Shown: piece by piece, positions 1-64,000 of the stretch
Layout: each line of letters opens with the position of its first letter
How positions within the stretch are numbered: position 1 is the first letter of the stretch
Assembly: GCA_021773395.1 (NCBI GenBank)
Contig: JAJFKB010000002.1
Coordinates: 372,001 to 436,000 of the forward strand
DNA from: Gammaproteobacteria bacterium
Lineage (GTDB): Bacteria; Pseudomonadota; Gammaproteobacteria; Pseudomonadales; IMCC2047
Direction of reading: 5' to 3'
Length of the DNA stretch: 64,000 bases
Notes under the pieces: generated by a model
Told to the model about the DNA's origin: nothing
Seen by the model: the letters and a program-made list of their open reading frames with translations, nothing else
The model's database searches: none
Position numbers and translations under genes: made by a program

Positions 1-288
1 CGCCCACCACCAGTGAACCGTTGCAACAACCAAGGCCGTGACGCCAAGCCATTTGTGCAGACGGTACATCTTGTCTAGCCCGTTCAATGGACGCTCGATC
101 AGTTTTGGCCGTAGCGCAAGCAGCATTGCCGCGCTCATGACACCGATGGCGACCACCCCGGTGTACTGGACAAATACACCACGAAACGAAAAATAGTTGA
201 ATGGTTCTGGTATTAATGTGTCGGCGAACAGCCACAGCGCACTTAGTGCCAGCAACAGTCCCCAAAAACTGAGTTTGATCTTGCTCAT
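1..288 (-). CDS. Ferric-reductase-like transmembrane protein, N-terminal part
   Basis: The gene starts with ATG at 288 and runs off the left edge, leaving 96 codons. The translation begins MSKIKLSFWGLLLALSALWL and has two hydrophobic segments (about residues 5-25 and 42-65), then the motif KMYRLHKWLG and a final HWWW. A histidine-bearing helix of this kind is typical of the ferric-reductase/YedZ-like cytochrome b domain. In full-length relatives this domain is followed by FAD and NAD(P)H modules, which lie outside the window. The family assignment is made by eye from a partial protein and is moderately certain. The decayed dehydrogenase just upstream gives no functional context. Confidence 0.6.
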   Translation of the reverse strand, partial: MSKIKLSFWGLLLALSALWLFADTLIPEPFNYFSFRGVFVQYTGVVAIGVMSAAMLLALRPKLIERPLNGLDKMYRLHKWLGVTALVVATVHWWWA

Positions 289-302
289 AGTGAAATATGA
301 TC

Positions 303-654
303 CTATGCGTTTGCTATCCTCAGAATCGGCTTGATGGTTTTTCCGGTTTTTGAGTCTTCGAACGCCTGGTCGATGTCCTCAAAATCGTAAATACCCACTA
401 ACCTGTCGAAAGGTAACAGGCCTTTTTTATGATAATTCACCAGTTCGGGAAGTATCATCTGTGGCACGGTGTCGCCTTCAATAACGCCTATCAATGCCTT
501 GCCTTCGGCCATAATTTCTTGCTGAATGTTTGAACGTCACTTCACCGGTAAAACCAACAATGGCACATTGACCCAGTGGGCGCAGACCTTGAACAGCCTG
601 CTTGACCACCGGCGCAACGCCCGTTGTATCGATTGCATAATGCCGAGCATGAAG
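303..654 (-). pseudogene. Zinc-type alcohol dehydrogenase remnant, truncated and frameshifted
   Basis: Two reading frames together encode the C-terminal third of an NAD(P)-dependent alcohol dehydrogenase of the aryl-alcohol type. The upstream frame holds HYAIDTTG, then VKQAVQGLRPLGQCAIVGF. The downstream frame holds AEGKALIGVIEGD and ends LVGIYDFEDIDQAFEDSKTG. Removing one base from the T-run at 529-531 joins them as GEVTFNIQQEIMAEGKALI, so this is a one-base frameshift. The N-terminal catalytic zinc domain and most of the Rossmann fold are missing; sequence upstream of about 654 no longer resembles the family. It is a dead fragment. Confidence 0.75.
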
Positions 655-813
655 AGTACCAGTGCCGCGACAGTGATTCAACCTGAAGATCAAACCGTAG
701 CAATCCAGCGTGTCGCGCAACGACACATCGTTAGCGCGAGGGTTTAACGGAGGATTCATTGTGTTCGATTCAGAAGTCATGGTGTTTCTCCTTGTCATCG
801 CGTGCATTGGAAA

Positions 814-2265
814 CTAGCGAGCGACCGCAATCGCATCAGGCGCGCTGTCGGCCTCCTGCCAACCGCCCCCGAGCACTTTGTAGAGGGTCACAAGATTGGT
901 CGACCGTGAAAGTTGGGTAGCGATCAGGTTTTTCTGGGCACTGTAGAGCGCGCGTTGCGCGTCGAGCACGTTGAGATAGCTGTCGATGCCGCCGCGGTAG
1001 CGTACCTCGGACAGTTGGTAGGTCACTGCGGTGGCATCCGTCAGCGAACGCTGCGCAGCGAGTTGATTGTCAATGTTGCTACGCAAAGCAAGCGCATCGG
1101 CCACCTCGCGGAAAGCGGTCTGGATGCTCTTCTCATACTGCGCCACCAGCATGTCGCGCTCGACCTCGGCGACGCGCAGATGGGCGCGGTTGCTGCCAGC
1201 GTTGAAGATCGGCAGCGTCACCTGCGGCAGGAAGCTCCAGGTGCCGGAACCGGAGGCGAACAAGCCCGACAGACTGTCGCTGGCAGTGCCCGCGCTGGCG
1301 GTGAGCGTGATGCTCGGGAAGAACGCGGCACGCGCCGCGCCGATGTTTGCATTGGCGGCGCGCAGGCTGTGTTCGCTCTCACGCACATCCGGACGGCGCA
1401 GCAACACCTCGCCGGGTATGCCTGGCGTCAGCTCCGGCATCGCGGTGTGCAGCATATCCAGTGTTGCGGGAAGCAAGTCACCGGGAACAGAAGTGCCCAG
1501 CAGCAAGGTGAGCGCGTTGCGATCCTGCGCGACTTGGGCGGTGTATACCGCAACGTCCACGCGCGCGGCATCGACACTGGTCTGCGCCTGGCGCATGTCC
1601 AGCTCGGAGGCCACGCCCACGTCGAAACTGCGCTGCGTGAGTGCGTAGGATTCATCCTGACTGCTCAGTGTTTCCTGCGCCAGGCGCAGGCGTTGCGCGT
1701 CCGCGCTCCAAGTCAGATAGGCGGTTGCAACTTCGGCGATCAAACTGATATGGGTGCTGCGGGTGGCCTGTTCGCTGGCCAGGTATTGTTCCAGCGCCTG
1801 GTCCTTGAGACTGCGCACGCGACCGAACAGATCCAGTTCCCAGGAAGAGAAACCGAGATCGACGTCATACTGACTACTGGTGTACAGAGCGCCGGATTGG
1901 GTAGACAGCGCGCGTGAGGCGCTGCGGCCAGCACTGGCCTCGACGGACGGCAACAGGTCGGCGCGTTGGATACGATACTGCGCGCGCGCCTTTTCAATGT
2001 TCAGCGCCGCCACGCGCAGATCGCGGTTGTTGGCGAGCGCCAGCATGATGAGTCGTTGCAGCGATGCATCGCTGAAGTAGACACGCCAGTCGATATCAGT
2101 CGCGGCCATTACGCCTTGTTCTGTCTGCGGCGCATCCGCAGATTCGTCGGGCCAGCTGTCGGGCACCGGCGCGACCGGACGTTGATAATCCGGAGCGAGC
2201 GTGGCGCAACCACCGAGCAACAGCATGCAGAACACTGCGACGCTGACTTTGGAAAGTGTGCACAT
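814..2265 (-). CDS. RND efflux outer-membrane factor, NodT/OprM family lipoprotein
   Basis: This 483-residue protein is the outer-membrane channel of the tripartite pump encoded just upstream. The N-terminus is a lipoprotein signal ending in LLLGGC, with Cys20 as the lipidated residue, followed by the family hallmark [10 protein letters not shown]. Two OEP repeats with long helical stretches follow. A conserved [15 protein letters not shown] segment lies near the middle and AQRALYSAQ near the end. A strong ribosome site (GGAGG, 8 nt before ATG) overlaps the stop of the pump gene, so translation is probably coupled. It is the third gene of an adaptor-pump-channel operon controlled by the divergent MarR gene. 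Confidence 0.93.
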
Positions 2266-2268
2266 GGT

Positions 2269-5200
2269 TCAGACCTCCTGGGTACCGGGCAACGCCACCG
2301 CAGCGGCGTGCGCGCGAGTGAAATAGCAACGGATCAGCACGAAGAACAAGGGCACGAAGAAGATGCCCAGCAGCGTCGCGGCCAGCATGCCACCGAGCAC
2401 ACTGGTACCGATCGCGTTCTGACTGCCCGAACCTGCACCATTGCTGATCGCCAGCGGCAGCACGCCGAAGCCGAAGGCGAGCGAGGTCATCAGGATCGGG
2501 CGCAGGCGCAGACGCGCCGCCGTCAGTGCAGCATCGATCGCAGTCATACCTTCTTCCTGCAGCGTCTTGGCGAATTCCACGATCAGAATAGCGTTCTTTG
2601 CCGCGAGTCCAATGGTGGTCAACAGACCGACCTGAAAGTAAATGTCGTTCGGCATGCCGCGCAGGGTCGTGGCCAGCACCGCACCCAGTACGCCCAGCGG
2701 TATCACCAGCAGCACCGAGAAGGGTACCGACCAGCTTTCGTATAACGCCGCCAGCGCCAGGAACACCACCAGGATGGACAGCGCGTACAGCGCCGGCGCC
2801 TGACCGCCGGCCAGGCGCTCTTCAAACGACAGTCCCGTCCAGCTGAAGCCCACGCCTTCCGGCAGTTTGGCGATCAGGCTTTCCATCGTCGCCATGGCCT
2901 CGCCGGAGCTCACCCCGGGCGCCGGCGCGCCGTTGATCTGCAGCGCGGGCAGACCGTTGTACCGCTCCAGGCGCGGCGAGCCGTAGCTCCATTGGGCGTC
3001 GGCAAAGGCCGGGAAAGACACCATCTCACCGGCACTATTGCGCACCCACCAGTCGTCGAGGTGTTCGGGTAGCATGCGGAACGGCGCGTCGGCCTGCAGG
3101 TAGACCTTCTTGACCCTGCCCTCGTGCACGAAGTCATCCACGTAGGCACTGCCCCAGGCACTGGACAGTCCTGCGTTGATATCGGCGATCGACAGGCCAA
3201 GAGCGCCCGCCCTGGCATGGTCCACGTTAACCTGCAGCTGCGGCATGTCATTGAGGCCATTGGGACGCACGGCAACCAGGCGCGCATCCTGCGCGGCCAT
3301 GCCCAGCAACTGGTTGCGCGCCTGCATCAGCGCGTCATGGCCGACATTGGCCTGGTCCTGCAGGTACAGGTCGAAACCGTTGGCGGTGCCCAGTTCCATC
3401 ACCGCCGGCGGCGGGAAAGCGAACACCTGTGCATCGCGGATTTTGCTAAACGCCTGCATGGCGCGGCCGACCACGGCATTGAGATTCAGGTCGGGAGTCT
3501 GCCGCTCGCTCCAGTCTTTCAGGCGCACGAAGGCGATCGCCATGTTCTGGCCGCTGCCGGCAAAACTGAAGCCGGCCACCGCGACCATCTGCTCCACCGC
3601 AGGATCATTCAGGAAATGCGCCTCCACCTGTTTGATCACTTCCAGTGTGCGCTCCTGGGTGGCGCCCGCCGGCAGCACGATCTGGTTGAACAGGAGGCCC
3701 TGATCCTCGTCCGGCAGGAACGCCGTCGGGGTGCGCAGGAACAGCACCGCCATCACCGCCACCAGCAAACCATAGACGAACAGCGAACGGCGGTTGCGCT
3801 TCAGCATGCCGCCGGCCAGCGCAAGATAGCCGTCGCGGGCGCGATCGAAACCGCGATTGAACCCGCCGAAGAAACCGCCGCGCGCGGCATGTTTGTCCTG
3901 ATCGATCGGCTTGAGCAGCGTGGCGCACAGCGCCGGCGTGAACACCAGCGCCACCAGCACCGACAACAGCATGGCCGAAACGATGGTGATGGAGAACTGG
4001 CGGTAGATCACACCGGTGGAACCGCCGAAGAACGCCATGGGCACAAACACCGCCGACAGCACCAGCGCGATGCCGACCAGCGCACCGGTGATCTGCCCCA
4101 TGGATTTGCGGGTCGCCTCGAGTGGCGTTGAACCGTCCTCGCGCATGACGCGCTCGACGTTTTCCACCACCACGATGGCATCGTCCACCAGCAGGCCGAT
4201 GGCCAGCACCATGGCGAACATAGTCAGAGTATTAATCGAGTAACCGAACGCTGCCAGCACGCCGAAGGTACCGAGCAGCACCACCGGCACCGCCAGCGTC
4301 GGGATCAGCGTGGCGCGCAAATTCTGCAGGAACAGGTACATCACCAGGAACACCAGGATGATCGCCTCGCCCAGGGTATAGACGACTTCACTGATGGAAA
4401 TGCGCACGAACGGCGTGGTGTCATAGGGGTAGATAACCTCCATGTCGGCCGGAAAATACTGCGCCAGTTCGTCGAGCCTGGCGCGCACGGCATCTGCCGT
4501 ATCCAGCGCATTGGCGCCAGTGGCCAGACGCACGGCCATGGCGGCAGCTGGCTTGCCGTTGTAACGCGCCAGCTTGCCGTAGGTTTCGTTGCCCAGCGTC
4601 ACCCGCGCCACGTCGCGCAGGTACACGCGCGCGCCGTCGGCGCCAGTGCGCAGCAGGATATTTTCAAACTGCTCAGGCGTGTTCAGACGGCTTTGCACCG
4701 TGATGGTGGCATTGAGCTGCTGCCCGGGTACGGCAGGTGTCGCACCCAGCTGGCCCGCCGACACCTGCGCGTTCTGCGCCTGGATCGCGGTTGACACGTC
4801 ATCCGGTGTCAGGCCGTACTGATGCAGCTTGTCGGGATCGAGCCAGATGCGCATGGCGTACTGCGAACTGAACGCGGTCACCTCACCGACGCCGGGCACG
4901 CGGCTGATCGGGTCCTGGATGCGGCTGGCCAGGTAGTCACCCAGGGCACCGCCGTCGAAACTGCCGTTGGGGGACACCAGGCCGACCACCATCAAAAAGT
5001 TGCGTACCGACTTGGCCACGCGCATGCCCTGCGCCTGCACTTCGGCCGGCAACTGGGGGGTAGCCAGTTGCAGCTTGTTCTGCACCTGCACCTGCGCAGT
5101 GTCCGGGTCGGTGCCGTTCTCGAAGGTCAGTGTCACGGTACCCGCGCCGGTCGATTCACTGGTGGACGAGATATAACGCAGACCGTCGAGGCCGGACATC

Positions 5201-5403
5201 TGCTGCTCGATAACCTGGACCACCGTGTCCTGCACCGCCTGCGCCGAGGCGCCCGGGTAAGTCGCGCTGATACTGATCTGCGGCGAGGCGATGGGCGGGT
5301 ACTGGGCCACCGGCAGCTTGAGTATGGACAGGATCCCCGTCAGCATGATGACGATGGCGATCACCCAGGCGAAGATGGGACGGTCGATGAAAAAGCGGGC
5401 CAT
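2269..5403 (-). CDS. RND multidrug efflux pump, inner-membrane subunit (HAE1/AcrB-MexF type)
   Basis: A proton-driven pump of 1044 residues, the normal size for AcrB-type transporters. I start it at 5403 ([20 protein letters not shown]), which is the canonical N-terminus. The open frame continues 44 codons upstream, but those residues are unlike the family and overlap the adaptor gene. GAGGA lies 8 nt before this ATG. Recognisable features are the first transmembrane helix, the periplasmic porter region, the proton-relay helix [18 protein letters not shown], and the second-half helix near [15 protein letters not shown]. Its G+C is visibly higher than in most of the window. Substrates cannot be read from sequence; aromatic compounds or solvents are possible. 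Confidence 0.95.
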
Positions 5404-5422
5404 GGTCGGTGTCCTCGCGGGT

Positions 5423-6646
5423 TCAGTTGACGGCGCCGGCGCCGGTTTGGTCCTTGCTGCTGGCCGTGACCAGCACGGCCGTGGCCCTGTCGCCCGGGCG
5501 TACCTTCTGCACGCCATCGACGACCACGCGCTCACCCGCGTTCAGACCCGAGCGCACCAGCCACTGACTGCCGACGGCGCGCACGACATCGACAGGCCGC
5601 AGCTCGACTTGGCCGTCGGCATTCAGGATCATCACGCTGGCCTTGCCAGTGTTGTCGCGGCTGACCGCCTGCTGCGGCACCAGCATGGCGCCCTCGATGA
5701 CGCCCTCCTGCACCCGCGCACGCACGAACATGCCGGGCAACAGTTGCTGTTCGGGATTCGGGAACAGGGCGCGCAAGGTGACGGAGCCGGTGCTTTCGTC
5801 CACGGTCACCTCGGAGAATTCCAGCGTTCCCTTGTGCGCATAGGTACTACCGTCTTCGAGTATCAGTTCCACCTGCGCCGACAGTTCATCCGGTCGCTGA
5901 ACCTCGCCCTTGCCGAGGGCCCGCTTCAGGCGCAGCAGTTCAGCGCTGGACTGGGTGACGTCCACGTAGATGGGATCCAGTTGCCGCACCGTCGCCAGCG
6001 CGGTTGCCTGGTTCGCTGTCACCAGCGCGCCCTGTGTGACTGTGGAACGCCCGATACGCCCATAGATCGGCGCGGTGACGCGCGTGTAGCCGAGATTGAT
6101 ACGCGCGGTTTCCAGTGCCGCCTTGTCCATCGCCACCGTGGCCTGCGCCTGTTTCAGCGCTGCGGCGGCATCGTCGTTGGCTTCCTGGCTCAGCGCCTTG
6201 ACCTTCACCAGTTCCGCGTAACGCTTTGCCTTGAGACGGGCCGTGGTCAGCGCCGCCTCGTCGCGCGCCAGCGTCGCCGCGGCGCTGTCGTAAGCGGCCT
6301 GGTAAGTCGCCGGATCGATCTGATAGAGCACCTGCCCCGCCGCGACATCGCCGCCCTCCCGGAACGGGCGCTCGAGAATGATGCCGGTGACCTGCGGACG
6401 CACCTCGGCAATGAGGTAAGGCGCGGTGCGGCCCGCCAGTTCCGAGCTGATGGCCAGGGACTGTGGCGCGACCTCATGGACGCCCACCTTCGGTGCCGGT
6501 GCCACCGCCTGCTGGCCACTGCCAGCCGGTTCGGAGGAATTCGATACGCCCCAGACAGACAGCAGCGACGCCAGCAGCAGGACACTCAGCATGCCGGCAA
6601 TGCCCGGGTTTCGGAATATCTGGAAAAGTGTGGTGGTCTGTTTCAT
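5423..6646 (-). CDS. RND efflux periplasmic adaptor (MexE/AcrA family)
   Basis: The membrane-fusion subunit of 407 residues links pump and outer-membrane channel. An N-terminal hydrophobic anchor (about residues 16-36) has no lipobox cysteine. It is followed by the barrel-sandwich motif [34 protein letters not shown], an alpha-helical hairpin (about 115-180), [16 protein letters not shown] and a C-terminal beta-barrel. The stop is 20 nt before the pump start. The promoter and both MarR-type operators lie within 70 nt upstream. It is the first gene of a three-gene operon and so the one whose transcription the MarR repressor should control. Confidence 0.93.
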
Positions 6647-6660
6647 GCAATCCGGCCCAT

Positions 6661-6680
6661 TTATCTTTCTAGGAAGATAA
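6661..6680. promoter_or_regulatory. MarR-type operator 1 (palindrome)
   Basis: TTATCTTTCTAGGAAGATAA is a 20-bp near-perfect palindrome (TTATCTT and AAGATAA half-sites) just downstream of the efflux promoter -10 box. Its half-sites match those of operator 2, which supports recognition by the divergent MarR protein. Confidence 0.65.
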
Positions 6681-6708
6681 CTATAGTGACATCTTATCTT
6701 TCTTGCAA
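6680..6708 (-). promoter_or_regulatory. Promoter of the RND efflux operon
   Basis: On the minus strand a -35 box TTGCAA (6703-6708) is separated by exactly 17 bp from a -10 box TATAGT (6680-6685). Two MarR-type operators cover the -35 and the start region, which is the arrangement expected for repression. This is read directly from sequence and has not been shown experimentally. Confidence 0.55.
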
Positions 6709-6712
6709 GATA
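6694..6712. promoter_or_regulatory. MarR-type operator 2 (palindrome)
   Basis: TTATCTTTCTTGCAAGATA repeats the operator-1 half-sites and overlaps the -35 box of the efflux promoter. The centres of the two palindromes are about 32 bp (three helical turns) apart, so two dimers could bind the same DNA face. Confidence 0.65.
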
Positions 6713-6762
6713 TTTATTTTACGCGTACCATGAGTAAAAGTTACCAGGCGGGAGTTACACCG

Positions 6763-7278
6763 ATGGCAGACAACTACACCTCGGACCAGATCATTGGGTT
6801 CATAAAGAAAAACTGGCCGGACATGCACAGTCCCACCCATGAGTTTGCTGTCTACATGAACCGGGTTCACGACCTGAGTTTCGCCCGCGCGCAGGAGGCA
6901 CTGGCAGGCTTCAACCTGACAGTCGGCGAATTCGATATTCTCGCCACCCTGCGCCGCTCCGCCCCGCCTCACGTCCTGACCCCCACCGAACTGCAGCGCT
7001 CCCTGCTCATCACGTCGGGCGGACTGACCAAGCTGCTGTACCAGCTGGAAGCCGGCGGCCTGGTCAACCGCTCAGTGCAAGAACAGGACAAGCGCAGCAA
7101 GCTGGCTCGCCTCACGCCGAAAGGGAAAAAAGTCGCGGAAAAAGCCATGAAGGCGATACAGGGCGTGACCGGTGAATGGCTCGGCGAGGCGCTGTCGCAG
7201 CGCGAGCTGGAGCAATTAAAAAATCTGCTGGGCAAGACTGCCCAGGCTCTGGAAAAGAGCGATTCCGATGGTACCTGA
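6763..7278 (+). CDS. MarR-family transcriptional regulator of the efflux operon
   Basis: A 171-residue winged-helix regulator, divergent from the efflux operon. I start it at 6763 because GGAG lies 8 nt upstream of that ATG; in-frame codons at 6703 and 6730 lack such a site and the first lies inside operator 2. The core reads LAGFNLTVGEFDILATLRR, then TPTELQRSLLITSGGLTKLL (recognition helix), VNRSVQEQDKRSKLARLTPKG (the wing) and a C-terminal dimerisation helix. MarR proteins of this kind repress adjacent efflux genes until an aromatic ligand binds. The paired palindromes next to the promoter fit that role here. Confidence 0.9.
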   Translation: MADNYTSDQIIGFIKKNWPDMHSPTHEFAVYMNRVHDLSFARAQEALAGFNLTVGEFDILATLRRSAPPHVLTPTELQRSLLITSGGLTKLLYQLEAGGLVNRSVQEQDKRSKLARLTPKGKKVAEKAMKAIQGVTGEWLGEALSQRELEQLKNLLGKTAQALEKSDSDGT

Positions 7279-8000
7279 TTACCCGTTGCCTCTCAGGGTC
7301 GGCTCACCCATCGATCACTTATCAAGAGCAGACACCTTCCGGCGCCTTTCTCCCGATTCAGTCGCAGCCCTACTCCCACTCTATTGTAAATAATCCTTTT
7401 TTATCTTTTATTTTCAATGTGTTATTTTTCTATCAATCGGTAATACCATGAAAAATACCATGCTCAGAAATTTCTTGAAAATATTTTTATGCTTTTACCA
7501 AGTGCCCCGATAAACAGGTTCGAGAGCAAACCAGACCAGGGCAAAATTCAATCAGTCCAGTGCCTCCCGTCTCTTTCTTTACCCAGCAAAGAAGTCGCAT
7601 GATCTTACTGTATTCCACCGACCATCGCATTGCCGGTAAACGCATCGGTCACAATCAAATGCTGGAAGGCGGAATTCCCACCAACGCCAAACCGAATTCA
7701 TAACAAACTTCATCGCCACAGGCCCACAAGCTGTTTTCGTTAACAATCCACACCACTGTCCACATCATCGAGGAGATGGGCCTTACAGCTCTGGCGCTGC
7801 AATTGTTATGGGAGAGTTAGCATCGCTGGTTATGCTGGATCCGACTTACTATTCAACTACCTGGCTGAAGGCAAGGCTGCAAGAGCAAAGCGGCTCAGAT
7901 AGTCACATTGAACTTACAGATTTCCGCGGAGCATACCGCACTGCAAGCGGGCGTCTCATTCATGTCGAGTGTCGTTTCGAAAACGCCATCAGCGTTTGGA
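7279..8000. other. Gene-poor segment between MarR gene and fragment zone
   Basis: No gene is supported here. An AT-rich stretch at about 7397-7470 resembles the DNA just downstream of the large NTPase gene at 33165-33240. A weak plus-strand open frame (7808-8053, 81 codons, containing LDPTYYSTTWLKARLQEQ) has no ribosome site and runs antisense into the LysR fragment. I cannot assign it; it may be another gene remnant. Confidence 0.4.
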
Positions 8001-8143
8001 TTAGTGATCAATATAGGGGTTGGCTTTTAGTCGAACAACAGCCAGATCAATAAACGATCTGATCTTTGCGTTGGCTTGCCGCCCCTCAAGATGAACAATA
8101 CTGACCGGAAGTGGTTTGGTTTCGTAGCCACACAGTATGCGCT
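8001..8143 (-). pseudogene. LysR-family regulator, C-terminal fragment
   Basis: The last 46 codons of an open frame read KRILCGYETKPLPVSIVH, then EGRQANAKIRSFIDLAVVRL and a natural TAA stop. This is the typical final strand and helix of a LysR effector-binding domain. It is fused in frame at about 8143 to an unrelated NTPase segment, so it is a recombination scar. No helix-turn-helix DNA-binding domain is present. The parent regulator is unknown. Confidence 0.65.
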
Positions 8144-9103
8144 TGACCGCAGCAATACCAGTTTCGGGATCAGTATCCACCCACAGGGCATACCACTTGG
8201 TAGAGTCTTCTGCACTACCACTAGCTGCCACTCTTGATTGAGCGAAAGAAGTCAACCATTCGAGGGGGACTTGTTCAGAATCCAAAATATGAAAGCACTG
8301 GCGCAAAACCTCCCAATCTGAATCAGGATTTTCTTCAATCCATTGCTGGATAAGAGGTGTTAACTGACCATGGAGCCAAGGGGCATAGTATACAATATCC
8401 TGTAAGATATAGTGCATCGGATTATCAACGCGTGTATTGATCAGCTCCCAATGGAGTTCTTTCCAAACGGCTTTGAGTACCTGTTCTGGGTAAGCCTTAT
8501 GCATGGCTTCGAGCCAACTAGGAAACCCATTGAGTTCTCGCGTCAGATAACGCAACGCCAGAGAAACCTCTGCTTTGCTCAAATAGAAAGGAAAGCCGTC
8601 TACCTCGTTACTTTCATATTCCAATCCCAACATTGCAAAGATGAGAGGGTAAGGCGTAGACGAGCAATCGGCTCCTTCAGATCCAAGCTCGGGTCTGTAC
8701 GACCGCCAATGCTTGATAGCAGCGTCTCGAAACGCAATTGCAACTTCCTCACCAAACTCATCAATCAGCGAATGCCAATTTGAACCTTTGCCTTTAGCAC
8801 GAGAGGTTCGCAGTCCTTCGCCATCAAGCTCAAGAAGAAACCAGTATTGATTGTTTGTCCACTCTCCATGGGGTACGTCTGGCGGATTCCGTACTATTTC
8901 AGGATTGGCTCGTAGCCCTTCAATCCACTGGGCTCGTATCCTCTTTCTTTCGAATTTTTCCTTCTCACGCTGCCGTTCTCGCTCTAGATGCTCTTGCTCC
9001 CACTTATCACGAGTTTCATTTACCGGCGGATTAAGCAATTCTTGTAGATTCTCCGCTAATACCTTATTGCCTACGACCACACCCTCAAGTTGACTTTCCC
9101 ATT
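8144..9103 (-). pseudogene. Internal fragment of a second NACHT-like NTPase/nuclease gene
   Basis: The segment encodes about 318 residues matching residues 788-1105 of the complete NTPase at 33344-37666. It contains the shared charged run EHLERERQREKEK and the motifs NPMHYILQDIVY and FAQSRVAASGSAEDS. By eye about 88% of residues agree over a 128-residue stretch, with one 2-codon insertion (KG after RAK). Both ends are broken: at 8143 it joins a LysR tail, and beyond about 9103 homology stops. It keeps neither the P-loop nor the nuclease motif. It lies in the same orientation as the complete gene, 25 kb away. Confidence 0.88.
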
Positions 9104-9297
9104 TAACAATGAGCCAAAAGTATCTCTGAAGCAATCAAGCATAAACTGTCCAAATGCTGATGACAGGTATAAGGAAGGCGCCCTCGACATGGTAAGTAAC
9201 GGATCACTAGGTAAGAGGTAAGAGGGAATACCAATGACAACGCGCACCACGATGTGCTGGTAGAAAGCTAAGAGAATCTTTACGCGGTTGCGAGTCT

Positions 9298-10304
9298 CTA
9301 GCGCGTTTTACCAGATGCCGTGACAGAGGGCGACTCGCCGAACTCTAGAAGATAGTACTTGCTAAAATTACCTAAATGGTTAAATCCACAACTCAACGCA
9401 ATATCAGAAACATTTAAATCGTTCTGACTATTTCTCAATTTAAACAATTGTTCCTTTGCCTTTTTAAGGCGAACTCGCCTGAGAAACAACGATGGTGTGG
9501 TATTTTCAAAATGTTCAAAGCCCTTTTGCAGCGATCGGGCACTAACGCCAACAAAACGGGCCACGTCCACTGTCGTAATCTTGCTAGCATAGTTTTCTTC
9601 AATAAAGTTTTTCGCAAGAATCACAAATTTTGGCAGGATTTGATATCTATTACCTTCGATAATCTCGGTGTAGTTATTTCTGCTGGACACCAATGCCGTA
9701 GCAAGTACCTCTTCAATTTTTCTCAAAACCTCAAGGTTGGTATCAATGTCACTCAAATACGGATTACCGAAGACAAGATTGGATAGCAATAACGAAATTT
9801 TTGAAGGTTACCGCTTTCTGAACCATTGAAGTTAAATTCGACTGGGCGTTTTGCTTCAATACCAAAATTATCGAACAGTGATTTTTCAATCAATCTTTTG
9901 TTAACCTTGAAAATCAAGTTGCTACAAGGTTTTGACCAACTCATATCGACAGGCTTGTCAGCATCCAATATCACCGGATTATTGACAGTTGCCGTTAATT
10001 CCCGGTGACTTTGAACAACGTTGAATTCTCCCCTTAAGGGCAACATCACTAGGTAAAAGTCCTTAAATGGCTCCGAAAGTATGCGAATTTCAGCATCGTA
10101 AGAGAGTTGACTAACAGACGTTTCGACCGCCTGAAAGTGGTCCATCCTGGCACTCATGCCATCTGATGATCGCAGTAGACTCAAATTGTGAGGGCGATAG
10201 AGAGAACCCACCAGAGAAGATGCTTCCCCGGGGTCGGTGCTGTTTTCAAAGACGGTCGCCAAAGTACCGCCGAGATAATTCTTATGTTTATCAGTCAGTT
10301 GCAT
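9298..10304 (-). pseudogene. AraC-family regulator, split by one frameshift
   Basis: Two overlapping frames make one AraC-type activator of about 330 residues. The first (10304 to about 9798) holds the ligand-binding domain, with MDHFQAVETSVSQLSYDAEI and VILDADKPVDMSWSKPCSNL. The second (about 9798 to 9298) holds the double helix-turn-helix: ITTVDVARFVGVSARSLQKG and DIALSCGFNHLGNFSKYY. Restoring one base in the T5 run at 9798-9802 joins them as SGNLQKISLLLSNLVFGNP. The gene follows the PQQ dehydrogenase on the same strand and is a natural candidate for the cluster's activator. The break could be a real mutation, slippage, or a sequencing error in a homopolymer. Confidence 0.8.
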
Positions 10305-10691
10305 AAATCGATATCTTTAAACAAGTTTATCGACAACACATGTTGCCAAGCTCGGTAACGTTGACATCAATTATAACACTTAAACGGCAAGAAATTGGCA
10401 ACATTTAAACCGCCCGCCAGAATCACTTCCGGGAGCACCCCACTGCTTGTTTTGAAGGCTAGTCTAATGAGTTTAGGTATGCAGCTTCGCTCAAGCGCCT
10501 GAAACGCCCGAGCGTCTTAAAAAATTCTTCAATATTTATATAAAAATAAATTGTTGTATCCACCTATAATATCGAATGCTCGCTTATGTCATGACCGGCC
10601 TGCTCACCTACCACCCCGCAGCTAAAAGTAGAGAAAGGTGACTGAAAGAGACTCGCCTCCTTCGGTCACGTTTTTCTCACCTGCCCGACCT
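10305..10691. promoter_or_regulatory. Intergenic region upstream of the AraC gene
   Basis: The region holds a perfect -10 hexamer TATAAT on the minus strand (10370-10375) without a good -35, as expected for an activator-dependent promoter. A 9-bp inverted repeat, TGTTGCCAA (10341-10349) and TTGGCAACA (10395-10403), brackets it. Near 10637-10676 an imperfect GTGAC/GTCAC hairpin follows the PQQ dehydrogenase and could act as a weak terminator. No gene is seen. Confidence 0.35.
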
Positions 10692-12815
10692 CTATCGATA
10701 GGGCCGTACAGTATCTCCTGTCTCCTGAGCGTATCTCACTCTATCCAGGATATACTCTCTGACATTTTCCACATCACCCTCATCGAGTTCTGCTTTGAAA
10801 GAAACCATTCCCCTGCTTTCGAGTACGCCGCCCAACACCACTGACTTCCACGCCTCCGGAGAGCCGATGAACCCGGAAAAACGAAGATCGGGAACTACGC
10901 CACCACCAATCGCGCCAGCCCCATGGCAAACCACGCAATATCTGTCGTACACCTCATATCCCTTGCGGATTGATTCAGCATCTCCGGTTGACTTGTGAGC
11001 CTGCAGTTGCAATGGAGGTCTGTCATCAGCAGGGAGTTGTGCTTTACCGCCCATTTTGAAAACCAGCAATCGACTTTTGTTGACAGCGTAACCCAAGGCA
11101 GAGTCCTGAGTAAGCACACCCGTCATCAACGGCATGATCCCTCCCCAGCCAACATTTACTGCCACATATTGTTCGCCACCAATCTTGTAGCTGATCGGCG
11201 CCGCGACAATGCCACCCTGGGCATTGAATCGCCACAGCAAGCTTCCATCTTTAGCGTTATAAGCATTGAAATAGCCGGTCGCAGCACCCTGGAATACCAG
11301 GTCACCTTCGGTAGAGAGCACACCTCCGTTCCATACTCCCGGGTAATTTACTCGCCAGATATCTTTTCCGGTGGTCAGATCTTTTGCCACCAATGAACCG
11401 AAGGTGGCCTCTTTCACTGCTTTGATAACAGCTGGGTCATCCGGTAATCCAGCAGCCTTAGTGTCTACACCCAGATTAACTGCCAGCCTTGACGGAGATT
11501 GCTCGTTCTCAGCCAGATACGGAAATGCGCTTTCCTGAGTGGGCAAGAAAAGAACGTTTGTTTTCGGATTTAAAGACATCGAATGCCAGTTGTGTCCGCC
11601 CATCCAGGAGGGCTTAACCAATGCAGGCTTGCCCGTCTTCCAGTACTCAGCCTCCGGATTAACCACGGGACGACCAGACTCCAAATCGACATGGGAGGCC
11701 CAGGTGACATCCACAAATTTGTCCGCTGAAATCAGTTTGCCGTTGGTGCGATCAATAATGTACAGAAAGCCATTTTTGGGCGCCTGTATAGCAACCTTGG
11801 TTTGTTTCCCATCGATGTCCAGCTCTGCCAACATAATGGGCTGAGTAGCGGTATAGTCCCAGGCTTCTCCTGGAGTAGTCTGGTAGTGCCACTTGTACTC
11901 GCCCGAATCTGCATCTACGCTCACGATGGAGGAGAGAAACAGGTTGTCTCCGCCGCCAGGAGAGCGGATATTAGGGTTCCAGGGGGAGCCATTTCCGACA
12001 CCAAAAAGAAGACTGTTCGTATCAGGATCATAAACAATTGAATCCCAGGCAGTCCCGCCTCTATCAATCTGAGTCTCTGTTTCCGACCATGTCTCTCTCA
12101 TCATCTCCAGCGGCTCAACACCATCAGTATCACCACTTAATGGAGGGACCGTATAAAAGCGCCATACCCGCTTTCCGGTCTTGGCATCATATGCCGACAC
12201 ATAGCCTTGCACACCGTATTCAGCACCGCCATTTCCAATATAGACCTTGCCTCTTGCCACTCTGGGCGCACCGGTAATGGTGTAATTCTTGGACGTATCA
12301 ACAGTATTAACGCTCCACAATTTAGCACCAGATTTTGCGTCTAATGCGATCAGCCTGCCATCCAGTGTGGCCTGAAAAACCGTACCATCCGAGTAGGCCA
12401 ACCCCCTTGTAACAGCGCCACAGCAACCTTTGACGCCGGTGGATTTAGGCACCTTGGGATCGAACTCCCACAACACCTCTCCTGTGGTCGCCGACAGCGC
12501 GTGTACGTGGTTCCATGCCGAAGTAGTGTAAACAACCCCGCCGATCATCAAGGGGGTAGCTTCCTGACCGCGGCTCTCCGGCAAATCGAAGTACCAGGCG
12601 AGGCTCAGATTAGCCACGTTCATATTGTTGATATCCGACAACGGTGAGTAGCGTTGCTCATAGTAATCGTTCCCATGAAGCTTCCACTCAACAACATCCA
12701 CTGAAACCGCCCCGTCATTGTCAGATGGCTGACCAAAGGCGTTGAACACTGAGCAGATGGATACCAGCCCGGCTACTATATATGGCATCGAAACAGATCT
12801 ATTTATTATTCTCAT
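10692..12815 (-). CDS. PQQ-dependent quinohemoprotein alcohol dehydrogenase
   Basis: A periplasmic type II alcohol dehydrogenase of 707 residues: an eight-bladed PQQ propeller followed by a cytochrome c domain. After a signal peptide (MRIINRSVSMPYIVAGLVSI) the propeller shows the vicinal-cysteine motif KGCCGAV, GNGSPWNPNIRSPGGGDN and W-docking repeats. The C-terminal domain has the haem motif CVVCH (Cys627, Cys630, His631) and a likely axial Met670 in ESRGMVSF. Such enzymes oxidise primary or secondary alcohols and pass electrons to the respiratory chain. It is the last enzyme gene downstream of alkB and the rubredoxins, where it would oxidise the alcohol made by AlkB or one reaching the periplasm. 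Substrate is not determined. Confidence 0.92.
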   Translation of the reverse strand: MRIINRSVSMPYIVAGLVSICSVFNAFGQPSDNDGAVSVDVVEWKLHGNDYYEQRYSPLSDINNMNVANLSLAWYFDLPESRGQEATPLMIGGVVYTTSAWNHVHALSATTGEVLWEFDPKVPKSTGVKGCCGAVTRGLAYSDGTVFQATLDGRLIALDAKSGAKLWSVNTVDTSKNYTITGAPRVARGKVYIGNGGAEYGVQGYVSAYDAKTGKRVWRFYTVPPLSGDTDGVEPLEMMRETWSETETQIDRGGTAWDSIVYDPDTNSLLFGVGNGSPWNPNIRSPGGGDNLFLSSIVSVDADSGEYKWHYQTTPGEAWDYTATQPIMLAELDIDGKQTKVAIQAPKNGFLYIIDRTNGKLISADKFVDVTWASHVDLESGRPVVNPEAEYWKTGKPALVKPSWMGGHNWHSMSLNPKTNVLFLPTQESAFPYLAENEQSPSRLAVNLGVDTKAAGLPDDPAVIKAVKEATFGSLVAKDLTTGKDIWRVNYPGVWNGGVLSTEGDLVFQGAATGYFNAYNAKDGSLLWRFNAQGGIVAAPISYKIGGEQYVAVNVGWGGIMPLMTGVLTQDSALGYAVNKSRLLVFKMGGKAQLPADDRPPLQLQAHKSTGDAESIRKGYEVYDRYCVVCHGAGAIGGGVVPDLRFSGFIGSPEAWKSVVLGGVLESRGMVSFKAELDEGDVENVREYILDRVRYAQETGDTVRPYR

Positions 12816-12827
12816 GATATTAGTCGC

Positions 12828-12992
12828 TCACAATGCTTCCATAAAATCAGATTTAGGCGCACTACAGTCGTAGCACGTCCACGAATCCGGAATATCTTCC
12901 CACTTAGTACCCGGAGGTATATTGTCGTTGGGAAGGCCTTCGCCTTCATCGTAGATAAATCCACATACAATACATTCGTATTTCTTAGACAT
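12828..12992 (-). CDS. Rubredoxin (second, AlkG2-like)
   Basis: A 54-residue iron protein too short for ordinary gene calling. The four iron ligands are in CIVCGFIYDEGEG and CYDCSAPKSDF; the middle reads PPGTKWEDIPDSW, typical of rubredoxins. The second site lacks the extra arginine that marks electron-transfer-incompetent AlkG1 forms, so this is probably the functional donor to AlkB. It starts 11 nt after the first rubredoxin and ends 12 nt before the PQQ dehydrogenase start, within the alkB operon. No rubredoxin reductase gene is in the window, so that must be supplied from elsewhere. Confidence 0.88.
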   Translation of the reverse strand: MSKKYECIVCGFIYDEGEGLPNDNIPPGTKWEDIPDSWTCYDCSAPKSDFMEAL

Positions 12993-13003
12993 TGCTCTTA
13001 TAC

Positions 13004-13177
13004 CTACTTCTCATCTTCTATTTTTATAAAATCCACTTTATCCCGGACTGAACAAGAGGGACACGACCAATCCTCAGGAATAGCGACCCATTCAGTACCG
13101 GCATCAAAACCTTCGAACTCATCTCCTTGCTGTTCGTTGTAGATGTATCCACAACAAGGACATTGATACTTACTCAT
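13004..13177 (-). CDS. Rubredoxin (first, overlapping alkB)
   Basis: A 57-residue rubredoxin starting MSKYQCPCCGYIYNEQQGDE and closing its iron site with CPSCSVRDKVDF. I start it at 13177, where ATG overlaps the alkB stop (ATGAGTAAG), so translation is coupled. The open frame extends 15 codons further but into alkB. The charged SVRDK segment after the second CxxC, in place of the usual GxxK, recalls the AlkG1/AlkF class, which often cannot transfer electrons to AlkB. A pair of rubredoxins next to alkB mirrors the alkFG arrangement of the GPo1 alk operon. Confidence 0.88.
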   Translation of the reverse strand: MSKYQCPCCGYIYNEQQGDEFEGFDAGTEWVAIPEDWSCPSCSVRDKVDFIKIEDEK

Positions 13178-14360
13178 GGTTTGCCACCTCTGCTGCGCCA
13201 TATTTTTTATAAAGCTCTTCACGCTTGGAAGGTTCTACATTGACTTTGGTTATATCACCGCCGTACTGCTCTAAAACGCGATGATCCATAACTTTACGCC
13301 ACAAAAACGGGAAATACGCCAATGTAAAACACCCGGCATAACCGCTAGGAAGCTCGGGCGCATCATCGCTTCGCAACACCTGATAGCGTCGCGTTGGACG
13401 AGAATGATGATCAGAATGGCGCTGCAAATGAAACGTCATCAGATTTGAAAAGATGTGATCGGCATTCCAGGAGTGTTCCGGGCGCGCTCTTTCATAGCGA
13501 CCATCGGGTTGTTTCTGACGCAACAATCCGTAGTGCTCAATGTAGTTGGATGATGACAGGAACTGCCAACCCCACAGAGTGGAGATAATAATGAAAGGTA
13601 CTACACTCCATCCCAATAGATATATAGCGGCACCGCACATCAGAAAGGTGACGTAAAAAGACTGCAGAATCTGGTTTTCAAAGCTGAAAATGGATTTGTG
13701 TTTTCTTCTCAGGCGCTCATTTTCATCACGAAATGCCCGATAAAACGCGCCCGGAATCTCTCTCAGAATAAATTTATAAAGCGTCTCGCCCATCCTGGCA
13801 GATGCAGGGTCTTCAGGGGTTGCTACATCTTTATGGTGACCGCGATTATGTTCCGCTGAAAAGTGACCGTACGCAGGTACCGCCAAAACCAACTTTGCAA
13901 GATTCTTCTCGAGGGTGTTGGTTTTGTGCCCCAGCTCATGTCCTACTACAAGCGCCAAACCGTTTGTCAGTGCTACACCGAGCGTCACACCAAGGTAATC
14001 CCATGATCCTTGAGCGTGGGTGGCGACCCACCAGGCACAATAGATCCAGGTTACGTAGAAAAAAGGAACCGACAAAAATGTAAGCCATTTATAATATGGG
14101 TCATTTTCGATTTCGTCCGACCAGGCGTCCGAGTAATTGCGATCATCCCGTCCCAGCACAAAATCTCCGACAGGGATAAACACATACCACAAAATAGGCG
14201 TTAACCAGGCATACAGAGCATTAGCTGTAGTTTGATAAAGCTGCACACCAATTATTGGCGTGATGGTAATCAGTAACGGTAACCACCATAAATAGCGGAA
14301 ATTGTCTTTGGTTTTTAGTCTTTCAGTGGATTTTGAGAGAGTATCATCTGCCATGTTCAT
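13170..14360 (-). CDS. alkB: Alkane 1-monooxygenase AlkB, GPo1-like
   Basis: An integral-membrane di-iron hydroxylase of 396 residues. All histidine boxes are present: HELGHK (residues 141-146), EHNRGHHKDVATPEDP, NYIEHYGL and LQRHSDHHSRPTRRYQ. Six hydrophobic segments fit the family. Trp58 in TPILWYVFIP aligns with Trp55 of the Pseudomonas putida GPo1 enzyme, the residue known to restrict that enzyme to medium-chain substrates. GPo1 AlkB also epoxidises terminal alkenes. AGG lies 8 nt before the second in-frame ATG (14354), so the first two residues may not be translated. Downstream lie two rubredoxins and a PQQ dehydrogenase; upstream lies a direct repeat typical of AraC-type activators. Its setting in a styrene-oxide-isomerase cluster raises the possibility that the natural substrate is an alkene or arylalkene. 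Confidence 0.95.
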   Translation of the reverse strand: MNMADDTLSKSTERLKTKDNFRYLWWLPLLITITPIIGVQLYQTTANALYAWLTPILWYVFIPVGDFVLGRDDRNYSDAWSDEIENDPYYKWLTFLSVPFFYVTWIYCAWWVATHAQGSWDYLGVTLGVALTNGLALVVGHELGHKTNTLEKNLAKLVLAVPAYGHFSAEHNRGHHKDVATPEDPASARMGETLYKFILREIPGAFYRAFRDENERLRRKHKSIFSFENQILQSFYVTFLMCGAAIYLLGWSVVPFIIISTLWGWQFLSSSNYIEHYGLLRQKQPDGRYERARPEHSWNADHIFSNLMTFHLQRHSDHHSRPTRRYQVLRSDDAPELPSGYAGCFTLAYFPFLWRKVMDHRVLEQYGGDITKVNVEPSKREELYKKYGAAEVANHE

Positions 14361-15236
14361 TACCTATTTTTTATAAAAATAATAGAGGTTAAGAAAATAG
14401 TCTCTTTAACGAGACAGATCTATCACGTTTGCGAACAGGCTATCCATTTTGCGAAGATATTTTTTCGGCGCGTCAGTTTAACTTCGAGTTGAACAGATAA
14501 AAGTGGAATTTTCTGGCGACCTTTATTCAAAGAGCCGTTATGAAAAAAAACATACATTGGGGCCAAACCAGTCTGAATCTAAAGGTGGCATATACGGTCA
14601 TTAAATAGAGCTAATTCTTTAATGAAAATAACGGGTAATCCCGCATGTGTTTATTTTGTTTTTTTGAAGGTGAAGGGATTACAAATTAACCGGGGACGGG
14701 CGGCGACGAGAGATGAATCTTGGCGTTAATAGAAATCCGTATCCCTCTCGGCTATGGCCAAAGCAGGAAGACTACAACGTTCACCAAGTTGCGCGGGAAA
14801 ATCTTACCAAACGGCTACGCAGCCCAACCCCTCGTGTAGTAACACGAGAGTGGGTAGTTCGTCTGCTGATCCGGGATACCGCAGAAACTTCAGATTCGCT
14901 CCATCAATATGGAGAGCACCCGACTCCGCCGTGGAATTATCGTACATCAGTATCGCTTTAACTCCCTCACGCAAGAATTGTCATGTTCGAAATTATATCC
15001 ATTGCCATACTGCTGTGCATACTCATCAAAGGAAAACGCTACGAGAACCCTGTTCCTTTATGATAATAGGTAATATTTACTGGGTTAATATCGCCTGCCT
15101 GGTCACGACACCTAAGCAGGCACAGTCAGAGAAGAGCAGGCTCAACGAACGGGTGTACCTTACCATCGCCCAGGCACATACTTGATATACAACTGGCCGA
15201 GATTGATGGATGGTAACCGCCTCTAGTTGCGCCCTC
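14361..15236. other. 876-nt intergenic region between the monooxygenase gene and alkB
   Basis: Apart from the direct repeat next to alkB I see no gene here. Plus-strand open frames at 14713-14961 and 14754-15185 have no family resemblance, no good ribosome site and odd composition (many Ser, Arg, Thr). A short hairpin, CTCGTGT-agta-ACACGAG, lies at about 14831-14848. The length implies that alkB has its own promoter and that this may once have held another gene. Confidence 0.4.
14420..14455 (-). promoter_or_regulatory. 16-bp direct repeat upstream of alkB, probable AraC-type activator site
   Basis: On the minus strand TTCGCAAAATGGATAG (14440-14455) is repeated as TTCGCAAACGTGATAG (14420-14435), 13 of 16 bases matching and 20 bp from start to start. 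Two direct half-sites about two helical turns apart are the usual binding pattern of AraC/XylS regulators. The repeat ends about 60 nt before the alkB start. Two AraC-family genes lie in the cluster. Confidence 0.55.
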
Positions 15237-16628
15237 TCACGCTTTCTTTGACGCCAACAGAGCTTCCATTTTTGGGACTGCTTGCTCCATCAGGGCGTTC
15301 ATCGCCTCAATATTCTTGGCCGTTTCTGGATCATCAAAATCCAGTAATGGGCTAAAGAGGTCGATACGTGACGCGTTGATCCATTTCACAACAGCCGGCT
15401 CAGTAAGCCAGACCAGCATATTTCTGGAATTGCCGATAAAGCAGCGAAGGTAGTCCTCATCTCTGTAGGGCATCGGAACCGGCTGTGTCAGCTCATTTTT
15501 CCTGTCCTCATCCGCTGCGACATTAGCCTCTACATTGCCGATAAAGCCAGCACTATAAACTTGTTGGCACATCCGTACGTTTTGTAGAGTGATTGTATTT
15601 CCGTCGAACACTTTCGTCAGTGGCATTTGAGGAAGTCCGTCCGCCGAGCAATCGACAAATACTGCATTTGGCGGTGTTTTGTGCGTGCCAGCGGAACATA
15701 TCATCTCTGTAGGCGACACTGACTCAAGATAGCCTTTACGTACAACATTTTTAATCCGGCGTAACTGCTCGAGCTCCACCGGAGTAAACGTGGCACAACG
15801 CCAACGGGTGGGTTTCACGGAGGAATCCATCCTCTTCACCAGCTCCTTGGACTCCAGCAGATCGAAAAAATTATCGTAGTCGGACGCTTCAAGTGCCGTA
15901 GTGAGCGCTCCAATTGCATACTGGGTACAAGGACCGCTGAATCTGCGATCTGGCTCGACGGTGAATCGGTCAAACATCCACGCGTCGGATGGCATGATCC
16001 AGGTGATGTTATCCGGGTTGCATCCATTACTTAGCAAGAAGAGGCAGGCGTCCATGCCGGTTTTTCCGGAACCCACGATAACGATGTTCTCGTACTTTGG
16101 CGCAACATTGGGTAACTCATTCACCGGTACCACTACTGAACCACCGCTGCTGCTATAGGTTGGCGGCCGAGTCGCGGGAACGGTGACATTCATGTACGTA
16201 CCATTGACGATCTTGCGTACCTGGAATTCATATTCAGTGCCGGAAACCAAATTTACAGCCGTGCCGTCTTCACGGTACTCGCACATTGGCAAATAGGTGA
16301 CTCTTCCTGAGGTGAGGAAACGCCTGCGCATCACGTTATCAAAATAGGCAAGACATTCACCACCGCTCGCCAGTTCATAACAGCCTTTGTTGAAACCGAT
16401 CTCGTCTACACGGTCACCACCGAGCTCAGTAGAGTTAACGCCGTAACACATCGAAGTCTGATGTAACCGCACAAATGGATAGGCGTAGTTCCAGTGTCCG
16501 CCTGGCTTAAAATTCTTGTCGACCATAACGATAGTAGCGTCGGTATGGGTAAGAATCTCATCGGCAAAGGCCATACCCATGGCGCCCGCACCGATAATCA
16601 AATAATCAGCTTTAATCTTGGAAATCAT
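15237..16628 (-). CDS. Flavin-containing monooxygenase-like FAD/NAD(P)-binding protein
   Basis: A 463-residue flavoprotein. The FAD Rossmann motif GAGAMG is at residues 13-18, followed by VDKNFKPGGHWNYAYPFVRL, a pattern seen in FMO/pyridine-nucleotide-disulfide-like proteins. A second dinucleotide motif, VIVGSGKTGMDA, lies near residue 185. It is not of the StyA type: it lacks that family's N-terminal sequence. The classic FMO fingerprint FxGxxxHxxxW is not evident either. It follows the DUF1329 gene on the same strand with a 99-nt gap. Related proteins occur near hydrocarbon and steroid genes, but no reaction can be assigned from sequence; oxygenation of a lipophilic intermediate is an inference. 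Confidence 0.7.
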   Translation of the reverse strand: MISKIKADYLIIGAGAMGMAFADEILTHTDATIVMVDKNFKPGGHWNYAYPFVRLHQTSMCYGVNSTELGGDRVDEIGFNKGCYELASGGECLAYFDNVMRRRFLTSGRVTYLPMCEYREDGTAVNLVSGTEYEFQVRKIVNGTYMNVTVPATRPPTYSSSGGSVVVPVNELPNVAPKYENIVIVGSGKTGMDACLFLLSNGCNPDNITWIMPSDAWMFDRFTVEPDRRFSGPCTQYAIGALTTALEASDYDNFFDLLESKELVKRMDSSVKPTRWRCATFTPVELEQLRRIKNVVRKGYLESVSPTEMICSAGTHKTPPNAVFVDCSADGLPQMPLTKVFDGNTITLQNVRMCQQVYSAGFIGNVEANVAADEDRKNELTQPVPMPYRDEDYLRCFIGNSRNMLVWLTEPAVVKWINASRIDLFSPLLDFDDPETAKNIEAMNALMEQAVPKMEALLASKKA

Positions 16629-16727
16629 TCAAATACTCCCGAATAGTAGATGGACTCAACAGCAGAGTTGATCCGGTAGAAGATGATTAGGAAACGCATC
16701 CGCTACTGAATCCATCCGGGTTAACTA

Positions 16728-18152
16728 TCACTCATAGTCCCGCAACAGATCGATATCGAACATTTCTTCCGTAACACGCTCTTCACGATCTTCCCAAACT
16801 GCGTCGGCAAAGAAGCCCCCAGTACGTTTGGTGGTGTGGTTATTGACGATTGCGAATCTCCACTGGGCATCACCCTCTGTAGGACGGAATGCGCGGCTAT
16901 CTTCCCAGGTGCGATAGACATTACCTCTTGGATCCCAGGTGGTGTGATACTGCATGTAGTACATCTCTTTATCTATCCAGGTGCGTCGTTTGGAGTACTG
17001 ATATTTTCCGGTCTTGTCAATAATGTCCAGAATCCATACCGGGCGAAGCTCCAACTCAAGGGAGGCGAAGTTACATTCGTCGTCGGTAAGCTTGCCGGGA
17101 TCATAGACATAACCGGTTTCAGGGATTGTGAGAATGAAGGTTTCACCGACCAGCTTGTACTCAAACGCATTGATGTCAGTTTTGCCCCAGTTGGCTCTCC
17201 AATCATCCCAAGTAATATCGAGACCCGAAGCCAATGGATCCTGGGCATCGGATCCCGCCATCACTCGTGTACGGCGCAGGCTTGGAATAAATACTTTGAA
17301 GTCATCTGCCTTACTATTGTCGGCATAGCGCTGACGAACACCTGCCAATCCACGAATATCAAAAGGCTCTTTAAAGAAAATCGAACCGCCCTCGATAAAC
17401 TCTTCTTTTCCGGAAACGTCACCTTCAGGCCCGACATTTTGTCGATTGTGATAGTGCCACCACCAGAGATCTGCCTTGTATTGCGCATCGAGCTTGCTAT
17501 CGGAAGTACACGCTCTGAAATGGATAGGCTCAAAGTTTAGCGTATCAGTGTTAACAGAGTGGGCAACGTATGACCAATTCAGCTCGAGACCATTCTTCGG
17601 ATGCAGAAAGGGTACCGAGGTGGCACCAGCGCCGGATAACAACGCGTAACTGCCATCTGGGTAGACCAGTTCACCCTTATCGTTAATCTTGATCTCTATC
17701 CCCTTCTCTTTCAGCTCCTTGGTACCCGCCAAATACCCCTTGTGCATATAGTAGGTATTACTGGGCACGATGGTGATCTCACCAATATTTCCCCAGCTGG
17801 AGGTGAGTTGGCTGTACGCTTCAGGAACCATGTACTCTTTCAACCAGGGATATTGCGAAATATTATCCTTGGTAATTTTCAGTCCCGGCTTCAGCTCTTC
17901 GGGAAGCTGAGCTTTACCCATCAAGTCGTAAGCATCGTACCCACGGAGATTGCGCCACTCCTCTGCGAGCTTGATAGCTTCCGGTTTGGAGATTTCCTCA
18001 ACCCACTTCTGATGGTCAGGGTTTCCTGATTGCTGGGCGAATTCTTTCCACGCCTCCAGTGCGCGATTTGTGTCTGCGCCGAATGCTACCGACGACGCTA
18101 GCGCGGTAATAAGTAACAATCCCTTTCTTGCTCTATATGTCTTCATGTCCAA
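16728..18152 (-). CDS. DUF1329 outer-membrane-associated protein
   Basis: A 474-residue secreted protein with a signal peptide (MDMKTYRARKGLLLITALAS, cleaved near AFGAD). The body has the DUF1329 pattern: YPDGSYALLSGAGATSVPFL, a repeated MAGSDAQDPLASGLDITWDD, and a closing section with RRTWIDKEMYYMQYHTTWDP. Family members have a beta-rich fold like the lipid-carrier LolA/LolB and nearly always neighbour a DUF1302 barrel, as here (21 nt apart). The pair is often found beside genes for steroid, alkane or terpene breakdown. Handling of a hydrophobic substrate at the outer membrane is the likely role, inferred from context. Confidence 0.88.
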   Translation of the reverse strand: MDMKTYRARKGLLLITALASSVAFGADTNRALEAWKEFAQQSGNPDHQKWVEEISKPEAIKLAEEWRNLRGYDAYDLMGKAQLPEELKPGLKITKDNISQYPWLKEYMVPEAYSQLTSSWGNIGEITIVPSNTYYMHKGYLAGTKELKEKGIEIKINDKGELVYPDGSYALLSGAGATSVPFLHPKNGLELNWSYVAHSVNTDTLNFEPIHFRACTSDSKLDAQYKADLWWWHYHNRQNVGPEGDVSGKEEFIEGGSIFFKEPFDIRGLAGVRQRYADNSKADDFKVFIPSLRRTRVMAGSDAQDPLASGLDITWDDWRANWGKTDINAFEYKLVGETFILTIPETGYVYDPGKLTDDECNFASLELELRPVWILDIIDKTGKYQYSKRRTWIDKEMYYMQYHTTWDPRGNVYRTWEDSRAFRPTEGDAQWRFAIVNNHTTKRTGGFFADAVWEDREERVTEEMFDIDLLRDYE

Positions 18153-18173
18153 TACCTCGAAATATTTATAACG

Positions 18174-20102
18174 TTAAAATTGGTAGGTTAGAGAGAGTTC
18201 GATGTAATCTTTGTCATCAAAGATACCTATGGGTGCCGACTCCTTATCGCCGGAGAAATGCATAACCTCGATCCTTGGGCGTAAGTTATCTCCGAAATAG
18301 TTGAAATCGATCCTTTGTCTGTAGGAAACGCCATCATTGTCGAAATCGCTAATTAGCAGACCTTCGAGAGTAATACGCTCATGATCGAGCTTCATATCCC
18401 AAAGAAACGTCATGTAATTTTGATTTTCTGCCACTTCAACAAGACCGTACGGACCCTGTGCCATCAGGTCTTTGGAGTCTTCAGTGTGAATATTAAACAG
18501 TTGGAAACTGGTGAATACCGACTTGTTTTGGGACTCCCACCCGGGGATCCACAGTGGGTAATCAAAACCGATCATCAATGATGTAACGTCACGATTAACA
18601 ACTGACACCGAGGGAGATACAAGGTTGGCAACAGCTCCCTTTTCCAGCTGATCAGGTACAAACGGATTTTCTACGACCAGCCGGTTGAATGGCTTATCGA
18701 ACTCATAAGTGAATTCAGTTCGAATGGTTGGACCGGTATTTTTCGGCCCAAACGTCAACTTATCACTCATATCCCGAGCAAAGCTGAAGCCAATCACCTT
18801 CTGGCGCTGGGTGTAGTCAAACAGAATATCTGCAGTGACGGAACATTCCACCCCGCCTGCGAGGTTTGTGGGATCGTTCACTGGATCGTTACATACCCCT
18901 GCGGTTAGTGCAGTCAACGGGCTAACAGTCAACGGCCCTTTCCCAGCGGCACCACGAAGGTATGGTATATATCCTGACGGCACTCCCCCAGCCGCAGGCT
19001 GGCCCGGCGCGGCCAGATTCGGCAGCCATATTGCAGCCAACAGCGTCTGGTGATCAACAGGAACATTAGCCAGGGAAGAAGCTGAATCATTTACGCCTGA
19101 ACCTACATGCACAACGCCCTCACCGAGATTCATGACGGGAAGGTCCTGATATCCATAAAATGCATTCAGCGTCATTTCTCCGCCCAGAGCGCTGAACTTC
19201 AGTCTTGCACCCACTTCAGGGTCGTCAAACTCAAAGTCATCTTTTTCTTTGTCGATCAGCCTTCCACCAAACCCTACCGCTCCGAGTCCTGACTGGTGAG
19301 GAAAGCCCATATCAACAAGATCAGGCCAGGGCAACCCGAACATTCCACCGTCAGTACCCACACCGGGGGTCGGATTGTTGACGACAACACGGCTATGGCG
19401 GATCTCGGGAATAATATTGAGTTCAAACGTTGGGCGCTCCATACCAAGTGCTTCGAATGGCCCATCGAGACCCATCCTGCCTAAATCAAAATCCATTGAA
19501 ACCATCCAGGCCGGCAACCTTGTCTCATCGGAATTCTTATAAACGAAACGGTCTCGCAACTCCTGTGCGTGAAGAATATCCAGCAATCGCAAGCCATCCG
19601 ATTGCCCCCACCCACGCTGAAACTTACCTGCTTTTATAGAGTATCGTCTCTTTTTATCGCGATACTTGATGGCAAGCTCGCGAATCATGTCATCATTAAA
19701 ATTATCAAACTTGTCGACTTCGTCGTTTTTTGCACAAAACTCCCGCGCGGCAAGATTACAATTCGACGTCCCATGCTGAAAACTACCGCTGGGAAATGGA
19801 GGGCCCGCATAGAGATTTTTCAGCCCCCCTTCCGGTTCAACCCAGTCGGGATCGTTCCACATACCGCGATACCACAAATTTCCGGTGAGGGTAATTTGAC
19901 TATTAGGGCGGTAACTTGCATTGATTTCGGCCAGATAATGCATAGGGCCTTCATCGCTACCATCTTCAAGGTCGTACAAGTGCATATAGGATTGCTTGAC
20001 ACGACCATGGACGCTCAGCCCTTTGATATCAAAATCAGCGGCATTTGCATAACTCGACGCGACCACCCCTAGGGTCATGCATGCTAAAAGTTTTGTTTTC
20101 AT
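18174..20102 (-). CDS. DUF1302 outer-membrane beta-barrel protein
   Basis: A 642-residue protein with a signal peptide ending SSYANA-ADF, then ADFDIKGLSVHGRVKQSYMH and alternating polar/aromatic strands up to the terminal aromatic YIELSLTYQF, which is a normal outer-membrane insertion signal. These features and the length fit DUF1302. It contains several glycine- and proline-rich loops, for example LPNLAAPGQPAAGGVPSGYI. It sits between the DUF1329 gene and the MMPL transporter, all on the minus strand with gaps of 21-31 nt. A channel or receptor for the hydrophobic growth substrate is plausible; nothing in the sequence fixes which. Confidence 0.87.
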   Translation of the reverse strand: MKTKLLACMTLGVVASSYANAADFDIKGLSVHGRVKQSYMHLYDLEDGSDEGPMHYLAEINASYRPNSQITLTGNLWYRGMWNDPDWVEPEGGLKNLYAGPPFPSGSFQHGTSNCNLAAREFCAKNDEVDKFDNFNDDMIRELAIKYRDKKRRYSIKAGKFQRGWGQSDGLRLLDILHAQELRDRFVYKNSDETRLPAWMVSMDFDLGRMGLDGPFEALGMERPTFELNIIPEIRHSRVVVNNPTPGVGTDGGMFGLPWPDLVDMGFPHQSGLGAVGFGGRLIDKEKDDFEFDDPEVGARLKFSALGGEMTLNAFYGYQDLPVMNLGEGVVHVGSGVNDSASSLANVPVDHQTLLAAIWLPNLAAPGQPAAGGVPSGYIPYLRGAAGKGPLTVSPLTALTAGVCNDPVNDPTNLAGGVECSVTADILFDYTQRQKVIGFSFARDMSDKLTFGPKNTGPTIRTEFTYEFDKPFNRLVVENPFVPDQLEKGAVANLVSPSVSVVNRDVTSLMIGFDYPLWIPGWESQNKSVFTSFQLFNIHTEDSKDLMAQGPYGLVEVAENQNYMTFLWDMKLDHERITLEGLLISDFDNDGVSYRQRIDFNYFGDNLRPRIEVMHFSGDKESAPIGIFDDKDYIELSLTYQF

Positions 20103-20133
20103 CTATATTCTCCAGTGTGGATTTATTATTTGG

Positions 20134-22491
20134 TCAGATGGCAACCGCAGATTGCCCCGATTCGTCCGTTGAACGATTGTCCTGATCTCGAAATATTTCT
20201 TTGGGTTTGAGCGCACACAGCGCAGCAGGAACAAACAAAAGTGAACCGAGCATATTCATGAACAGCACGAGAGAGAGGAGCATGCTCATCTCCGCATGAA
20301 AGCGAAGGTCGGAAAAGAAAATCCAGGGAATTAAAGGCGCAGTCATCGATAGTGCAGTTATGACAATTGCATTTCCGGACGTCATCAAGGCTCTATGCAT
20401 TGCGTCGATCATATCCCCACACTTGCGGTACTCTTCCTTGATACGGTCGATCATATAGATGCCATAATCGACTCCCAGGCCCACTCCCAATGCTGCCAGA
20501 GGTAGACTACTGATGTTCAAACCCACGCCTTTCCACGCCATGAACGCATAAGTGATAGCGTTGGCAGCCGCCAGACTAACGAGAAGAATGATTGCAACTT
20601 TGACAGATCTGTATAAAGCGATGACACAGAAGAAAATGACGATCGTAATAGCGATCATAATGTTCACATTAGTCTTCTGTAGTTCAGTATTCAGTGCTTC
20701 AGTCAGGCCAACCTGACCACCTGAAAACAGGAATTCGGCAGAAGAGCCTCCAATTGCAAATTCCTTAAAGAATTGCTTGAGACGCTGAGAAAGCTTGTCG
20801 ATCGTCTGAGCGCTATGATCCTCCAGATAGAAGGAAATATTGCCAATCTCCCACTCATTATTGGTAAACGCGGCGAAGTCTCCCGGTTCACCTCTAGAGC
20901 GGAACATATAGATATCGAAACCAATTTCTTCTTCCGTATCAGGCAAGATCGCATATGAAGGGTCACCTTCATACAATACGGAATTGACCGATTTGATGAT
21001 TGGAACAAGGCTTTGCGCAGGCCGAGCCTCTGATACATGTTCGTAGATATAGCGGTCAAGCAATTCGATTTCATGAAAAACCGCAGGGTCTAACATGGTG
21101 TTAGCGTCACCCTCAACATAAACCTGCATCACATCTGTACCCAGAAATGAATACCGAGTATTGATCGATTCAGAATCAGAATTAAAGCGTGAATCAGGCC
21201 ATAGAATTGAATTTCCCTTGGTATCGCCAATCGTAAGATTTTGAGAATAGAAAAGCCCCAATCCAAGTAAAAGAACAACCACACCTATTACCACATACTT
21301 GTGGTCTTCAATGCTGACAACCTTGGTCCAGAAATGGTTGAGATAGGAAGAACCCGTTCGATACTTTTTCGGCACAGGTAGCAGCGCCATTGCCGCCGAT
21401 GCAAAAATCAGCGAAGGTCCCACTGATAACAACCACAAGCTACATATAATTGCGAGACTTTTGATGCTGGGTATGGCCGCCAACGCCAATACGGCGAACC
21501 CTGCAGCGTCCGTCACTATCGCGCCGGTACTCGGCACAAGTACACCCGCGAGCGCATTTTTGGTGACATTGCGGTTGTTTTGGGCGGGTTCTCCCCCATC
21601 TGAGAGATGATCCAGTATCCTGGTGGTGAGCTGAACACCGTGGGACAAAACAATTGCAAAGATAAATCCAGGAAGCAGTATCAGGAGTGGATCCAGGTTA
21701 TAGGATACAAACCCCATGGCGCCCAATCCCCAGATAGACGCAACAGTGGCTGTAAATAGCGGTACAAATACACCAATCCAGCATCTGAAATAGAAATACA
21801 GGATTAAGATAATAATCGCTAGGGAGCAGAGACCGATTACCAACACGCTATCAAGCGCTCGGTAGATTTCACCGAGCAATATCGGTCGGCCCACGTAATT
21901 AATTGAAACATTGTCGCCTTCATATTGCGCTCTGATTTCATCAAAGAAGGCAAGCGTCTCTTCGAAATCAATACCCTCCTTGAAATCCGCAAGGATGATT
22001 GCTGATGTTTCGTCATCAGAGACCTGAAAACCACGATACTGGGCGTTGACAGCCTTCCTTAATTCAGCCATTTCCTCAGCATTTTGCGGCAGGTTGGGCC
22101 ATAGAAGCGCGGTGACTTCAACACGGCCACCGCCGCCTTTAATGACTTTGGTTTTTCTTAAAACAAGTGACTGGTTAAGGTGTCTTTGGGTATCTTCATG
22201 ATAATAAATATCCTCCGCAATCCTTTTGTATATTGTCAGAAATTCAGTATCGTAAATTGTTCCATTGTTATTTTTTACTTCTACCAACGTGAGATTTGCA
22301 CCACCGAACTGCTCACTGAAACGCTTGAACAACTCGACATTTTTCGAGTCAGAGGGATACATCTCTTCGAGTACGACATTTACCGAGAGTCCTTTACTTG
22401 CGTAATACAAAGGGACCAGAGTAATCGCAAGCAACACAACAACCACATATACCGCTTTTTCTGTTACAAAACGCGCTAATTTATCAGTCAT
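20134..22491 (-). CDS. RND/MMPL-family lipid-type transporter
   Basis: A 785-residue inner-membrane protein with about 12 transmembrane segments in two halves, each with a large periplasmic loop. Typical stretches are GLGAMGFVSYNLDPLLILLP followed by GFIFAIVLSHGVQLTTRILD in the first half, and LAALGVGLGVDYGIYMIDRI in the second. It is shorter than drug-efflux RND pumps and resembles the MMPL/hopanoid-type exporters that move lipids. Its start overlaps the stop of the YCF48-like gene by 8 nt. In many proteobacteria MMPL, YCF48-like, DUF1302 and DUF1329 genes travel together near hydrocarbon or steroid genes, which suggests one envelope-spanning system for hydrophobic molecules. Confidence 0.9.
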   Translation of the reverse strand: MTDKLARFVTEKAVYVVVVLLAITLVPLYYASKGLSVNVVLEEMYPSDSKNVELFKRFSEQFGGANLTLVEVKNNNGTIYDTEFLTIYKRIAEDIYYHEDTQRHLNQSLVLRKTKVIKGGGGRVEVTALLWPNLPQNAEEMAELRKAVNAQYRGFQVSDDETSAIILADFKEGIDFEETLAFFDEIRAQYEGDNVSINYVGRPILLGEIYRALDSVLVIGLCSLAIIILILYFYFRCWIGVFVPLFTATVASIWGLGAMGFVSYNLDPLLILLPGFIFAIVLSHGVQLTTRILDHLSDGGEPAQNNRNVTKNALAGVLVPSTGAIVTDAAGFAVLALAAIPSIKSLAIICSLWLLSVGPSLIFASAAMALLPVPKKYRTGSSYLNHFWTKVVSIEDHKYVVIGVVVLLLGLGLFYSQNLTIGDTKGNSILWPDSRFNSDSESINTRYSFLGTDVMQVYVEGDANTMLDPAVFHEIELLDRYIYEHVSEARPAQSLVPIIKSVNSVLYEGDPSYAILPDTEEEIGFDIYMFRSRGEPGDFAAFTNNEWEIGNISFYLEDHSAQTIDKLSQRLKQFFKEFAIGGSSAEFLFSGGQVGLTEALNTELQKTNVNIMIAITIVIFFCVIALYRSVKVAIILLVSLAAANAITYAFMAWKGVGLNISSLPLAALGVGLGVDYGIYMIDRIKEEYRKCGDMIDAMHRALMTSGNAIVITALSMTAPLIPWIFFSDLRFHAEMSMLLSLVLFMNMLGSLLFVPAALCALKPKEIFRDQDNRSTDESGQSAVAI

Positions 22492-23683
22492 TATTCTTAT
22501 CCCAATTAGTGCTTTCTACCTTGATGGTCTCAGGAATCGGACCAGCAACCGTCAGCTTTGGCCAATATTTTCTAGTGGCTACTTCGCCCTGAACAACAAG
22601 CCCTCTGATTCCCACCGCCATGAACTTTCCAGTCCCATTAGCGGCCACACCGCCAAACCACATATATTCAACAGGCAGATTGTCGTCGCTGGCGAATGGG
22701 GCTGTGCCCTTACCATCATATCCCAGGATAAGACCTCGTCCGGCGATAACCGACTTTCCATCAGGTAGAAAATCAACATCGAAAAAGTGCTCTGATGAGG
22801 AAGTGTCAAACTGATCTAAAATGTACTCTACCTCTCCCAAAGAGACGTTAATCGGCTGGGGTATATATTCCTTTTTCCTTAATCTGGCTTTACGTTTTTC
22901 CTTCGCTTCTTCCGCTTCGGCCTGTTGCCTCAAAATATCTACAATCGCCTGTCGCTGTTCCTCGGTAGCTAAAGTTAGCCTCGCAGCATTTCCATCCAAC
23001 CCCACGATCACCAACTCACCCTGGACACCATCAATTGCAGTCCAGGTAACCTCAGTTTCTACTGGCGTGGTGGTCCATAGTTCGCCACCATTTTCCGTAT
23101 GAACAATGACACCAAATTCTCCGACAGCCACTGCCCTGTCAGCAGAGAGAGCGACCACACCGTGCAATCGCGGCAAGTCACGCCCGGTATACCCTGTAAT
23201 TCGCTGGGGTTTCCAGCTGGCTCCACCATCTTTGGTATTCAGTATGGTTGCGCCATGACCAACGGCCCAGCCATTTTCAGTGTCAGAAAATGATATATCT
23301 CGCAAGTAAACGTCATCGGAGGGACGCTGTTGGATCCAGGTTTCTCCTCCGTTCTCCGAGTGGAATACAGAACCCCGATGACCTACTGCCCAGGCATGTC
23401 CCTGATCGACAAACGAAACCCTTCTGATAAGCTCAGATGTGCCTATATAACTTAAGGCCCAGGACTCACCACCATCTGAAGTCCTCAACACACGGCCTGA
23501 TTCCCCCGCTATGATTCCGTGCTTTTGGTCAGAAAATTCGATAGCGAACAGGTTATCCGGCCATAGGCGAATCACACCATTTGCTTCGGACTGCTCTTTA
23601 TCATCTGCCACGACGAGGTGGGACCAAAATGTTGCCTGGAGCACCAGAGCCATAGTCAGCACCGTCTGCCTGATTACACTCAT
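22484..23683 (-). CDS. YCF48/BNR-repeat periplasmic protein
   Basis: A seven-bladed propeller-like protein built of repeats such as GGESWALSYIG, ENGGETWIQQRPS, KDGGASWKPQRI and ENGGELWTTTPV, the YCF48/photosystem-II-stability signature. A lysine/arginine-rich insert (EEAKEKRKARLRKK) lies near residue 265. I start it at 23683 (MSVIRQTVLTMALVLQATFW), which gives a clean signal peptide and has AAGGTGG 8 nt upstream. An alternative ATG at 23719 also has AAGGTGG, and a GTG at 23752 overlaps the isomerase stop. It is translationally coupled to the MMPL gene and is probably an accessory or scaffold of that transporter. Confidence 0.85.
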   Translation of the reverse strand: MSVIRQTVLTMALVLQATFWSHLVVADDKEQSEANGVIRLWPDNLFAIEFSDQKHGIIAGESGRVLRTSDGGESWALSYIGTSELIRRVSFVDQGHAWAVGHRGSVFHSENGGETWIQQRPSDDVYLRDISFSDTENGWAVGHGATILNTKDGGASWKPQRITGYTGRDLPRLHGVVALSADRAVAVGEFGVIVHTENGGELWTTTPVETEVTWTAIDGVQGELVIVGLDGNAARLTLATEEQRQAIVDILRQQAEAEEAKEKRKARLRKKEYIPQPINVSLGEVEYILDQFDTSSSEHFFDVDFLPDGKSVIAGRGLILGYDGKGTAPFASDDNLPVEYMWFGGVAANGTGKFMAVGIRGLVVQGEVATRKYWPKLTVAGPIPETIKVESTNWDKNND

Positions 23684-23748
23684 GCTAGTCGCCACCTTGT
23701 TATTGCCCTCAAAAAACATGGATTCCACCTTCTTGTCTTGTTTTAAAA

Positions 23749-24216
23749 TCACTTTTGCGCAATGGCTTTAACGCCAATAACGAAAAGCGCACCGATGGCG
23801 AGGACTCCAAAAAGATAGGCTGGCCCCAATGCGATAACACTCACAATATCCCCCGCCCCGAATACATTGTCGCCAAAACTCAGTCCGCGATTGGGGGTCA
23901 GATTGCCAAAGAAGTAAAAGATCACATTACTCCACCCGTCACCCACGATAATCCAGCCGAGAATTCGTTCAGCTCTTGCTGAAAACGCTAACGTGGGCAG
24001 GACAAAGGCAACGGCGATCACCATCATGCCGTTTAGAGCAGGACCGGTATGTGCCTTCCTCCACCCTTCGGCCGTGCCGGGAACATCAAAATTCAGAATA
24101 AAACCGGGGTATATTTCGAACCCGCCGAGGAGATGCATCCAATACCCAAGGCCGAAAAGCAGGGTGCAAAGGATCATTAATATTCCATGGCCTGCCATAG
24201 CTTTTTGAAAATTCAT
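23749..24216 (-). CDS. styC: Styrene-oxide isomerase (StyC family)
   Basis: An integral-membrane enzyme of 155 residues with four hydrophobic helices. It converts aryl or alkyl epoxides to aldehydes by a Meinwald rearrangement. The resemblance to Pseudomonas StyC is strong along its length: MAGHGILMILCTLLFG, GWRKAHTGPALNGMMVIAVA, DGWSNVIFYFFGN, TPNRGLSFGDN and APAYLFGV-like GPAYLFGVLAIGAL. His56, Asn62, Asp93 and Tyr101 fall at the positions I recall as His58, Asn64, Asp95 and Tyr103 of the haem-dependent Pseudomonas enzyme. I start at ATG 24216, with GGTGA five bases upstream; a GTG at 24225 is possible. It lies 45 nt after an aldehyde dehydrogenase gene. No styA or styB is present. Confidence 0.93.
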   Translation of the reverse strand: MNFQKAMAGHGILMILCTLLFGLGYWMHLLGGFEIYPGFILNFDVPGTAEGWRKAHTGPALNGMMVIAVAFVLPTLAFSARAERILGWIIVGDGWSNVIFYFFGNLTPNRGLSFGDNVFGAGDIVSVIALGPAYLFGVLAIGALFVIGVKAIAQK

Positions 24217-24261
24217 GTCTGTCACCGTTCTAGTTATTTAGTTGGTGCTATCAATTAGCTT

Positions 24262-25683
24262 TTACTTTTTAGCAATCTGTACTGTCTGTAAAACAGTAAA
24301 CTCTTTTAATCCATCCGTACCGAATTCAACGCCAAATCCGGATTCCTTGACACCTCCAAAAGGCGCATTGGGTTGCAGCGCGGCATGATTATTAACCCAT
24401 GCAGTACCACACTCCAGTCGGGTTGCAATGTGAGTTGCTCTTTCCGTATTCGTTGACCAAACCGAACCACCCAGTCCCACAGAAGTTGCATTTGCTTTTT
24501 CAAGCACCTCTTCGATATCACTGAAACGGAGAATCGGGAGAATGGGGCCAAAAGGTTCTTCTGTTACAAGACGGGCATCTTCAGGAACATCGACTGCAAT
24601 GGTGACGGGGAAGAAATATCCTGGCCCTTTTCCAGGCTCACCCCCCGAGAGAAAACGTGCTCCTCGAGCTTTTGCATCTTCAGCAATAGCACACACTTTC
24701 TCGAACTGCGCCCGGTTTTGAATGGGCCCAAAATCGACTTCAGTTTCACCGTTACCACTCACCATGTTATTAGCGATTTCAGCAAGTGAATTACATAACT
24801 CGTCGTAAACCGACTCGTGAACATAGAGGCGCTTGATTGCGGCACAGGTTTGCCCATTGTTGATCATTGCTGCCGCAAAGATTTTCGGAGCTATCTTTTC
24901 TACATCCACATCAGGCAACACTATTGCAGCGTCGTTACCACCCAACTCGAGGGTTAATCTCTTGAGGTTTGAGGAGGCATCCTGCATTACCTTTTTACCG
25001 GTTTGTGTAGAGCCAGTAAAAACTATCTTGTCGATTCCCTTATGACGGGCCATGGCAGCACCAAGCGCCCCATCACCCGTAACAACATTGAAAACACCGC
25101 TTGGCAATATTTCGTTAATCATTTCTGCTGCACGCATAACCGCAAGGGGTGTGTACTCTGACGGCTTGATAACAACTGTGTTTCCAGCTCTCAAGGCAGG
25201 CACTGTGTGCCATATAGCGATCAGCAGCGGATAATTCCAAGGGGTAATGGAACCCACAACACCCAGTGGTTTGCGATGGATTTCAATACGGGCATCGTCG
25301 TTATCCTGAATAACTTCTACGGGAAGAGACATATCCGCTGTAGCATGTGACCAGACAACAGCACCGCCTATTTCGAACCGTGCCCCCAGGCCGGCAAAGC
25401 CCTTGAATGGCTTACCTTGTTCCAGGGTAACCAATCTTGCTAGCTCTTCGGCGTTATCATCAAAGGCCTGACCAATGGCATGTATAAGGCGTGCTCGCTC
25501 TTCTTCTCCAGTGGATGACCATGACGGAAATGCTTTTCGGGCTGCCTCTACTGCATCATCCAAATCTTTTTCCGAAGCCATCGGACATTTGGCAATGACA
25601 GTTTCGTTGGCAGGATTAATGACATCAAACGTTTCAACGGTAGAGACTTTTTTTCCGTTAATGATCATTTTAAAATCAAACAT
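24262..25683 (-). CDS. NAD(P)-dependent aldehyde dehydrogenase, probable arylacetaldehyde dehydrogenase
   Basis: A complete ALDH of 473 residues. Seen are the substrate-channel asparagine in GSITPWNYPLLIA, the cofactor motif FTGSTQTGKKVMQ, the catalytic glutamate in LELGGND and the catalytic cysteine in NNGQTCAAIKRL, and the C-terminal PFGGVKESGFGVEFGTDGL. It directly precedes the styrene-oxide isomerase, so the aldehyde made by the isomerase is the expected substrate, giving phenylacetate or an analogue, as StyD does. An IS66 element is inserted about 100 nt upstream of its start and may have replaced or blocked its promoter. Specificity cannot be judged from sequence alone. Confidence 0.9.
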   Translation of the reverse strand: MFDFKMIINGKKVSTVETFDVINPANETVIAKCPMASEKDLDDAVEAARKAFPSWSSTGEEERARLIHAIGQAFDDNAEELARLVTLEQGKPFKGFAGLGARFEIGGAVVWSHATADMSLPVEVIQDNDDARIEIHRKPLGVVGSITPWNYPLLIAIWHTVPALRAGNTVVIKPSEYTPLAVMRAAEMINEILPSGVFNVVTGDGALGAAMARHKGIDKIVFTGSTQTGKKVMQDASSNLKRLTLELGGNDAAIVLPDVDVEKIAPKIFAAAMINNGQTCAAIKRLYVHESVYDELCNSLAEIANNMVSGNGETEVDFGPIQNRAQFEKVCAIAEDAKARGARFLSGGEPGKGPGYFFPVTIAVDVPEDARLVTEEPFGPILPILRFSDIEEVLEKANATSVGLGGSVWSTNTERATHIATRLECGTAWVNNHAALQPNAPFGGVKESGFGVEFGTDGLKEFTVLQTVQIAKK

Positions 25684-25784
25684 ACCCCAACCCTTACTAT
25701 TTATTCATTTGAGTTCACTATAACAGATGGCTGCGAAATCCGTTTGCACACCAAGGAAATCACGAATTGACTGAGAGTGAAGCT

Positions 25785-25792
25785 AGTTTTCT
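25785..25792 (+). repeat. IS66 target-site duplication, left copy
   Basis: AGTTTTCT directly precedes the IS left end (GTAACCG...). The identical 8-mer follows the right end, matching the 8-bp duplication made by IS66-family elements. Confidence 0.9.
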
Positions 25793-25875
25793 GTAACCGT
25801 CCGGTAAACCCATCTTCACAATGATGCAGGAATACGTAATGTAGGTGTCCACCTAATGTTAAGTGGACACCTGTT

Positions 25876-26211
25876 ATGGAAACTTTCGTATCGGCCCTCC
25901 CTGCCCCTAGGCGTCGTCGCCGACATTCACCCGAGTTCAAGGCCGAAGTCCTGAAGGCTTGCGCTGAGCCTGGCAACACCATTGCCGGCGTTGCCCAGCG
26001 TTATGGGGTCAATGCCAATCTGGTACATAAGTGGCGTAAATCCGTGCCAGGAAGTCCGTCGGACTTTGTCAGGCTGCCTGACCCGGATGGTGCTGAGAGC
26101 AAGTCCGATGATGACACGGTCCGCATTGAACTGCCCGGCAACGTTATCGTGCACTGGCCGATCGATCGCATGGCCGATGCCCTGGTCTGGTTAAAGGCGA
26201 TGAGACCGTGA
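25876..26211 (+). CDS. tnpA: IS66 TnpA accessory protein
   Basis: A 111-residue protein with an N-terminal helix-turn-helix: RRRRRHSPEFKAEVLKACAE, GNTIAGVAQRYGVNANLVHK and WRKS. This matches the OrfA protein of IS66 elements, thought to bind DNA or assist transposition. It overlaps tnpB by 4 nt (ATGA-type junction), as in other family members. The inverted repeat just upstream may be its operator. The gene appears intact. Confidence 0.88.
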   Translation: METFVSALPAPRRRRRHSPEFKAEVLKACAEPGNTIAGVAQRYGVNANLVHKWRKSVPGSPSDFVRLPDPDGAESKSDDDTVRIELPGNVIVHWPIDRMADALVWLKAMRP

Positions 26212-26543
26212 TCCGTGTCGATGAGATCTGGCTGTCCCGGGAGCCGCTGGATATGCGCTGTGGTCCCGACACCACCCTGGCCCGGGTGGTCAACGCGTTT
26301 GGTGAAGCCAAGCCCCATGCCGCCTATGTGTTTGCAAACAAGCGAGCCAATCGGATGAAGATCCTCCTGCACGATGGCTACGGACTCTGGCTGGCGTCCC
26401 GTCGCCTGCACCAGGGGAAGTTTATCTGGACACCGCTACGGCAAGGCGACGCCATCACCCTTGAGTCGTCACAATTGCGTGCCCTGGTGGTGGGCCTGCC
26501 CTGGCAATACGCCACGGACCATCACACCATTAAGACGCTGTAA
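26208..26543 (+). CDS. tnpB: IS66 TnpB (Orf2) accessory protein
   Basis: A 111-residue protein of the IS66 Orf2 family: EPLDMRCGPDTTLARVVNAF, YVFANKRANRMKILLHDGYG, LWLASRRLHQGKFIW. Length and sequence are typical. Its exact biochemical role is not known in the family, though it is required together with TnpC for transposition of IS66-type elements. It is intact here and overlaps tnpA. Confidence 0.9.
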   Translation: MIRVDEIWLSREPLDMRCGPDTTLARVVNAFGEAKPHAAYVFANKRANRMKILLHDGYGLWLASRRLHQGKFIWTPLRQGDAITLESSQLRALVVGLPWQYATDHHTIKTL

Positions 26544-26615
26544 ATTTGGGTAAATTTACCGAAAATGCGACTGTAAACCGTCGCACTATTTGCGCTGATG
26601 TGGCACAGTTTAGCC

Positions 26616-28053
26616 ATGGATATGGCCACTGATCTGAACCGACTTTCCCCCGAGCAACTGCGTGTTTTGGCGGCGGCTTTGCAGGCGAAGGTGCAGGATC
26701 ACGAGACCGTCATTAGCGAGCAGAAGGATCAGCTTGCCGAGCGCCAGCAGCAACTGGATCGCCGGGACGAGGCCATCCGGCGCTACCGTATCCGTGAAGA
26801 GAAGCTGACGCACGAGCTCGCCCTGTTGCGGCGGCACCGGTTCGGCAAGCGCAGCGAAGTACTCAACACGCAGCAGCTGAGCATGCTGGATGACCTGATC
26901 GAAGAGGACACCGCCGCCCTGGAAACCGAGCTGGACAAGCTCACCAGTGAAGAGCGCCCCCGCCCAGAGAAACAGCAACCCGCCCGCCAGGTGCTGCCGC
27001 CACAATTACCCCGCACCGAGATCCGTCACGACCCCGCCTCGACCACCTGTTCCTGTGGCTGCGCGCTCAAACGCGTGGGCGAGGATGTCAGTGAGAAACT
27101 GGACTATGAACCGGGCACCTTCCGCGTGGAGCGTCATATCCGTGGCAAATGGGTATGCGATACCTGTGAGACCCTGGTCCAGGAACCTGTTGCTCCGCAC
27201 ATTATCGACAAGGGTATCCCGACCACGAACCTGCTGGCGCAGGTGCTGGTTGGCAAATACGCCGATCACCTGCCCCTGTACCGGCAGCAACAGATCTTTG
27301 CCCGCGCCGATGTGGCGTTGTCGCGCTCGACCCTGGCCGACTGGGTGGGCCGTTGCGGTGTGGAATTGACGCCGCTGGTTGAGGCACTCAGACAGGAACT
27401 GAAAACCCATCCGGTGCTGCAGGCGGACGAGACACCGGTGGCGATGTTGTCGCCGGGTAAAAAGCACACCCACCGCGCCTATGTGTGGGCCTACGCGGCC
27501 ACCCGCTTTGCCCCGGCGCAAGTTCCATGACCTGCACGTGGCTAACCAGAGCCCTATCGCCGAAAAGGCTTTGACCTATATCGGCGTGCTCTACGAGCTT
27601 GAGCGGGAAGCCGCCCAGCTCAGCAATGATGCCCGGCAACGCTTGCGACAGGACAGGGCCAGCCCCGTCGTCGACAAACTGCACCACTGGTTAATCGGCC
27701 AGCGTCAGCAGGTGACCCACGGCACGGCCACCGCCAAAGCCATTGATTACAGTTTGAAGCGCTGGCAGGCGCTGACCCGGTATCTCGACGACGGTAGAGC
27801 GCCTATCGACAACAATTGGGTAGAGAACCAGATCCGCCCCTGGGCGCTGGGCCGGTCCAACTGGTTATTTGCGGGGTCACTGCGCAGCGGACAGCGCGCG
27901 GCCAATATCATGAGCCTGATCCAGTCGGCCAAAATCAATGGTCTCGACCCGCAGGCTTACCTCAGGGATGTGATGGAGCGTCTGCCTACGATCCGCCAGT
28001 CTCGACTGCATGAATTACTGCCGCACAACTGGACGCCTGCTGACAAGGTGTGA
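26616..28053 (+). pseudogene. IS66 TnpC transposase, deleted and frameshifted
   Basis: The first part (to about 27518) has the coiled coil (LAERQQQLDRRDEAIRRYRI), zinc-finger cysteines (TCSCGCALK and CDTCETLV) and the first catalytic aspartate in LQADETPVAM. The second part, in another frame, begins RRKFHDLHVANQSPIAEKAL and has the catalytic glutamate in NNWVENQIRPWALGR. Between AYVWAYAATR and RRKFHDL a stretch is missing that in intact IS66 transposases carries the second catalytic aspartate (CDDFSGYK-like) and the Cys-Met-Ala-His motif. The enzyme is therefore dead; the copy could move only with help in trans. Confidence 0.88.
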
Positions 28054-28068
28054 TCACCGGTCGGTTAC

Positions 28069-28076
28069 AGTTTTCT
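28069..28076 (+). repeat. IS66 target-site duplication, right copy
   Basis: AGTTTTCT directly follows the right inverted repeat (CGGTTAC), identical to the left copy at 25785-25792. Confidence 0.9.
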
Positions 28077-28414
28077 ACTCACGGAGAGGGAATATATTTT
28101 TTAAAGTTATCCCCCCGTCATCAAAGCCTGGAGTCTGTTATCGGGGTTTTATTGCATTCGAAGTTAGGCCTTTTTCAGACCTCATTATTATCATCGTTAA
28201 TACTATTTTGAGCGCAGCCGGTATTTTTCTGCGGGACAGTCAAAAGGCGATTTCTACAAAGAACGCTTAAATTATAGTAACCCTCGATCAATAAGGTACT
28301 GACTAACTCCATCAGAGAAACTTTCAGAAGCAGCCGATAAAAGACGTTTTGTGAAAATTCACTTTCCTTCAAATTACGGTACCAACTATTGGCCTATTTA
28401 CTCACGATCAATTT
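28077..28414. promoter_or_regulatory. Former upstream region of the aldehyde dehydrogenase operon
   Basis: These 338 nt lay next to the aldehyde dehydrogenase leader before IS66 arrived. No gene is visible. The G/C-rich block ATCCCCCCG near 28109 and a GTTATCGGGG near 28137 could pair or act as half-sites, but this is weak. The operon's original promoter is expected here, now about 2.3 kb away from the gene it served. Confidence 0.35.
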
Positions 28415-29377
28415 TCAGGAGAGGTGGGTAGTTCTGTATTTTGCTGGAGATTCACCAAATTCGCCCTTAAAGGTTCGACTAAAATGGGAGGAGTCTTTGA
28501 ACCCAAATTGGAAGCCGATATCTGAAACAGAGTAGTCTTTGTACATCGGATCCGAGAACGCCATCTTGCAACTGTTCAAGCGTGCTCGGATTATATATCT
28601 GGATACGGTGGTCTCCTCTGACTCAAACAACATATGGAGATACCGCGTGGTTATATCGTGTGCACGTGCAATGAGGTCAGGACATAGCCGTTCATCGCAC
28701 AGGTTTTTACGGATAAACTGTTTTACTCTACGGAGATACTCCTTCTTCACGCCACCCTGCATAAGATCCTTGCGCCGGGCTTGGTGAGCATAACAGAGGG
28801 TGGTCGACAATAGATCCATTACGTTGAGCTCAAGACGCTTGGCGAGATTGCCATCCATTGTCCCAAGCTTGTATGCCATGGACGAGACAAAGTTGGTAAA
28901 TATCCCATTTGCACCGTCCGCCGAATCCATTCTCTTACCAAGAAACTGGGAGGGAGTGTCGACACACTCTTCCATTACATCGACGGGAACAGACAAAACA
29001 ACCTGACAAAACTCTGATGGAAACTCTAGGTCGTAGGGCTCTGAATTTCGACAAAGCGTGAAATCCCCAGGGAGCAATCGGGTATTCAGCCCCCAATGGC
29101 GCACGTAACCTTCGCCCTCTATCTGTATTTTTACCAGGTAACTGGCATCTGCATAGGTAGCAATATCCGCGCAACGTCGGCTCACCAGCAATGGTGAACC
29201 TTTAACCGCTGAAAACCCCAGAGAACCGAGCCGCTGGGATACAAGCCCTCCCCTGAATTTCGACCTTAGCCTGGCATTGACATCAATAGTCATTGGACAG
29301 AAAGTTTCGTGTACGAGCGCTTCAAACGACTCCAAACTACAGGACTTAGAAAGGGTGCTCATAGGACTTATTGCCAT
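28415..29377 (-). CDS. AraC-family activator, FeaR-like
   Basis: A 320-residue regulator. The N-terminal half has the AraC-binding-like domain seen in FeaR-type proteins (RRCADIATYADASYLVKIQI, GEGYVRHWGLNTRLLPGDF), and the C-terminal half has two helix-turn-helix motifs (LIARAHDITTRYLHMLFESE and VSDIGFQFGFKDSSHFSRTF). GAGGTGA lies 6 nt before the ATG. FeaR of Escherichia coli controls phenylacetaldehyde dehydrogenase, and this gene sits between the paa genes and an aldehyde dehydrogenase/isomerase operon, so regulation of arylacetaldehyde oxidation is a reasonable inference. It may bind the direct repeat upstream of alkB. The gene is intact, unlike the other AraC gene. Confidence 0.83.
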   Translation of the reverse strand: MAISPMSTLSKSCSLESFEALVHETFCPMTIDVNARLRSKFRGGLVSQRLGSLGFSAVKGSPLLVSRRCADIATYADASYLVKIQIEGEGYVRHWGLNTRLLPGDFTLCRNSEPYDLEFPSEFCQVVLSVPVDVMEECVDTPSQFLGKRMDSADGANGIFTNFVSSMAYKLGTMDGNLAKRLELNVMDLLSTTLCYAHQARRKDLMQGGVKKEYLRRVKQFIRKNLCDERLCPDLIARAHDITTRYLHMLFESEETTVSRYIIRARLNSCKMAFSDPMYKDYSVSDIGFQFGFKDSSHFSRTFKGEFGESPAKYRTTHLS

Positions 29378-29425
29378 AATTAATCACCTCACCACACCAC
29401 CAATCTTTTGTTTATATTAATACAT

Positions 29426-29489
29426 CGGTACAAGCGCAAAACCCACCGACTTTAAACCATCCAGAAAACGCCGTTTTGAGCTTGTACCG
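29426..29489. promoter_or_regulatory. Long inverted repeat upstream of the FeaR-like gene
   Basis: CGGTACAAGCGCAAAAC (29426-29442) and GTTTTGAGCTTGTACCG (29473-29489) are complementary at 16 of 17 positions with a 30-nt spacer. They lie between the EthD-like gene and the FeaR-like gene, about 50 nt before the latter's start. No U-run follows, so a terminator is unlikely. A pair of regulator half-sites or a structured leader is possible. Confidence 0.5.
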
Positions 29490-29616
29490 GTTAAAACCAC
29501 TAACCTCGTTCCTTGAGTGTGGATCATATTTGCTCATTATGCGATGAAAAGCTTACATTCTTAAACCGGGAAGTACCGTACTAGTCTTCGAATTTACATA
29601 AAACCCTACTTTTCAA

Positions 29617-29934
29617 TCAGGTGCACGTTACGATTTTACTAAACACCACCCTGGGCGTGACATTAGTAAACTGTGGCACGTCTGCAGACACCTCGGCCCC
29701 CTTGGCAACAACAGCAGCCTGTAACCCCTCGCTGGTTTCAAACAGTAGATCTACCGACGCGTATTCGCAGGGATGGCCGGTAGGAGATCGCCCGGTATCC
29801 GTGCGCAAGATATTACCCTTATAACCGTAGTCTGAAAAAAGTTGTTCACACAACGGCAGGTGGTTTTCCCGATAGTAAATATGGTCAAACTGACTACCCT
29901 CTTTAATAGAGTAGCTGACTGTCATACAAAACAT
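29617..29934 (-). CDS. EthD-domain small protein
   Basis: A 105-residue protein starting MFCMTVSYSIKEGSQFDHIY, with the EthD-type dimeric alpha/beta-barrel pattern (ENHLPLCEQLFSDYGYKG, then LLFETSEGLQAAVV and SADVPQFTNVTPRVVF). AGGAG lies 8 nt before this ATG (29934); an upstream in-frame codon at 29961 overlaps paaE. Proteins of this fold assist degradation of ethers and aromatics but rarely have a defined reaction. It follows paaE at once and is therefore probably co-transcribed with the phenylacetyl-CoA epoxidase genes, where it is not a standard member. Confidence 0.75.
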   Translation of the reverse strand: MFCMTVSYSIKEGSQFDHIYYRENHLPLCEQLFSDYGYKGNILRTDTGRSPTGHPCEYASVDLLFETSEGLQAAVVAKGAEVSADVPQFTNVTPRVVFSKIVTCT

Positions 29935-29947
29935 CACCGACACTCCT

Positions 29948-31039
29948 CTATTTTTGATCAAAGTCTACGATAACCGTATCTGATATTGGGTGGGCCTGAC
30001 ATGACAAGATGAAGCCCTCGGCAATCTCCGACTCTTCCAGGCCATGAGTTATATCCATATCAACCTGCCCTTCAACCAGTTTGGCCTTGCAGGTCGAGCA
30101 AACACCAGCTTTGCAAGAGTACGGCAGGTCAAGGCCATTATTCATGCCGGCATCCAGTATATTCTCGCCATCAGCCATTAGCTCAAAGCTGCTGCTTCGA
30201 CCATCCTGAATTACAGTAACCTGGCTGACCTTTCCACCGTAGTGATTGGCGCGCGCGTGGTGTTTCTCGATTACCTTTTGTGCGTCTTCTGCAGACGAGG
30301 CAAAGAGTTCATAGTGAATGTTATCCTCTTGAGCTCCCACGCTACGAAAGCCCCGGGAAACTTCGGAAATCATCGACTCAGGTCCACAAACAAAATATTC
30401 ATCGAAGCTGGCAAGATCGACAAGTTGCTGGTTGAGTTCCGCTCCCTTGCGGTTATTTAATCGACCATTGAGAACGTCTGCCCCTTGATCTTCCTTACTT
30501 AGGATATTTACCCAGTGCAACCGTGTCATGTACTTGTTTTTGAGAAAGCTCAAAGCCTCCCTAAACATGATGGTATTACTACGCTGATTACCAAAGAGTA
30601 ACGTGACGGTACTATTGGGCTCCCCTTCCAGAATCGATTTCACGTTGGATATCACTGGGGTAATACCGCTGCCTGCAGCCAGAAAAAGGTATTTTCGCGA
30701 CGCTGCTGGGTCCAGATCTGTATAGAAATTACCCTGAGGTGTCATCACGTCGACCGTATCCCCTACTTTTAGCGAGTCGTTAACAAAATTCGAGTAAACA
30801 CCACCCTCAACGCGCTTAATCGCAATCTGAAGCTTGTTGTCGTTAATGCCCGAACAGATCGAGTAGGATCGACGAACTTTCGCGCCGTCCAGCTCCGACT
30901 CGAGAGTCAGGTACTGCCCCTGTTTAAAAGAAAAGTCCTCTTTCAGTTCATCGGGAACTTGAAAGGTCACCTTGATAGCATTTTCTGTCTCCGGCTCTAC
31001 AGCGGCGACAGCCAGATTATGAAATATTGTCTCAGCCAT
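29948..31039 (-). CDS. paaE: Phenylacetyl-CoA 1,2-epoxidase reductase subunit PaaE
   Basis: A 363-residue electron-transfer protein. The N-terminal FAD domain has RRSYSICSG, the NAD(P) domain has LFLAAGSGITPVISNVKSIL and CGPESMISEV, and a C-terminal plant-type [2Fe-2S] ferredoxin has CKAGVCSTCKAK plus the last cysteine in ILSCQAHP. It passes electrons from NADPH to the PaaA di-iron subunit. It ends the paaABCDE order (minus strand) with a 9-nt gap from paaD. The protein looks intact although paaA is not. Confidence 0.95.
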   Translation of the reverse strand: MAETIFHNLAVAAVEPETENAIKVTFQVPDELKEDFSFKQGQYLTLESELDGAKVRRSYSICSGINDNKLQIAIKRVEGGVYSNFVNDSLKVGDTVDVMTPQGNFYTDLDPAASRKYLFLAAGSGITPVISNVKSILEGEPNSTVTLLFGNQRSNTIMFREALSFLKNKYMTRLHWVNILSKEDQGADVLNGRLNNRKGAELNQQLVDLASFDEYFVCGPESMISEVSRGFRSVGAQEDNIHYELFASSAEDAQKVIEKHHARANHYGGKVSQVTVIQDGRSSSFELMADGENILDAGMNNGLDLPYSCKAGVCSTCKAKLVEGQVDMDITHGLEESEIAEGFILSCQAHPISDTVIVDFDQK

Positions 31040-31048
31040 AACGGTTTC

Positions 31049-31576
31049 CTAAATCGGTTTAAAGTGGTCAAAAGGCTCCCCACAGGCAATACACTGATAA
31101 AGTGCCTTGCATGCCGTGGTGCCAAATTCACTGAGTTTTTTTATCTCGTCTGAACCGCAACAGGGGCATGAAACCCCGCTCTCCGAACCAACATTGATCA
31201 CAGGAGGGGCAATGCCTGAAGTGCGCAATTTTTCCTTCGCTTCATCAGACATCCAGGAGGTGGACCAGGCTGGAGAAAGACGGCTAACCACTTCACTTCG
31301 GTAACCGGCTTTTTCCAATGCTGCCACCAGATCTTCTGCCATTACAGACATGGCAGGGCATCCGGAATAGGTCGGGGTTATGGTAACGACGACTCTATCG
31401 CCGTCCATCTCCAGATCCTGCAGAATGCCCATCTCCCACAAGCTCAGAGCAGGAATCTCAGGGTCCTTCACTGCGTCCAGCAGATCCCATATACCCGCCA
31501 GAGAAGAGCTGGCGCGACGCATACGGCGCGCATGTTCTTCTGCAGGAATAGTGGGAATCAGGTTCGAACTGGACAT
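31049..31576 (-). CDS. paaD: Phenylacetyl-CoA epoxidase accessory protein PaaD
   Basis: A 175-residue protein with an N-terminal MIP18/DUF59 domain (IWDLLDAVKDPEIPALSLWE, VTITPTYSGCPAM) and a C-terminal zinc-ribbon (CPCCGSDEIKKLSEFGTTAC, QCIACGEPFDHFKP). PaaD is thought to help mature the iron centres of the epoxidase. It lies 6 nt after paaC and 9 nt before paaE. Length and motifs are normal. Confidence 0.95.
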   Translation of the reverse strand: MSSSNLIPTIPAEEHARRMRRASSSLAGIWDLLDAVKDPEIPALSLWEMGILQDLEMDGDRVVVTITPTYSGCPAMSVMAEDLVAALEKAGYRSEVVSRLSPAWSTSWMSDEAKEKLRTSGIAPPVINVGSESGVSCPCCGSDEIKKLSEFGTTACKALYQCIACGEPFDHFKPI

Positions 31577-31582
31577 AGCGGC

Positions 31583-32329
31583 CTACCACTGCAGTCCAGG
31601 ATAAGCGCGTTGCACAAACTGCATATCCGAGAGGATGTGGCCCAGTGCTTCAGTGTGCGTACCCTCACGTCCACCGCGAATACTCCAGTCGCCGACGGGC
31701 TCTTTCAGGTTGGCCTGGGCCAAGGTGGCGCGTACCGTGGCATACCAATCATTCTCTAACGCAGCAGCATCTACACCGATTCCGGCTTCTGCTAACTCAC
31801 GTTCCAGGTCATCCATTTCGAACATCTCCGGAACATAGCCCCACAGATTTTCCACAGCTTCCTGCATCCTGCGGTTACTCTCCTCGGTGCCATCCCCGAG
31901 GCGCAGCATCCAGTCGTAGCTGCGGCGCAGGTGGTAACGACTCTCTTTAACCACCTTGTCGGCAATCGCTGCCAGAGTCTGATCCGATGATTTCTGCAAT
32001 TGCTGCATGTACGCCAATGTGTATACATCCACAAAATACTGGCGCACCATGGTGAAAGCGAAATCACCATTTTTTAGCTCATGGATCAACAGGTTTGTAA
32101 ATTCGCGGTTGTCACGGGTGTACGCGTAGGTATCTTCTGTAGAACCATCACCTGCCAGTTCTGCAGCATAGCTGTAGAACATCCGCGCACGACCAATGAA
32201 GTCAAGGGCCACATTGGTCAGGGCAAGGTCTTCCTCGAGGAAGGGACCAAAGCTGCACCATTCAGACAATCGGTGTCCCAGCACCACAGCGTCGTCGCCA
32301 AGACGAATCGCATATTTCATTACAGACAT
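31583..32329 (-). CDS. paaC: Phenylacetyl-CoA epoxidase structural subunit PaaC
   Basis: A 248-residue ferritin-like helical protein that forms the core of the epoxidase with PaaA. Recognisable segments are ALTNVALDFIGRARMFYSYA, REFTNLLIHELKNGDFAFTM, VVKESRYHLRRSYDWMLRLG and GGREGTHTEALGHILSDMQ. As in the family the metal site is degenerate and PaaC is structural. It begins 11 nt after paaB. An alternative ATG three codons in is possible. Confidence 0.95.
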   Translation of the reverse strand: MSVMKYAIRLGDDAVVLGHRLSEWCSFGPFLEEDLALTNVALDFIGRARMFYSYAAELAGDGSTEDTYAYTRDNREFTNLLIHELKNGDFAFTMVRQYFVDVYTLAYMQQLQKSSDQTLAAIADKVVKESRYHLRRSYDWMLRLGDGTEESNRRMQEAVENLWGYVPEMFEMDDLERELAEAGIGVDAAALENDWYATVRATLAQANLKEPVGDWSIRGGREGTHTEALGHILSDMQFVQRAYPGLQW

Positions 32330-32340
32330 AACCTGCTCCT

Positions 32341-32625
32341 CTACATGTTGTTAACTGCTTTAGGCAGTTGGTAATGAGTTGCATGTCGGTAGGGTTTGTC
32401 GTCGTGAGGGTCGTAGAAACTGTCGCAATCACCCTCCTGGGATGCGGTAATATCCGACGAATTGATCACCCATATGCTCACACCTTCGCTTCGGCGGGTA
32501 TAAATATCACGGGCGTACTCCAGCGCCTGCTTTGGGTCCTCGGCGTGCAAGCTACCCACGTGCTTGTGATCAAGACCCCGTCTGGAGCGAATAAACACTT
32601 CATACAATTTCATATGTTCAGACAT
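32341..32625 (-). CDS. paaB: Phenylacetyl-CoA epoxidase subunit PaaB
   Basis: A 94-residue protein, MSEHMKLYEVFIRSRRGLDH, with the family pattern KHVGSLHAEDPKQALEYARD and YTRRSEGVSIWVINSSDIT. PaaB bridges PaaAC units. It starts 11 nt after the truncated paaA stop and is followed closely by paaC. It is intact. Confidence 0.94.
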   Translation of the reverse strand: MSEHMKLYEVFIRSRRGLDHKHVGSLHAEDPKQALEYARDIYTRRSEGVSIWVINSSDITASQEGDCDSFYDPHDDKPYRHATHYQLPKAVNNM

Positions 32626-32636
32626 AATCTACTCTC

Positions 32637-33158
32637 CTAGGCAGCTGTTCTGCCGGCACGTTGTTTTCTCTTATCTTCGTGAGCAGCGATCGCATCGCGT
32701 ACCCATTGACCCTCTTCATGAACCTTGATGTGATGCTGCATCCGCTGACGGTTACAGGGGCCATTGCCCGAGATCACCTGCTGAAACTCCTCCCAGTCGA
32801 TCTCACCGAAATCGTAGTGTCCACGCTCTTCGTTCCATTTCAATTCGGGATCGGGAATATTGAGACCAATCTCCTCCGCTTGAGCAACCGACTGATCGAC
32901 AAACTTCTGTCGCAACTCATCGTTACTCTGACGCTTGATCTTCCACTTCATTGATTGGGCAGTGTGAGCAGACTCTGCATCGTGGGGTCCAAACATCATG
33001 AGGGCCGGCCACCAGAAACGGTTCATGGCATCCTGAGCCATCGCCTTCTGCTCATCGGAACCCTGCATTAGGGTCATCATGATGTGGTAACCCTGACGCT
33101 GGTGGAAACTCTCCTCTTTACAGATGCGAATCATTCCCACTCGATTGTGAACGAGCAT
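32637..33158 (-). pseudogene. paaA: Phenylacetyl-CoA epoxidase catalytic subunit PaaA, N-terminal half missing
   Basis: Only 173 codons remain of a protein usually a little over 300 residues long. The fragment carries the second half of the di-iron site ([15 protein letters not shown]) and the normal C-terminus ([20 protein letters not shown]). The first iron-binding helices are absent. An in-frame TAA stands directly before the ATG at 33158, and sequence beyond it is the AT-rich region downstream of the NTPase gene. The truncation point is therefore a rearrangement junction. Without PaaA the epoxidase made from this locus cannot work; a complete copy elsewhere in the genome would be needed. 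Confidence 0.9.
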
Positions 33159-33343
33159 TTATTTTTCTTTATTTTCATATAGTTACAAACACCAAAATTC
33201 ATTAATGCCATGAATAATACCATGCTCAAAAAAAGTTTAAAAAATCATTTATTTTCATCATGTACAGTACATTTTCCGCATATCGGCAAAAATCGATAGC
33301 ATTAATCTTAAATCACTTGAAGCAGGCTTTCCAATTGATCTGA
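33159..33343. repeat. AT-rich junction region with a diverged second copy at 7397-7470
   Basis: Between broken paaA and the NTPase stop lie 185 nt without a gene. The segment 33165-33240, including TAATGCCATGAATAATACCA then TGCTCA, resembles 7397-7470 (TAATACCATGAAAAATACCA then TGCTCA) with about 27 of 30 bases matching in the best part. In both places it lies on the downstream side of NTPase sequence and in the same orientation. Confidence 0.5.
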
Positions 33344-36300
33344 CTAGGTACTAGATTTTTGCGCCCTCAGAGTTAAGTCAACCACAACAACTTCAGTAGC
33401 AGAAACATTAGGAAACTGGTGTGAAATATCATTCCAATAGTTTGCTAAAGCTTGCTGAAGGCCTGAGACTCCCACTAGCTCTCCATTTACCTCCCACTGA
33501 CGATCGGGTTTTGCCCCCTGCCAGACCAAGAGAAACACGCCACAACCAGCTGCCACCTCTCTCAGGTAGTCACCGGCCAACTGATTACGGAGTCGTTCAC
33601 AGAGATCAGGCCCAGACCAACCTTTATCCAACAATTTTAACTCGATAGGTACTGGCGATACTACCTTAGGATGCTGCAACCAGATATCTGGGCGTTGATC
33701 GTTAGCCAATGGATTTTCCTGAGCACAGGTATAACGACCCTGCGCATGTTCATTTATCCAGTGAGAGACTATTTTGCGCATCTCAGTTTCATCACTGGCT
33801 TTTTGATAGGTTTGATAAAGACTATCATTCCCCTGTTCCAGCCAATCTTTGAAGTCGTTGAGATGCAACACGCCAAGATCAAAAAGCTGCCGATGGGTAG
33901 CAGGCTCTTTCTCCATTAGTAAGGAAAAATCATAAATCTGCCCATCAGTCCAAGGGAGATCATCCGCATCTTGTTCTGCGCGGCGTCGCGCTTGCTTGAT
34001 CATGAATACACGATGATCCTCCACCGGATGAGACCGTGACAACTCCAGAAGAGCACCATAGGTCTCCTTACCCGGGATCTCTGTCAGAAGGTTGAACAAC
34101 TGGCTACGGGCATCTTGAGCATCATCGCGTAAGCCAGGTGAATATACGCCCCCACCTGCTCGATCAATATCATCTTCTACCCGGATGTATTGATGCATCA
34201 GAATGTAAAGCTCAGTAAGGTAAAGTACAGACTTAAATTTTTGAGCAAATGCCCAACCACCCCGCTCTGTCCTACCACCTAGAAGTTGTACAACAAACCG
34301 TTGCGCATCTGATGTTGCTGCATCGGGTTCCATGCCTCCAAGCCAAGAATTGACCGCAGCAATACCTGTTTCGGGGTCCGTATCCACCCACAGGGCGTAC
34401 CACTTGGTAGAGTCTTCTGCACTACCGCTAGCAGCCACTCTTGATTGAGCGAAAGAGGTCAACCATTCGAGCGGGACTTGTTCAGCATCCAAGATATGAA
34501 AGCAGTGGCGCAACACTTCCCAATCTGAACCGGGGTTTTCTTCAATCCATTGCTGGAGAAGAGGTGTTAGCTGACCGTGAAGCCAAGGCGCATGGTATAC
34601 AATATCCTGTAGGATATAGTGCATCGGGTTATCAACGCGTGTGTTGACCAGCTCCCAATAGAGCTCTTGCCAAACGGCTTTGAGCACCTGCTCCGGGTAA
34701 GCCTTATGCATGGTTTCGAGCCAACTAGGAAACCCATTGAGCTCTCGCGTCAGATAACGTAACGCCAGAGAAATTTCGGATTTGCTCAAATTGAAAGGAA
34801 AGTTGTCCACCTCCCTGCTTTCATATTCCAACCCCAACATAGCAAAGATCAGCGAGTAAGGCGTAGATGAGATATCAGCACCTTCAGACCCAAGCTCAGG
34901 CTTGTACAGTCGCCAATGTTTGATTGCAGAATCTCGAAACGCACGGGCTACATCTTCACTAAACTCATCGACCAGTGAATGCCAATTTGAACCTTTCGCA
35001 CGAGAGGTTCGCAGCCCCTCGCCATCAAGCTCAAGAAGAAGCCAGTATTGGTCATTTGTCCACTCTCCAGGGGGAAGATCTGGCGGATTTCGTACTATTT
35101 CAGGATTGGCACGTAGCCCTTCAATCCACTGGGCCCTTTTCCGCTTTCGCTCGGACTTTTCCTTCTCACGCTGCCGTTCTCGCTCTAAGTGCTCTTGCTC
35201 CCATTTATCATGAACTTCGTTTACTGGCGGATTAAGCAGCTCCTGTAGGTTCGCTGCCAATACTTCACTGTCCGCAACCACCTCCTCAAGTTGACTTTGC
35301 CATTCAGGAGGCTGTTCGGATTGCATATAGACTCGAAACGCCAATGAAAGTGCAACTAGCTGATCATCTTCAAACTGCTTGGTTTTGATAAACTCCAAAG
35401 CGCGGTCAAAACTATCCGCTTCAAATTGCCAATAGTGTCCACGCCATAGTACTTCCCATGCATCTGTCAGCCGCTTGTCTTTTTCAGTAAGTCTGGCTCT
35501 GGCTTCTTCAATACTCCGCCAAAAATACGCGTCGTTGAACTCTTTCCATTCAGGGATTAACTCATGGAGCTTATCTTTGTATTCATTGATTTGTTCTCCA
35601 GCCCAATGACGCATAGCGGGTATTTTGAGGAGTATCTCAATGACATCTCTGTCAAAGCATACATCGGCACGATCTGAGATGAGGCGCTCTACAACTTGAA
35701 TAGCGGGCCCCATCAACCAGCTAAACTCCGTGGACACACGGCACTCACGACGCTCGTGATGAGGAGCCCGGCTCAGGAGTTCATTGAGGCCAACACACAA
35801 CTTCGCCAACAATGGCTCACTTTCTTGTGAGCTGAGCCCTGAGAACTTATCGATGAATGTATGAATGGCTCTATCCAAACCCGATGTTTCGTATTGTTCA
35901 TAGGGAGGCAATTTATCAAGGGAGCCCAACAATAAATTTACAGTTGCATCGTCAATGACCGCTTCCTCTGCCAACTCGACGAGTAGTCTGCGAGGAATGA
36001 CCTCTGGCTTGGCATTAACAGACTGCCACAGCGATGTCAGCTGTTCCCTTGAGCCAACCGTCGCCACCGCCCGTATAGAAGCTATTCGTGGGTAAATATC
36101 TCTGCTTGGGTCTATAGCAATCGAGATTAAAGGCTCGATGCAATTTTCCATATCGCCCTGCCAGACGAGTCTTCCCAGAAAGAAAATCGCATCGTCGTTG
36201 GCACTATGCTCTGTGATAAGACGCAGAACATCATCAGATAGGTCTTTCTGGGCAATCCGTGCTATCGCCCCATTGTCACGAGCACCACGATCATCTTCGT

Positions 36301-37666
36301 CAGTAACAATTCGACTGACGATATCGTTGAGAATTTGCTGTCTGATTGGTAGCGGCAGATAAGCGGCATCACCACCTTCGACGGCGATCTCTGGGTGTAT
36401 CGAAAGCGCTCGCTCTCGTATGGCATCATCAAAGAGAATTAACCATGGGAGAATTTGCCGGAATCTTGGAACAACGACTTGCTCCCCGTATTGCTCCCGA
36501 AAAAGAAGTGATTCTATCTTTCGGCGGGAGTTACCTGTTTGCAATAGGTGGTGGAGCCATTCAGCCGACAGCAGCTCACAGATATCTCTGTGCCGAAAAC
36601 GCACCGCGCCATAAAGGATGTCATTGAAGATGCCTCGTTCAAGCAGCTTTCGCACATCGGTTGGATTTTCCCAGTCAGCCAAGACTGTTTCGGCATCGAT
36701 GCCCGTTCTCTCGTGGGCAATGTCCGGCACCAAAATACCAGCCTCATTGGATACGGTAACCGCAGCAGCCAATCTGCGTGCGCCATCGCGCGCCAGTACT
36801 TTATTGAGAGGCTGACGCTCTTTACGATCAGGATCAATCTCGCTAAGTCGAATGCTCACCATGTGCTGCAGCGATTGCAGACGACCACCCAGCTCTCCAT
36901 CTGATTGCCATTTTGACAACAATGCCCCAAGGTCAAAAGGCCTGGATGCCATTTCCATCAAGTTGGCGCGCTGGATTTCAACGATTAATTGTTCAACATC
37001 AGGGGTTGCGTGGTGTCGGGCAAAGAAGCGGATGTCATCAACATCTAATGCTTTTAGCCCATAAATATTAACCGGGCTTTCTTCTTTGTCATCATTTCCC
37101 GACGAAGCATCTTCTACCTCTTGTTTCGGCTCCTGTTTCAGCGCCTTAAAAGGTAGGTGCCGTTCAACCAACGCTGTATCGCTCTTAAAACGCCATGCGT
37201 AGGGGCGACTTGTGATAACAATATGCGCTCGATGCATCGCCGGGCGAATACGTTTTGCGAAACGTTTTATCGCCTTTTCAAAGGCCCTTGGATTGTCTAG
37301 CCTGGCTTCATCGACGGAGTCCAAGAAAAACCAGGCCTCATCTGCAGAGGCAAGCCACCCTTCAAATTGTTCAGATGTACCAACTTCAAATGCCTCATCA
37401 AAATCCACGTCGATATCCTCAATGCGGATGAAAAAACTGGGGCGGCTTGCATCATCTCCTCGCCGGGCCCTGTTTAAGGCTTCATAGGTTTTTCCGGCCC
37501 CTGCATCGGCAAGTACAATCACTCGATACTCAGATTCCAGGTCAGCCCAAGTTTTTGGCTCCTTCTGAGCCCAGTAGGCTTCAAGCCAACCATCGTCAAA
37601 TTCGCTATCTTTATTGGGAGTAACCAGCGAGAACTTCCGCTCCAGCGGAACGTTGATATCGACCAT
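33344..37666 (-). CDS. NACHT-like STAND NTPase with C-terminal PD-(D/E)XK nuclease motif, probable phage defence
   Basis: A protein of 1440 residues. The Walker A motif VLADAGAGKT (51-60) follows a short N-terminal region, and a Walker B-like FFLDSVDEARL (113-123) fits NACHT/STAND ATPases. A long helical-repeat body follows, with a highly charged helix (EHLERERQREKEKSERKRKR) at about residue 810. The last 116 residues have the arrangement RPDIWL, then VPIELKLLDKGWSG (Asp1327, Glu1342, Lys1344) and QLAGDYL, a PD-(D/E)XK nuclease pattern. Sensor-repeat NTPases with a nuclease effector are known from Avs-type defence, though there the effector is usually N-terminal. I start at 37666: ATG overlaps the upstream stop (TAATG) and GGGGAG lies 7 nt before it. 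Defence is inferred, not demonstrated. Confidence 0.75.
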   Translation of the reverse strand: MVDINVPLERKFSLVTPNKDSEFDDGWLEAYWAQKEPKTWADLESEYRVIVLADAGAGKTYEALNRARRGDDASRPSFFIRIEDIDVDFDEAFEVGTSEQFEGWLASADEAWFFLDSVDEARLDNPRAFEKAIKRFAKRIRPAMHRAHIVITSRPYAWRFKSDTALVERHLPFKALKQEPKQEVEDASSGNDDKEESPVNIYGLKALDVDDIRFFARHHATPDVEQLIVEIQRANLMEMASRPFDLGALLSKWQSDGELGGRLQSLQHMVSIRLSEIDPDRKERQPLNKVLARDGARRLAAAVTVSNEAGILVPDIAHERTGIDAETVLADWENPTDVRKLLERGIFNDILYGAVRFRHRDICELLSAEWLHHLLQTGNSRRKIESLLFREQYGEQVVVPRFRQILPWLILFDDAIRERALSIHPEIAVEGGDAAYLPLPIRQQILNDIVSRIVTDEDDRGARDNGAIARIAQKDLSDDVLRLITEHSANDDAIFFLGRLVWQGDMENCIEPLISIAIDPSRDIYPRIASIRAVATVGSREQLTSLWQSVNAKPEVIPRRLLVELAEEAVIDDATVNLLLGSLDKLPPYEQYETSGLDRAIHTFIDKFSGLSSQESEPLLAKLCVGLNELLSRAPHHERRECRVSTEFSWLMGPAIQVVERLISDRADVCFDRDVIEILLKIPAMRHWAGEQINEYKDKLHELIPEWKEFNDAYFWRSIEEARARLTEKDKRLTDAWEVLWRGHYWQFEADSFDRALEFIKTKQFEDDQLVALSLAFRVYMQSEQPPEWQSQLEEVVADSEVLAANLQELLNPPVNEVHDKWEQEHLERERQREKEKSERKRKRAQWIEGLRANPEIVRNPPDLPPGEWTNDQYWLLLELDGEGLRTSRAKGSNWHSLVDEFSEDVARAFRDSAIKHWRLYKPELGSEGADISSTPYSLIFAMLGLEYESREVDNFPFNLSKSEISLALRYLTRELNGFPSWLETMHKAYPEQVLKAVWQELYWELVNTRVDNPMHYILQDIVYHAPWLHGQLTPLLQQWIEENPGSDWEVLRHCFHILDAEQVPLEWLTSFAQSRVAASGSAEDSTKWYALWVDTDPETGIAAVNSWLGGMEPDAATSDAQRFVVQLLGGRTERGGWAFAQKFKSVLYLTELYILMHQYIRVEDDIDRAGGGVYSPGLRDDAQDARSQLFNLLTEIPGKETYGALLELSRSHPVEDHRVFMIKQARRRAEQDADDLPWTDGQIYDFSLLMEKEPATHRQLFDLGVLHLNDFKDWLEQGNDSLYQTYQKASDETEMRKIVSHWINEHAQGRYTCAQENPLANDQRPDIWLQHPKVVSPVPIELKLLDKGWSGPDLCERLRNQLAGDYLREVAAGCGVFLLVWQGAKPDRQWEVNGELVGVSGLQQALANYWNDISHQFPNVSATEVVVVDLTLRAQKSST

Positions 37667-39003
37667 TAGAAAGCTCCCCACTCAGAGCCGATATCCGCTG
37701 CCAATAGCTCACGTCCAAGCACATCCCGTTCTACCGGAAAGACTTGCATTTCCGTCGGCGTCATTTTCGGGGAAGAGGCTCCGCGTCGAATATAGGCATC
37801 GTTTGTTGAAAGCACATAGTTGAGGCCGTTGGCTTTTTGGATATCAATAACCAATACAATGCGTTTATTGTGCTCAATGAGACGACAGTTGAAGCACTGA
37901 TTCTTCACCAGTGCTTCTCTTAATCTCTTTTCTACATCTTGCAGGTAGTGTTCCGCTGCTTCATTGGGGCGGCATTGATATCCCTTCTGACATTTCTCGT
38001 TGATTCCGATGATAACAGTCTCGTCATCAACACCGATAAACAGTTTCCCGCCCTGATGGTTGGAAAAGGCACAGACTGTTTTTTCGAGCTCCACCGCTTT
38101 TGTGTCCGTTTTGACAAGATCGATATACGTTTTGAATTCACAGTGCTCGCTCTCACCTGCTGAAATGATGCTTATGAGTTTTTCGACATCAGCGCCGTCG
38201 GTTTGGGTGCCGTACCGATATTCCCATTCAGTTGACGAGCAGTAATCGATAATTTCATTGTCCCGTGAAACTAGCCACAGTTCCACGTCCTGAGCGCTTT
38301 CCGGATCGAAGTCAAACTTGTCTTCCGGGTTAGCGAGGTTAACTTGCTCCCCATCAATAGCACCTACTACTGACAATTTATCAGGCGCGTCGCTGCGAAA
38401 TTGAATGCATTCTTCAGACAACGTCAGATGACCCCGCCGATCTGGAATATCAACACACAACTCGCCTTTTCTGCCATCGCTGGAACCGTGAAATGCATCC
38501 AGCCCAAGGAAGTTTCTGGTCAGCTCAAACGCTGATGGATGAAATGGCGTATTATGCGCCACCAGTTTGGTGTCATGGCAATGAGCATCCGAGCATACTC
38601 GCGCGGAAAATCGTCGAATGGGGCATTGTTCTTGATGAGCGTGGCTTGGTATTAAGCTCTCAGTCCAATTTGGATGAGATTCTAGCTTGCCGAATTCTGG
38701 AAGTCCCGGAATAAGCGAGTTGGTATTTTCCCCCAAACTGCTGATCAATCCGACAATGCTCAACCCGGTTATCGGTTGGCAAATAAATTGATACTCTGGA
38801 TACTGATAGCGACAGGGGTCAAAATCAGATGAGTTTGAACAGTCATTCAACTTAATGACGCCCATCAACAGCAACCAGGTGTCATTGACTTTGGTATAGA
38901 CACCCCGGAACACTGCTGATAGTTCATTATCCGGATTTACCAATTGAGCAATACGCTGAGTGAGTTCGGGCTCTCTTAAGTTGTTTGTTTGCGTTAAAGA
39001 CAT
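37666..39003 (-). CDS. AlbA_2/Schlafen-type putative DNA-binding domain protein
   Basis: A 445-residue protein. The first 280 residues are unfamiliar and contain cysteine/histidine-rich stretches such as HQEQCPIRRFSARVCSDAHC. Residues 283-440 form an AlbA_2 (Schlafen AlbA) domain: GESEHCEFKTYIDL, CAFSNHQGGKLFIGVDDETV, INEKCQKGY and DAYIRRGASSPKMTPTEM. The domain is found in regulators and in nucleic-acid-acting defence proteins. The stop overlaps the NTPase start (TAATG), so the two are translated together and probably act together, for instance as sensor or effector partner. It follows the Abi-family gene by 50 nt. No catalytic residues can be named. Confidence 0.72.
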   Translation of the reverse strand: MSLTQTNNLREPELTQRIAQLVNPDNELSAVFRGVYTKVNDTWLLLMGVIKLNDCSNSSDFDPCRYQYPEYQFICQPITGLSIVGLISSLGENTNSLIPGLPEFGKLESHPNWTESLIPSHAHQEQCPIRRFSARVCSDAHCHDTKLVAHNTPFHPSAFELTRNFLGLDAFHGSSDGRKGELCVDIPDRRGHLTLSEECIQFRSDAPDKLSVVGAIDGEQVNLANPEDKFDFDPESAQDVELWLVSRDNEIIDYCSSTEWEYRYGTQTDGADVEKLISIISAGESEHCEFKTYIDLVKTDTKAVELEKTVCAFSNHQGGKLFIGVDDETVIIGINEKCQKGYQCRPNEAAEHYLQDVEKRLREALVKNQCFNCRLIEHNKRIVLVIDIQKANGLNYVLSTNDAYIRRGASSPKMTPTEMQVFPVERDVLGRELLAADIGSEWGAF

Positions 39004-39053
39004 AGATCAACTGCTGTGTAGTTTATGGTTACCAAAGCCTTCTGGGTTGGTTC

Positions 39054-39953
39054 TTATGTGTGTTCATGGAGCAATTTGCCTACCCTACTGCCATTGCGAG
39101 TAATATCCGTCGTGCTGCGACGATTGGACAGTCGCATCAGCCCATTCAATTCTCGTTTGACGCGGCTAATGGGCAAGTCGTGACTGCCAGGGTTCTTTAA
39201 ATACTCCAGGTGCTCCATTGAGCAGACTCGATCAATGGTTGTGATGTAGCCCGCTTTGATAGCTAACGCTTCACTGTCCAGTGACATCCAGCGTACCACT
39301 TCCAAGATCAGGTCTTTGGTGTCATTGAGGCGAGTCATTGCATCTTGAACAGTGACTGGCTGACCAATATTCCAGATTGGCTCATGATGGAAGGCCTTGT
39401 TACGAAATCCCTTTATTTCAATTAACTTTCCTTGAATGGTATTTCGCCCCCTGGCTCTTTGAGGGGCATTTGGGAACACAGGCCGAAGCAAGGCGGGCCA
39501 TAGTGCATGTGGGTTGCGGTTTACATCAAAAGCAATGTTGAACAAGTTTGTCCAGAAGCCAAAAGTGACTTTCGCGACAATTCGGTCTTCCAAAACCTGG
39601 GCCGTAGGGCGTAACCTTAGATCGCGCCGAATATCATCTCTTGCACTCTGAATGAGTCGACTATGCCGATTTACAGCTCTTTGTTGAGCATTAGATAAGT
39701 GGCGTGAGGGACGAGTAGCGACATTATCAAACCAATATGGGCCTAGCCGCTGGTGCGCCTCCTTGTGGATGGCGTTTCGAAGGGTAATCTCCAGAACCTG
39801 TAGTAAGGGAAAAAAGGCGGCGGCAACCTCTTTGCTCCACAGATAGCAGCCAAGCAGCTCTACGTCGCCAATCGGGTTAAAAAATGATCGATAGGTATTC
39901 AGTCGAGGGGATGAGATATAGGGCTCTAGCCCTCCGTGGTTTAGTGATCTCAA
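39054..39953 (-). CDS. Abi-family (Abi_2, AbiD/F-like) protein
   Basis: A 299-residue protein with the Abi_2 layout: an N-terminal SPRLNTYRSFFNPIGDVELL, then YLWSKEVAAAFFPLLQVLEI and TLRNAIHKEAHQRLG, a central VTFGFWTNLF, and KGFRNKAFHHEPIWN. The last motif, Arg-Asn-x-x-x-His-His, matches the RxxxxH signature of HEPN-like ribonucleases to which Abi_2 proteins are related. AbiD/AbiF proteins abort phage infection. It is the first gene of a minus-strand operon with the AlbA_2 protein and the NTPase, which supports a defence role for all three. It might also be a stand-alone system that merely neighbours them. Confidence 0.8.
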   Translation of the reverse strand: MRSLNHGGLEPYISSPRLNTYRSFFNPIGDVELLGCYLWSKEVAAAFFPLLQVLEITLRNAIHKEAHQRLGPYWFDNVATRPSRHLSNAQQRAVNRHSRLIQSARDDIRRDLRLRPTAQVLEDRIVAKVTFGFWTNLFNIAFDVNRNPHALWPALLRPVFPNAPQRARGRNTIQGKLIEIKGFRNKAFHHEPIWNIGQPVTVQDAMTRLNDTKDLILEVVRWMSLDSEALAIKAGYITTIDRVCSMEHLEYLKNPGSHDLPISRVKRELNGLMRLSNRRSTTDITRNGSRVGKLLHEHT

Positions 39954-40001
39954 ATTGACAAATCCCTTTCACAAGAGTAAATTTAATAGCATAGCTAGTA
40001 A

Positions 40002-40018
40002 GGATTCCTCTCCCGCCA
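40002..40018 (+). other. Possible tRNA 3'-end remnant
   Basis: GGATTCCTCTCCCGCCA resembles the T-arm/acceptor end of a tRNA-Ser or tRNA-Leu with CCA, and a plus-strand terminator follows 50 nt later. No cloverleaf can be built from the sequence upstream. If real it would be an attachment-site duplicate left by an island. Evidence is weak. Confidence 0.25.
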
Positions 40019-40067
40019 GCCTTATCGGTTGAGTGGTGACGCCCTTACAACAAGCGAGAGTAACAAG

Positions 40068-40096
40068 ACCCCGGTGCGAAAGTGTCGGGGTTTTTT
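40068..40096 (+). terminator. Rho-independent terminator
   Basis: ACCCCG (40068-40073) pairs with CGGGGT (40086-40091) around a 12-nt loop, followed by a run of six T (40091-40096). It reads on the plus strand although no plus-strand gene precedes it here, which suggests that its gene was lost or that only a tRNA end remains. Confidence 0.75.
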
Positions 40097-40197
40097 ATTG
40101 CCAAAAATAAGTTAACCCTTTGATTTAAAATGAGTTTTCCAAGGGTTAGACTGCACGCATTTTGATCAGTTTGCTACTCTCATTTAGACCTCTATGA

Positions 40198-40953
40198 TGC
40201 CCGAACAGGTGATAAATCGCCACTACCTCCCTTCCATAAGGCTATATCTAGAGCAATTGTGGCGTTTACAGGACCATCACGCTGGACATGAAAGACCACG
40301 GTGAGAGTTGCGGCAAAAACCGCGTTTACAGAATCATGAAGCAAGCCGGTCTGCGCTCTCAGCGTGGTTACAAACGGCACAGAGGGTTTAAAAGTGGCGA
40401 TCTTAGCCACGTAGCCCCGAACATTTTGGATAGAGAATTTGAAGTAGACGAGCCGAACCAGTCGTGGGTAACTGATTTCACCTATATCCGCACTCACGAA
40501 GGCTGGCTGTATCTCACTATTGTCATGGACCTGTTTTCGCGACAGGTTGTTGGCTGGAGTATGAAGAGTAGTCCCAAGGCCGACTTGGTAATCGATGCCT
40601 TGATGATGGCTCTCTGGCGACGGAAGCCGAAAGACAAGGTGCTGATCCATTCAGATCAAGGCGTTCAGTATACCTGCTCTGACTGGCGCACGTTTGTTAA
40701 AGATAACAATCTGGAACTGAGCATGAGTCGTCGAGGTAACTGCCATGATAACGCCGTAGCGGAGAGCTTTTTCTCCTGTTTAAAAACGGAACGGATCAAG
40801 CGAAAGATTTTCAATACACGAAATGAAGCAAGATCAGAGATCTTCAATTACATTGAATTTTTCTTTAACCCAACCCGCCGTCATGGGAACAATGATGGGG
40901 TATCTCCAATCGAGTTCGAAAGGCGGTATTTTGAGGAGCTATCGATCGTCTAG
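40198..40953 (+). mobile_element. IS3-family transposase OrfB, 5'-truncated remnant
   Basis: An open frame of 221 codons from 40288 carries the integrase core: WVTDFTYIRTHEGWLYL (first Asp), LIHSDQGVQYTCSDW (second Asp) and RRGNCHDNAVAESFFSCLK (Glu), then KIFNTRNEARSEIFNYIEFF. The HTH part of OrfB and all of OrfA are missing; in-frame similarity begins only around 40264 (VYRTITLDMKDHGES). The stop overlaps, in CTAG, the stop of the convergent symporter gene. No terminal repeats could be recognised. The catalytic triad is intact but the protein is incomplete. Confidence 0.85.
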
Positions 40954-42344
40954 GAAACTAGGGTCTTGCCATTGACCTCCGATAAAATAGCTTCAGATGG
41001 AAGCCATTTATCCATCACCACACAGGCAGTAATATCTCCTGTTACATTGATTGCTGTACGCGACATATCAAGGATTCGATCCACGCCAATAATTAACGCG
41101 ATCCCACTGGCTGGCACGCCAATGTTTGTGAGAATCGTACCAAGAATAACGATACCGACACCCGGCGTACTAGGTGACCCTATCGAAGCACCTATAGTTG
41201 TTGTGATTAGCAGAAAAAGTTCTCCAGAAGAAAGATCCACGCCAAAAACTTGTGTTAAGAAAACTGCTGCCACAACCTGATAGAGTGCCGTACCGTCCAT
41301 ATTAATGGTCGCTCCCAAAGGCACAATAAAATCTGCCGTTGAAGATTGAATACTCAGTTTTTCCTCTGCGGTCTTTATAGAAAGCGGCATTACTGCTGCT
41401 GAGCTAGACGTCGAAAACGCAAGCAACTGAACTTCTCTTATCTGAGATAAAAAGACTGAAGGCCTAATACCACCGACCATAAACGCGATGGTCAGATAAA
41501 ACACCAGCAACAATCCCAATCCCGCTAAAACAGTACCCACATAGACGGACATACCAACCAGTGCATCAATGCCTACCTGCATAGTAATTTGAGCTAACAA
41601 ACCCAATACTGCCAAGGGTGCAATTACCATAGCCCAGCTAACAATTTTCATTGACAGTTCCTGAACAGACTTGGAAATATCAAGCAAAGGTTTCGCACGA
41701 ATCGAGTCAATGGACGCAAGAGCAACACCCATAAGAATTGCAAACACCACGATCTGAAGCATGCTTTCATCAAGCGCTGAACTTAGCGGGTTAGCCGGTA
41801 TCAAGCCGACAATCCGGTCATGAAGCGTTAACGTTTCCAGCTTTTTTCCCACGTCTACTACATCGGTATAGGAGAGCGTGGCATTAAGCATTTGTGGATC
41901 AATATACTGTCCTGGCTCGACGAACATTGCGAGCGCAACACCGATAAGGACGGCTACGGTCGTGGTCCCTACAAAATAGGGAGCAATTCGCAGACCCATT
42001 TTACGGAGTTTACTCAAGTCTTCAGCGCCCGCTATACCCAGCACAATCGATGATACAACGAGTGGCAACATGATCATTTGAATCAGCGCCAAAAATAAAT
42101 GCCCCGGCAACACTAACCATCCGGTAATAAGTCCAGCTGTTTGCTCAGGCACTATTGCCCCACCTTCCGGAGACACCAATAGGCCAACCCCAATGCCTAA
42201 TACCATACAAACAACAATCTGAATCCACAGCTTACTACGGATTAAAAAAGCGAGCTTTTCCGCTAATGCCCCAAGCTCAGAGACGCTGTCGATAGTCGAT
42301 GCGAAGCTTTGCTGAAGATATCCTCTTTTATCAACCATCAACAA
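40950..42344 (-). CDS. Dicarboxylate/amino acid:cation symporter (DAACS family)
   Basis: A 464-residue membrane protein of the GltP/DctA family with about eight transmembrane helices and two re-entrant loops. Diagnostic are LLLVFYLTIAFMVGG, AFSTSSSAAVMPLSI (serine-rich loop), VPLGATINMDGTALYQVVAA and IGSPSTPGVGIVIL. It imports dicarboxylates, glutamate or related acids with protons or sodium. Its C-terminus abuts the IS3 remnant, so the last few residues could have been replaced, but the core is complete. It lies at the downstream end of the copper block, separated from the DUF5676 gene by 47 nt; any link with copper is unclear. Confidence 0.92.
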   Translation of the reverse strand: MLMVDKRGYLQQSFASTIDSVSELGALAEKLAFLIRSKLWIQIVVCMVLGIGVGLLVSPEGGAIVPEQTAGLITGWLVLPGHLFLALIQMIMLPLVVSSIVLGIAGAEDLSKLRKMGLRIAPYFVGTTTVAVLIGVALAMFVEPGQYIDPQMLNATLSYTDVVDVGKKLETLTLHDRIVGLIPANPLSSALDESMLQIVVFAILMGVALASIDSIRAKPLLDISKSVQELSMKIVSWAMVIAPLAVLGLLAQITMQVGIDALVGMSVYVGTVLAGLGLLLVFYLTIAFMVGGIRPSVFLSQIREVQLLAFSTSSSAAVMPLSIKTAEEKLSIQSSTADFIVPLGATINMDGTALYQVVAAVFLTQVFGVDLSSGELFLLITTTIGASIGSPSTPGVGIVILGTILTNIGVPASGIALIIGVDRILDMSRTAINVTGDITACVVMDKWLPSEAILSEVNGKTLVS

Positions 42345-42391
42345 AGCTGCCCAAAGTAATCATTACTCCCGCATAAATATGTATATTCAAC

Positions 42392-42658
42392 CTAACGGAC
42401 ATCAAAACCAACCAAACGGTTATAAATTGCGGCTAGTAGTGCCGCTGTAATTCCAGCAAGGATTAGCCAGCCAAGCAAACCAACAAAGAACCCAGACCAA
42501 GTCAATGTCCAGCTTATATCAACCAAATCGACGTGAATCATATGCGCCGTCATTTGCAGCATATAGTGAGGTAATAGCGCGACAAGGACGCTGCATATCA
42601 CCCACAATAATCCCGCGCTTAGAGTGCTTGCCATGATCAATTTATTGCTGTTTATCAT
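42392..42658 (-). CDS. DUF5676-type small membrane protein
   Basis: An 88-residue protein with two hydrophobic helices (MASTLSAGLLWVICSVLVAL and FFVGLLGWLILAGITAALLA), an N-terminal MINSNKLIMAS and a final IYNRLVGFD. The pattern agrees with DUF5676, small proteins often found beside heavy-metal efflux genes; function unknown. I start at ATG 42658, with AGAGG upstream; two preceding GTG codons are alternatives. It follows the channel-like gene and probably belongs to the CusCBA transcript. Confidence 0.7.
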   Translation of the reverse strand: MINSNKLIMASTLSAGLLWVICSVLVALLPHYMLQMTAHMIHVDLVDISWTLTWSGFFVGLLGWLILAGITAALLAAIYNRLVGFDVR

Positions 42659-42712
42659 CACCACTACCTCTTGCTTTTCTGATTCGATAAATATCGAACG
42701 CTTGATTTTATT

Positions 42713-43168
42713 TCACTGTTTATCCTTTGAACCGGAACACTCATTGACCCAGGGCCATAATCGTCCCATTGCAAGAAACGTAAATGACGCAGACCAGGTA
42801 ATTAGAAAAAAACCATTGAGTGCTTCCATTGCGGTAATAAACCTAATGTGCCCAATAGGTTGTATATCTCCCAAGCCCAACGTTGTATAGATAACCCCCG
42901 AGTAGTACAAATAGTTCATTGCACTACCTACTGGTTCACCTTTGAATACACCTATTTCAAGCGATGAGACTGACCAGCTATAGACCATTGCATAAAAACC
43001 AATCTCAACAATATGTGCCAAGAAAAGTACAATAACGATAACCAACACCTGAGCTTGTGTTTGAAGATTAAATCTTTGTGTATTCGCACCAAGCCAAAGC
43101 AACACCCGGTAATGAAAAATAAAGGTTGTTGCAACTGAAAGGAATGCCAGCACAATCGCTAAAGTCAT
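42713..43168 (-). CDS. Two-TM ion-channel-like membrane protein
   Basis: A 151-residue protein with four hydrophobic stretches and, between the third and fourth, a pore-loop motif YTTLGLGDIQPIGH. TxGxGD-type filters are typical of potassium-channel pores (Ion_trans_2). The gene begins one base after the end of the CusA-like gene, so it is co-translated with a metal efflux system. A role in charge balance during metal export is speculative. The variant filter TLGLGD rather than TVGYGD leaves ion selectivity open. Confidence 0.72.
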   Translation of the reverse strand: MTLAIVLAFLSVATTFIFHYRVLLWLGANTQRFNLQTQAQVLVIVIVLFLAHIVEIGFYAMVYSWSVSSLEIGVFKGEPVGSAMNYLYYSGVIYTTLGLGDIQPIGHIRFITAMEALNGFFLITWSASFTFLAMGRLWPWVNECSGSKDKQ

Positions 43169-43169
43169 T

Positions 43170-46100
43170 TTATGTTTCTCCCCCTTCTAGCTGAAATGGA
43201 TCATCCGACTGCACAGGTATCACCCTGCGTTTTTCTTGATACTGCAAAATATAACTATAAATAACGGGCAATACTAAAAGGTTGAGTATTGTAACGGTCA
43301 GCATCCCACCTAACATTGGGGCGGCAATACGATGCGTAACATCTGAGCCTGTTCCACTACTCAACATAATGGGGATCAAACCCGCCATAGTGGATATAGC
43401 GGTCATCGCCACCGGACGTACACGTTTTGAGGTTGCTGACAACACCGCTTCTTTAACCTCTTCAATCGACAACCTTCCTATGGCAACAGATCGACGTTTA
43501 GCAATTTCAGTATCAATGAAACTTAGGACTAAAACCCCGATCTCTGCTGCCATCCCCGCTAACGCAATAAACCCCACAGCGACAGCAACAGACATGTTGT
43601 ACTCATTGATATAAATCAGCCAGATACCACCTACCAGACCAAATGGAATAGACATCATCACAATGACTGGCTCAATAATATTGCGGAAATTAAAGTACAA
43701 GAGTAAGAAAATAATGAGCAAGGTGGCAGGAGCCACGATTTGCAAACGTGCTGCTGCACGCTCCATATATTCAAACTGGCCAGACCAAGTAACCGTATAT
43801 CCTGAGGGTATGGTAACCTGATCTTCCAACACTTGCTTAGCGTCAGCGACGAAGCCACCGATGTCTGACGTTGAAATATCAACATAAATCCAGGCATTAG
43901 GTCGAGCATCCTCACTTTTAATCACCGGAGGACCACGCTGATAATCAATATCCGCAACCATCTCCAACGGAATTTGAGCGCCGGTCGGCGTTGGGATTAG
44001 CACTCGCTTAAGTGTTTCCAAATCACCACGCAGCTCTCGCGGGTAACGCAAATTAACCGGATAGCGTTCTAGCCCTTCGACGGTTTCTGTAATGTTCATG
44101 CCGCCTATAGCACTTTGAATAACGTCCTGCACTGCACCCACTGTGAGACCGTAGCGTGACGCTTCTTTACGATTTATATCAAAATCCAGGTAATAACCGC
44201 CTACGGCTCTATCACCAAAGGCAGAGGTCGTTTCAGGTAATGTCTTCATGGCCTGCTCGATATCTTGCGAAACCTGCTGTAATACATTTAGATCGGGGCC
44301 AGACACTTTGATACCAATCGGTGTTTTAATTCCCGTTGATAACATATCGATACGCGTTTTAATCGGCATCGTCCAGGCGTTAGCTACACCAGGAAACTGT
44401 ATCGCATTATCCATTTCACTCATCAGTTCCTTGGTCGTTTTCTTGGGGTTGGGCCACTCCTCCTTGGGTTTTAGTCGAACCGTGGTTTCGATCATTGCTA
44501 GCGGCGCAGAATCCGTTGCTGATTCAGCCCGCCCTACTTTCCCAAACACATGATGCACCTCGGGAAAGGTATAAAGAATTTTATCGGTCTGCTGCAATAA
44601 CTCCTTGGCTTTGGTAATGGAAATACCAGGAAACGTGGTCGGCATATACAGAATGTCTCCCTCATCCAGTGGTGGCATAAATTCGCTGCCAAGCTTGGAA
44701 TAGGGGTAGTAGGTGACCGCCAATAATGCCAATGCCACAACCACAGTTACCCCTCGCCAATGCATAGCAATTTTTAGCGCAGGTCCATGTAAAGCATGTA
44801 ATGCACGATTAATAGGATTCTTATGTTCGGCAATAATCTTCCCACGAAGAAAGTAGCCCATCATCACCGGTACCAAGGTGATAGCCAAAATCGCTGATGC
44901 GGCCATGGCATAAGTCGCAGTAAACGCCAATGGGCTAAATAACCGACCTTCTTGCGCCTGCATCGTAAAGATGGGCAGAAATGAAACCGTAATCACCAAC
45001 AGCGAGAAAAATAGCGCGGGGCCTACCTCTTGGCACGATTCTCCAATCGTCTTCCAGCGTTCATCATTCGTTAATTCCCGGTCTTTTTTCTCACGAGCTT
45101 CAGCCAAGTGACTGTGCGCATTTTCGACCATCACTATTGCACCATCGACCATCGTTCCAATCGTAATTGCAATTCCACCCAAGGACATAATGTTTGCGTT
45201 TAGCCCTTGGAATCGCATCACGATAAACGCCATCAGAATGCCTAATGGCAAAGTAATAATCGCTACAAAAGCAGAACGTGCATGGAGTAAAAATAGGATG
45301 ACCACCAAACTGACAATAATCAGCTCCTGCATCAGCGATGTATTGAGGCTTTTAACGGCGCGTTCGATCAGGTCACCTCGGTCATAGACCGGGACAATTT
45401 CTACCCCCTCAGGCAAACCCGCTTTCAATTCATCTAACTTAGCGCGTACCGCTTGAATTGTCGCTAACGCGTTTTCACCAAAGCGCATAATAACGACACC
45501 ACCGGCAACTTCACCTTCTCCATTAAGATCAACCAGACCACGACGCAGCTCTGGGCCTATCTGAACATGCGCTATATCCTGCAAACGTATCGGCGTACCG
45601 TCAGAATCCACACTCACGGGTATACTATTAAGATCATCAATCGATTGAATATAACCAAGACCTCGAACCATATACTCGGTTTCTGCCATTTCAACCAAAC
45701 GACCACCCACATCTTTGTTAGACATTTTGATGGCCATTTTTATTTTGTTCAGTGAGATGTTGTAGCGCTGCAGTGCATTGGGATCGACTTCGACTTGATA
45801 CTGCTTAACATAGCCTCCTACTGAGGCGACTTCAGATACCCCTTGCACAGTCTGTAGGGGATAGCGTAGATACCAATCCTGTAAAGAGCGTAATTGCGCC
45901 AGGTCGTGTTTACCGGTTTTATCGACTAACGCGTATTCATAAACCCAACCAACGCCAGTAGCGTCTGGCCCTAAGGTTGGCGTAATGCCCTGCGGTAAAC
46001 GGCCACTGACATAATTAATCGATTCGAGCACCCGCGAGCGCGCCCAATACATATCAGTGTTATCTTCAAAAATAATGTACACAAAAGATAAACCAAAGAA

Positions 46101-46364
46101 TGAATAGCCCCTAACGACTTTTGTGCGTGGCACAGCTAACATCGAAGTCGTCAGTGGATAAGTAACTTGGTCTTCAACCACCTGAGGTGATTGACCCGGA
46201 TACTCAGTAAATATAATGACCTGCACGTCGGATAGATCCGGTATTGCATCCAATGGTGCGTTTTTGTAGGCAAAAATTCCGACTAGCGCAATAATCACAG
46301 TAGCAATCAGCACCATAAAGCGATCACGCAACGAAGCGTTAATAATGGCATTAATCATGGACAT
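43170..46364 (-). CDS. cusA: Heavy-metal RND efflux pump CusA/CzcA family
   Basis: An inner-membrane pump of 1064 residues. Seen are the N-terminal LRDRFMVLIATVIIALVGIF, the proton-relay helix GTMVDGAIVMVENAHSHLAE, the adaptor-docking and porter domains and the second proton-conducting bundle. The surrounding copper genes make Cu(I)/Ag(I) the likely substrate; the metal-binding methionines of CusA cannot be confirmed without alignment. The start (46364, or 46358) overlaps the end of the adaptor gene by up to 14 nt. It is the third gene of a CusC-CusB-CusA order. Confidence 0.93.
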   Translation of the reverse strand: MSMINAIINASLRDRFMVLIATVIIALVGIFAYKNAPLDAIPDLSDVQVIIFTEYPGQSPQVVEDQVTYPLTTSMLAVPRTKVVRGYSFFGLSFVYIIFEDNTDMYWARSRVLESINYVSGRLPQGITPTLGPDATGVGWVYEYALVDKTGKHDLAQLRSLQDWYLRYPLQTVQGVSEVASVGGYVKQYQVEVDPNALQRYNISLNKIKMAIKMSNKDVGGRLVEMAETEYMVRGLGYIQSIDDLNSIPVSVDSDGTPIRLQDIAHVQIGPELRRGLVDLNGEGEVAGGVVIMRFGENALATIQAVRAKLDELKAGLPEGVEIVPVYDRGDLIERAVKSLNTSLMQELIIVSLVVILFLLHARSAFVAIITLPLGILMAFIVMRFQGLNANIMSLGGIAITIGTMVDGAIVMVENAHSHLAEAREKKDRELTNDERWKTIGESCQEVGPALFFSLLVITVSFLPIFTMQAQEGRLFSPLAFTATYAMAASAILAITLVPVMMGYFLRGKIIAEHKNPINRALHALHGPALKIAMHWRGVTVVVALALLAVTYYPYSKLGSEFMPPLDEGDILYMPTTFPGISITKAKELLQQTDKILYTFPEVHHVFGKVGRAESATDSAPLAMIETTVRLKPKEEWPNPKKTTKELMSEMDNAIQFPGVANAWTMPIKTRIDMLSTGIKTPIGIKVSGPDLNVLQQVSQDIEQAMKTLPETTSAFGDRAVGGYYLDFDINRKEASRYGLTVGAVQDVIQSAIGGMNITETVEGLERYPVNLRYPRELRGDLETLKRVLIPTPTGAQIPLEMVADIDYQRGPPVIKSEDARPNAWIYVDISTSDIGGFVADAKQVLEDQVTIPSGYTVTWSGQFEYMERAAARLQIVAPATLLIIFLLLYFNFRNIIEPVIVMMSIPFGLVGGIWLIYINEYNMSVAVAVGFIALAGMAAEIGVLVLSFIDTEIAKRRSVAIGRLSIEEVKEAVLSATSKRVRPVAMTAISTMAGLIPIMLSSGTGSDVTHRIAAPMLGGMLTVTILNLLVLPVIYSYILQYQEKRRVIPVQSDDPFQLEGGET

Positions 46365-47877
46365 GAACCTCCCGCGCTTCGTCTTTCATATCCATATCCA
46401 TATCCATATCCATATCAGTATGCTCATTCATTTTCATATTGGAATGGTCTGTCATCTCATCGTTTTCCTGATTAACATCCATACTCTTCGTGCTATCGTT
46501 CGAACCTTTCAAGGCATCCATCATTTTGGCCGTGGCTTCTCGCAATTTGGATTCAGAATCCACCAGGAATTGTGCAGAGGTTACGACCTCATCGCCGACA
46601 TTAACACCCTCCAAAACAGCAACTTGTCCATTTGATTCAAAACCCAATTTGACTATTCTGGGTTCAAACTTTCCTGGGCCTCTAACCAGAAAAACTTGAG
46701 TCCTTGAGCCGGAGCGGATAATCGCTTCAGCCGGTATTACGACTGCATTATCGACTGTATTTGATTTAATGCTGACCTGCGCAAACATATCGGGCCGAAG
46801 TAACTGTTCACGGTTATCAAAAACCAGACGCACTTTCGTGGTTCGCGTTTTCGCTTCAGCGTAAGGATAAATATATGAGAGGGAACCCCGGAATGTTTTA
46901 CCTGGCACTGACGCCAAAGTCATCTCAACCTCATCGCCTAGCTTGACCCACGGCAATTCATATTCATACACATCGGCATAAACCCAGACCTGATTAAGGT
47001 CGACCATCATGTACAATTCGGTTTTCGGTGTAACGAATTGCCCCTGCCTTGAACCTATGCGAATCACAGTACCGGCTGTCGGTGAATGTATGTGCAGACC
47101 TTTTTTAACTTTTCGGGTTTTCTCTAATTCACGAATTTGATGCTCTGATACATCGAGTAACATCAATCGTTCGCGCGAGCTCCTCGCTAGTTCTTCGGCA
47201 CCTCGTCTAATTTCATCAAATGGACTTTTTTCCAGTGCGGATAGATTATTCAATGCCAGCAAATATTCTTGCTGAGTTGAAACCAGTTTTGGCGAGTAGA
47301 TACTGAGTAAAACCTCATTTTTCTCAACATTTTGCCCCGTTTTATCCACGCGTAGCTCTTCAATCCACCCTTCTACCTTCGGATGTAATCGAGTCATACG
47401 CTCCTCGTCAAAATCGACACGCCCCACAGCACGAATCGTTCGGCTTATGGCTGTCTGTTTAGCGGTTACTGTACGAACACCGATATTCTGAACAACCACC
47501 GGATCAATCGTGACAGTACCCGCGACTTTACTAACCTCGCTATCAGCATAAACAGGAACATAATCCATGCCCATTGCATCCTTCGCAGGGACTGGTGAAG
47601 TAACAGAAGGGTTCATCGGACTGCGATAAAAGAGTATTTCTTGTGAAAACGCCTTTTTATCTTTTTCAGCGTAAACCGGTATATAGTCCATTCCCATAGA
47701 ATCTTTCGCGGGAGTGGGAGACGTAACATCTGGGTTCATGGGATTTCGATAAAACAGTGGTTGGCTTTTCTCTTCCGTCAAAACCGTAGAAGAAGCACCA
47801 TCACCAAACAACCAATAGCCCGCTCCTACGCCAATAAGTAGCATTAGGGGTGCAATTAGTAACATAGATTTATTCAT
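46351..47877 (-). CDS. cusB: Heavy-metal RND adaptor CusB family with duplicated metal-binding domain
   Basis: A periplasmic adaptor of 508 residues starting MNKSMLLIAPLMLLIGVGAG at 47877; ATG overlaps the upstream stop, with GAGG nine bases before. After the anchor are two copies of a heavy-metal-binding domain (FYRNPMNPDVTSPTPAKDSM and FYRSPMNPSVTSPVPAKDAM, each with GMDYIPVY or GMDYVPVY), whereas most relatives have one. Barrel-sandwich and helical hairpin follow. The tail is rich in His, Met and Asp (HSNMKMNEHTDMDMDMDMDM) and ends HVHD. These extra ligands should load copper or silver into the pump. The tail is encoded by a hexanucleotide repeat. Confidence 0.92.
   Translation of the reverse strand: MNKSMLLIAPLMLLIGVGAGYWLFGDGASSTVLTEEKSQPLFYRNPMNPDVTSPTPAKDSMGMDYIPVYAEKDKKAFSQEILFYRSPMNPSVTSPVPAKDAMGMDYVPVYADSEVSKVAGTVTIDPVVVQNIGVRTVTAKQTAISRTIRAVGRVDFDEERMTRLHPKVEGWIEELRVDKTGQNVEKNEVLLSIYSPKLVSTQQEYLLALNNLSALEKSPFDEIRRGAEELARSSRERLMLLDVSEHQIRELEKTRKVKKGLHIHSPTAGTVIRIGSRQGQFVTPKTELYMMVDLNQVWVYADVYEYELPWVKLGDEVEMTLASVPGKTFRGSLSYIYPYAEAKTRTTKVRLVFDNREQLLRPDMFAQVSIKSNTVDNAVVIPAEAIIRSGSRTQVFLVRGPGKFEPRIVKLGFESNGQVAVLEGVNVGDEVVTSAQFLVDSESKLREATAKMMDALKGSNDSTKSMDVNQENDEMTDHSNMKMNEHTDMDMDMDMDMKDEAREVHVHD
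46387..46416 (-). repeat. Hexanucleotide repeat in cusB coding the Met-Asp tail
   Basis: Five perfect tandem CATATC units (plus strand) encode repeated Met-Asp dipeptides on the minus strand. In-frame slippage would change the number of metal-ligand residues without breaking the gene. Confidence 0.85.
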
Positions 47878-49237
47878 AAACAGATTCCTCGCCGACAGCG
47901 GCTTCCAGACGTGCCAATGCTTGCTTCGCATCACTTAACGCCTTCCAGTATTGCAGTTCGTAATTAAAGAGAGTCATTTGGCTTCGCACCAAGTTCAGGA
48001 AGTCCACTTCACTGACCTGGTAACCTGCCAACATTGATTGAACCGTTTGTTGAGCTTGCGGAACAATGCCGCTGCCATAGAGTGAAAATTGCTGTTTTGC
48101 TCGGTGATAATCTGTAACCGCTGAAGAGATTGCCGCTGTCACCAAGCCTCTTTCATCAAGTAGTGCGTAGCGATTTTTTTGTAGCTCCAAATTTTTCTGA
48201 GCAACCGCCTTGGATTGTTTCCGGCCAGCGTAGAGCGGGATTTTTACTCCCACCATGACAGAAACAAAATCTGAACGTGCTCCACCTCGGGGTAATGGAT
48301 TGTCTCCGGTTCGATCACCGTAGGTCACACCCAGTTTGAAATCAGGATAATAATCGCGCTTAGCCAGATCGAGACGAGATTTTGCAGCATCGACCTGCGT
48401 TTCCATTTGTTTCAAGCGCGGTCGCACGGATGCCGATTTCTGGTAAAGCTCACTCTCATCAACAAGATTTGGCATTTTTTTGGAAACCTTATCCGGCAAC
48501 GTTATAGGATCGTTAGCAGGTCTATCCATCAGAATATTGAGTTGTATGGCCTGGTTGCGCCGTATGGCTTGTAGCTGAATTTCCTGATCCTTCAACCGGG
48601 AGAGTTCCAGCTGTGAAAGCAAAACATCCTGTTGTAAACCCTTACCTGTCTCGTATTTGGTTTTAGCTACGGTAATAAACTGACGCAACAAAGCTTGATT
48701 ACTGTCCACTGTCTCTAGGGCACGATCCATATAGTAGAGCTGCCACCATTTGCCCTTCACATTCTTTATTAGCTGCAAACGCAGCTCATCGACAGAATGC
48801 CCCGCCGCCCGCGCATCGTACTCGGCAGCCTCTTCCTTTAAACTCAACTTTCCCGGAAAAGGAAAGACCTGACTGAACCCTACTTGGAGCTGTGTCATCG
48901 CTTCCTGATCCCGTTCGTAGGTGTCAGTGGGGAAATTCATCGCGTTGACACTAACCATCGGGTCGGGCAACGTGCCTACCTGTGAGGGGACTTCCGCCAA
49001 CGCTTCATACCGTGCTTGCATTTCCGCAAGGTTGGGGTTGTCCCGGATTGCAACTTCAACCGCAGAACCCTCGATCAACACCGGCGCGCTGCCATATTCG
49101 CTGCCGTATACAGTACTGTTCGCGACACCTAGAGCGATTGCGCTTAAGAACAGCCAACGCCGATGGATTATTACTCGCGCAAATTGCTTCAAAAGGCAGA
49201 TCTCTACCCTCGAATAGAAACTAATATGTCGTTTCAT
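47870..49237 (-). CDS. cusC: TolC-type outer-membrane factor of the metal efflux system (CusC family)
   Basis: A 455-residue outer-membrane efflux protein. An N-terminal signal region (about residues 20-45, RRWLFLSAIALGVANSTVYG) precedes two OEP repeats: NPNLAEMQARYEALAEVPSQ, FSQVFPFPGKLSLKEEAAEY, and VMVGVKIPLYAGRKQSKAVA. No lipobox cysteine is evident. Its stop overlaps the adaptor start, so cusC, cusB and cusA are coupled. A 9-bp hairpin lies in the leader upstream. Confidence 0.88.
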   Translation of the reverse strand: MKRHISFYSRVEICLLKQFARVIIHRRWLFLSAIALGVANSTVYGSEYGSAPVLIEGSAVEVAIRDNPNLAEMQARYEALAEVPSQVGTLPDPMVSVNAMNFPTDTYERDQEAMTQLQVGFSQVFPFPGKLSLKEEAAEYDARAAGHSVDELRLQLIKNVKGKWWQLYYMDRALETVDSNQALLRQFITVAKTKYETGKGLQQDVLLSQLELSRLKDQEIQLQAIRRNQAIQLNILMDRPANDPITLPDKVSKKMPNLVDESELYQKSASVRPRLKQMETQVDAAKSRLDLAKRDYYPDFKLGVTYGDRTGDNPLPRGGARSDFVSVMVGVKIPLYAGRKQSKAVAQKNLELQKNRYALLDERGLVTAAISSAVTDYHRAKQQFSLYGSGIVPQAQQTVQSMLAGYQVSEVDFLNLVRSQMTLFNYELQYWKALSDAKQALARLEAAVGEESVYE

Positions 49238-49262
49238 CGTGATTCATCCTCCAGTGCGAGCC

Positions 49263-49287
49263 CCCAAGCAGACACAAACTGCTTGGG
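49263..49287. promoter_or_regulatory. Perfect hairpin in the cusC leader
   Basis: CCCAAGCAG and CTGCTTGGG form a perfect 9-bp stem around a 7-nt loop, 26 nt before the cusC start. No T-run follows in either direction, so it is not a standard terminator. An operator or an mRNA processing/stability element is possible. Confidence 0.5.
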
Positions 49288-49331
49288 AGTAGAGAATGAA
49301 AACATACCTCTGTGGTCTCGCTTCTTTTTCA

Positions 49332-49682
49332 TCATTTTTTAAGTTCTACAATGTCATGTTTCTTAACATTGCCCTTAGTGCTTATCGCCCGTGCGAAATG
49401 GTCATTAACTACAGACTTGATCTGTAAGGTTCCAACATAATCAACTCGATAGTCATCATCACCTTCCTCAACAGCGCCTTCCCAAACATAACGGTATACC
49501 TGGAGTTCTTGCCCCGTTTCAGCGCCATCCTCACTGCCTATGCAGACAACGACTTCATCATTATCGATGCCGACCACCTGACCTCTCATAATGTTTTCGT
49601 GATAAAACTGACTGCCAGCACAAGCGGTTAAAAGCCCTACAAAAAACACCAGAAAAGTTACCTTCATCATTTTGTTTAACAT
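49332..49682 (-). CDS. Small lipoprotein of unknown function in the copper operon
   Basis: A 116-residue lipoprotein: the signal ends VGLLTAC with Cys21 as the lipidation site, followed by AGSQFYHENIMRGQVVGIDN. The mature part is a compact, beta-rich, acidic domain (DDEVVVCIGSEDGAETGQEL, EEGDDDYRVDYVGTLQIKSV) that resembles small SH3-like or OB-like envelope domains. I recognise no named family. It lies between a cytochrome c gene and cusC on the same strand, so it is probably a periplasmic accessory of the metal response. Confidence 0.7.
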   Translation of the reverse strand: MLNKMMKVTFLVFFVGLLTACAGSQFYHENIMRGQVVGIDNDEVVVCIGSEDGAETGQELQVYRYVWEGAVEEGDDDYRVDYVGTLQIKSVVNDHFARAISTKGNVKKHDIVELKK

Positions 49683-49737
49683 TTTAAGTACTCCTTTGAG
49701 AACAATTGATTAAGCACGCACCTAGTCGCGCTCAATG

Positions 49738-50352
49738 CTATTCAGAAAATGATGCTTTGATATATTTCAATGCTGCATTCAGGTCAGTATCCGAGAGCTG
49801 ACTATTTCCACCTCGCGGCGGCATTGGCATTGAGCTACCCGGACTTTGAATACCAGTGATGATATTGCTTAGTAGTTCACTATCACTTTTCGATAGACGG
49901 CCATTTTTTTCGTTGAAGTCTGGTACGCCTGGTATGCTGCCTTTGCCGTTCGCACCGTGGCAGGCCAAGCAATTGCTTTCATAAATCTGCTTTCCTGAGA
50001 TGCTGGCTGAGTCAGTTGTCGTGGACTCAACTTGACCCGGATCGATATTTTCCACTCTGGCATTTGAGCCTTGTAAAAAAGTCAGAATGTCGCGTGCCTC
50101 CTGCCCAGTAAGCCCTGCTCTCACTCTCATATGGAACACGCTTGTAACCCACTGGTCATCGCGAAGGTCAGAGGGACTACGCATGTTGTGGCAACGCGCA
50201 CAGTTCTCTGACCATGCCTTAGTACCTTGGGCAAAATCCCCTTCTTCAGGATAATCAAGTGCATACAGTGGCTGTATTACCAATGCTGTGAGTAACAACA
50301 AAGCCGTTCTCTTGCTTAAGGTACTAACACTTTTCCAGATTAAAATATTCAT
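49738..50352 (-). CDS. Dihaem c-type cytochrome
   Basis: A 204-residue periplasmic protein with two CxxCH haem sites: ENCARCHNMRSPSDLRDDQW near residue 55 and ESNCLACHGANGKGSIPGVP near residue 130. Axial methionines may be HMRVRAG and GSSMPMPPRGG. A signal peptide precedes ALDYPEEGDFAQG. I start at 50352, with GAGGAG 7 nt upstream. It follows the porin gene by 15 nt. Electron transfer linked to copper oxidation or to a multicopper oxidase is an inference from the neighbours. Confidence 0.85.
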   Translation of the reverse strand: MNILIWKSVSTLSKRTALLLLTALVIQPLYALDYPEEGDFAQGTKAWSENCARCHNMRSPSDLRDDQWVTSVFHMRVRAGLTGQEARDILTFLQGSNARVENIDPGQVESTTTDSASISGKQIYESNCLACHGANGKGSIPGVPDFNEKNGRLSKSDSELLSNIITGIQSPGSSMPMPPRGGNSQLSDTDLNAALKYIKASFSE

Positions 50353-50367
50353 TACAGTTCTCCTCAA

Positions 50368-51609
50368 TTAGAAGCCATAAGCCATTTGAAATAGGAATCT
50401 ATCCTGATCGGCATCACTGCCTGCCTGCCCATCGTTGAATTCGTAACTGAGCTTACCGATAAAGTTATTGGTAAAGAGATAGTTGGTCCCTATGGCCCAT
50501 TGCTGTTGGTCTTGGCTGTTATGGGGCGAGTCGAAATCTGTATAGCGGGCGACCAATTCCCAATTGGATTGGTTGAATCGATAGGCTCCCTGGGTGTACC
50601 AAGTCTCCCAGGTCGCGCCTTCTGATGCGGCGGTACCGCTACCGGTATCAGCACCAACTTCCGTCTCAACATACTCACCGCGTAGATTGAACGCTTTGTA
50701 GTGCCAGCTAAAATCCGCTCCGATTACGTCATAATCACGTGCACCTTCATCACTCAGCGTACTACTGTCACCATCTTCAATTGAAGTCACCGTTGCTTTA
50801 CCGCTTGCCGCCGACAGACCTAGCTCAAACCCCGAAAAGGGAATAATACCGAGGCGTCCGCCCACAACTTTCTCACCGTCGCCGTCAGAGCCAAATCCCT
50901 CTGCCTCAACGCCATCCAGTTCGAATTCACCATCCTCGAATTCGGCGATTAATTCCGGGCCATTGCTGATATAAACAGCGTAGTTTGTCCTAATCGCGCC
51001 AATTGGAAATCCACCACGCAACTGAAAACCCACATCAGAGACCGGGGCGGCACCATCATGGCCGAACCCAGGTGGTGCCGAAGGCAGTTTATTGATCCAG
51101 GAAGGGTGCAGGTTTTGCCGAAATTGGCCAACAGGACTTAAGAACTTCCCGCCCACTAAGACCATATAGTCATTGATAAACCAGTCGATGGTCAGGTATT
51201 CAAGATTGGTCTCAGTCTCACCATCATCCCCTACTTCAAACTCCAGTTCTGATTCAAGCATTACCAAATCGCGATACTGAAAATGAAAAATGGGTGCGAA
51301 CGTACCAACATTAAAGCTACCATCTTCCGATTCCGAATCGGTGTACCCCACATCGGCATATCCAGCCATGTGAATCAACGTATCGGGCTGTAGCCATTCA
51401 CCAGCGGTAGCGACATCCTTTTTGATGACCTGGACTTCATCTTTAGTCGCACTATTCTTAAGCTGCTGTTTAAGCTGATCCATTTCCTGTTGCATACGCT
51501 CCAAGCGCTCGGCCAACTCTTCAACCGAGGGTTCAGCTAATGCCGCCGTTGAAAAACTGGAAGTGACGACAGCGAATACGATAGTTTTTGCTACTCTATT
51601 GATGTTCAT
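50368..51609 (-). CDS. Outer-membrane porin with N-terminal coiled coil
   Basis: A 413-residue protein. After the signal peptide (FAVVTSSFSTAALA) comes a coiled coil (VEELAERLERMQQEMDQLKQ) that often stabilises trimers in OprO/P- and DcaP-type porins, then a beta-barrel ending DQDRFLFQMAYGF, a C-terminal aromatic insertion signal. It is rich in acidic residues in the central loops (FEDGEFELDGVEAEGFGSDG). It lies within the copper operon, 15 nt before the dihaem cytochrome. What it transports is unknown. Confidence 0.85.
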   Translation of the reverse strand: MNINRVAKTIVFAVVTSSFSTAALAEPSVEELAERLERMQQEMDQLKQQLKNSATKDEVQVIKKDVATAGEWLQPDTLIHMAGYADVGYTDSESEDGSFNVGTFAPIFHFQYRDLVMLESELEFEVGDDGETETNLEYLTIDWFINDYMVLVGGKFLSPVGQFRQNLHPSWINKLPSAPPGFGHDGAAPVSDVGFQLRGGFPIGAIRTNYAVYISNGPELIAEFEDGEFELDGVEAEGFGSDGDGEKVVGGRLGIIPFSGFELGLSAASGKATVTSIEDGDSSTLSDEGARDYDVIGADFSWHYKAFNLRGEYVETEVGADTGSGTAASEGATWETWYTQGAYRFNQSNWELVARYTDFDSPHNSQDQQQWAIGTNYLFTNNFIGKLSYEFNDGQAGSDADQDRFLFQMAYGF

Positions 51610-51635
51610 ATCTTGTCTCCGTTGTTGGGTTAGAT

Positions 51636-51995
51636 TTACCTACCGGGTGGTCGCTTGTGGCAACTCCATGGTTCATGACTGGCGTTGTCTTTCACATTCT
51701 GATCGACAAACTTGTAATAGCCCTCTTTAAAATGCGTCCACCAGTCATGAGCAATGTCGCACTCGTGCTTCCTAACAATTTCCTCAATTTCATCCAACTG
51801 CCGTTTAGTGGCGTCATAGGCCACATTGAGTAAACTTTCTGATGCGTTTATCGAGACAGCATCGACACCCAACAGATGATCAATTTCTTGTACGATCAGT
51901 TGGTGGTTTTCCTCTACAGCACCTTCTAATCGCAGATGCCGTATCATTAGCGAGTTTTCATTTACACCGAGTTTGTGTTCCTGCTTACTGTTCAT
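51636..51995 (-). CDS. HMA-like small protein lacking the CxxC motif
   Basis: A 119-residue protein whose middle follows the beta-alpha-beta-beta-alpha-beta order of heavy-metal-associated domains (MIRHLRLEGAVEENHQLIVQ, LLGVDAVSINASESLLNVAY, TKRQLDEIEEIVRKHECDIA), but the CxxC metal site is absent. The C-terminal tail has several His, Cys and Trp residues (HDWWTHF, HEPWSCHKR). GGAGG precedes the ATG, which overlaps the methyltransferase stop by 11 nt. It may bind metal through the tail or serve as a docking protein; this is inference. Confidence 0.6.
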   Translation of the reverse strand: MNSKQEHKLGVNENSLMIRHLRLEGAVEENHQLIVQEIDHLLGVDAVSINASESLLNVAYDATKRQLDEIEEIVRKHECDIAHDWWTHFKEGYYKFVDQNVKDNASHEPWSCHKRPPGR

Positions 51996-52644
51996 AAATA
52001 TTTCCCTCCTGTATTGGCCCTAATTTGGGAATAAACGCTGGAGTGTTATTCCTGTAGTGAATGTACTGATCACCAAACTGCTCGATTGCCTGACCTTCTT
52101 CCGCTTTTGAAAGCCGGAGATACACCACCAACAAAATGGGAAACATGACCAGCGTGGGAATGGTTGGCCATTGCAACAAAAAGCCAAACATAATTAGGAC
52201 AAAAGCAACGTATTGCGGGTGACGCATTCGCGCATACCATCCTGATGTAGCAAGTGCGCCCGCCTGCTGCGCCTTGTGTAAAACGTTCCAAGCAGACGCT
52301 AATAGGAAGAACCCCAACACAATCACCACATTGCTAGCGATATGTAACGGGTCAAAATGTGCGTCACCCTCAAAACCGAAGAGCGTGTGCAGCAGGTGGC
52401 CGTTTTCATGGGCCAGAAAATCAACACCGGGATATTTCTCAGCCAACCAACCGGACAGGAAGTAAATGGTGAGCGGGAAGCCATACATTTCCGTAAACAA
52501 GGCGACTATAAACGCGGAAAATACTCCCAGACTACGCCAGTCTCTTTGCGTCTTCGGTTTAGTGAAACTGAATGCAAAGAAAATAAATATTGCCGAATTC
52601 AGGATCACCAAGACCCATAATCCGTAGGATTCGTGCTCATGCAT
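51985..52644 (-). CDS. Isoprenylcysteine-methyltransferase-like (ICMT/PEMT) membrane protein
   Basis: A 219-residue protein with about five hydrophobic helices and the C-terminal signature of the ICMT/PEMT superfamily: GWYARMRHPQYVAFVLIMFG, YLRLSKAEEGQAIEQFGDQY. I start at 52644 (MHEHESYG), with GAGGAG seven bases upstream. A histidine-bearing loop (LAHENGHLLHTLFGFEGDAH) near residue 85 is unusual and could be metal-related. Such genes recur in proteobacterial copper clusters next to DUF2933 and P-type ATPase genes, but the methyl acceptor is unknown. Confidence 0.78.
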   Translation of the reverse strand: MHEHESYGLWVLVILNSAIFIFFAFSFTKPKTQRDWRSLGVFSAFIVALFTEMYGFPLTIYFLSGWLAEKYPGVDFLAHENGHLLHTLFGFEGDAHFDPLHIASNVVIVLGFFLLASAWNVLHKAQQAGALATSGWYARMRHPQYVAFVLIMFGFLLQWPTIPTLVMFPILLVVYLRLSKAEEGQAIEQFGDQYIHYRNNTPAFIPKLGPIQEGNIYEQ

Positions 52645-52665
52645 GACGCTGCTCCTCAACCAAAC

Positions 52666-52962
52666 CTATTGGTTTTTCTCTTGTTCTTCGCGATCACGAA
52701 GACCATCTTCATAGCCCTTTTGATAACCAAGATCGTTATGCCCATTTCGGGCGTTATCTTCTCCATGCCCACCGTGTCCCCCATGACCATGGCCTCCATG
52801 CATAAAGATGTGCATCAGCGGGCACAGCAACAAAATCAGAAAAGGCAAATACTGAAACAGGTGTTCACGATGCTCCATAAACAGGAAATAACTGACGGCA
52901 CCAATAAGTGTCAGGGCTGCCAACCCGTTGGAGCTAAACCAGAATGATTGCTTTTGTGCCAT
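52666..52962 (-). CDS. DUF2933 small His-rich membrane protein
   Basis: A 98-residue protein with two hydrophobic helices (LAALTLIGAVSYFLFMEHRE, LFQYLPFLILLLCPLMHIFM) followed by a histidine/glycine run (HGGHGHGGHGGHG) and an acidic tail. The pattern matches DUF2933, small proteins of copper and mercury loci. I start at 52962, with GGAG nine bases upstream, just after the cupredoxin stop; other in-frame codons up to 52989 overlap that gene. The His run probably binds Cu or another soft metal at the membrane. Confidence 0.8.
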   Translation of the reverse strand: MAQKQSFWFSSNGLAALTLIGAVSYFLFMEHREHLFQYLPFLILLLCPLMHIFMHGGHGHGGHGGHGEDNARNGHNDLGYQKGYEDGLRDREEQEKNQ

Positions 52963-52966
52963 GACC

Positions 52967-53332
52967 TTATTCTCCATTTTCATTAACAATCAACGCGCCT
53001 CGGTACATCTGCATTTGACAGGTGAACGGGTACTCGCCTGATGCCAGGGGTGGAAAGCTGATGTCTTTGGGTTTGTTTAAAGGCAACTCTTCACTAATAT
53101 CGAAATCTGCAAAAACCACAGTCGCCGCACAAGACGATGCGTCTTTGCGAAGAAAGCGTAGTGTTGTGTTCTGGCCTGCCAATAATCGAATTCTTGACGG
53201 CTCATAGGTGCCGTTATCCACAACGACCGTCACGGTGTTTTTGTCCGCTAACACCGCTTGTGGCTTATAAAGCCAAAACCACCAAACAATCAGTGCGATG
53301 AGTAGCAGGCCCAGCAGGTTAATGATCATCAT
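52967..53332 (-). CDS. Membrane-anchored cupredoxin-like protein
   Basis: A 121-residue protein: an N-terminal helix (MMIINLLGLLLIALIVWWFW) anchors a cupredoxin fold (VTVVVDNGTYEPSRIRLLAG, TLRFLRKDASSCAATVVFAD, FPPLASGEYPFTCQMQMYRG). In the last motif the Cys-x-Met-x-Met arrangement replaces the usual Cys-x-x-His-x-x-Met, so any copper centre is not a standard type 1 site; a Met/Cys Cu(I) site is more likely. It lies 12 nt after the copper ATPase gene, where it may accept copper exported to the periplasm. Confidence 0.8.
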   Translation of the reverse strand: MMIINLLGLLLIALIVWWFWLYKPQAVLADKNTVTVVVDNGTYEPSRIRLLAGQNTTLRFLRKDASSCAATVVFADFDISEELPLNKPKDISFPPLASGEYPFTCQMQMYRGALIVNENGE

Positions 53333-53344
53333 GTCGATCTCTCC

Positions 53345-55621
53345 CTAATGTTTCTGCGCATTAAATAAGCGCAGACGATTCGCATTCGTCACCACAGTCA
53401 GCGATGAAAATGCCATCGCTGCACCTGCAATGACTGGACTTAGCAACAAGCCCAGGAACGGATACAGCACACCAGCCGCGACCGGCACACCGGCCACGTT
53501 ATAGATAAAGGCTCCCAAGAGGTTTTGCTTGATATTGCTTAGCGTCGCCTTACTGACGGCAATGGCATCGGCTAAGCCATGCAGAGAACCCCGCATCAAG
53601 GTAATATCTGCACTTTCAATGGCGACATCCGTGCCCGTGCCGATGGCAAAACCGACGTTCGCCAAGGCCAAGGCTGGGGCGTCGTTAATTCCGTCGCCGG
53701 TCATGCCCACAATCTCACCCTGCATCTGCAGCTCGGCAACTTTGTCAGATTTTTGGTCAGGTAGAACTTCAGCAAAATACTCGGTAATACCAACTCTTTC
53801 GGCGACTGCTTTCGCTGTGGCACGATTGTCACCTGTTAGCATGACGACGCGCACACCGTTGTTTTGCAGGCGCTTTATCGCTTCAATGGAGTCCTCTTTA
53901 ATGGGATCAGATACGGCTATAATCGCGGCTAATTGATCATCAACCGCTAGATACATTGGCGTTTGTGCAAGCGCCGCCATACGCTGCGCACTTGGAAGGT
54001 GTTGGTCAATATCGACCCCCCTATCACGCATCAGTTTTTCATTACCAAACAACAAGGCATGACCATCAACAATACCTTCGACACCATGGCCGGTAACTGA
54101 CTGGAACTGTTCAACGGGTCCGAGCTCAAGACCGCGATTCTTTGCCGACTCGATAATCGATAAAGCCAACGGATGTTCAGATCCAACTTCTAAGCTTGCA
54201 GCCAGCCGCAGAACTTTACTCTCGTTGTTTGCGTGTGCTAGCTCAATATCAGTGACGGCAGGTTGACCTAGTGTGATGGTTCCTGTTTTATCCAAAATCA
54301 TGGCCGTGACTTTCGATGCGGTTTGCAACGCTTCGCCATTGCGGATCAGCACACCCGCTTCGGCGGCCTTGCCTACTCCCACCATTACTGACATAGGGGT
54401 AGCCAGACCCAGCGCACAGGGGCAGGCAATAATGAGCACCGTCGTTGCCGATACAATCGCAAAGGCTACTCGGGGATCAGGGCCGACATTCAGCCAAACC
54501 AGTGCGCTGATAACAGCGATTATCATCACTACCGGAACAAAATACGCGGAAATAACATCAGCTAAACGACCAATGGGGGGCTTCGAATTTTGCGCCCGTT
54601 TCACCATTTCTATGATCTGCGCCAGCGCGGTATCCTTACCCACCCGCGTGGCTTGAAAGAGAATCGATCCACTCTTATTGATCGTACCGGCAACCACTTC
54701 ATCACCTGTTGCCTTTTCTACGGGCATGGGTTCACCGGTCAGCATGGATTCATCTACCGCTGTCAGGCCGTCCGAAACAATTCCATCAACCGATATTTTC
54801 TCGCCGGGGCGCACTCTAACGTGATCACCGAGTTGCACCCGTTCGATGGCGATGTCCACCTCTTCACCATTGCGCACAACCCTAGCCGTTTTGGGCTGCA
54901 ATCCAATTAAGCGCTTAATCGCTTCCGATGTCCTACCACGCGCTTTAATTTCCAGCGCTAGGCCAAGGTTGATCAAGCCGATAATCATGGCTGTCGCTTC
55001 AAAATAGACGTGCCGCGCCATTTCCGGCACTAACGAGGGAAAGAACACGACAAACATGGAATAGATCCATGCGGTGCCTGTACCTAAGGCGATCAAGGTA
55101 TCCATATTGGCACTGTGATTGGCAAAAGACTTCCAGGCACCGATATAGAAATGCCTGCCTGCGAAAAACATCACGCCAAATGTCAAAAGACCAACAATCA
55201 ACCACACCGCTCGTTCCATCGTTGTGGTAACGGTCATCTCTCCGACAACCAGGCTGTAGATCATCAATGGCACGCCAAGGGATAGCGCAATCCACATTTC
55301 CCGCATCAAGCGCTTGTGATATGCCTCGTCGGCTTTTTCCTTTTCATCGAGCACACTCTGATTCGAGCTATCGGTGATGCTTTCCGCATCATAACCAGCA
55401 GCCCTAATTGCATTAATCATCGCTTCGACTGCAGCATGACCTGTAACAGAAACCGTGCTCTGTGCCATGTTCATCGCCGCCTCTTTAACGCCGTCAATCT
55501 CGCGTAGCGCGCCTTCAATCTTGCTCACACAGCTAGCACAGGACGCGCCGTGAATCCGGAGATATTCGGTCTCCTGCGAGCCATTGGCTTTATCTAATAC
55601 GTGAATATCGGTTGGTTGCAT
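53345..55621 (-). CDS. copA: Copper-exporting P1B-type ATPase
   Basis: A 758-residue transporter. It has one N-terminal metal-binding domain (GASCASC, about residues 25-31), the transmembrane CPC motif in [20 protein letters not shown], the phosphorylation site DKTGTITLG, the SEHPLA motif of P1B ATPases and [12 protein letters not shown] in the hinge. CPC with the flanking motifs indicates Cu(I)/Ag(I) export to the periplasm. I start at 55621 ([10 protein letters not shown]), 4 nt after the MerR stop; a start at 55657 would overlap that gene. It is the second gene after the MerR promoter. Confidence 0.95.
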
Positions 55622-55625
55622 CGCT

Positions 55626-56072
55626 CTAGTCCGCTGGGGAGATAGCATGATCGCCAAAACTATTGGCGCTATCCCAGGTTTCGATTAGGTGACAAATACT
55701 CTCCCCTGAAGGAGCACGATCAGGTAAATCACGCCAATCACTCGAAGCCGACTCCATGCGCGCCATCAGCTTCTGGGCATCGCGCATCTCTTCGCGTATG
55801 GCCTCTAATCGCTGGTCGATCAGTTTTCGAACTATTGGGCAAGGGGTATCGCCGGACGCCGCCATATCCAGAATTTCTCGAATATCCTTCAAGCTAAAAC
55901 CCAGCCTTTTGGCCGACAACAGAAAACGCAAACGTCTTTCTTGCTGTATTCCGTAGCGTCGATAGCCATTGGCTGTATCCCTTTCTGGTGAAAGCAAACC
56001 CAGCTTGGTGTAGTGCCGGATCGTGTCAGCACTGACGTTAAATCGTCTGGCGAATTCAGTTACCGTTTTCAT
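55626..56072 (-). CDS. MerR-family metal-responsive regulator
   Basis: A 148-residue activator. The winged helix reads [40 protein letters not shown], then a dimerisation helix. The metal-binding part has [13 protein letters not shown] and [11 protein letters not shown], a two-cysteine arrangement seen in metal-sensing MerR proteins; whether it senses Cu(I) needs comparison. I start at 56072, with AGGG just upstream. It is the first gene after a promoter with the unusual 20-bp spacer that MerR proteins act on, so it probably activates its own operon including the copper ATPase. Confidence 0.9.
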
Positions 56073-56178
56073 AACACCCTTCATCCTGATGTGTATGCGC
56101 AACCAACTAGTGGTATCACGAATACTTTTCCAGTTACGTTCCGAGTGCTGAAATTAGGCGCACCCGTCCAAGGAATTG

Positions 56179-56210
56179 ATCGTACAACCTGGGTGCAACA
56201 CCTAGGTCAA
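56179..56210 (-). promoter_or_regulatory. MerR-type promoter with 20-bp spacer and palindromic operator
   Basis: On the minus strand TTGACC (56205-56210) and TACGAT (56179-56184) are separated by 20 bp, longer than the usual 17. The spacer holds the palindrome ACCTAGGTGTTGCACCCAGGT (split here as ACCTAGGTG and CACCCAGGT, 56187-56207). Overlong spacers with a central palindrome are the hallmark of MerR-activated promoters. It lies about 110 nt before the merR gene. Confidence 0.75.
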
Positions 56211-56240
56211 TAGGTCAATCTTTAGGAATTCCGAAATAAC

Positions 56241-56256
56241 AGGCGCAGTGACGCCT
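56241..56256 (-). terminator. Possible weak terminator after the Cys-rich protein gene
   Basis: AGGCG and CGCCT form a 5-bp stem with a 6-nt loop, extended by CCGA/TCGG flanks, and GTTATTTC follows on the minus strand. It lies just after the gene ending at 56266 and before the MerR promoter, so it would separate the two copper operons. The T-run is poor. Confidence 0.35.
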
Positions 56257-56265
56257 ATCGGAAAA

Positions 56266-56673
56266 TCAGGTGTGTTTTGGAGGATGGAAAATACGAGAAG
56301 GGAGCCCGTAGGCACGCGCTCCAGAGGAAGCAGCCCCTAGGGTACTGCTAAACAGATCGAGATTAATTGATGATTTCTGGAATGCAGCTGCCCCACTAAA
56401 CACACAGGACGAGGCGCATATTCCATTCATGCAATCGATATCGCAATTGTCGCAGGATTCGGAGGAAGCAGTGTCAGTGGTATTTTCGTGGCAAGGAGCT
56501 TTCGATGGTTCTTCTTGATTCCCATGATACGCCATGGCAGAAGCCGCTATACTAGAATCCGCCATGATAAGGGAATGGGAGCTATCGTCCGTCATTGGTG
56601 CAGGCATAGCAGCCATTAGTGGCTGAGCAATCAACCCCCAAATAACCAACACTATGCTTATCGAACGAAACAT
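56266..56673 (-). CDS. Secreted Cys/His/Met-rich protein of the copper block (a)
   Basis: A 135-residue exported protein with a signal peptide (MFRSISIVLVIWGLIAQPLM, cleaved after AAM). The mature part has PMTDDSSHSLIMADSS, KAPCHENTTDTASSESCDNC, DIDCMNGICASSCVF, clustered potential copper ligands, and ends SRIFHPPKHT. It resembles the small DUF2946/CopL-like proteins of copper loci. The gene at 61483-61854 has the same plan. It is likely a periplasmic metal buffer or signal for copper sensing; inferred only. Confidence 0.65.
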   Translation of the reverse strand: MFRSISIVLVIWGLIAQPLMAAMPAPMTDDSSHSLIMADSSIAASAMAYHGNQEEPSKAPCHENTTDTASSESCDNCDIDCMNGICASSCVFSGAAAFQKSSINLDLFSSTLGAASSGARAYGLPSRIFHPPKHT

Positions 56674-56833
56674 AAACTTTCCCTTATATTGAGCAATTGC
56701 AGCATATACCCAGTGTAGGCTACAAGTTTTGACTTAAATCAAGCGATACACACTTAGGTTTTAATCCTAGGAGTCACTCCTGCAATAACGGCAGAATGAA
56801 TGCGAGCGACTAGTGGCCATGGAATATAATGGA

Positions 56834-57184
56834 TCAACTGTCTACCGCTGTCTCTAGTTGCTTAAGTAACTTTTGCATGTCTTTCAGACTGTTCTTTATT
56901 GCCGCCAAATAGTCTAAATCATACTTACTTAAATCAGAACGAACTGACCGATTCTCTTTAACCAGCGAATTTCTCAGTAATAAAATTGTACTTTGTAGCG
57001 TAGACACTTGCTTCTTGATGTTACGAATTCGCTCTTCTTGACTTGTCGCAGCTGGGTATTCCTTCTGATACTGGAGTACATAGGATCGCTTTTTTACTAC
57101 TTCTGCGGCTGGATCTTCACCGTTGTGCGCACTAGCCGTCATGGATAAAAATAGTACAGCTATTGCAGGAAAAATTGTTTTCAT
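56834..57184 (-). CDS. Small periplasmic coiled-coil protein
   Basis: A 116-residue protein starting MKTIFPAIAVLFLSMTASAH at 57184, with a signal peptide ending TASA-HNG. The rest is helical with heptad spacing (RIRNIKKQVSTLQSTILLLR, LAAIKNSLKDMQKLLKQLET), so a coiled coil is likely. No family is recognised. It follows the cytochrome gene by 16 nt and shares its strand, so it probably belongs to the CopA/CopB transcript. It has few metal ligands, unlike its neighbours. Confidence 0.65.
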   Translation of the reverse strand: MKTIFPAIAVLFLSMTASAHNGEDPAAEVVKKRSYVLQYQKEYPAATSQEERIRNIKKQVSTLQSTILLLRNSLVKENRSVRSDLSKYDLDYLAAIKNSLKDMQKLLKQLETAVDS

Positions 57185-57200
57185 TGTTCTCTCGCTTTGA

Positions 57201-57755
57201 TTAGTGATGTGACGAACCATTGGTTTCGTCTCGTGCTGTAAGGATTTGATATTGCTCTGGGGTTAAGTCGGGCAATTTTTGCAAAAACGCGACCATTGCC
57301 CAAATGCGCTGATCGTTATGTGTCGGCCCCCAAGCCGGCATACCGGACGCCTTAATTCCGTGTTTAATAATCCAGAATTGACGTCGAGCGCTTTGCTCAG
57401 AATCAGCATGATCGTGCCCATGCTCATCTTCTTTTTTACTGAGATTAGGCGGTGCGGGATACAAGCCTATACTCATATCACTCTGTATTTTTCCGGGTTT
57501 TAGGTGGCAAGCGACACACATATCGTTATAGTCCGGCCCGCCCGCCAGAAGCAACTCTGGATCATCTAACGAAGGAGCACTTATGTTTTGGGCGGCCCTC
57601 TTGATTGATTGTTCGCGCACCGTTTCCAAGAGCCAATAAGTCAACTTATTATGAGGCACATCGGCTCCCATTGGATAAGCACCCGAATACACATAAATTG
57701 CTCCACCTGCGAATACACCGATGGCAATAAGAATGAGGTATTTCACTGTTTTCAT
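57201..57755 (-). CDS. Membrane-anchored monohaem cytochrome c
   Basis: A 184-residue protein from ATG 57755 (MKTVKYLILIAIGVFAGGAI, an uncleaved anchor or signal), with one haem motif, MCVACHLKPGKIQ, near residue 83, and a probable axial methionine in KASGMPAWGPTHNDQRIWAM. A histidine-rich insertion (EDEHGHDHADSEQ) sits between them. It is similar in plan to cytochromes found beside copper oxidases. A role in passing electrons during copper detoxification is possible. Confidence 0.85.
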   Translation of the reverse strand: MKTVKYLILIAIGVFAGGAIYVYSGAYPMGADVPHNKLTYWLLETVREQSIKRAAQNISAPSLDDPELLLAGGPDYNDMCVACHLKPGKIQSDMSIGLYPAPPNLSKKEDEHGHDHADSEQSARRQFWIIKHGIKASGMPAWGPTHNDQRIWAMVAFLQKLPDLTPEQYQILTARDETNGSSHH

Positions 57756-57845
57756 TTTTATATCCCTGGCGACATCAGTGGTCGCGCTTGTCAAAATTGG
57801 CTGCGGCAAGCCTGATTACAACACGCCACATCTCAACAGTTCAGG

Positions 57846-58145
57846 CTAGTGGTTATGACCATCATTATGTTGATCCACTTTGTTAGCATCGCTGTCATCG
57901 GTTGTATTTTTTTCAGTATCACCAGCATGGTGGTTTTCAGCAGATTCTTCACTCATACACTTTTTCATCATTGCCATCATGATTGGATCATTCGCATCCA
58001 TTTTTGAATGATCCATATTTTTCATTGCTTCACACTTGGGTTTCTCCCTCTTTGTCTTATGTTCAGATGGATCGTGAGCATGAACAGATGCGATTGAAAA
58101 TAAGCTGACTAACAAAAAGCAAAAAGTGACTTGTATATTCTTCAT
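57846..58145 (-). CDS. Secreted His/Met-rich copper-binding protein
   Basis: A 99-residue protein with a signal peptide (FCFLLVSLFSIASVHA) and a mature part rich in His, Met and Cys: HDPSEHKTKREKPKCEAMKN, MDHSKMDANDPIMMAMMKKC and a tail VDQHNDGHNH. It has no fixed fold visible and resembles PcoE-type or CopK-like periplasmic copper sponges in composition only. It lies 56 nt after copB on the same strand. Confidence 0.75.
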   Translation of the reverse strand: MKNIQVTFCFLLVSLFSIASVHAHDPSEHKTKREKPKCEAMKNMDHSKMDANDPIMMAMMKKCMSEESAENHHAGDTEKNTTDDSDANKVDQHNDGHNH

Positions 58146-58201
58146 TGGTAAATCCTCATATTGATTTAGAGTATATTTAGTTAATTAAAGTGGTATAGGC
58201 G

Positions 58202-58954
58202 TTAAAACCATGCCCGCACGCCTATCACCCATTGGAGATCATCGGTGCCCCCTCCTTCGGCACGCGTGAAGTCAGCGGTATTACCAAAACTTTTGTTCCA
58301 GTTAACACCTATGTATGGAGCGAATTCACGCCGAATTTCGTAGCGCAACCTCAATCCAGCCTCAACATCAGAAAGACCCGAACCGATACCGAGATCTTCA
58401 TCGTTTTGCCCATAAAAATTGACTTCGATCTCAGGCGTTAAAATCAGCCGCTGGGTAAACAACAGTTCATACTCGGCTTCCAGTCGTAATGCAGTACGCC
58501 CACTTTCTCCGATAAATAATGCTGTGTCGATTTCAAAAAAATAGGGCGCGAGACCTTGAAGACCAATGACCGCCCAGCTCCGATTCGGAGTGGGTTGAAA
58601 GTCCTGCCGTAATCCCACCTGTACATCCCAAAACGGCGCAATTGCCTGGCTGTAAAGGGCCTGTAATTCGGCTTCTTCGGTTTCTCCATCGCTTCGTTCT
58701 ACTTCTGCCTTGAACCACAGTTTTTGTAGGTCTTTACCAACCCAGCCTTGTCCATCCAAAGCCCACGGGTTGCTATCATCTGCATCCCGTACTTCAAGTT
58801 CATCGATTAGCACCTTGGTTAATAGCGGATCATCCTTAGCGCCCGCTAACACATGGTTTGCAGAACCCAGCAACAAAGATACGATAAGTGTGGATACACA
58901 GAACTTTCTATTAAGCATGAGTGATTTTGGTGATTGTCGATTAAATAACTTCAT
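58202..58954 (-). CDS. pcoB: Copper resistance outer-membrane protein CopB/PcoB
   Basis: A 250-residue beta-barrel protein of the CopB family: signal peptide (STLIVSLLLGSANHVLAG), WFKAEVERSDGETEEAELQA, LYSQAIAPFWDVQVGLRQDF, LRLEAEYELLFTQRLILTPE, FAPYIGVNWNKSFGNTADF and a C-terminal aromatic (GVRAWF). Many CopB proteins have a Met/His-rich N-terminal domain; it is missing here, so this is a short form. It follows copA (multicopper oxidase) by 13 nt, the standard order. Confidence 0.93.
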   Translation of the reverse strand: MKLFNRQSPKSLMLNRKFCVSTLIVSLLLGSANHVLAGAKDDPLLTKVLIDELEVRDADDSNPWALDGQGWVGKDLQKLWFKAEVERSDGETEEAELQALYSQAIAPFWDVQVGLRQDFQPTPNRSWAVIGLQGLAPYFFEIDTALFIGESGRTALRLEAEYELLFTQRLILTPEIEVNFYGQNDEDLGIGSGLSDVEAGLRLRYEIRREFAPYIGVNWNKSFGNTADFTRAEGGGTDDLQWVIGVRAWF

Positions 58955-58967
58955 TGATTGATTCTCC

Positions 58968-60833
58968 TTAGCTCACTCGCACTTCACGAAACATACCGGG
59001 CATGTGATACACCAGATGACAGTGGAAAGCCCAACGTCCAATGGCGTCAGCAGTGACTAAATAGCTAATTTTTGATCCCGGCTGAACGATCACCGTATGC
59101 TTGCGAGGAATAGCCTTCGGATCACCAGTTTCCAGCTCACTCCACATGCCATGTAGATGCATGGGGTGGCTCATCATGGTGTCGTTTACCAGTGTGATTC
59201 GTACACGCTCGCCGTATTTCAAGTGTAAGGGGTCAGCATCAGTAAACTTAATCCCATTCATTGACCACATATAGCGGCTCATATTACCGGTGAGATGCAG
59301 TTCTATTTCCCGAGTGGGTTCACGTGGATCATGGGTGGGATAAAGGTTTGCAATGTCCGCATAGGTCAGCACCCTTCGTCCATAATTCTGCTGGTGATTT
59401 CGCAAACCAATACCTGGGTCATTCAAACCGCTTTGAGGGCTCTCAGCACGCATATCAACATGAGGGCCCGTTTCACTGGCAACATGGGTTATTTCACGAG
59501 TGCTGCCGAAGCCAGCTTTCCCTAACGCTTCTGCTTGGTTTCCATGATTTTTGTGCTCCATGGTCTTCATGCCGCTCATCTGATGTTGATCATGATCCAT
59601 ACCTGGCATATCGCTCATGTCGTGCGCGCTGTGATCCATAGCGGCCATACCAGTCATACCGTGCATGCTGTGATCCTTTCCCATGCCCATATCTCGGTGC
59701 CCTAATGTGGGTGCATCATCCATGGCGGGTACCGATGGGATCAGCCCGATATCCGGTGTTAATGTGCCACGGGTATAACCTGTACGGTCAATGCTTTGTG
59801 CAAAAACGGTATACGCGCTGTCATTACTGGGCTCGACAACAACATCGTAGGTCTCGGCAACACCGATACGAAATTCGTCGATCGTCACCGGCTCAATATT
59901 CTGACCATCAGCGGCCACTACTGTCATTTTTAAACCAGGAATACGCACGTCAAAAATGGTCATTGACGAGCCATTGATAAATCGTAAACGTACCTTTTCA
60001 CCGCGTTTAAACAGACCGACCCAGCCCTCATCAGGGGTGACACCGTTCATTAAATAGGTATAGGTGTAACCCGTAACATCGGATATATCGGTCTCACTCA
60101 TGCGCATTTGATTCCACATAGAACGCTCATTCCATGCTTGCGCGACACCTTTATCCTTAATATCCCGCCAGAGATCACCAACTGTGCGTTCACGAAAGTT
60201 GTAGTAATGACTGAGTTTTTTTAATTTAGCGTAAATCGCCTGCGGGTCTTCATCAGACCAATCCGACAACATGACCACATAATCTCGATCATAACTAACG
60301 GGGTCGTGGTCTTTGGGGTCAATGATGATCGCACCGTACATCCCTGTCGGCTCCTGAAAGCCCGAGTGACTGTGGTACCAATAGGTACCACTTTGATTAA
60401 TATCGAACTGGTACTCAAAAGTTTCGCCCGGCTTTATGCCGTTGAAACTAAGACCGGGCACGCCATCCATGTCCGTTGGTAAGATAATGCCATGCCAATG
60501 AATAGAACTATCTTCAGCAAGGTTATTCTTAACCCGTAACGTCACTCGGTCACCCTCGCGCCAACGCAAAACTGGCGATGGCACTGAACCGTTGATAGCC
60601 GTCGCCATACGGTTCTTACCAGTGAAATTCACCGGTTGATAGCCTATATTCAGATCAAACTCATTTCCTCTTAGCGTCGTTGGCCCTAGGCGATTTGAGG
60701 TCGATGCCATTGATAATCCCGATCTAAGCCCTAAACCCAAAAGGGCACTACCCGCTGCAATGCCTGTCACAAATCGTCGGCGGGATATTAAAAGCGGCTC
60801 CAATAGTGTTTCGTCTTGCAAACTGTTTTTCAT
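58968..60833 (-). CDS. pcoA: Multicopper oxidase CopA/PcoA (copper resistance)
   Basis: A 621-residue periplasmic cuprous oxidase exported folded by Tat: SRRRFVTGIAAGSALLGLGL is the twin-arginine signal. All copper-binding motifs are present: SSIHWHGIILP, GTYWYHSHSG, HPMHLHGMW and AFHCHLVYHMPGM. A methionine/histidine-rich segment (GHRDMGMGKDHSMHGMTGMA, MDHSAHDMSDMPGMDHDQHQ) near residues 380-430 should bind extra Cu(I). It oxidises Cu(I) to less toxic Cu(II) and works with CopB. It heads the copA-copB pair, 27 nt after the DUF411 gene. Confidence 0.96.
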   Translation of the reverse strand: MKNSLQDETLLEPLLISRRRFVTGIAAGSALLGLGLRSGLSMASTSNRLGPTTLRGNEFDLNIGYQPVNFTGKNRMATAINGSVPSPVLRWREGDRVTLRVKNNLAEDSSIHWHGIILPTDMDGVPGLSFNGIKPGETFEYQFDINQSGTYWYHSHSGFQEPTGMYGAIIIDPKDHDPVSYDRDYVVMLSDWSDEDPQAIYAKLKKLSHYYNFRERTVGDLWRDIKDKGVAQAWNERSMWNQMRMSETDISDVTGYTYTYLMNGVTPDEGWVGLFKRGEKVRLRFINGSSMTIFDVRIPGLKMTVVAADGQNIEPVTIDEFRIGVAETYDVVVEPSNDSAYTVFAQSIDRTGYTRGTLTPDIGLIPSVPAMDDAPTLGHRDMGMGKDHSMHGMTGMAAMDHSAHDMSDMPGMDHDQHQMSGMKTMEHKNHGNQAEALGKAGFGSTREITHVASETGPHVDMRAESPQSGLNDPGIGLRNHQQNYGRRVLTYADIANLYPTHDPREPTREIELHLTGNMSRYMWSMNGIKFTDADPLHLKYGERVRITLVNDTMMSHPMHLHGMWSELETGDPKAIPRKHTVIVQPGSKISYLVTADAIGRWAFHCHLVYHMPGMFREVRVS

Positions 60834-60860
60834 TTCATACCTCTCAAAACCAAATGCCAG

Positions 60861-61370
60861 CTACCGCTTTCCATTGACATGCTCATAAACTGTGTGGCTA
60901 CCATCTTTGCTTAAAAGCAATACATCGTATTCATCACGGCGATCACCTACCTCCATACCAGGGCTACCCGCAGGCATACCAGGTACAGCCAAACCAATGA
61001 CATCTTTAGGGGGATCGGCAAGAAATTGCTGGATGATATGGCCAGGAATATGGCCTTCAAATACATAACCATCACTTGAGACAGCGGTATGGCAGGACTG
61101 ATAACGCGGCGCTATGCCTTTATCAGCTTTTATCTTGTTCAAATCCGCTGGATGATGCACTTCGGATTCAAAGCCGAAATCCTCGATATGCGAGATCCAC
61201 TTTTTGCAGCAACCGCAAGTTCGACTTTTATAGACATCCAGCGAGACTATTTCGCTGGTAATTGAATTTGATGCAGTGGTTAAATTTTCATTATCGGAAC
61301 ATGCAACAACACTCACCAGCAACAGCGTGGTGGTGGCAAACCACCTTATACTTCTAACAACCCATTTCAT
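60861..61370 (-). CDS. DUF411 metal-binding lipoprotein
   Basis: A 169-residue protein from ATG 61370, with GGGAG 5 nt upstream. A lipoprotein-type signal (RSIRWFATTTLLLVSVVAC) is followed by the DUF411 core: VYKSRTCGCCKKWISHIEDF, GIAPRYQSCHTAVSSDGYVF, EGHIPGHIIQQFL and GLAVPGMPAGSPGMEVGD. The TCGCC cysteines and the PGMPxGSPGM methionines are typical ligands. DUF411 proteins (CopG-like) lie in many copper resistance operons and bind Cu. It directly precedes the multicopper oxidase. Confidence 0.92.
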   Translation of the reverse strand: MKWVVRSIRWFATTTLLLVSVVACSDNENLTTASNSITSEIVSLDVYKSRTCGCCKKWISHIEDFGFESEVHHPADLNKIKADKGIAPRYQSCHTAVSSDGYVFEGHIPGHIIQQFLADPPKDVIGLAVPGMPAGSPGMEVGDRRDEYDVLLLSKDGSHTVYEHVNGKR

Positions 61371-61482
61371 GGAAACTCCCATAGAGCGCAGGTCTTTTCA
61401 GACTTTCTATTTGGGAGCTTGGAGACTCCCGCTAATAACAATCGAGTAAGAAGCGCCGAATTTCAGGCGCACTTACCCTGTA

Positions 61483-61854
61483 TTAGCGGGTAATAGGGGG
61501 ACGAAAGAGAGAAACAGCTAACTGAAAATTAGCCGACTCGGCATAGTGACCAGTTGTTGACTTCAGACTAGATAAAAAAGTGGACTGGTACGCAGGCAAT
61601 GCTACCGAGGAGCACCCACCCAAGCTGCAATCGCAATCAGGGCAGCAGTCGGCGGTAGTCGCACCATCTAACGAGAACGTATTTGAGCCCATATGCTGAG
61701 AGTGATCCATCATACCCGAATCCATCATCTGCTCCTGGGCTTGCAAAGGAGCAGACAGGCTTTGACAAGACATGCTCGTAGACGCAACGACCTGACCGAT
61801 GAATGCCATCATCAGTAGCGCAACGATCATATGTCTGTATTTTTCTGTTCGCAT
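61483..61854 (-). CDS. Secreted Cys/His/Met-rich protein of the copper block (b)
   Basis: A 123-residue exported protein: signal peptide (HMIVALLMMAFIGQVVAST), then MSCQSLSAPLQAQEQMMDSG, MMDHSQHMGS and a cysteine cluster DCCPDCDCSLGGCSS; it ends LAVSLFRPPITR. The plan (Met/His segment, cysteine cluster, C-terminal PP motif) mirrors the 56266-56673 protein, so the two may be distant paralogues. It is the first gene of the DUF411-copA-copB operon and resembles CopL-like leader proteins needed for copper induction in some bacteria. Confidence 0.65.
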   Translation of the reverse strand: MRTEKYRHMIVALLMMAFIGQVVASTSMSCQSLSAPLQAQEQMMDSGMMDHSQHMGSNTFSLDGATTADCCPDCDCSLGGCSSVALPAYQSTFLSSLKSTTGHYAESANFQLAVSLFRPPITR

Positions 61855-62067
61855 GATTCGGTTTATTGCAAGTAGTGGGTCAATTTAGCTTCAGCTTACA
61901 TAGAGCTCATGGCGCCTAGATTAGTTCAATTATTTTCCTTCCGCAAGGGCTTACAACGCCTTATCACAAGTCACCTGACCTCAAAAACAGTCTTAACCAG
62001 CTGTTTCCATACGATTTATTCCAAATCGTCGCTGACCGTATTTTGATTACCCATCAACTTCACCTGT

Positions 62068-63015
62068 CTATTCCGCGCTAGACCGTTTGTAGCTATTACG
62101 CGCGTCCTTATCAATCAGCCCTGCTAAATACAGGTTCATCAGTACTTGTCTGATTTCATCAATATCAAGTTCATATTGCGCTGCCTTGATCTTCCGAATG
62201 ACTGGCTGTATCCGGCCTTGAATAATATCGTTAGAAAGATTGACTATCTTCTCTCGCTGCTCAGAGTCATCGACGGATGCTTCCGGCTTGATAGCATCAT
62301 CCGTCTCTTTATTAGCGCACAAAGCATCGCGCCGCATCGAATTTGCTAAACTAATGGCACCTAATGTAATGACTTCCAACAACAAGGCTAGTAGTCCATA
62401 GCCAGAGTTTCTAACGGCTTCTGTACTCACGCCAAAAACCCGCCCCAAGACTGCAAAGAAGCGTGTTATTGGCACTTCATTCATCGCCGTATTCTTACCT
62501 GCACTTGAAGATAGCTCCATCAGCCTTATCAGTAAACCTTTTAGCTCACGTATTCTTTCAGCGTTTTTTTCCCCTTCGACCCACTGTCGATGAAACTCAC
62601 TGCTGAGGCGTTTCTCCAGCAAACGCTCATGGTGGTTTATCTCCTGCCTAATCGCATCTGCCTTCTCTTGCAATACCCTATATTCCATGGATTCTAATCG
62701 GGAGTTGTTAATAGCGACGAATTCTGCGGAAAGGAAAAATGCACAACTAGCCAATAACGAAAACCCTGTGAGAACCAAAGCCATAGCCCCATAATAATGA
62801 CTACGGTGCCTTTCGGACCAAAATAGATATTTACCAAAATCGATACAGCATCCAATCAAGATAAACAAACCTGCTGCTAGCAGATTTTTACTTAGCCCAT
62901 GCCCTATCACGACATCACTGAACGCCACGCTCGATAGAGAAAGAGCAAATAAGCTCGTTAAAATCATACTGACAAGGCAAAAGGTGTACTTGACGATCTG
63001 AATCAGGCGCATCAC
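62068..63015 (-). CDS. Membrane protein with coiled coil, ICE-type
   Basis: A 315-residue protein with four hydrophobic segments (about residues 8-30, 42-60, 75-98 and 205-225), a coiled coil between the third and fourth (MEYRVLQEKADAIRQEINHH, ERIRELKGLLIRLMELSS), and a cytoplasmic C-terminal domain (IDEIRQVLMNLYLAGLIDKD). I do not recognise a named family. Similar layouts occur in proteins of integrative and conjugative elements. It is separated by 213 nt without a visible gene from the copper operon. Confidence 0.6.
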   Translation of the reverse strand: MMRLIQIVKYTFCLVSMILTSLFALSLSSVAFSDVVIGHGLSKNLLAAGLFILIGCCIDFGKYLFWSERHRSHYYGAMALVLTGFSLLASCAFFLSAEFVAINNSRLESMEYRVLQEKADAIRQEINHHERLLEKRLSSEFHRQWVEGEKNAERIRELKGLLIRLMELSSSAGKNTAMNEVPITRFFAVLGRVFGVSTEAVRNSGYGLLALLLEVITLGAISLANSMRRDALCANKETDDAIKPEASVDDSEQREKIVNLSNDIIQGRIQPVIRKIKAAQYELDIDEIRQVLMNLYLAGLIDKDARNSYKRSSAE

Positions 63016-63349
63016 AAGGCGGCATATCTCACAGTGGATAAGCTACTATCGTCCTACTCGCGCCAGTTCTAATCCATATTCTTTCTTTCCGTTCAGAATA
63101 AAACTTTTTAAGAATCAACATAGTATCTGATAAGAACATGCCTTTCGTGCCCACGTTTTTATAGTAATAACCGCCTGCCATTCATCAAACCCATGTCTCG
63201 AAACCTAGGTGCTAACACCTTGTTTTATAAATCTTTCTTCCATTTCTGAAAAGTTTCTCAACGTTATTTTTCTTCGTTGTCAATAGTATGGAATTGCTAC
63301 CGAACAACATGGACTGACCAACCGTCAGGGAACGATGGAGTTACGATTT
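63016..63349. other. Intergenic region between two divergent ICE-type genes
   Basis: The 334 nt separate a minus-strand membrane protein gene from a plus-strand gene and so should contain both promoters. The sequence is AT-rich. I see no long repeat and no gene. Confidence 0.35.
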
Positions 63350-63886
63350 ATGGCTAATTTTGAGGATAAGATGTGTCGCTCTGCAGCTAAAACATTGATG
63401 TCATCCCTAGAGTCTCTTCACTCTATTCATTTTGAAACGCAAAAGATTTCCGATGAACTACTCACCACGCTATCCAAACTCAATCTCACCGAACAAAAAT
63501 CGCTTATAAACCGCGCTCGCTACTTTCTCAAAGTGGGCGTAGATGAAAAAGCACTGACAAGACAGCTAAAAGAGTTGGAAGACAAACGCGAAGAGCGTGA
63601 GTTAGAAGATATTTATCTTTTTCATGGCGCACCATTGGTTCTTATGCGTCGGCTATTCGGCATGCATGCTTCTGAGTTTTCCCGTCGCAGAAATATTCTT
63701 AATATTCGAGGCGCAGGCAGCGGCAGACCTCCTTTATGTGATGAAGAGACCGACCATTTGGTCTGGAAGACCTGGTTACACCACAAGCAACTGGATGAAC
63801 GCGAGCGTTTTCTAAAAATAGCAGACGAGACCAGCCTCGATCTTCATCTCATCTGGAGCGCTTTACGCGATTATATTGATACCTGA
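63350..63886 (+). CDS. DUF2857-like regulator-type protein of integrative elements
   Basis: A 178-residue protein from ATG 63350 (MANFEDKMCRSAAKTLMSSL), with GGAG nine bases upstream; the codon at 63335 has a poorer site. The body, LFHGAPLVLMRRLFGMHASE, FSRRRNILNIRGAGSGRPPL and CDEETDHLVWKTWL, fits DUF2857 proteins found in ICE backbones (STY4528-type modules) near parA and replication genes. It is predicted to be cytoplasmic and DNA-associated. Its presence suggests that the copper block is ICE cargo. Confidence 0.65.
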   Translation: MANFEDKMCRSAAKTLMSSLESLHSIHFETQKISDELLTTLSKLNLTEQKSLINRARYFLKVGVDEKALTRQLKELEDKREERELEDIYLFHGAPLVLMRRLFGMHASEFSRRRNILNIRGAGSGRPPLCDEETDHLVWKTWLHHKQLDERERFLKIADETSLDLHLIWSALRDYIDT

Positions 63887-63982
63887 CCATCAAAAATGTC
63901 GCCCTAATACCTCTTTTCCATTGCTAAATACAGTATAATTAAACATCCCTAAATGGGCTCCAACCTTTAAGGAGAACAATGG

Positions 63983-64000
63983 ATGTTTACCAATAACTCT
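63983..64000 (+). CDS. Start of a gene cut by the window edge
   Basis: ATG at 63983 follows GGAG by 8 nt and opens a frame MFTNNS that runs off the right edge. An alternative ATG at 63979 meets a stop after five codons. Nothing can be said of the product; by position it should be the next ICE gene after the DUF2857 protein. Confidence 0.5.

Follow-up and report, generated by a model that had tools for sequence, protein, structure and literature searches.

A StyC island without detected StyA and with its own AlkB clade suggests a second way of starting the breakdown of styrene-like compounds

A gene island in a member of the Pseudomonadales encodes the styrene-oxide isomerase StyC together with an AlkB-type non-haem di-iron membrane monooxygenase, of a family known for oxidising alkanes, and an orphan flavoprotein, and StyA was not found in the genome. 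This set recurs in related genomes, and the recurrence is new. PMC5874493 and PMC13209321 assign the first step of the StyC pathway to the two-component flavoprotein StyAB, and the island suggests that breakdown of styrene-like compounds can also be started in a second way. The window, the whole stretch of DNA analysed, comprises 64,000 nucleotides (contig JAJFKB010000002.1, positions 372,001 to 436,000 of the forward strand; assembly GCA_021773395.1, Gammaproteobacteria bacterium, GTDB Pseudomonadales; IMCC2047, 98.89% complete).

Results

The genes for StyC, an aldehyde dehydrogenase (ALDH), AlkB, two rubredoxins, a PQQ dehydrogenase and the flavoprotein all lie on the minus strand where the original prediction had placed them. 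The single run that it described holds for the strand, but the run consists of two units 876 bp apart. The first is ALDH-StyC-YCF48-RND-DUF1302-DUF1329-flavoprotein, with intergenic gaps of -8 to 99 bp, and the second, beyond the 876-bp gap upstream of alkB (14361..15236), is alkB-rubredoxin-rubredoxin-PQQ dehydrogenase. A promoter-like match in this gap (15019-14992) is among the two best of the scan; it is weak evidence, since such sites are rarer than chance (15 observed against 23.3 in shuffles). The gap also contains a stretch that looks, on inspection by eye, like the beginning of an alpha/beta hydrolase.

StyC (23749..24225, minus strand) passes the NCBIfam equivalog model NF045734 (243.5 bits, cut-off 150), shares 66% identity with its Pseudomonas VLB120 counterpart (alignment A1) and matches the solved StyC structure 8pnu (E 2.9e-66). 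His59, Asn65, Asp96, Asn100 and Tyr104 align with the published H58, N64, D95, N99 and Y103, the haem ligand H58 being kept as H59. By these sequence criteria the protein is a true StyC, with a predicted activity of converting styrene oxide to phenylacetaldehyde. It follows the ALDH gene (24262..25683, minus strand) by 36 bp, which bears out the expected StyC-like isomerase with its key residues directly after an aldehyde dehydrogenase. The ALDH, a candidate phenylacetaldehyde dehydrogenase, is a clear family member (Pfam Aldedh, E 3.9e-151) that passes the cut-off of none of the 25 NCBIfam models listed and is not a StyD equivalog (406 bits, cut-off 850). Its closest relatives among the loci compared are the ALDHs of sty loci, at 56% identity for the Marinibacterium styrene plasmid and 50-53% for six others (L011, L019, L020, L021, L034 and L036).

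AlkB (13170..14360, minus strand; Pfam FA_desaturase) contains all three His motifs (HELGHK, EHNxGHH and RHSDHH) and matches chain 8sbb (E 1.7e-130), which is presumably FtAlkB, given that five residues listed in PMC10110569 line up with it. Its Trp58 aligns with W62 of that chain, given as the counterpart of GPo1 W55 (PMC10110569), in agreement with the proposed equivalence of Trp58 and Trp55. To call the gene GPo1-like was right as to family but loose: in a tree of 56 rows, with GPo1 AlkB left out, the StyC-linked AlkBs form one clade (8 rows, support 100/99). The clade is invariant beside the iron motifs at V138, V139, S168, A169 and D301, positions at which 47 other AlkBs have mostly N, T or L, F/C/Y, V/I and N, respectively.

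Rubredoxin 1 (13004..13177, minus strand; CPCCG...CPSCS) overlaps alkB by 8 bp and is followed by rubredoxin 2 (12828..12992, minus strand; CIVCG...CYDCS). The second motif of both is CXXCS, which is not that of AlkG2, whose pattern has CXXCG there according to PMC8918992. The unit ends with a PQQ-dependent alcohol dehydrogenase bearing a C-terminal cytochrome c domain (10692..12815, minus strand; Cytochrome_CBB3), which passes the methanol/ethanol family model TIGR03075 (585.5 bits, cut-off 480).

Four transport genes separate StyC from the flavoprotein, all on the minus strand: a YCF48/BNR-type protein overlapping StyC by 4 bp (22484..23752; Pfam PSII_BNR), an RND transporter of the MMPL/HAE3 kind (20134..22491; Pfam MMPL; TIGR00921 153 bits, under the cut-off of 351.9), a DUF1302 protein (18174..20102) and a LolA-like DUF1329 protein (16728..18152). 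An AraC-type regulator of the alkB unit (9310..10304, minus strand) is interrupted near 9795 and lies in two frames; it aligns as two separate pieces with an uninterrupted 359-aa relative from Zhongshania G556, ORF 9753-10304 being the N-terminal piece. On the other side of the island are an AraC-type regulator nearest FeaR (28415..29377, minus strand; 140 bits, below the cut-off of 199) and an EthD-family protein (29617..29961, minus strand; TIGR02118, 47.8 bits, cut-off 30.5).

Next to these, at 29948-33158, lie paaBCDE and a 5'-truncated paaA, which the original prediction had overlooked. On the minus strand, paaE, for the phenylacetyl-CoA epoxidase reductase (29948..31039; TIGR02160, 433 bits, cut-off 420.8), adjoins paaD (31049..31576; 55% identical to the same-place ORF of Zhongshania G556, named by position and eye), paaC (31583..32329; 61% to Zhongshania G556, 49% to the annotated PaaC of L010) and paaB (32341..32625; named by position and eye against a Zhongshania ORF). 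The truncated paaA (32637..33158) encodes 173 aa spanning profile positions 141-289 (TIGR02156, 242 bits, below the cut-off of 280). Another contig of the genome carries an intact paaA and a 72% PaaK.

No match to the StyA substrate domain (Smoa_sbd) was found in the genome at E up to 10, nor to the VLB120 StyA protein at E up to 0.001. A search for StyB at E up to 0.1, covering the window and a further 140 kb of the genome, gave no hit. The predicted absence of styA agrees with the genome-wide searches, in which no StyA of a styAB pair elsewhere was found; for styB the agreement extends to the region covered.

In an order-level sample of 391 genomes, close relatives of AlkB (71-77% identity, next 51%) occur in exactly six, and close relatives of the flavoprotein (70-72%, next 47%) occur in the same six: the window's genome and five Zhongshania. 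These are also exactly the genomes in which StyC scores above 230 bits and StyA is absent. Among 369 genomes sampled at class level, the AlkB clade was found in the window's own genome only (next 54%). Twelve Zhongshania genomes were searched for StyA, AlkB and the flavoprotein; five have both clade proteins and a StyC above 230 bits, and the other seven have neither clade protein. Two of these seven, G596 and G690, lack StyA and have StyCs of 174.7 and 154.2 bits, above the cut-off of 150, without the D95 residue. The proposed check for styC-alkB neighbourhoods lacking styA gave a positive result in six genomes; G596 and G690 speak against the association. Because the five Zhongshania belong to one genus, the co-occurrence represents few independent events. 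A single origin of the StyA-less StyCs was compatible with an AU test (p 0.185).

Within the six genomes alkB-rubredoxin-rubredoxin-PQQ dehydrogenase is a fixed unit, and alkB runs opposite to styC in two of them (G556 and G576). Two metagenome-assembled genomes (MAGs) have an AlkB of the clade 4-8 kb upstream of a complete StyABC; the PQQ dehydrogenase follows AlkB in 6/6 genomes and one of these two MAGs. Matches to PaaA, PaaC and PaaE lie beside the AlkB unit in four Zhongshania (G556, G576, G655 and G707) and on the contig of StyC in the fifth (G742), and PaaK is beside StyC in all five.

Discussion

We tentatively propose, at a little short of an even chance, that the island serves the catabolism, to phenylacetyl-CoA, of compounds in which a phenyl ring carries a two-carbon side chain, with StyAB missing and a dedicated AlkB clade, served by its own rubredoxins, as the most likely first oxygenase. 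The substrates and reactions, above all epoxidation by AlkB, are ones that we infer. With styrene, whose side chain is vinyl, AlkB would form the epoxide and the membrane-bound haem StyC would rearrange it to phenylacetaldehyde. With the saturated side chain of ethylbenzene, AlkB would yield 2-phenylethanol, which the PQQ dehydrogenase would oxidise to phenylacetaldehyde. In both cases the ALDH would give phenylacetate, the paa genes would carry it onward, and the RND/DUF1302/DUF1329/YCF48 set may move or expel solvent.

Within the island AlkB is the best candidate for the epoxidase. AlkBs have been reported to epoxidise alkenes (PMC8918992, which names one fused AlkB as the exception; PMC13209321), and our literature search found no report of an AlkB acting on styrene. 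The StyA search and the recurrence of the set favour the predicted StyC-type route without StyA and with AlkB as a serious candidate. We further hypothesize, with somewhat less confidence, that the clade takes the place of StyAB as a natural aryl-alkene epoxidase in two or more bacterial families, that the epoxide is passed within the membrane to the haem StyC, and that the small S168 A169 and the VV before HELGHK mark an altered pocket.

An unlikely alternative confines AlkB to the hydroxylation of saturated side chains, as in ethylbenzene or longer phenylalkanes. The oxidation would then be completed by the PQQ dehydrogenase and ALDH, and StyC would deal with styrene oxide from outside or be left over from a lost StyABC operon. 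The fixed alkB unit fits this, as do the two MAGs: with a complete StyABC nearby, AlkB is not needed there as an epoxidase and may instead hydroxylate alkylbenzenes and feed the PQQ dehydrogenase. They also show that a single locus can hold AlkB, the flavoprotein and StyABC together, and a locus of this kind could have lost StyAB. However, a leftover StyC should decay, and this one keeps its five catalytic residues in an operon with the ALDH; the AlkB clade, moreover, is kept in six genomes with a strong StyC and no StyA. The PQQ dehydrogenase expects an alcohol, and therefore terminal hydroxylation may accompany the proposed route, which the original prediction had regarded as distinct from it.

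We consider it rather unlikely that the flavoprotein (15237..16628, minus strand) makes the epoxide for StyC, with AlkB and the PQQ dehydrogenase as a separate hydroxylation branch. Several points favour this rival candidate of the original prediction: it closes the StyC operon (gap 99 bp), whereas alkB comes only after the 876-bp gap, its linkage across the six genomes is as tight as that of AlkB, and its clade (9 rows, support 100/100) comes wholly from StyC islands, including MAG L027, where the best AlkB is only 47% identical. The term flavin monooxygenase was a guess, however. The protein has two dinucleotide-binding motifs and weak Rossmann hits and passed no curated family in profile searches; its likeness to StyA is a 34-column Rossmann stretch, and neither StyA homology beyond that motif nor the Smoa_sbd domain was found in it. 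In three MAGs it accompanies StyAB and so is not needed there as an epoxidase. In Zhongshania its neighbourhood includes another member of the StyC superfamily, no more than about 0.75 kb away in four genomes and 3.8 kb away in G556; in the four aligned, this second protein has lost N64, D95, N99 and Y103.

It is improbable that another epoxidase elsewhere in the genome, such as a P450 or a soluble di-iron monooxygenase, supplies StyC, as it would have to be common to the six genomes and outside the island, and inspection by eye of the 48 kb listed for G556 showed none. Least probable of all is a non-aromatic substrate (terminal alkenes or monoterpenes), even if Trp58 fits medium chains (PMC10110569) and the RND/DUF1302/DUF1329 set resembles AmeABCD of a monoterpene degrader (PMC6394551): the island holds paa genes and a FeaR-like regulator, and the transport parts of window and Zhongshania are 21-30% identical where they match at all and therefore say little about a shared substrate. 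The paa genes make styrene and ethylbenzene likelier substrates than the 1-alkenes and limonene first suggested.

If AlkB is the epoxidase, aryl alkenes enter metabolism also via an iron membrane enzyme, and surveys using styA as the marker of styrene degradation are misdirected. For synthesis, epoxidation and Meinwald rearrangement could then be coupled in a membrane-to-membrane cascade. The clade also makes the substrate choice of AlkB testable, as a natural group with changed residues beside the iron motifs.

Comparison with known systems

We viewed StyABCD records from the Pseudomonas VLB120 plasmid pSTY, Rhodococcus opacus 1CP, and Phaeobacter and Marinibacterium plasmids. The island shares with them a StyC with its catalytic residues, a nearby ALDH (in most records) and nearby phenylacetate genes (in three of four); unlike them, it has the AlkB-rubredoxin-PQQ unit and the flavoprotein in a genome without detected StyA. 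With AlkBGT (GPo1, FtAlkB) it shares the AlkB family, His motifs, chain-length Trp and rubredoxins, but its AlkB falls into a separate clade, has unusual residues beside the iron motifs and sits among StyC and paa genes. It also differs in having the PQQ dehydrogenase, which we take to be a different enzyme from AlkJ of GPo1. In the Ped route of Pseudomonas putida, 2-phenylethanol is taken towards phenylacetate by a PQQ dehydrogenase and an ALDH; the island resembles this route by enzyme type. AmeABCD, described as the apolar monoterpene efflux system of Castellaniella defragrans (PMC6394551), likewise combines DUF1302, DUF1329, a further periplasmic protein and an HAE3-type RND transporter, matched by description to AmeA-, AmeB-, AmeC-position and AmeD-like parts; in the window, by contrast, the set adjoins StyC and AlkB genes.

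Gene content of the island

The cluster described in the original prediction is real, and all of its named genes were found on the minus strand. An aldehyde dehydrogenase (ALDH, 24262-25683) is the upstream-most gene of the run, followed by the styrene-oxide isomerase StyC (23749-24225), by a YCF48-type protein, an RND transporter, and DUF1302 and DUF1329 proteins in that order, and then by an orphan flavoprotein (15237-16628). Because the gaps between these seven genes are only -8 to 99 bp, they look like one transcript. After a gap of 876 bp comes a second minus-strand unit of alkB (13170-14360), two rubredoxins, and a PQQ alcohol dehydrogenase that also carries a cytochrome c domain (10692-12815), separated by -8 to 12 bp, with an AraC regulator downstream. 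The predicted single-strand run therefore holds as to strand but breaks into two units, and StyC's operon mate in the window is the flavoprotein, not AlkB. One promoter-like site (10/12) lies inside the 876-bp gap, in a scanned region where such sites are not enriched (15 found versus 23.3 expected from shuffles). Downstream of the PQQ dehydrogenase, araC is broken: an intact relative from Zhongshania matches it in two frames, which meet near position 9795.

On the other side of the ALDH, an IS66-family transposase (26598-27530 by Pfam; whole element approximately 25876-28053 by eye) separates the run from phenylacetate genes that the original prediction had overlooked. Of the element's transposase genes, the large one is split across two frames. 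Past the element are the phenylacetyl-CoA epoxidase genes paaE, paaD, paaC, paaB, and a truncated paaA, an EthD-family gene, and an AraC regulator whose nearest family is FeaR (140 bits, below the cut-off of 199). Elsewhere in this genome, contig 26 carries paaA in intact form together with matches to PaaC and PaaE, and its following stretch a PaaK (72% identity). Because these genes join the ALDH and the paa genes of the window, a predicted set for converting phenylacetaldehyde to phenylacetyl-CoA, and for the epoxidation of the latter, is present in the genome.

Two direct repeats flank the AlkB-StyC-paa island: the region 33344-39003 (minus strand) holds a full-length antiphage HyoA (1588.7 bits, cut-off 1200) together with a Schlafen/AlbA_2 protein, and 961 bp of it recur at 8143-9103 with 86.6% identity as a remnant (region 8001-9134, minus strand). 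PADLOC gave no hit for either. By eye, positions 814-6646 hold genes for RND efflux alongside outer-membrane and adaptor genes, and 42344-63015 a heavy-metal block with a CusA-type RND protein, a copper P-type ATPase, and a multicopper oxidase. The first 7 kb of the window are likely of other origin, since their G+C content is 62% versus 46-49% in most of the rest. Pattern matching in viral contigs gave 46 stretches, none of which was confirmed.

StyC with and without StyA

The window StyC scores 243.5 bits against the curated StyC model (cut-off 150), matches the solved structure 8pnu with an E of 2.9e-66, and carries, as His59, Asn65, Asp96, Asn100, and Tyr104, the published residues H58, N64, D95, N99, and Y103, whose roles are treated in PMC11374702. 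The two-component flavin epoxidase StyAB was held to be missing, and for StyA this is borne out: in the window's own genome (98.89% complete) the StyA substrate domain had no match at E up to 10, and the StyA protein of Pseudomonas VLB120 none at E up to 0.001, so that a StyA hidden elsewhere in this genome is rejected. For StyB the claim stands within the window plus 140 kb elsewhere in the genome, where none was found.

A six-row StyC alignment, run against a species-genome collection (84,980 genomes by tool description), found 23 loci, which are not a census because the scan detects only relatives with one of two short peptide patterns. StyA was present in the fetched DNA of 20; it was missing from that of L014 in Zhongshania sp. 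BJYM1, of L030 in a Panacagrimonas MAG, and of L033, where a short contig of a Rhodococcus MAG has a second StyC copy. For L030 and L033 this result covers the fetched DNA. StyA, StyB, and StyC are adjacent in Bordetella genomosp. 12, Hydrocarboniphaga effusa, and two Nevskia genomes (L018, L017, L023, L026).

Within the window's order, 24 of 391 genomes have a StyC-superfamily match (E up to 1e-10) and nine exceed the curated cut-off. Scores above 230 bits were reached in seven of these, those of the window, five Zhongshania, and an Alloalcanivorax; the remaining two, G596 and G690, are also Zhongshania (174.7 and 154.2 bits) and keep the counterparts of H58, N64, N99, and Y103, not that of D95. 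StyA was found only in the Alloalcanivorax among 15 genomes tested. This leaves eight genomes in which StyC passes the cut-off and StyA was not found; the recurring AlkB and flavoprotein set is present in six of them and absent from two. In G596 (L081:5123-7253) a divergent StyC-like gene (38%) and a convergent gene of the AlkB superfamily (26%) are approximately 530 bp apart, which may be a second pairing of the two enzyme types.

In the best StyC tree (35 rows, those under 130 bits left out) the StyA-less StyCs, taken as the six rows above 230 bits with the divergent G596 and loci L030 and L033 outside the group, do not form one clade; three changes are needed, and a single clade appears in 0% of 200 bootstrap trees. 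We do not claim independent origins, because an AU test on 35 rows, among them the long-branch sequence of L043 in the form of its identical copy from L081, does not reject a single clade (p 0.185, or 0.361 when the window is left out).

A recurring gene set

A search for styC-alkB neighborhoods lacking styA found six genomes, the window's and five Zhongshania. Among the 391 order genomes, relatives of the window AlkB at 71-77% identity occur in exactly these five Zhongshania (next 51%), and relatives of its flavoprotein at 70-72% in the same five (next 47%); some AlkB at E up to 1e-100 is found in 72 genomes, and some relative of the flavoprotein at E up to 1e-20 in 29. Twelve Zhongshania were searched for the AlkB clade and the flavoprotein: five have both, and in the seven with neither no StyC reaches 200 bits. 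A search of 369 genomes of the class added no member to the AlkB clade (next 54%). The window's own family is represented by three genomes in the sample, one of them from its genus, at 83-95% completeness; at the thresholds used, StyC, AlkB, and the flavoprotein are absent from all three, and this fits gain by transfer. A chance neighborhood is rejected, as six genomes from two families share the set.

PaaK adjoins StyC in all five of these Zhongshania genomes. In two of them (G556, G576) a unit of AlkB, two rubredoxins, PQQ dehydrogenase, and AraC is flanked by PaaK on one side and the paa genes on the other, at a distance of approximately 9 kb from StyC; in two others (G655, G707) it lies beside the paa genes, approximately 30 kb from StyC. 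In BJYM1, StyC shares contig C22 with PaaK and the paa genes, and a different contig carries the AlkB unit. Matches to the paa genes were made here through PaaA, PaaC, and PaaE, with PaaB and PaaD looked at in G556 only. Between the window and Zhongshania, neither the ALDH next to StyC (32-35%) nor the RND, YCF48, and DUF1329 components (21-30%) are orthologous. The conserved core is StyC, the flavoprotein, the AlkB-rubredoxins-PQQ-AraC unit, and the paa genes.

Two more genomes, both metagenome-assembled, have members of the AlkB clade (64-66%); in L025 and L024 (with L067) these precede StyA-StyB-StyC-AraC-flavoprotein, lying approximately 4 and 8 kb upstream. A third MAG locus, L027, has StyABC and the flavoprotein, its best AlkB reaching only 47%. 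A simple swap of AlkB for StyAB is thus counted against, because the AlkB clade also occurs near StyABC. The StyC-linked AlkBs form one clade (8 of 56 rows, 100/99; rows with an aligned stretch under approximately 330 residues left out), as do the StyC-linked flavoproteins (9 of 33 rows, 100/100).

A proposed route to phenylacetate

We propose that AlkB would convert a vinyl arene to its epoxide, which StyC would rearrange to the aldehyde and the ALDH oxidize to phenylacetate for PaaK and PaaABCDE. In parallel, AlkB would hydroxylate an alkyl arene to the alcohol, and the PQQ dehydrogenase would yield the aldehyde. Such a dual role is the simplest single account, because both products, epoxide and primary alcohol, have a following enzyme in the island. 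AlkBs are reported to epoxidize alkenes, with the exception of one fused AlkB (PMC8918992; also PMC13209321). We hold the originally predicted role of AlkB as the epoxidase feeding StyC only tentatively, at somewhat below an even chance.

That AlkB acts purely as a hydroxylase, its alcohol passing to the PQQ dehydrogenase, seems rather unlikely to us. Four of the five vestibule residues named for FtAlkB (PMC10110569) are the same in the window AlkB by alignment to 8sbb (W62, L141, L274, and L318 as W58, L135, L268, and L312), and the fifth, L315, is T309. We compared the eight clade AlkBs with 47 others, the long-branch row L120 and own duplicates left out. All eight have V138-V139 before HELGHK (first place N in 42 of the 47), S168-A169 before the EHN motif (mostly F, C, or Y in the others, with S in five of 47, then V or I), and D301 (N in 45 of 47). 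With small side chains next to the iron motifs, this AlkB clade could have space for a ring.

The flavoprotein as the epoxidase in place of AlkB is unlikely: it looks cotranscribed with StyC by the layout of the window, but its match to StyA covers only 34 Rossmann columns, and kinship with StyA is rejected on this ground. The flavoprotein carries two GxGxxG motifs (residues 13 and 186) and passes no curated family. Its broad family is not tied to StyC, the contexts in a Rhizobium and on a Natronosalvus plasmid appearing unrelated; a further record, from Streptomyces, is unannotated. Near the flavoprotein, the five Zhongshania have a second StyC-superfamily protein (L122:7476-7967, L090:3036-3533, L126:14072-14581, L092:3025-3570, L127:11577-12068). 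The four aligned (all except that of L092) keep the heme histidine and have lost the counterparts of N64, D95, N99, and Y103; they are perhaps heme proteins of other function.

By titles and abstract openings, we found no account of an AlkB-StyC pathway in the full-text literature, in a search light on subscription journals that is not proof of its being unpublished. The DUF1302, DUF1329, and RND set of the window resembles a known system, the AmeABCD exporter described for a monoterpene degrader (PMC6394551).
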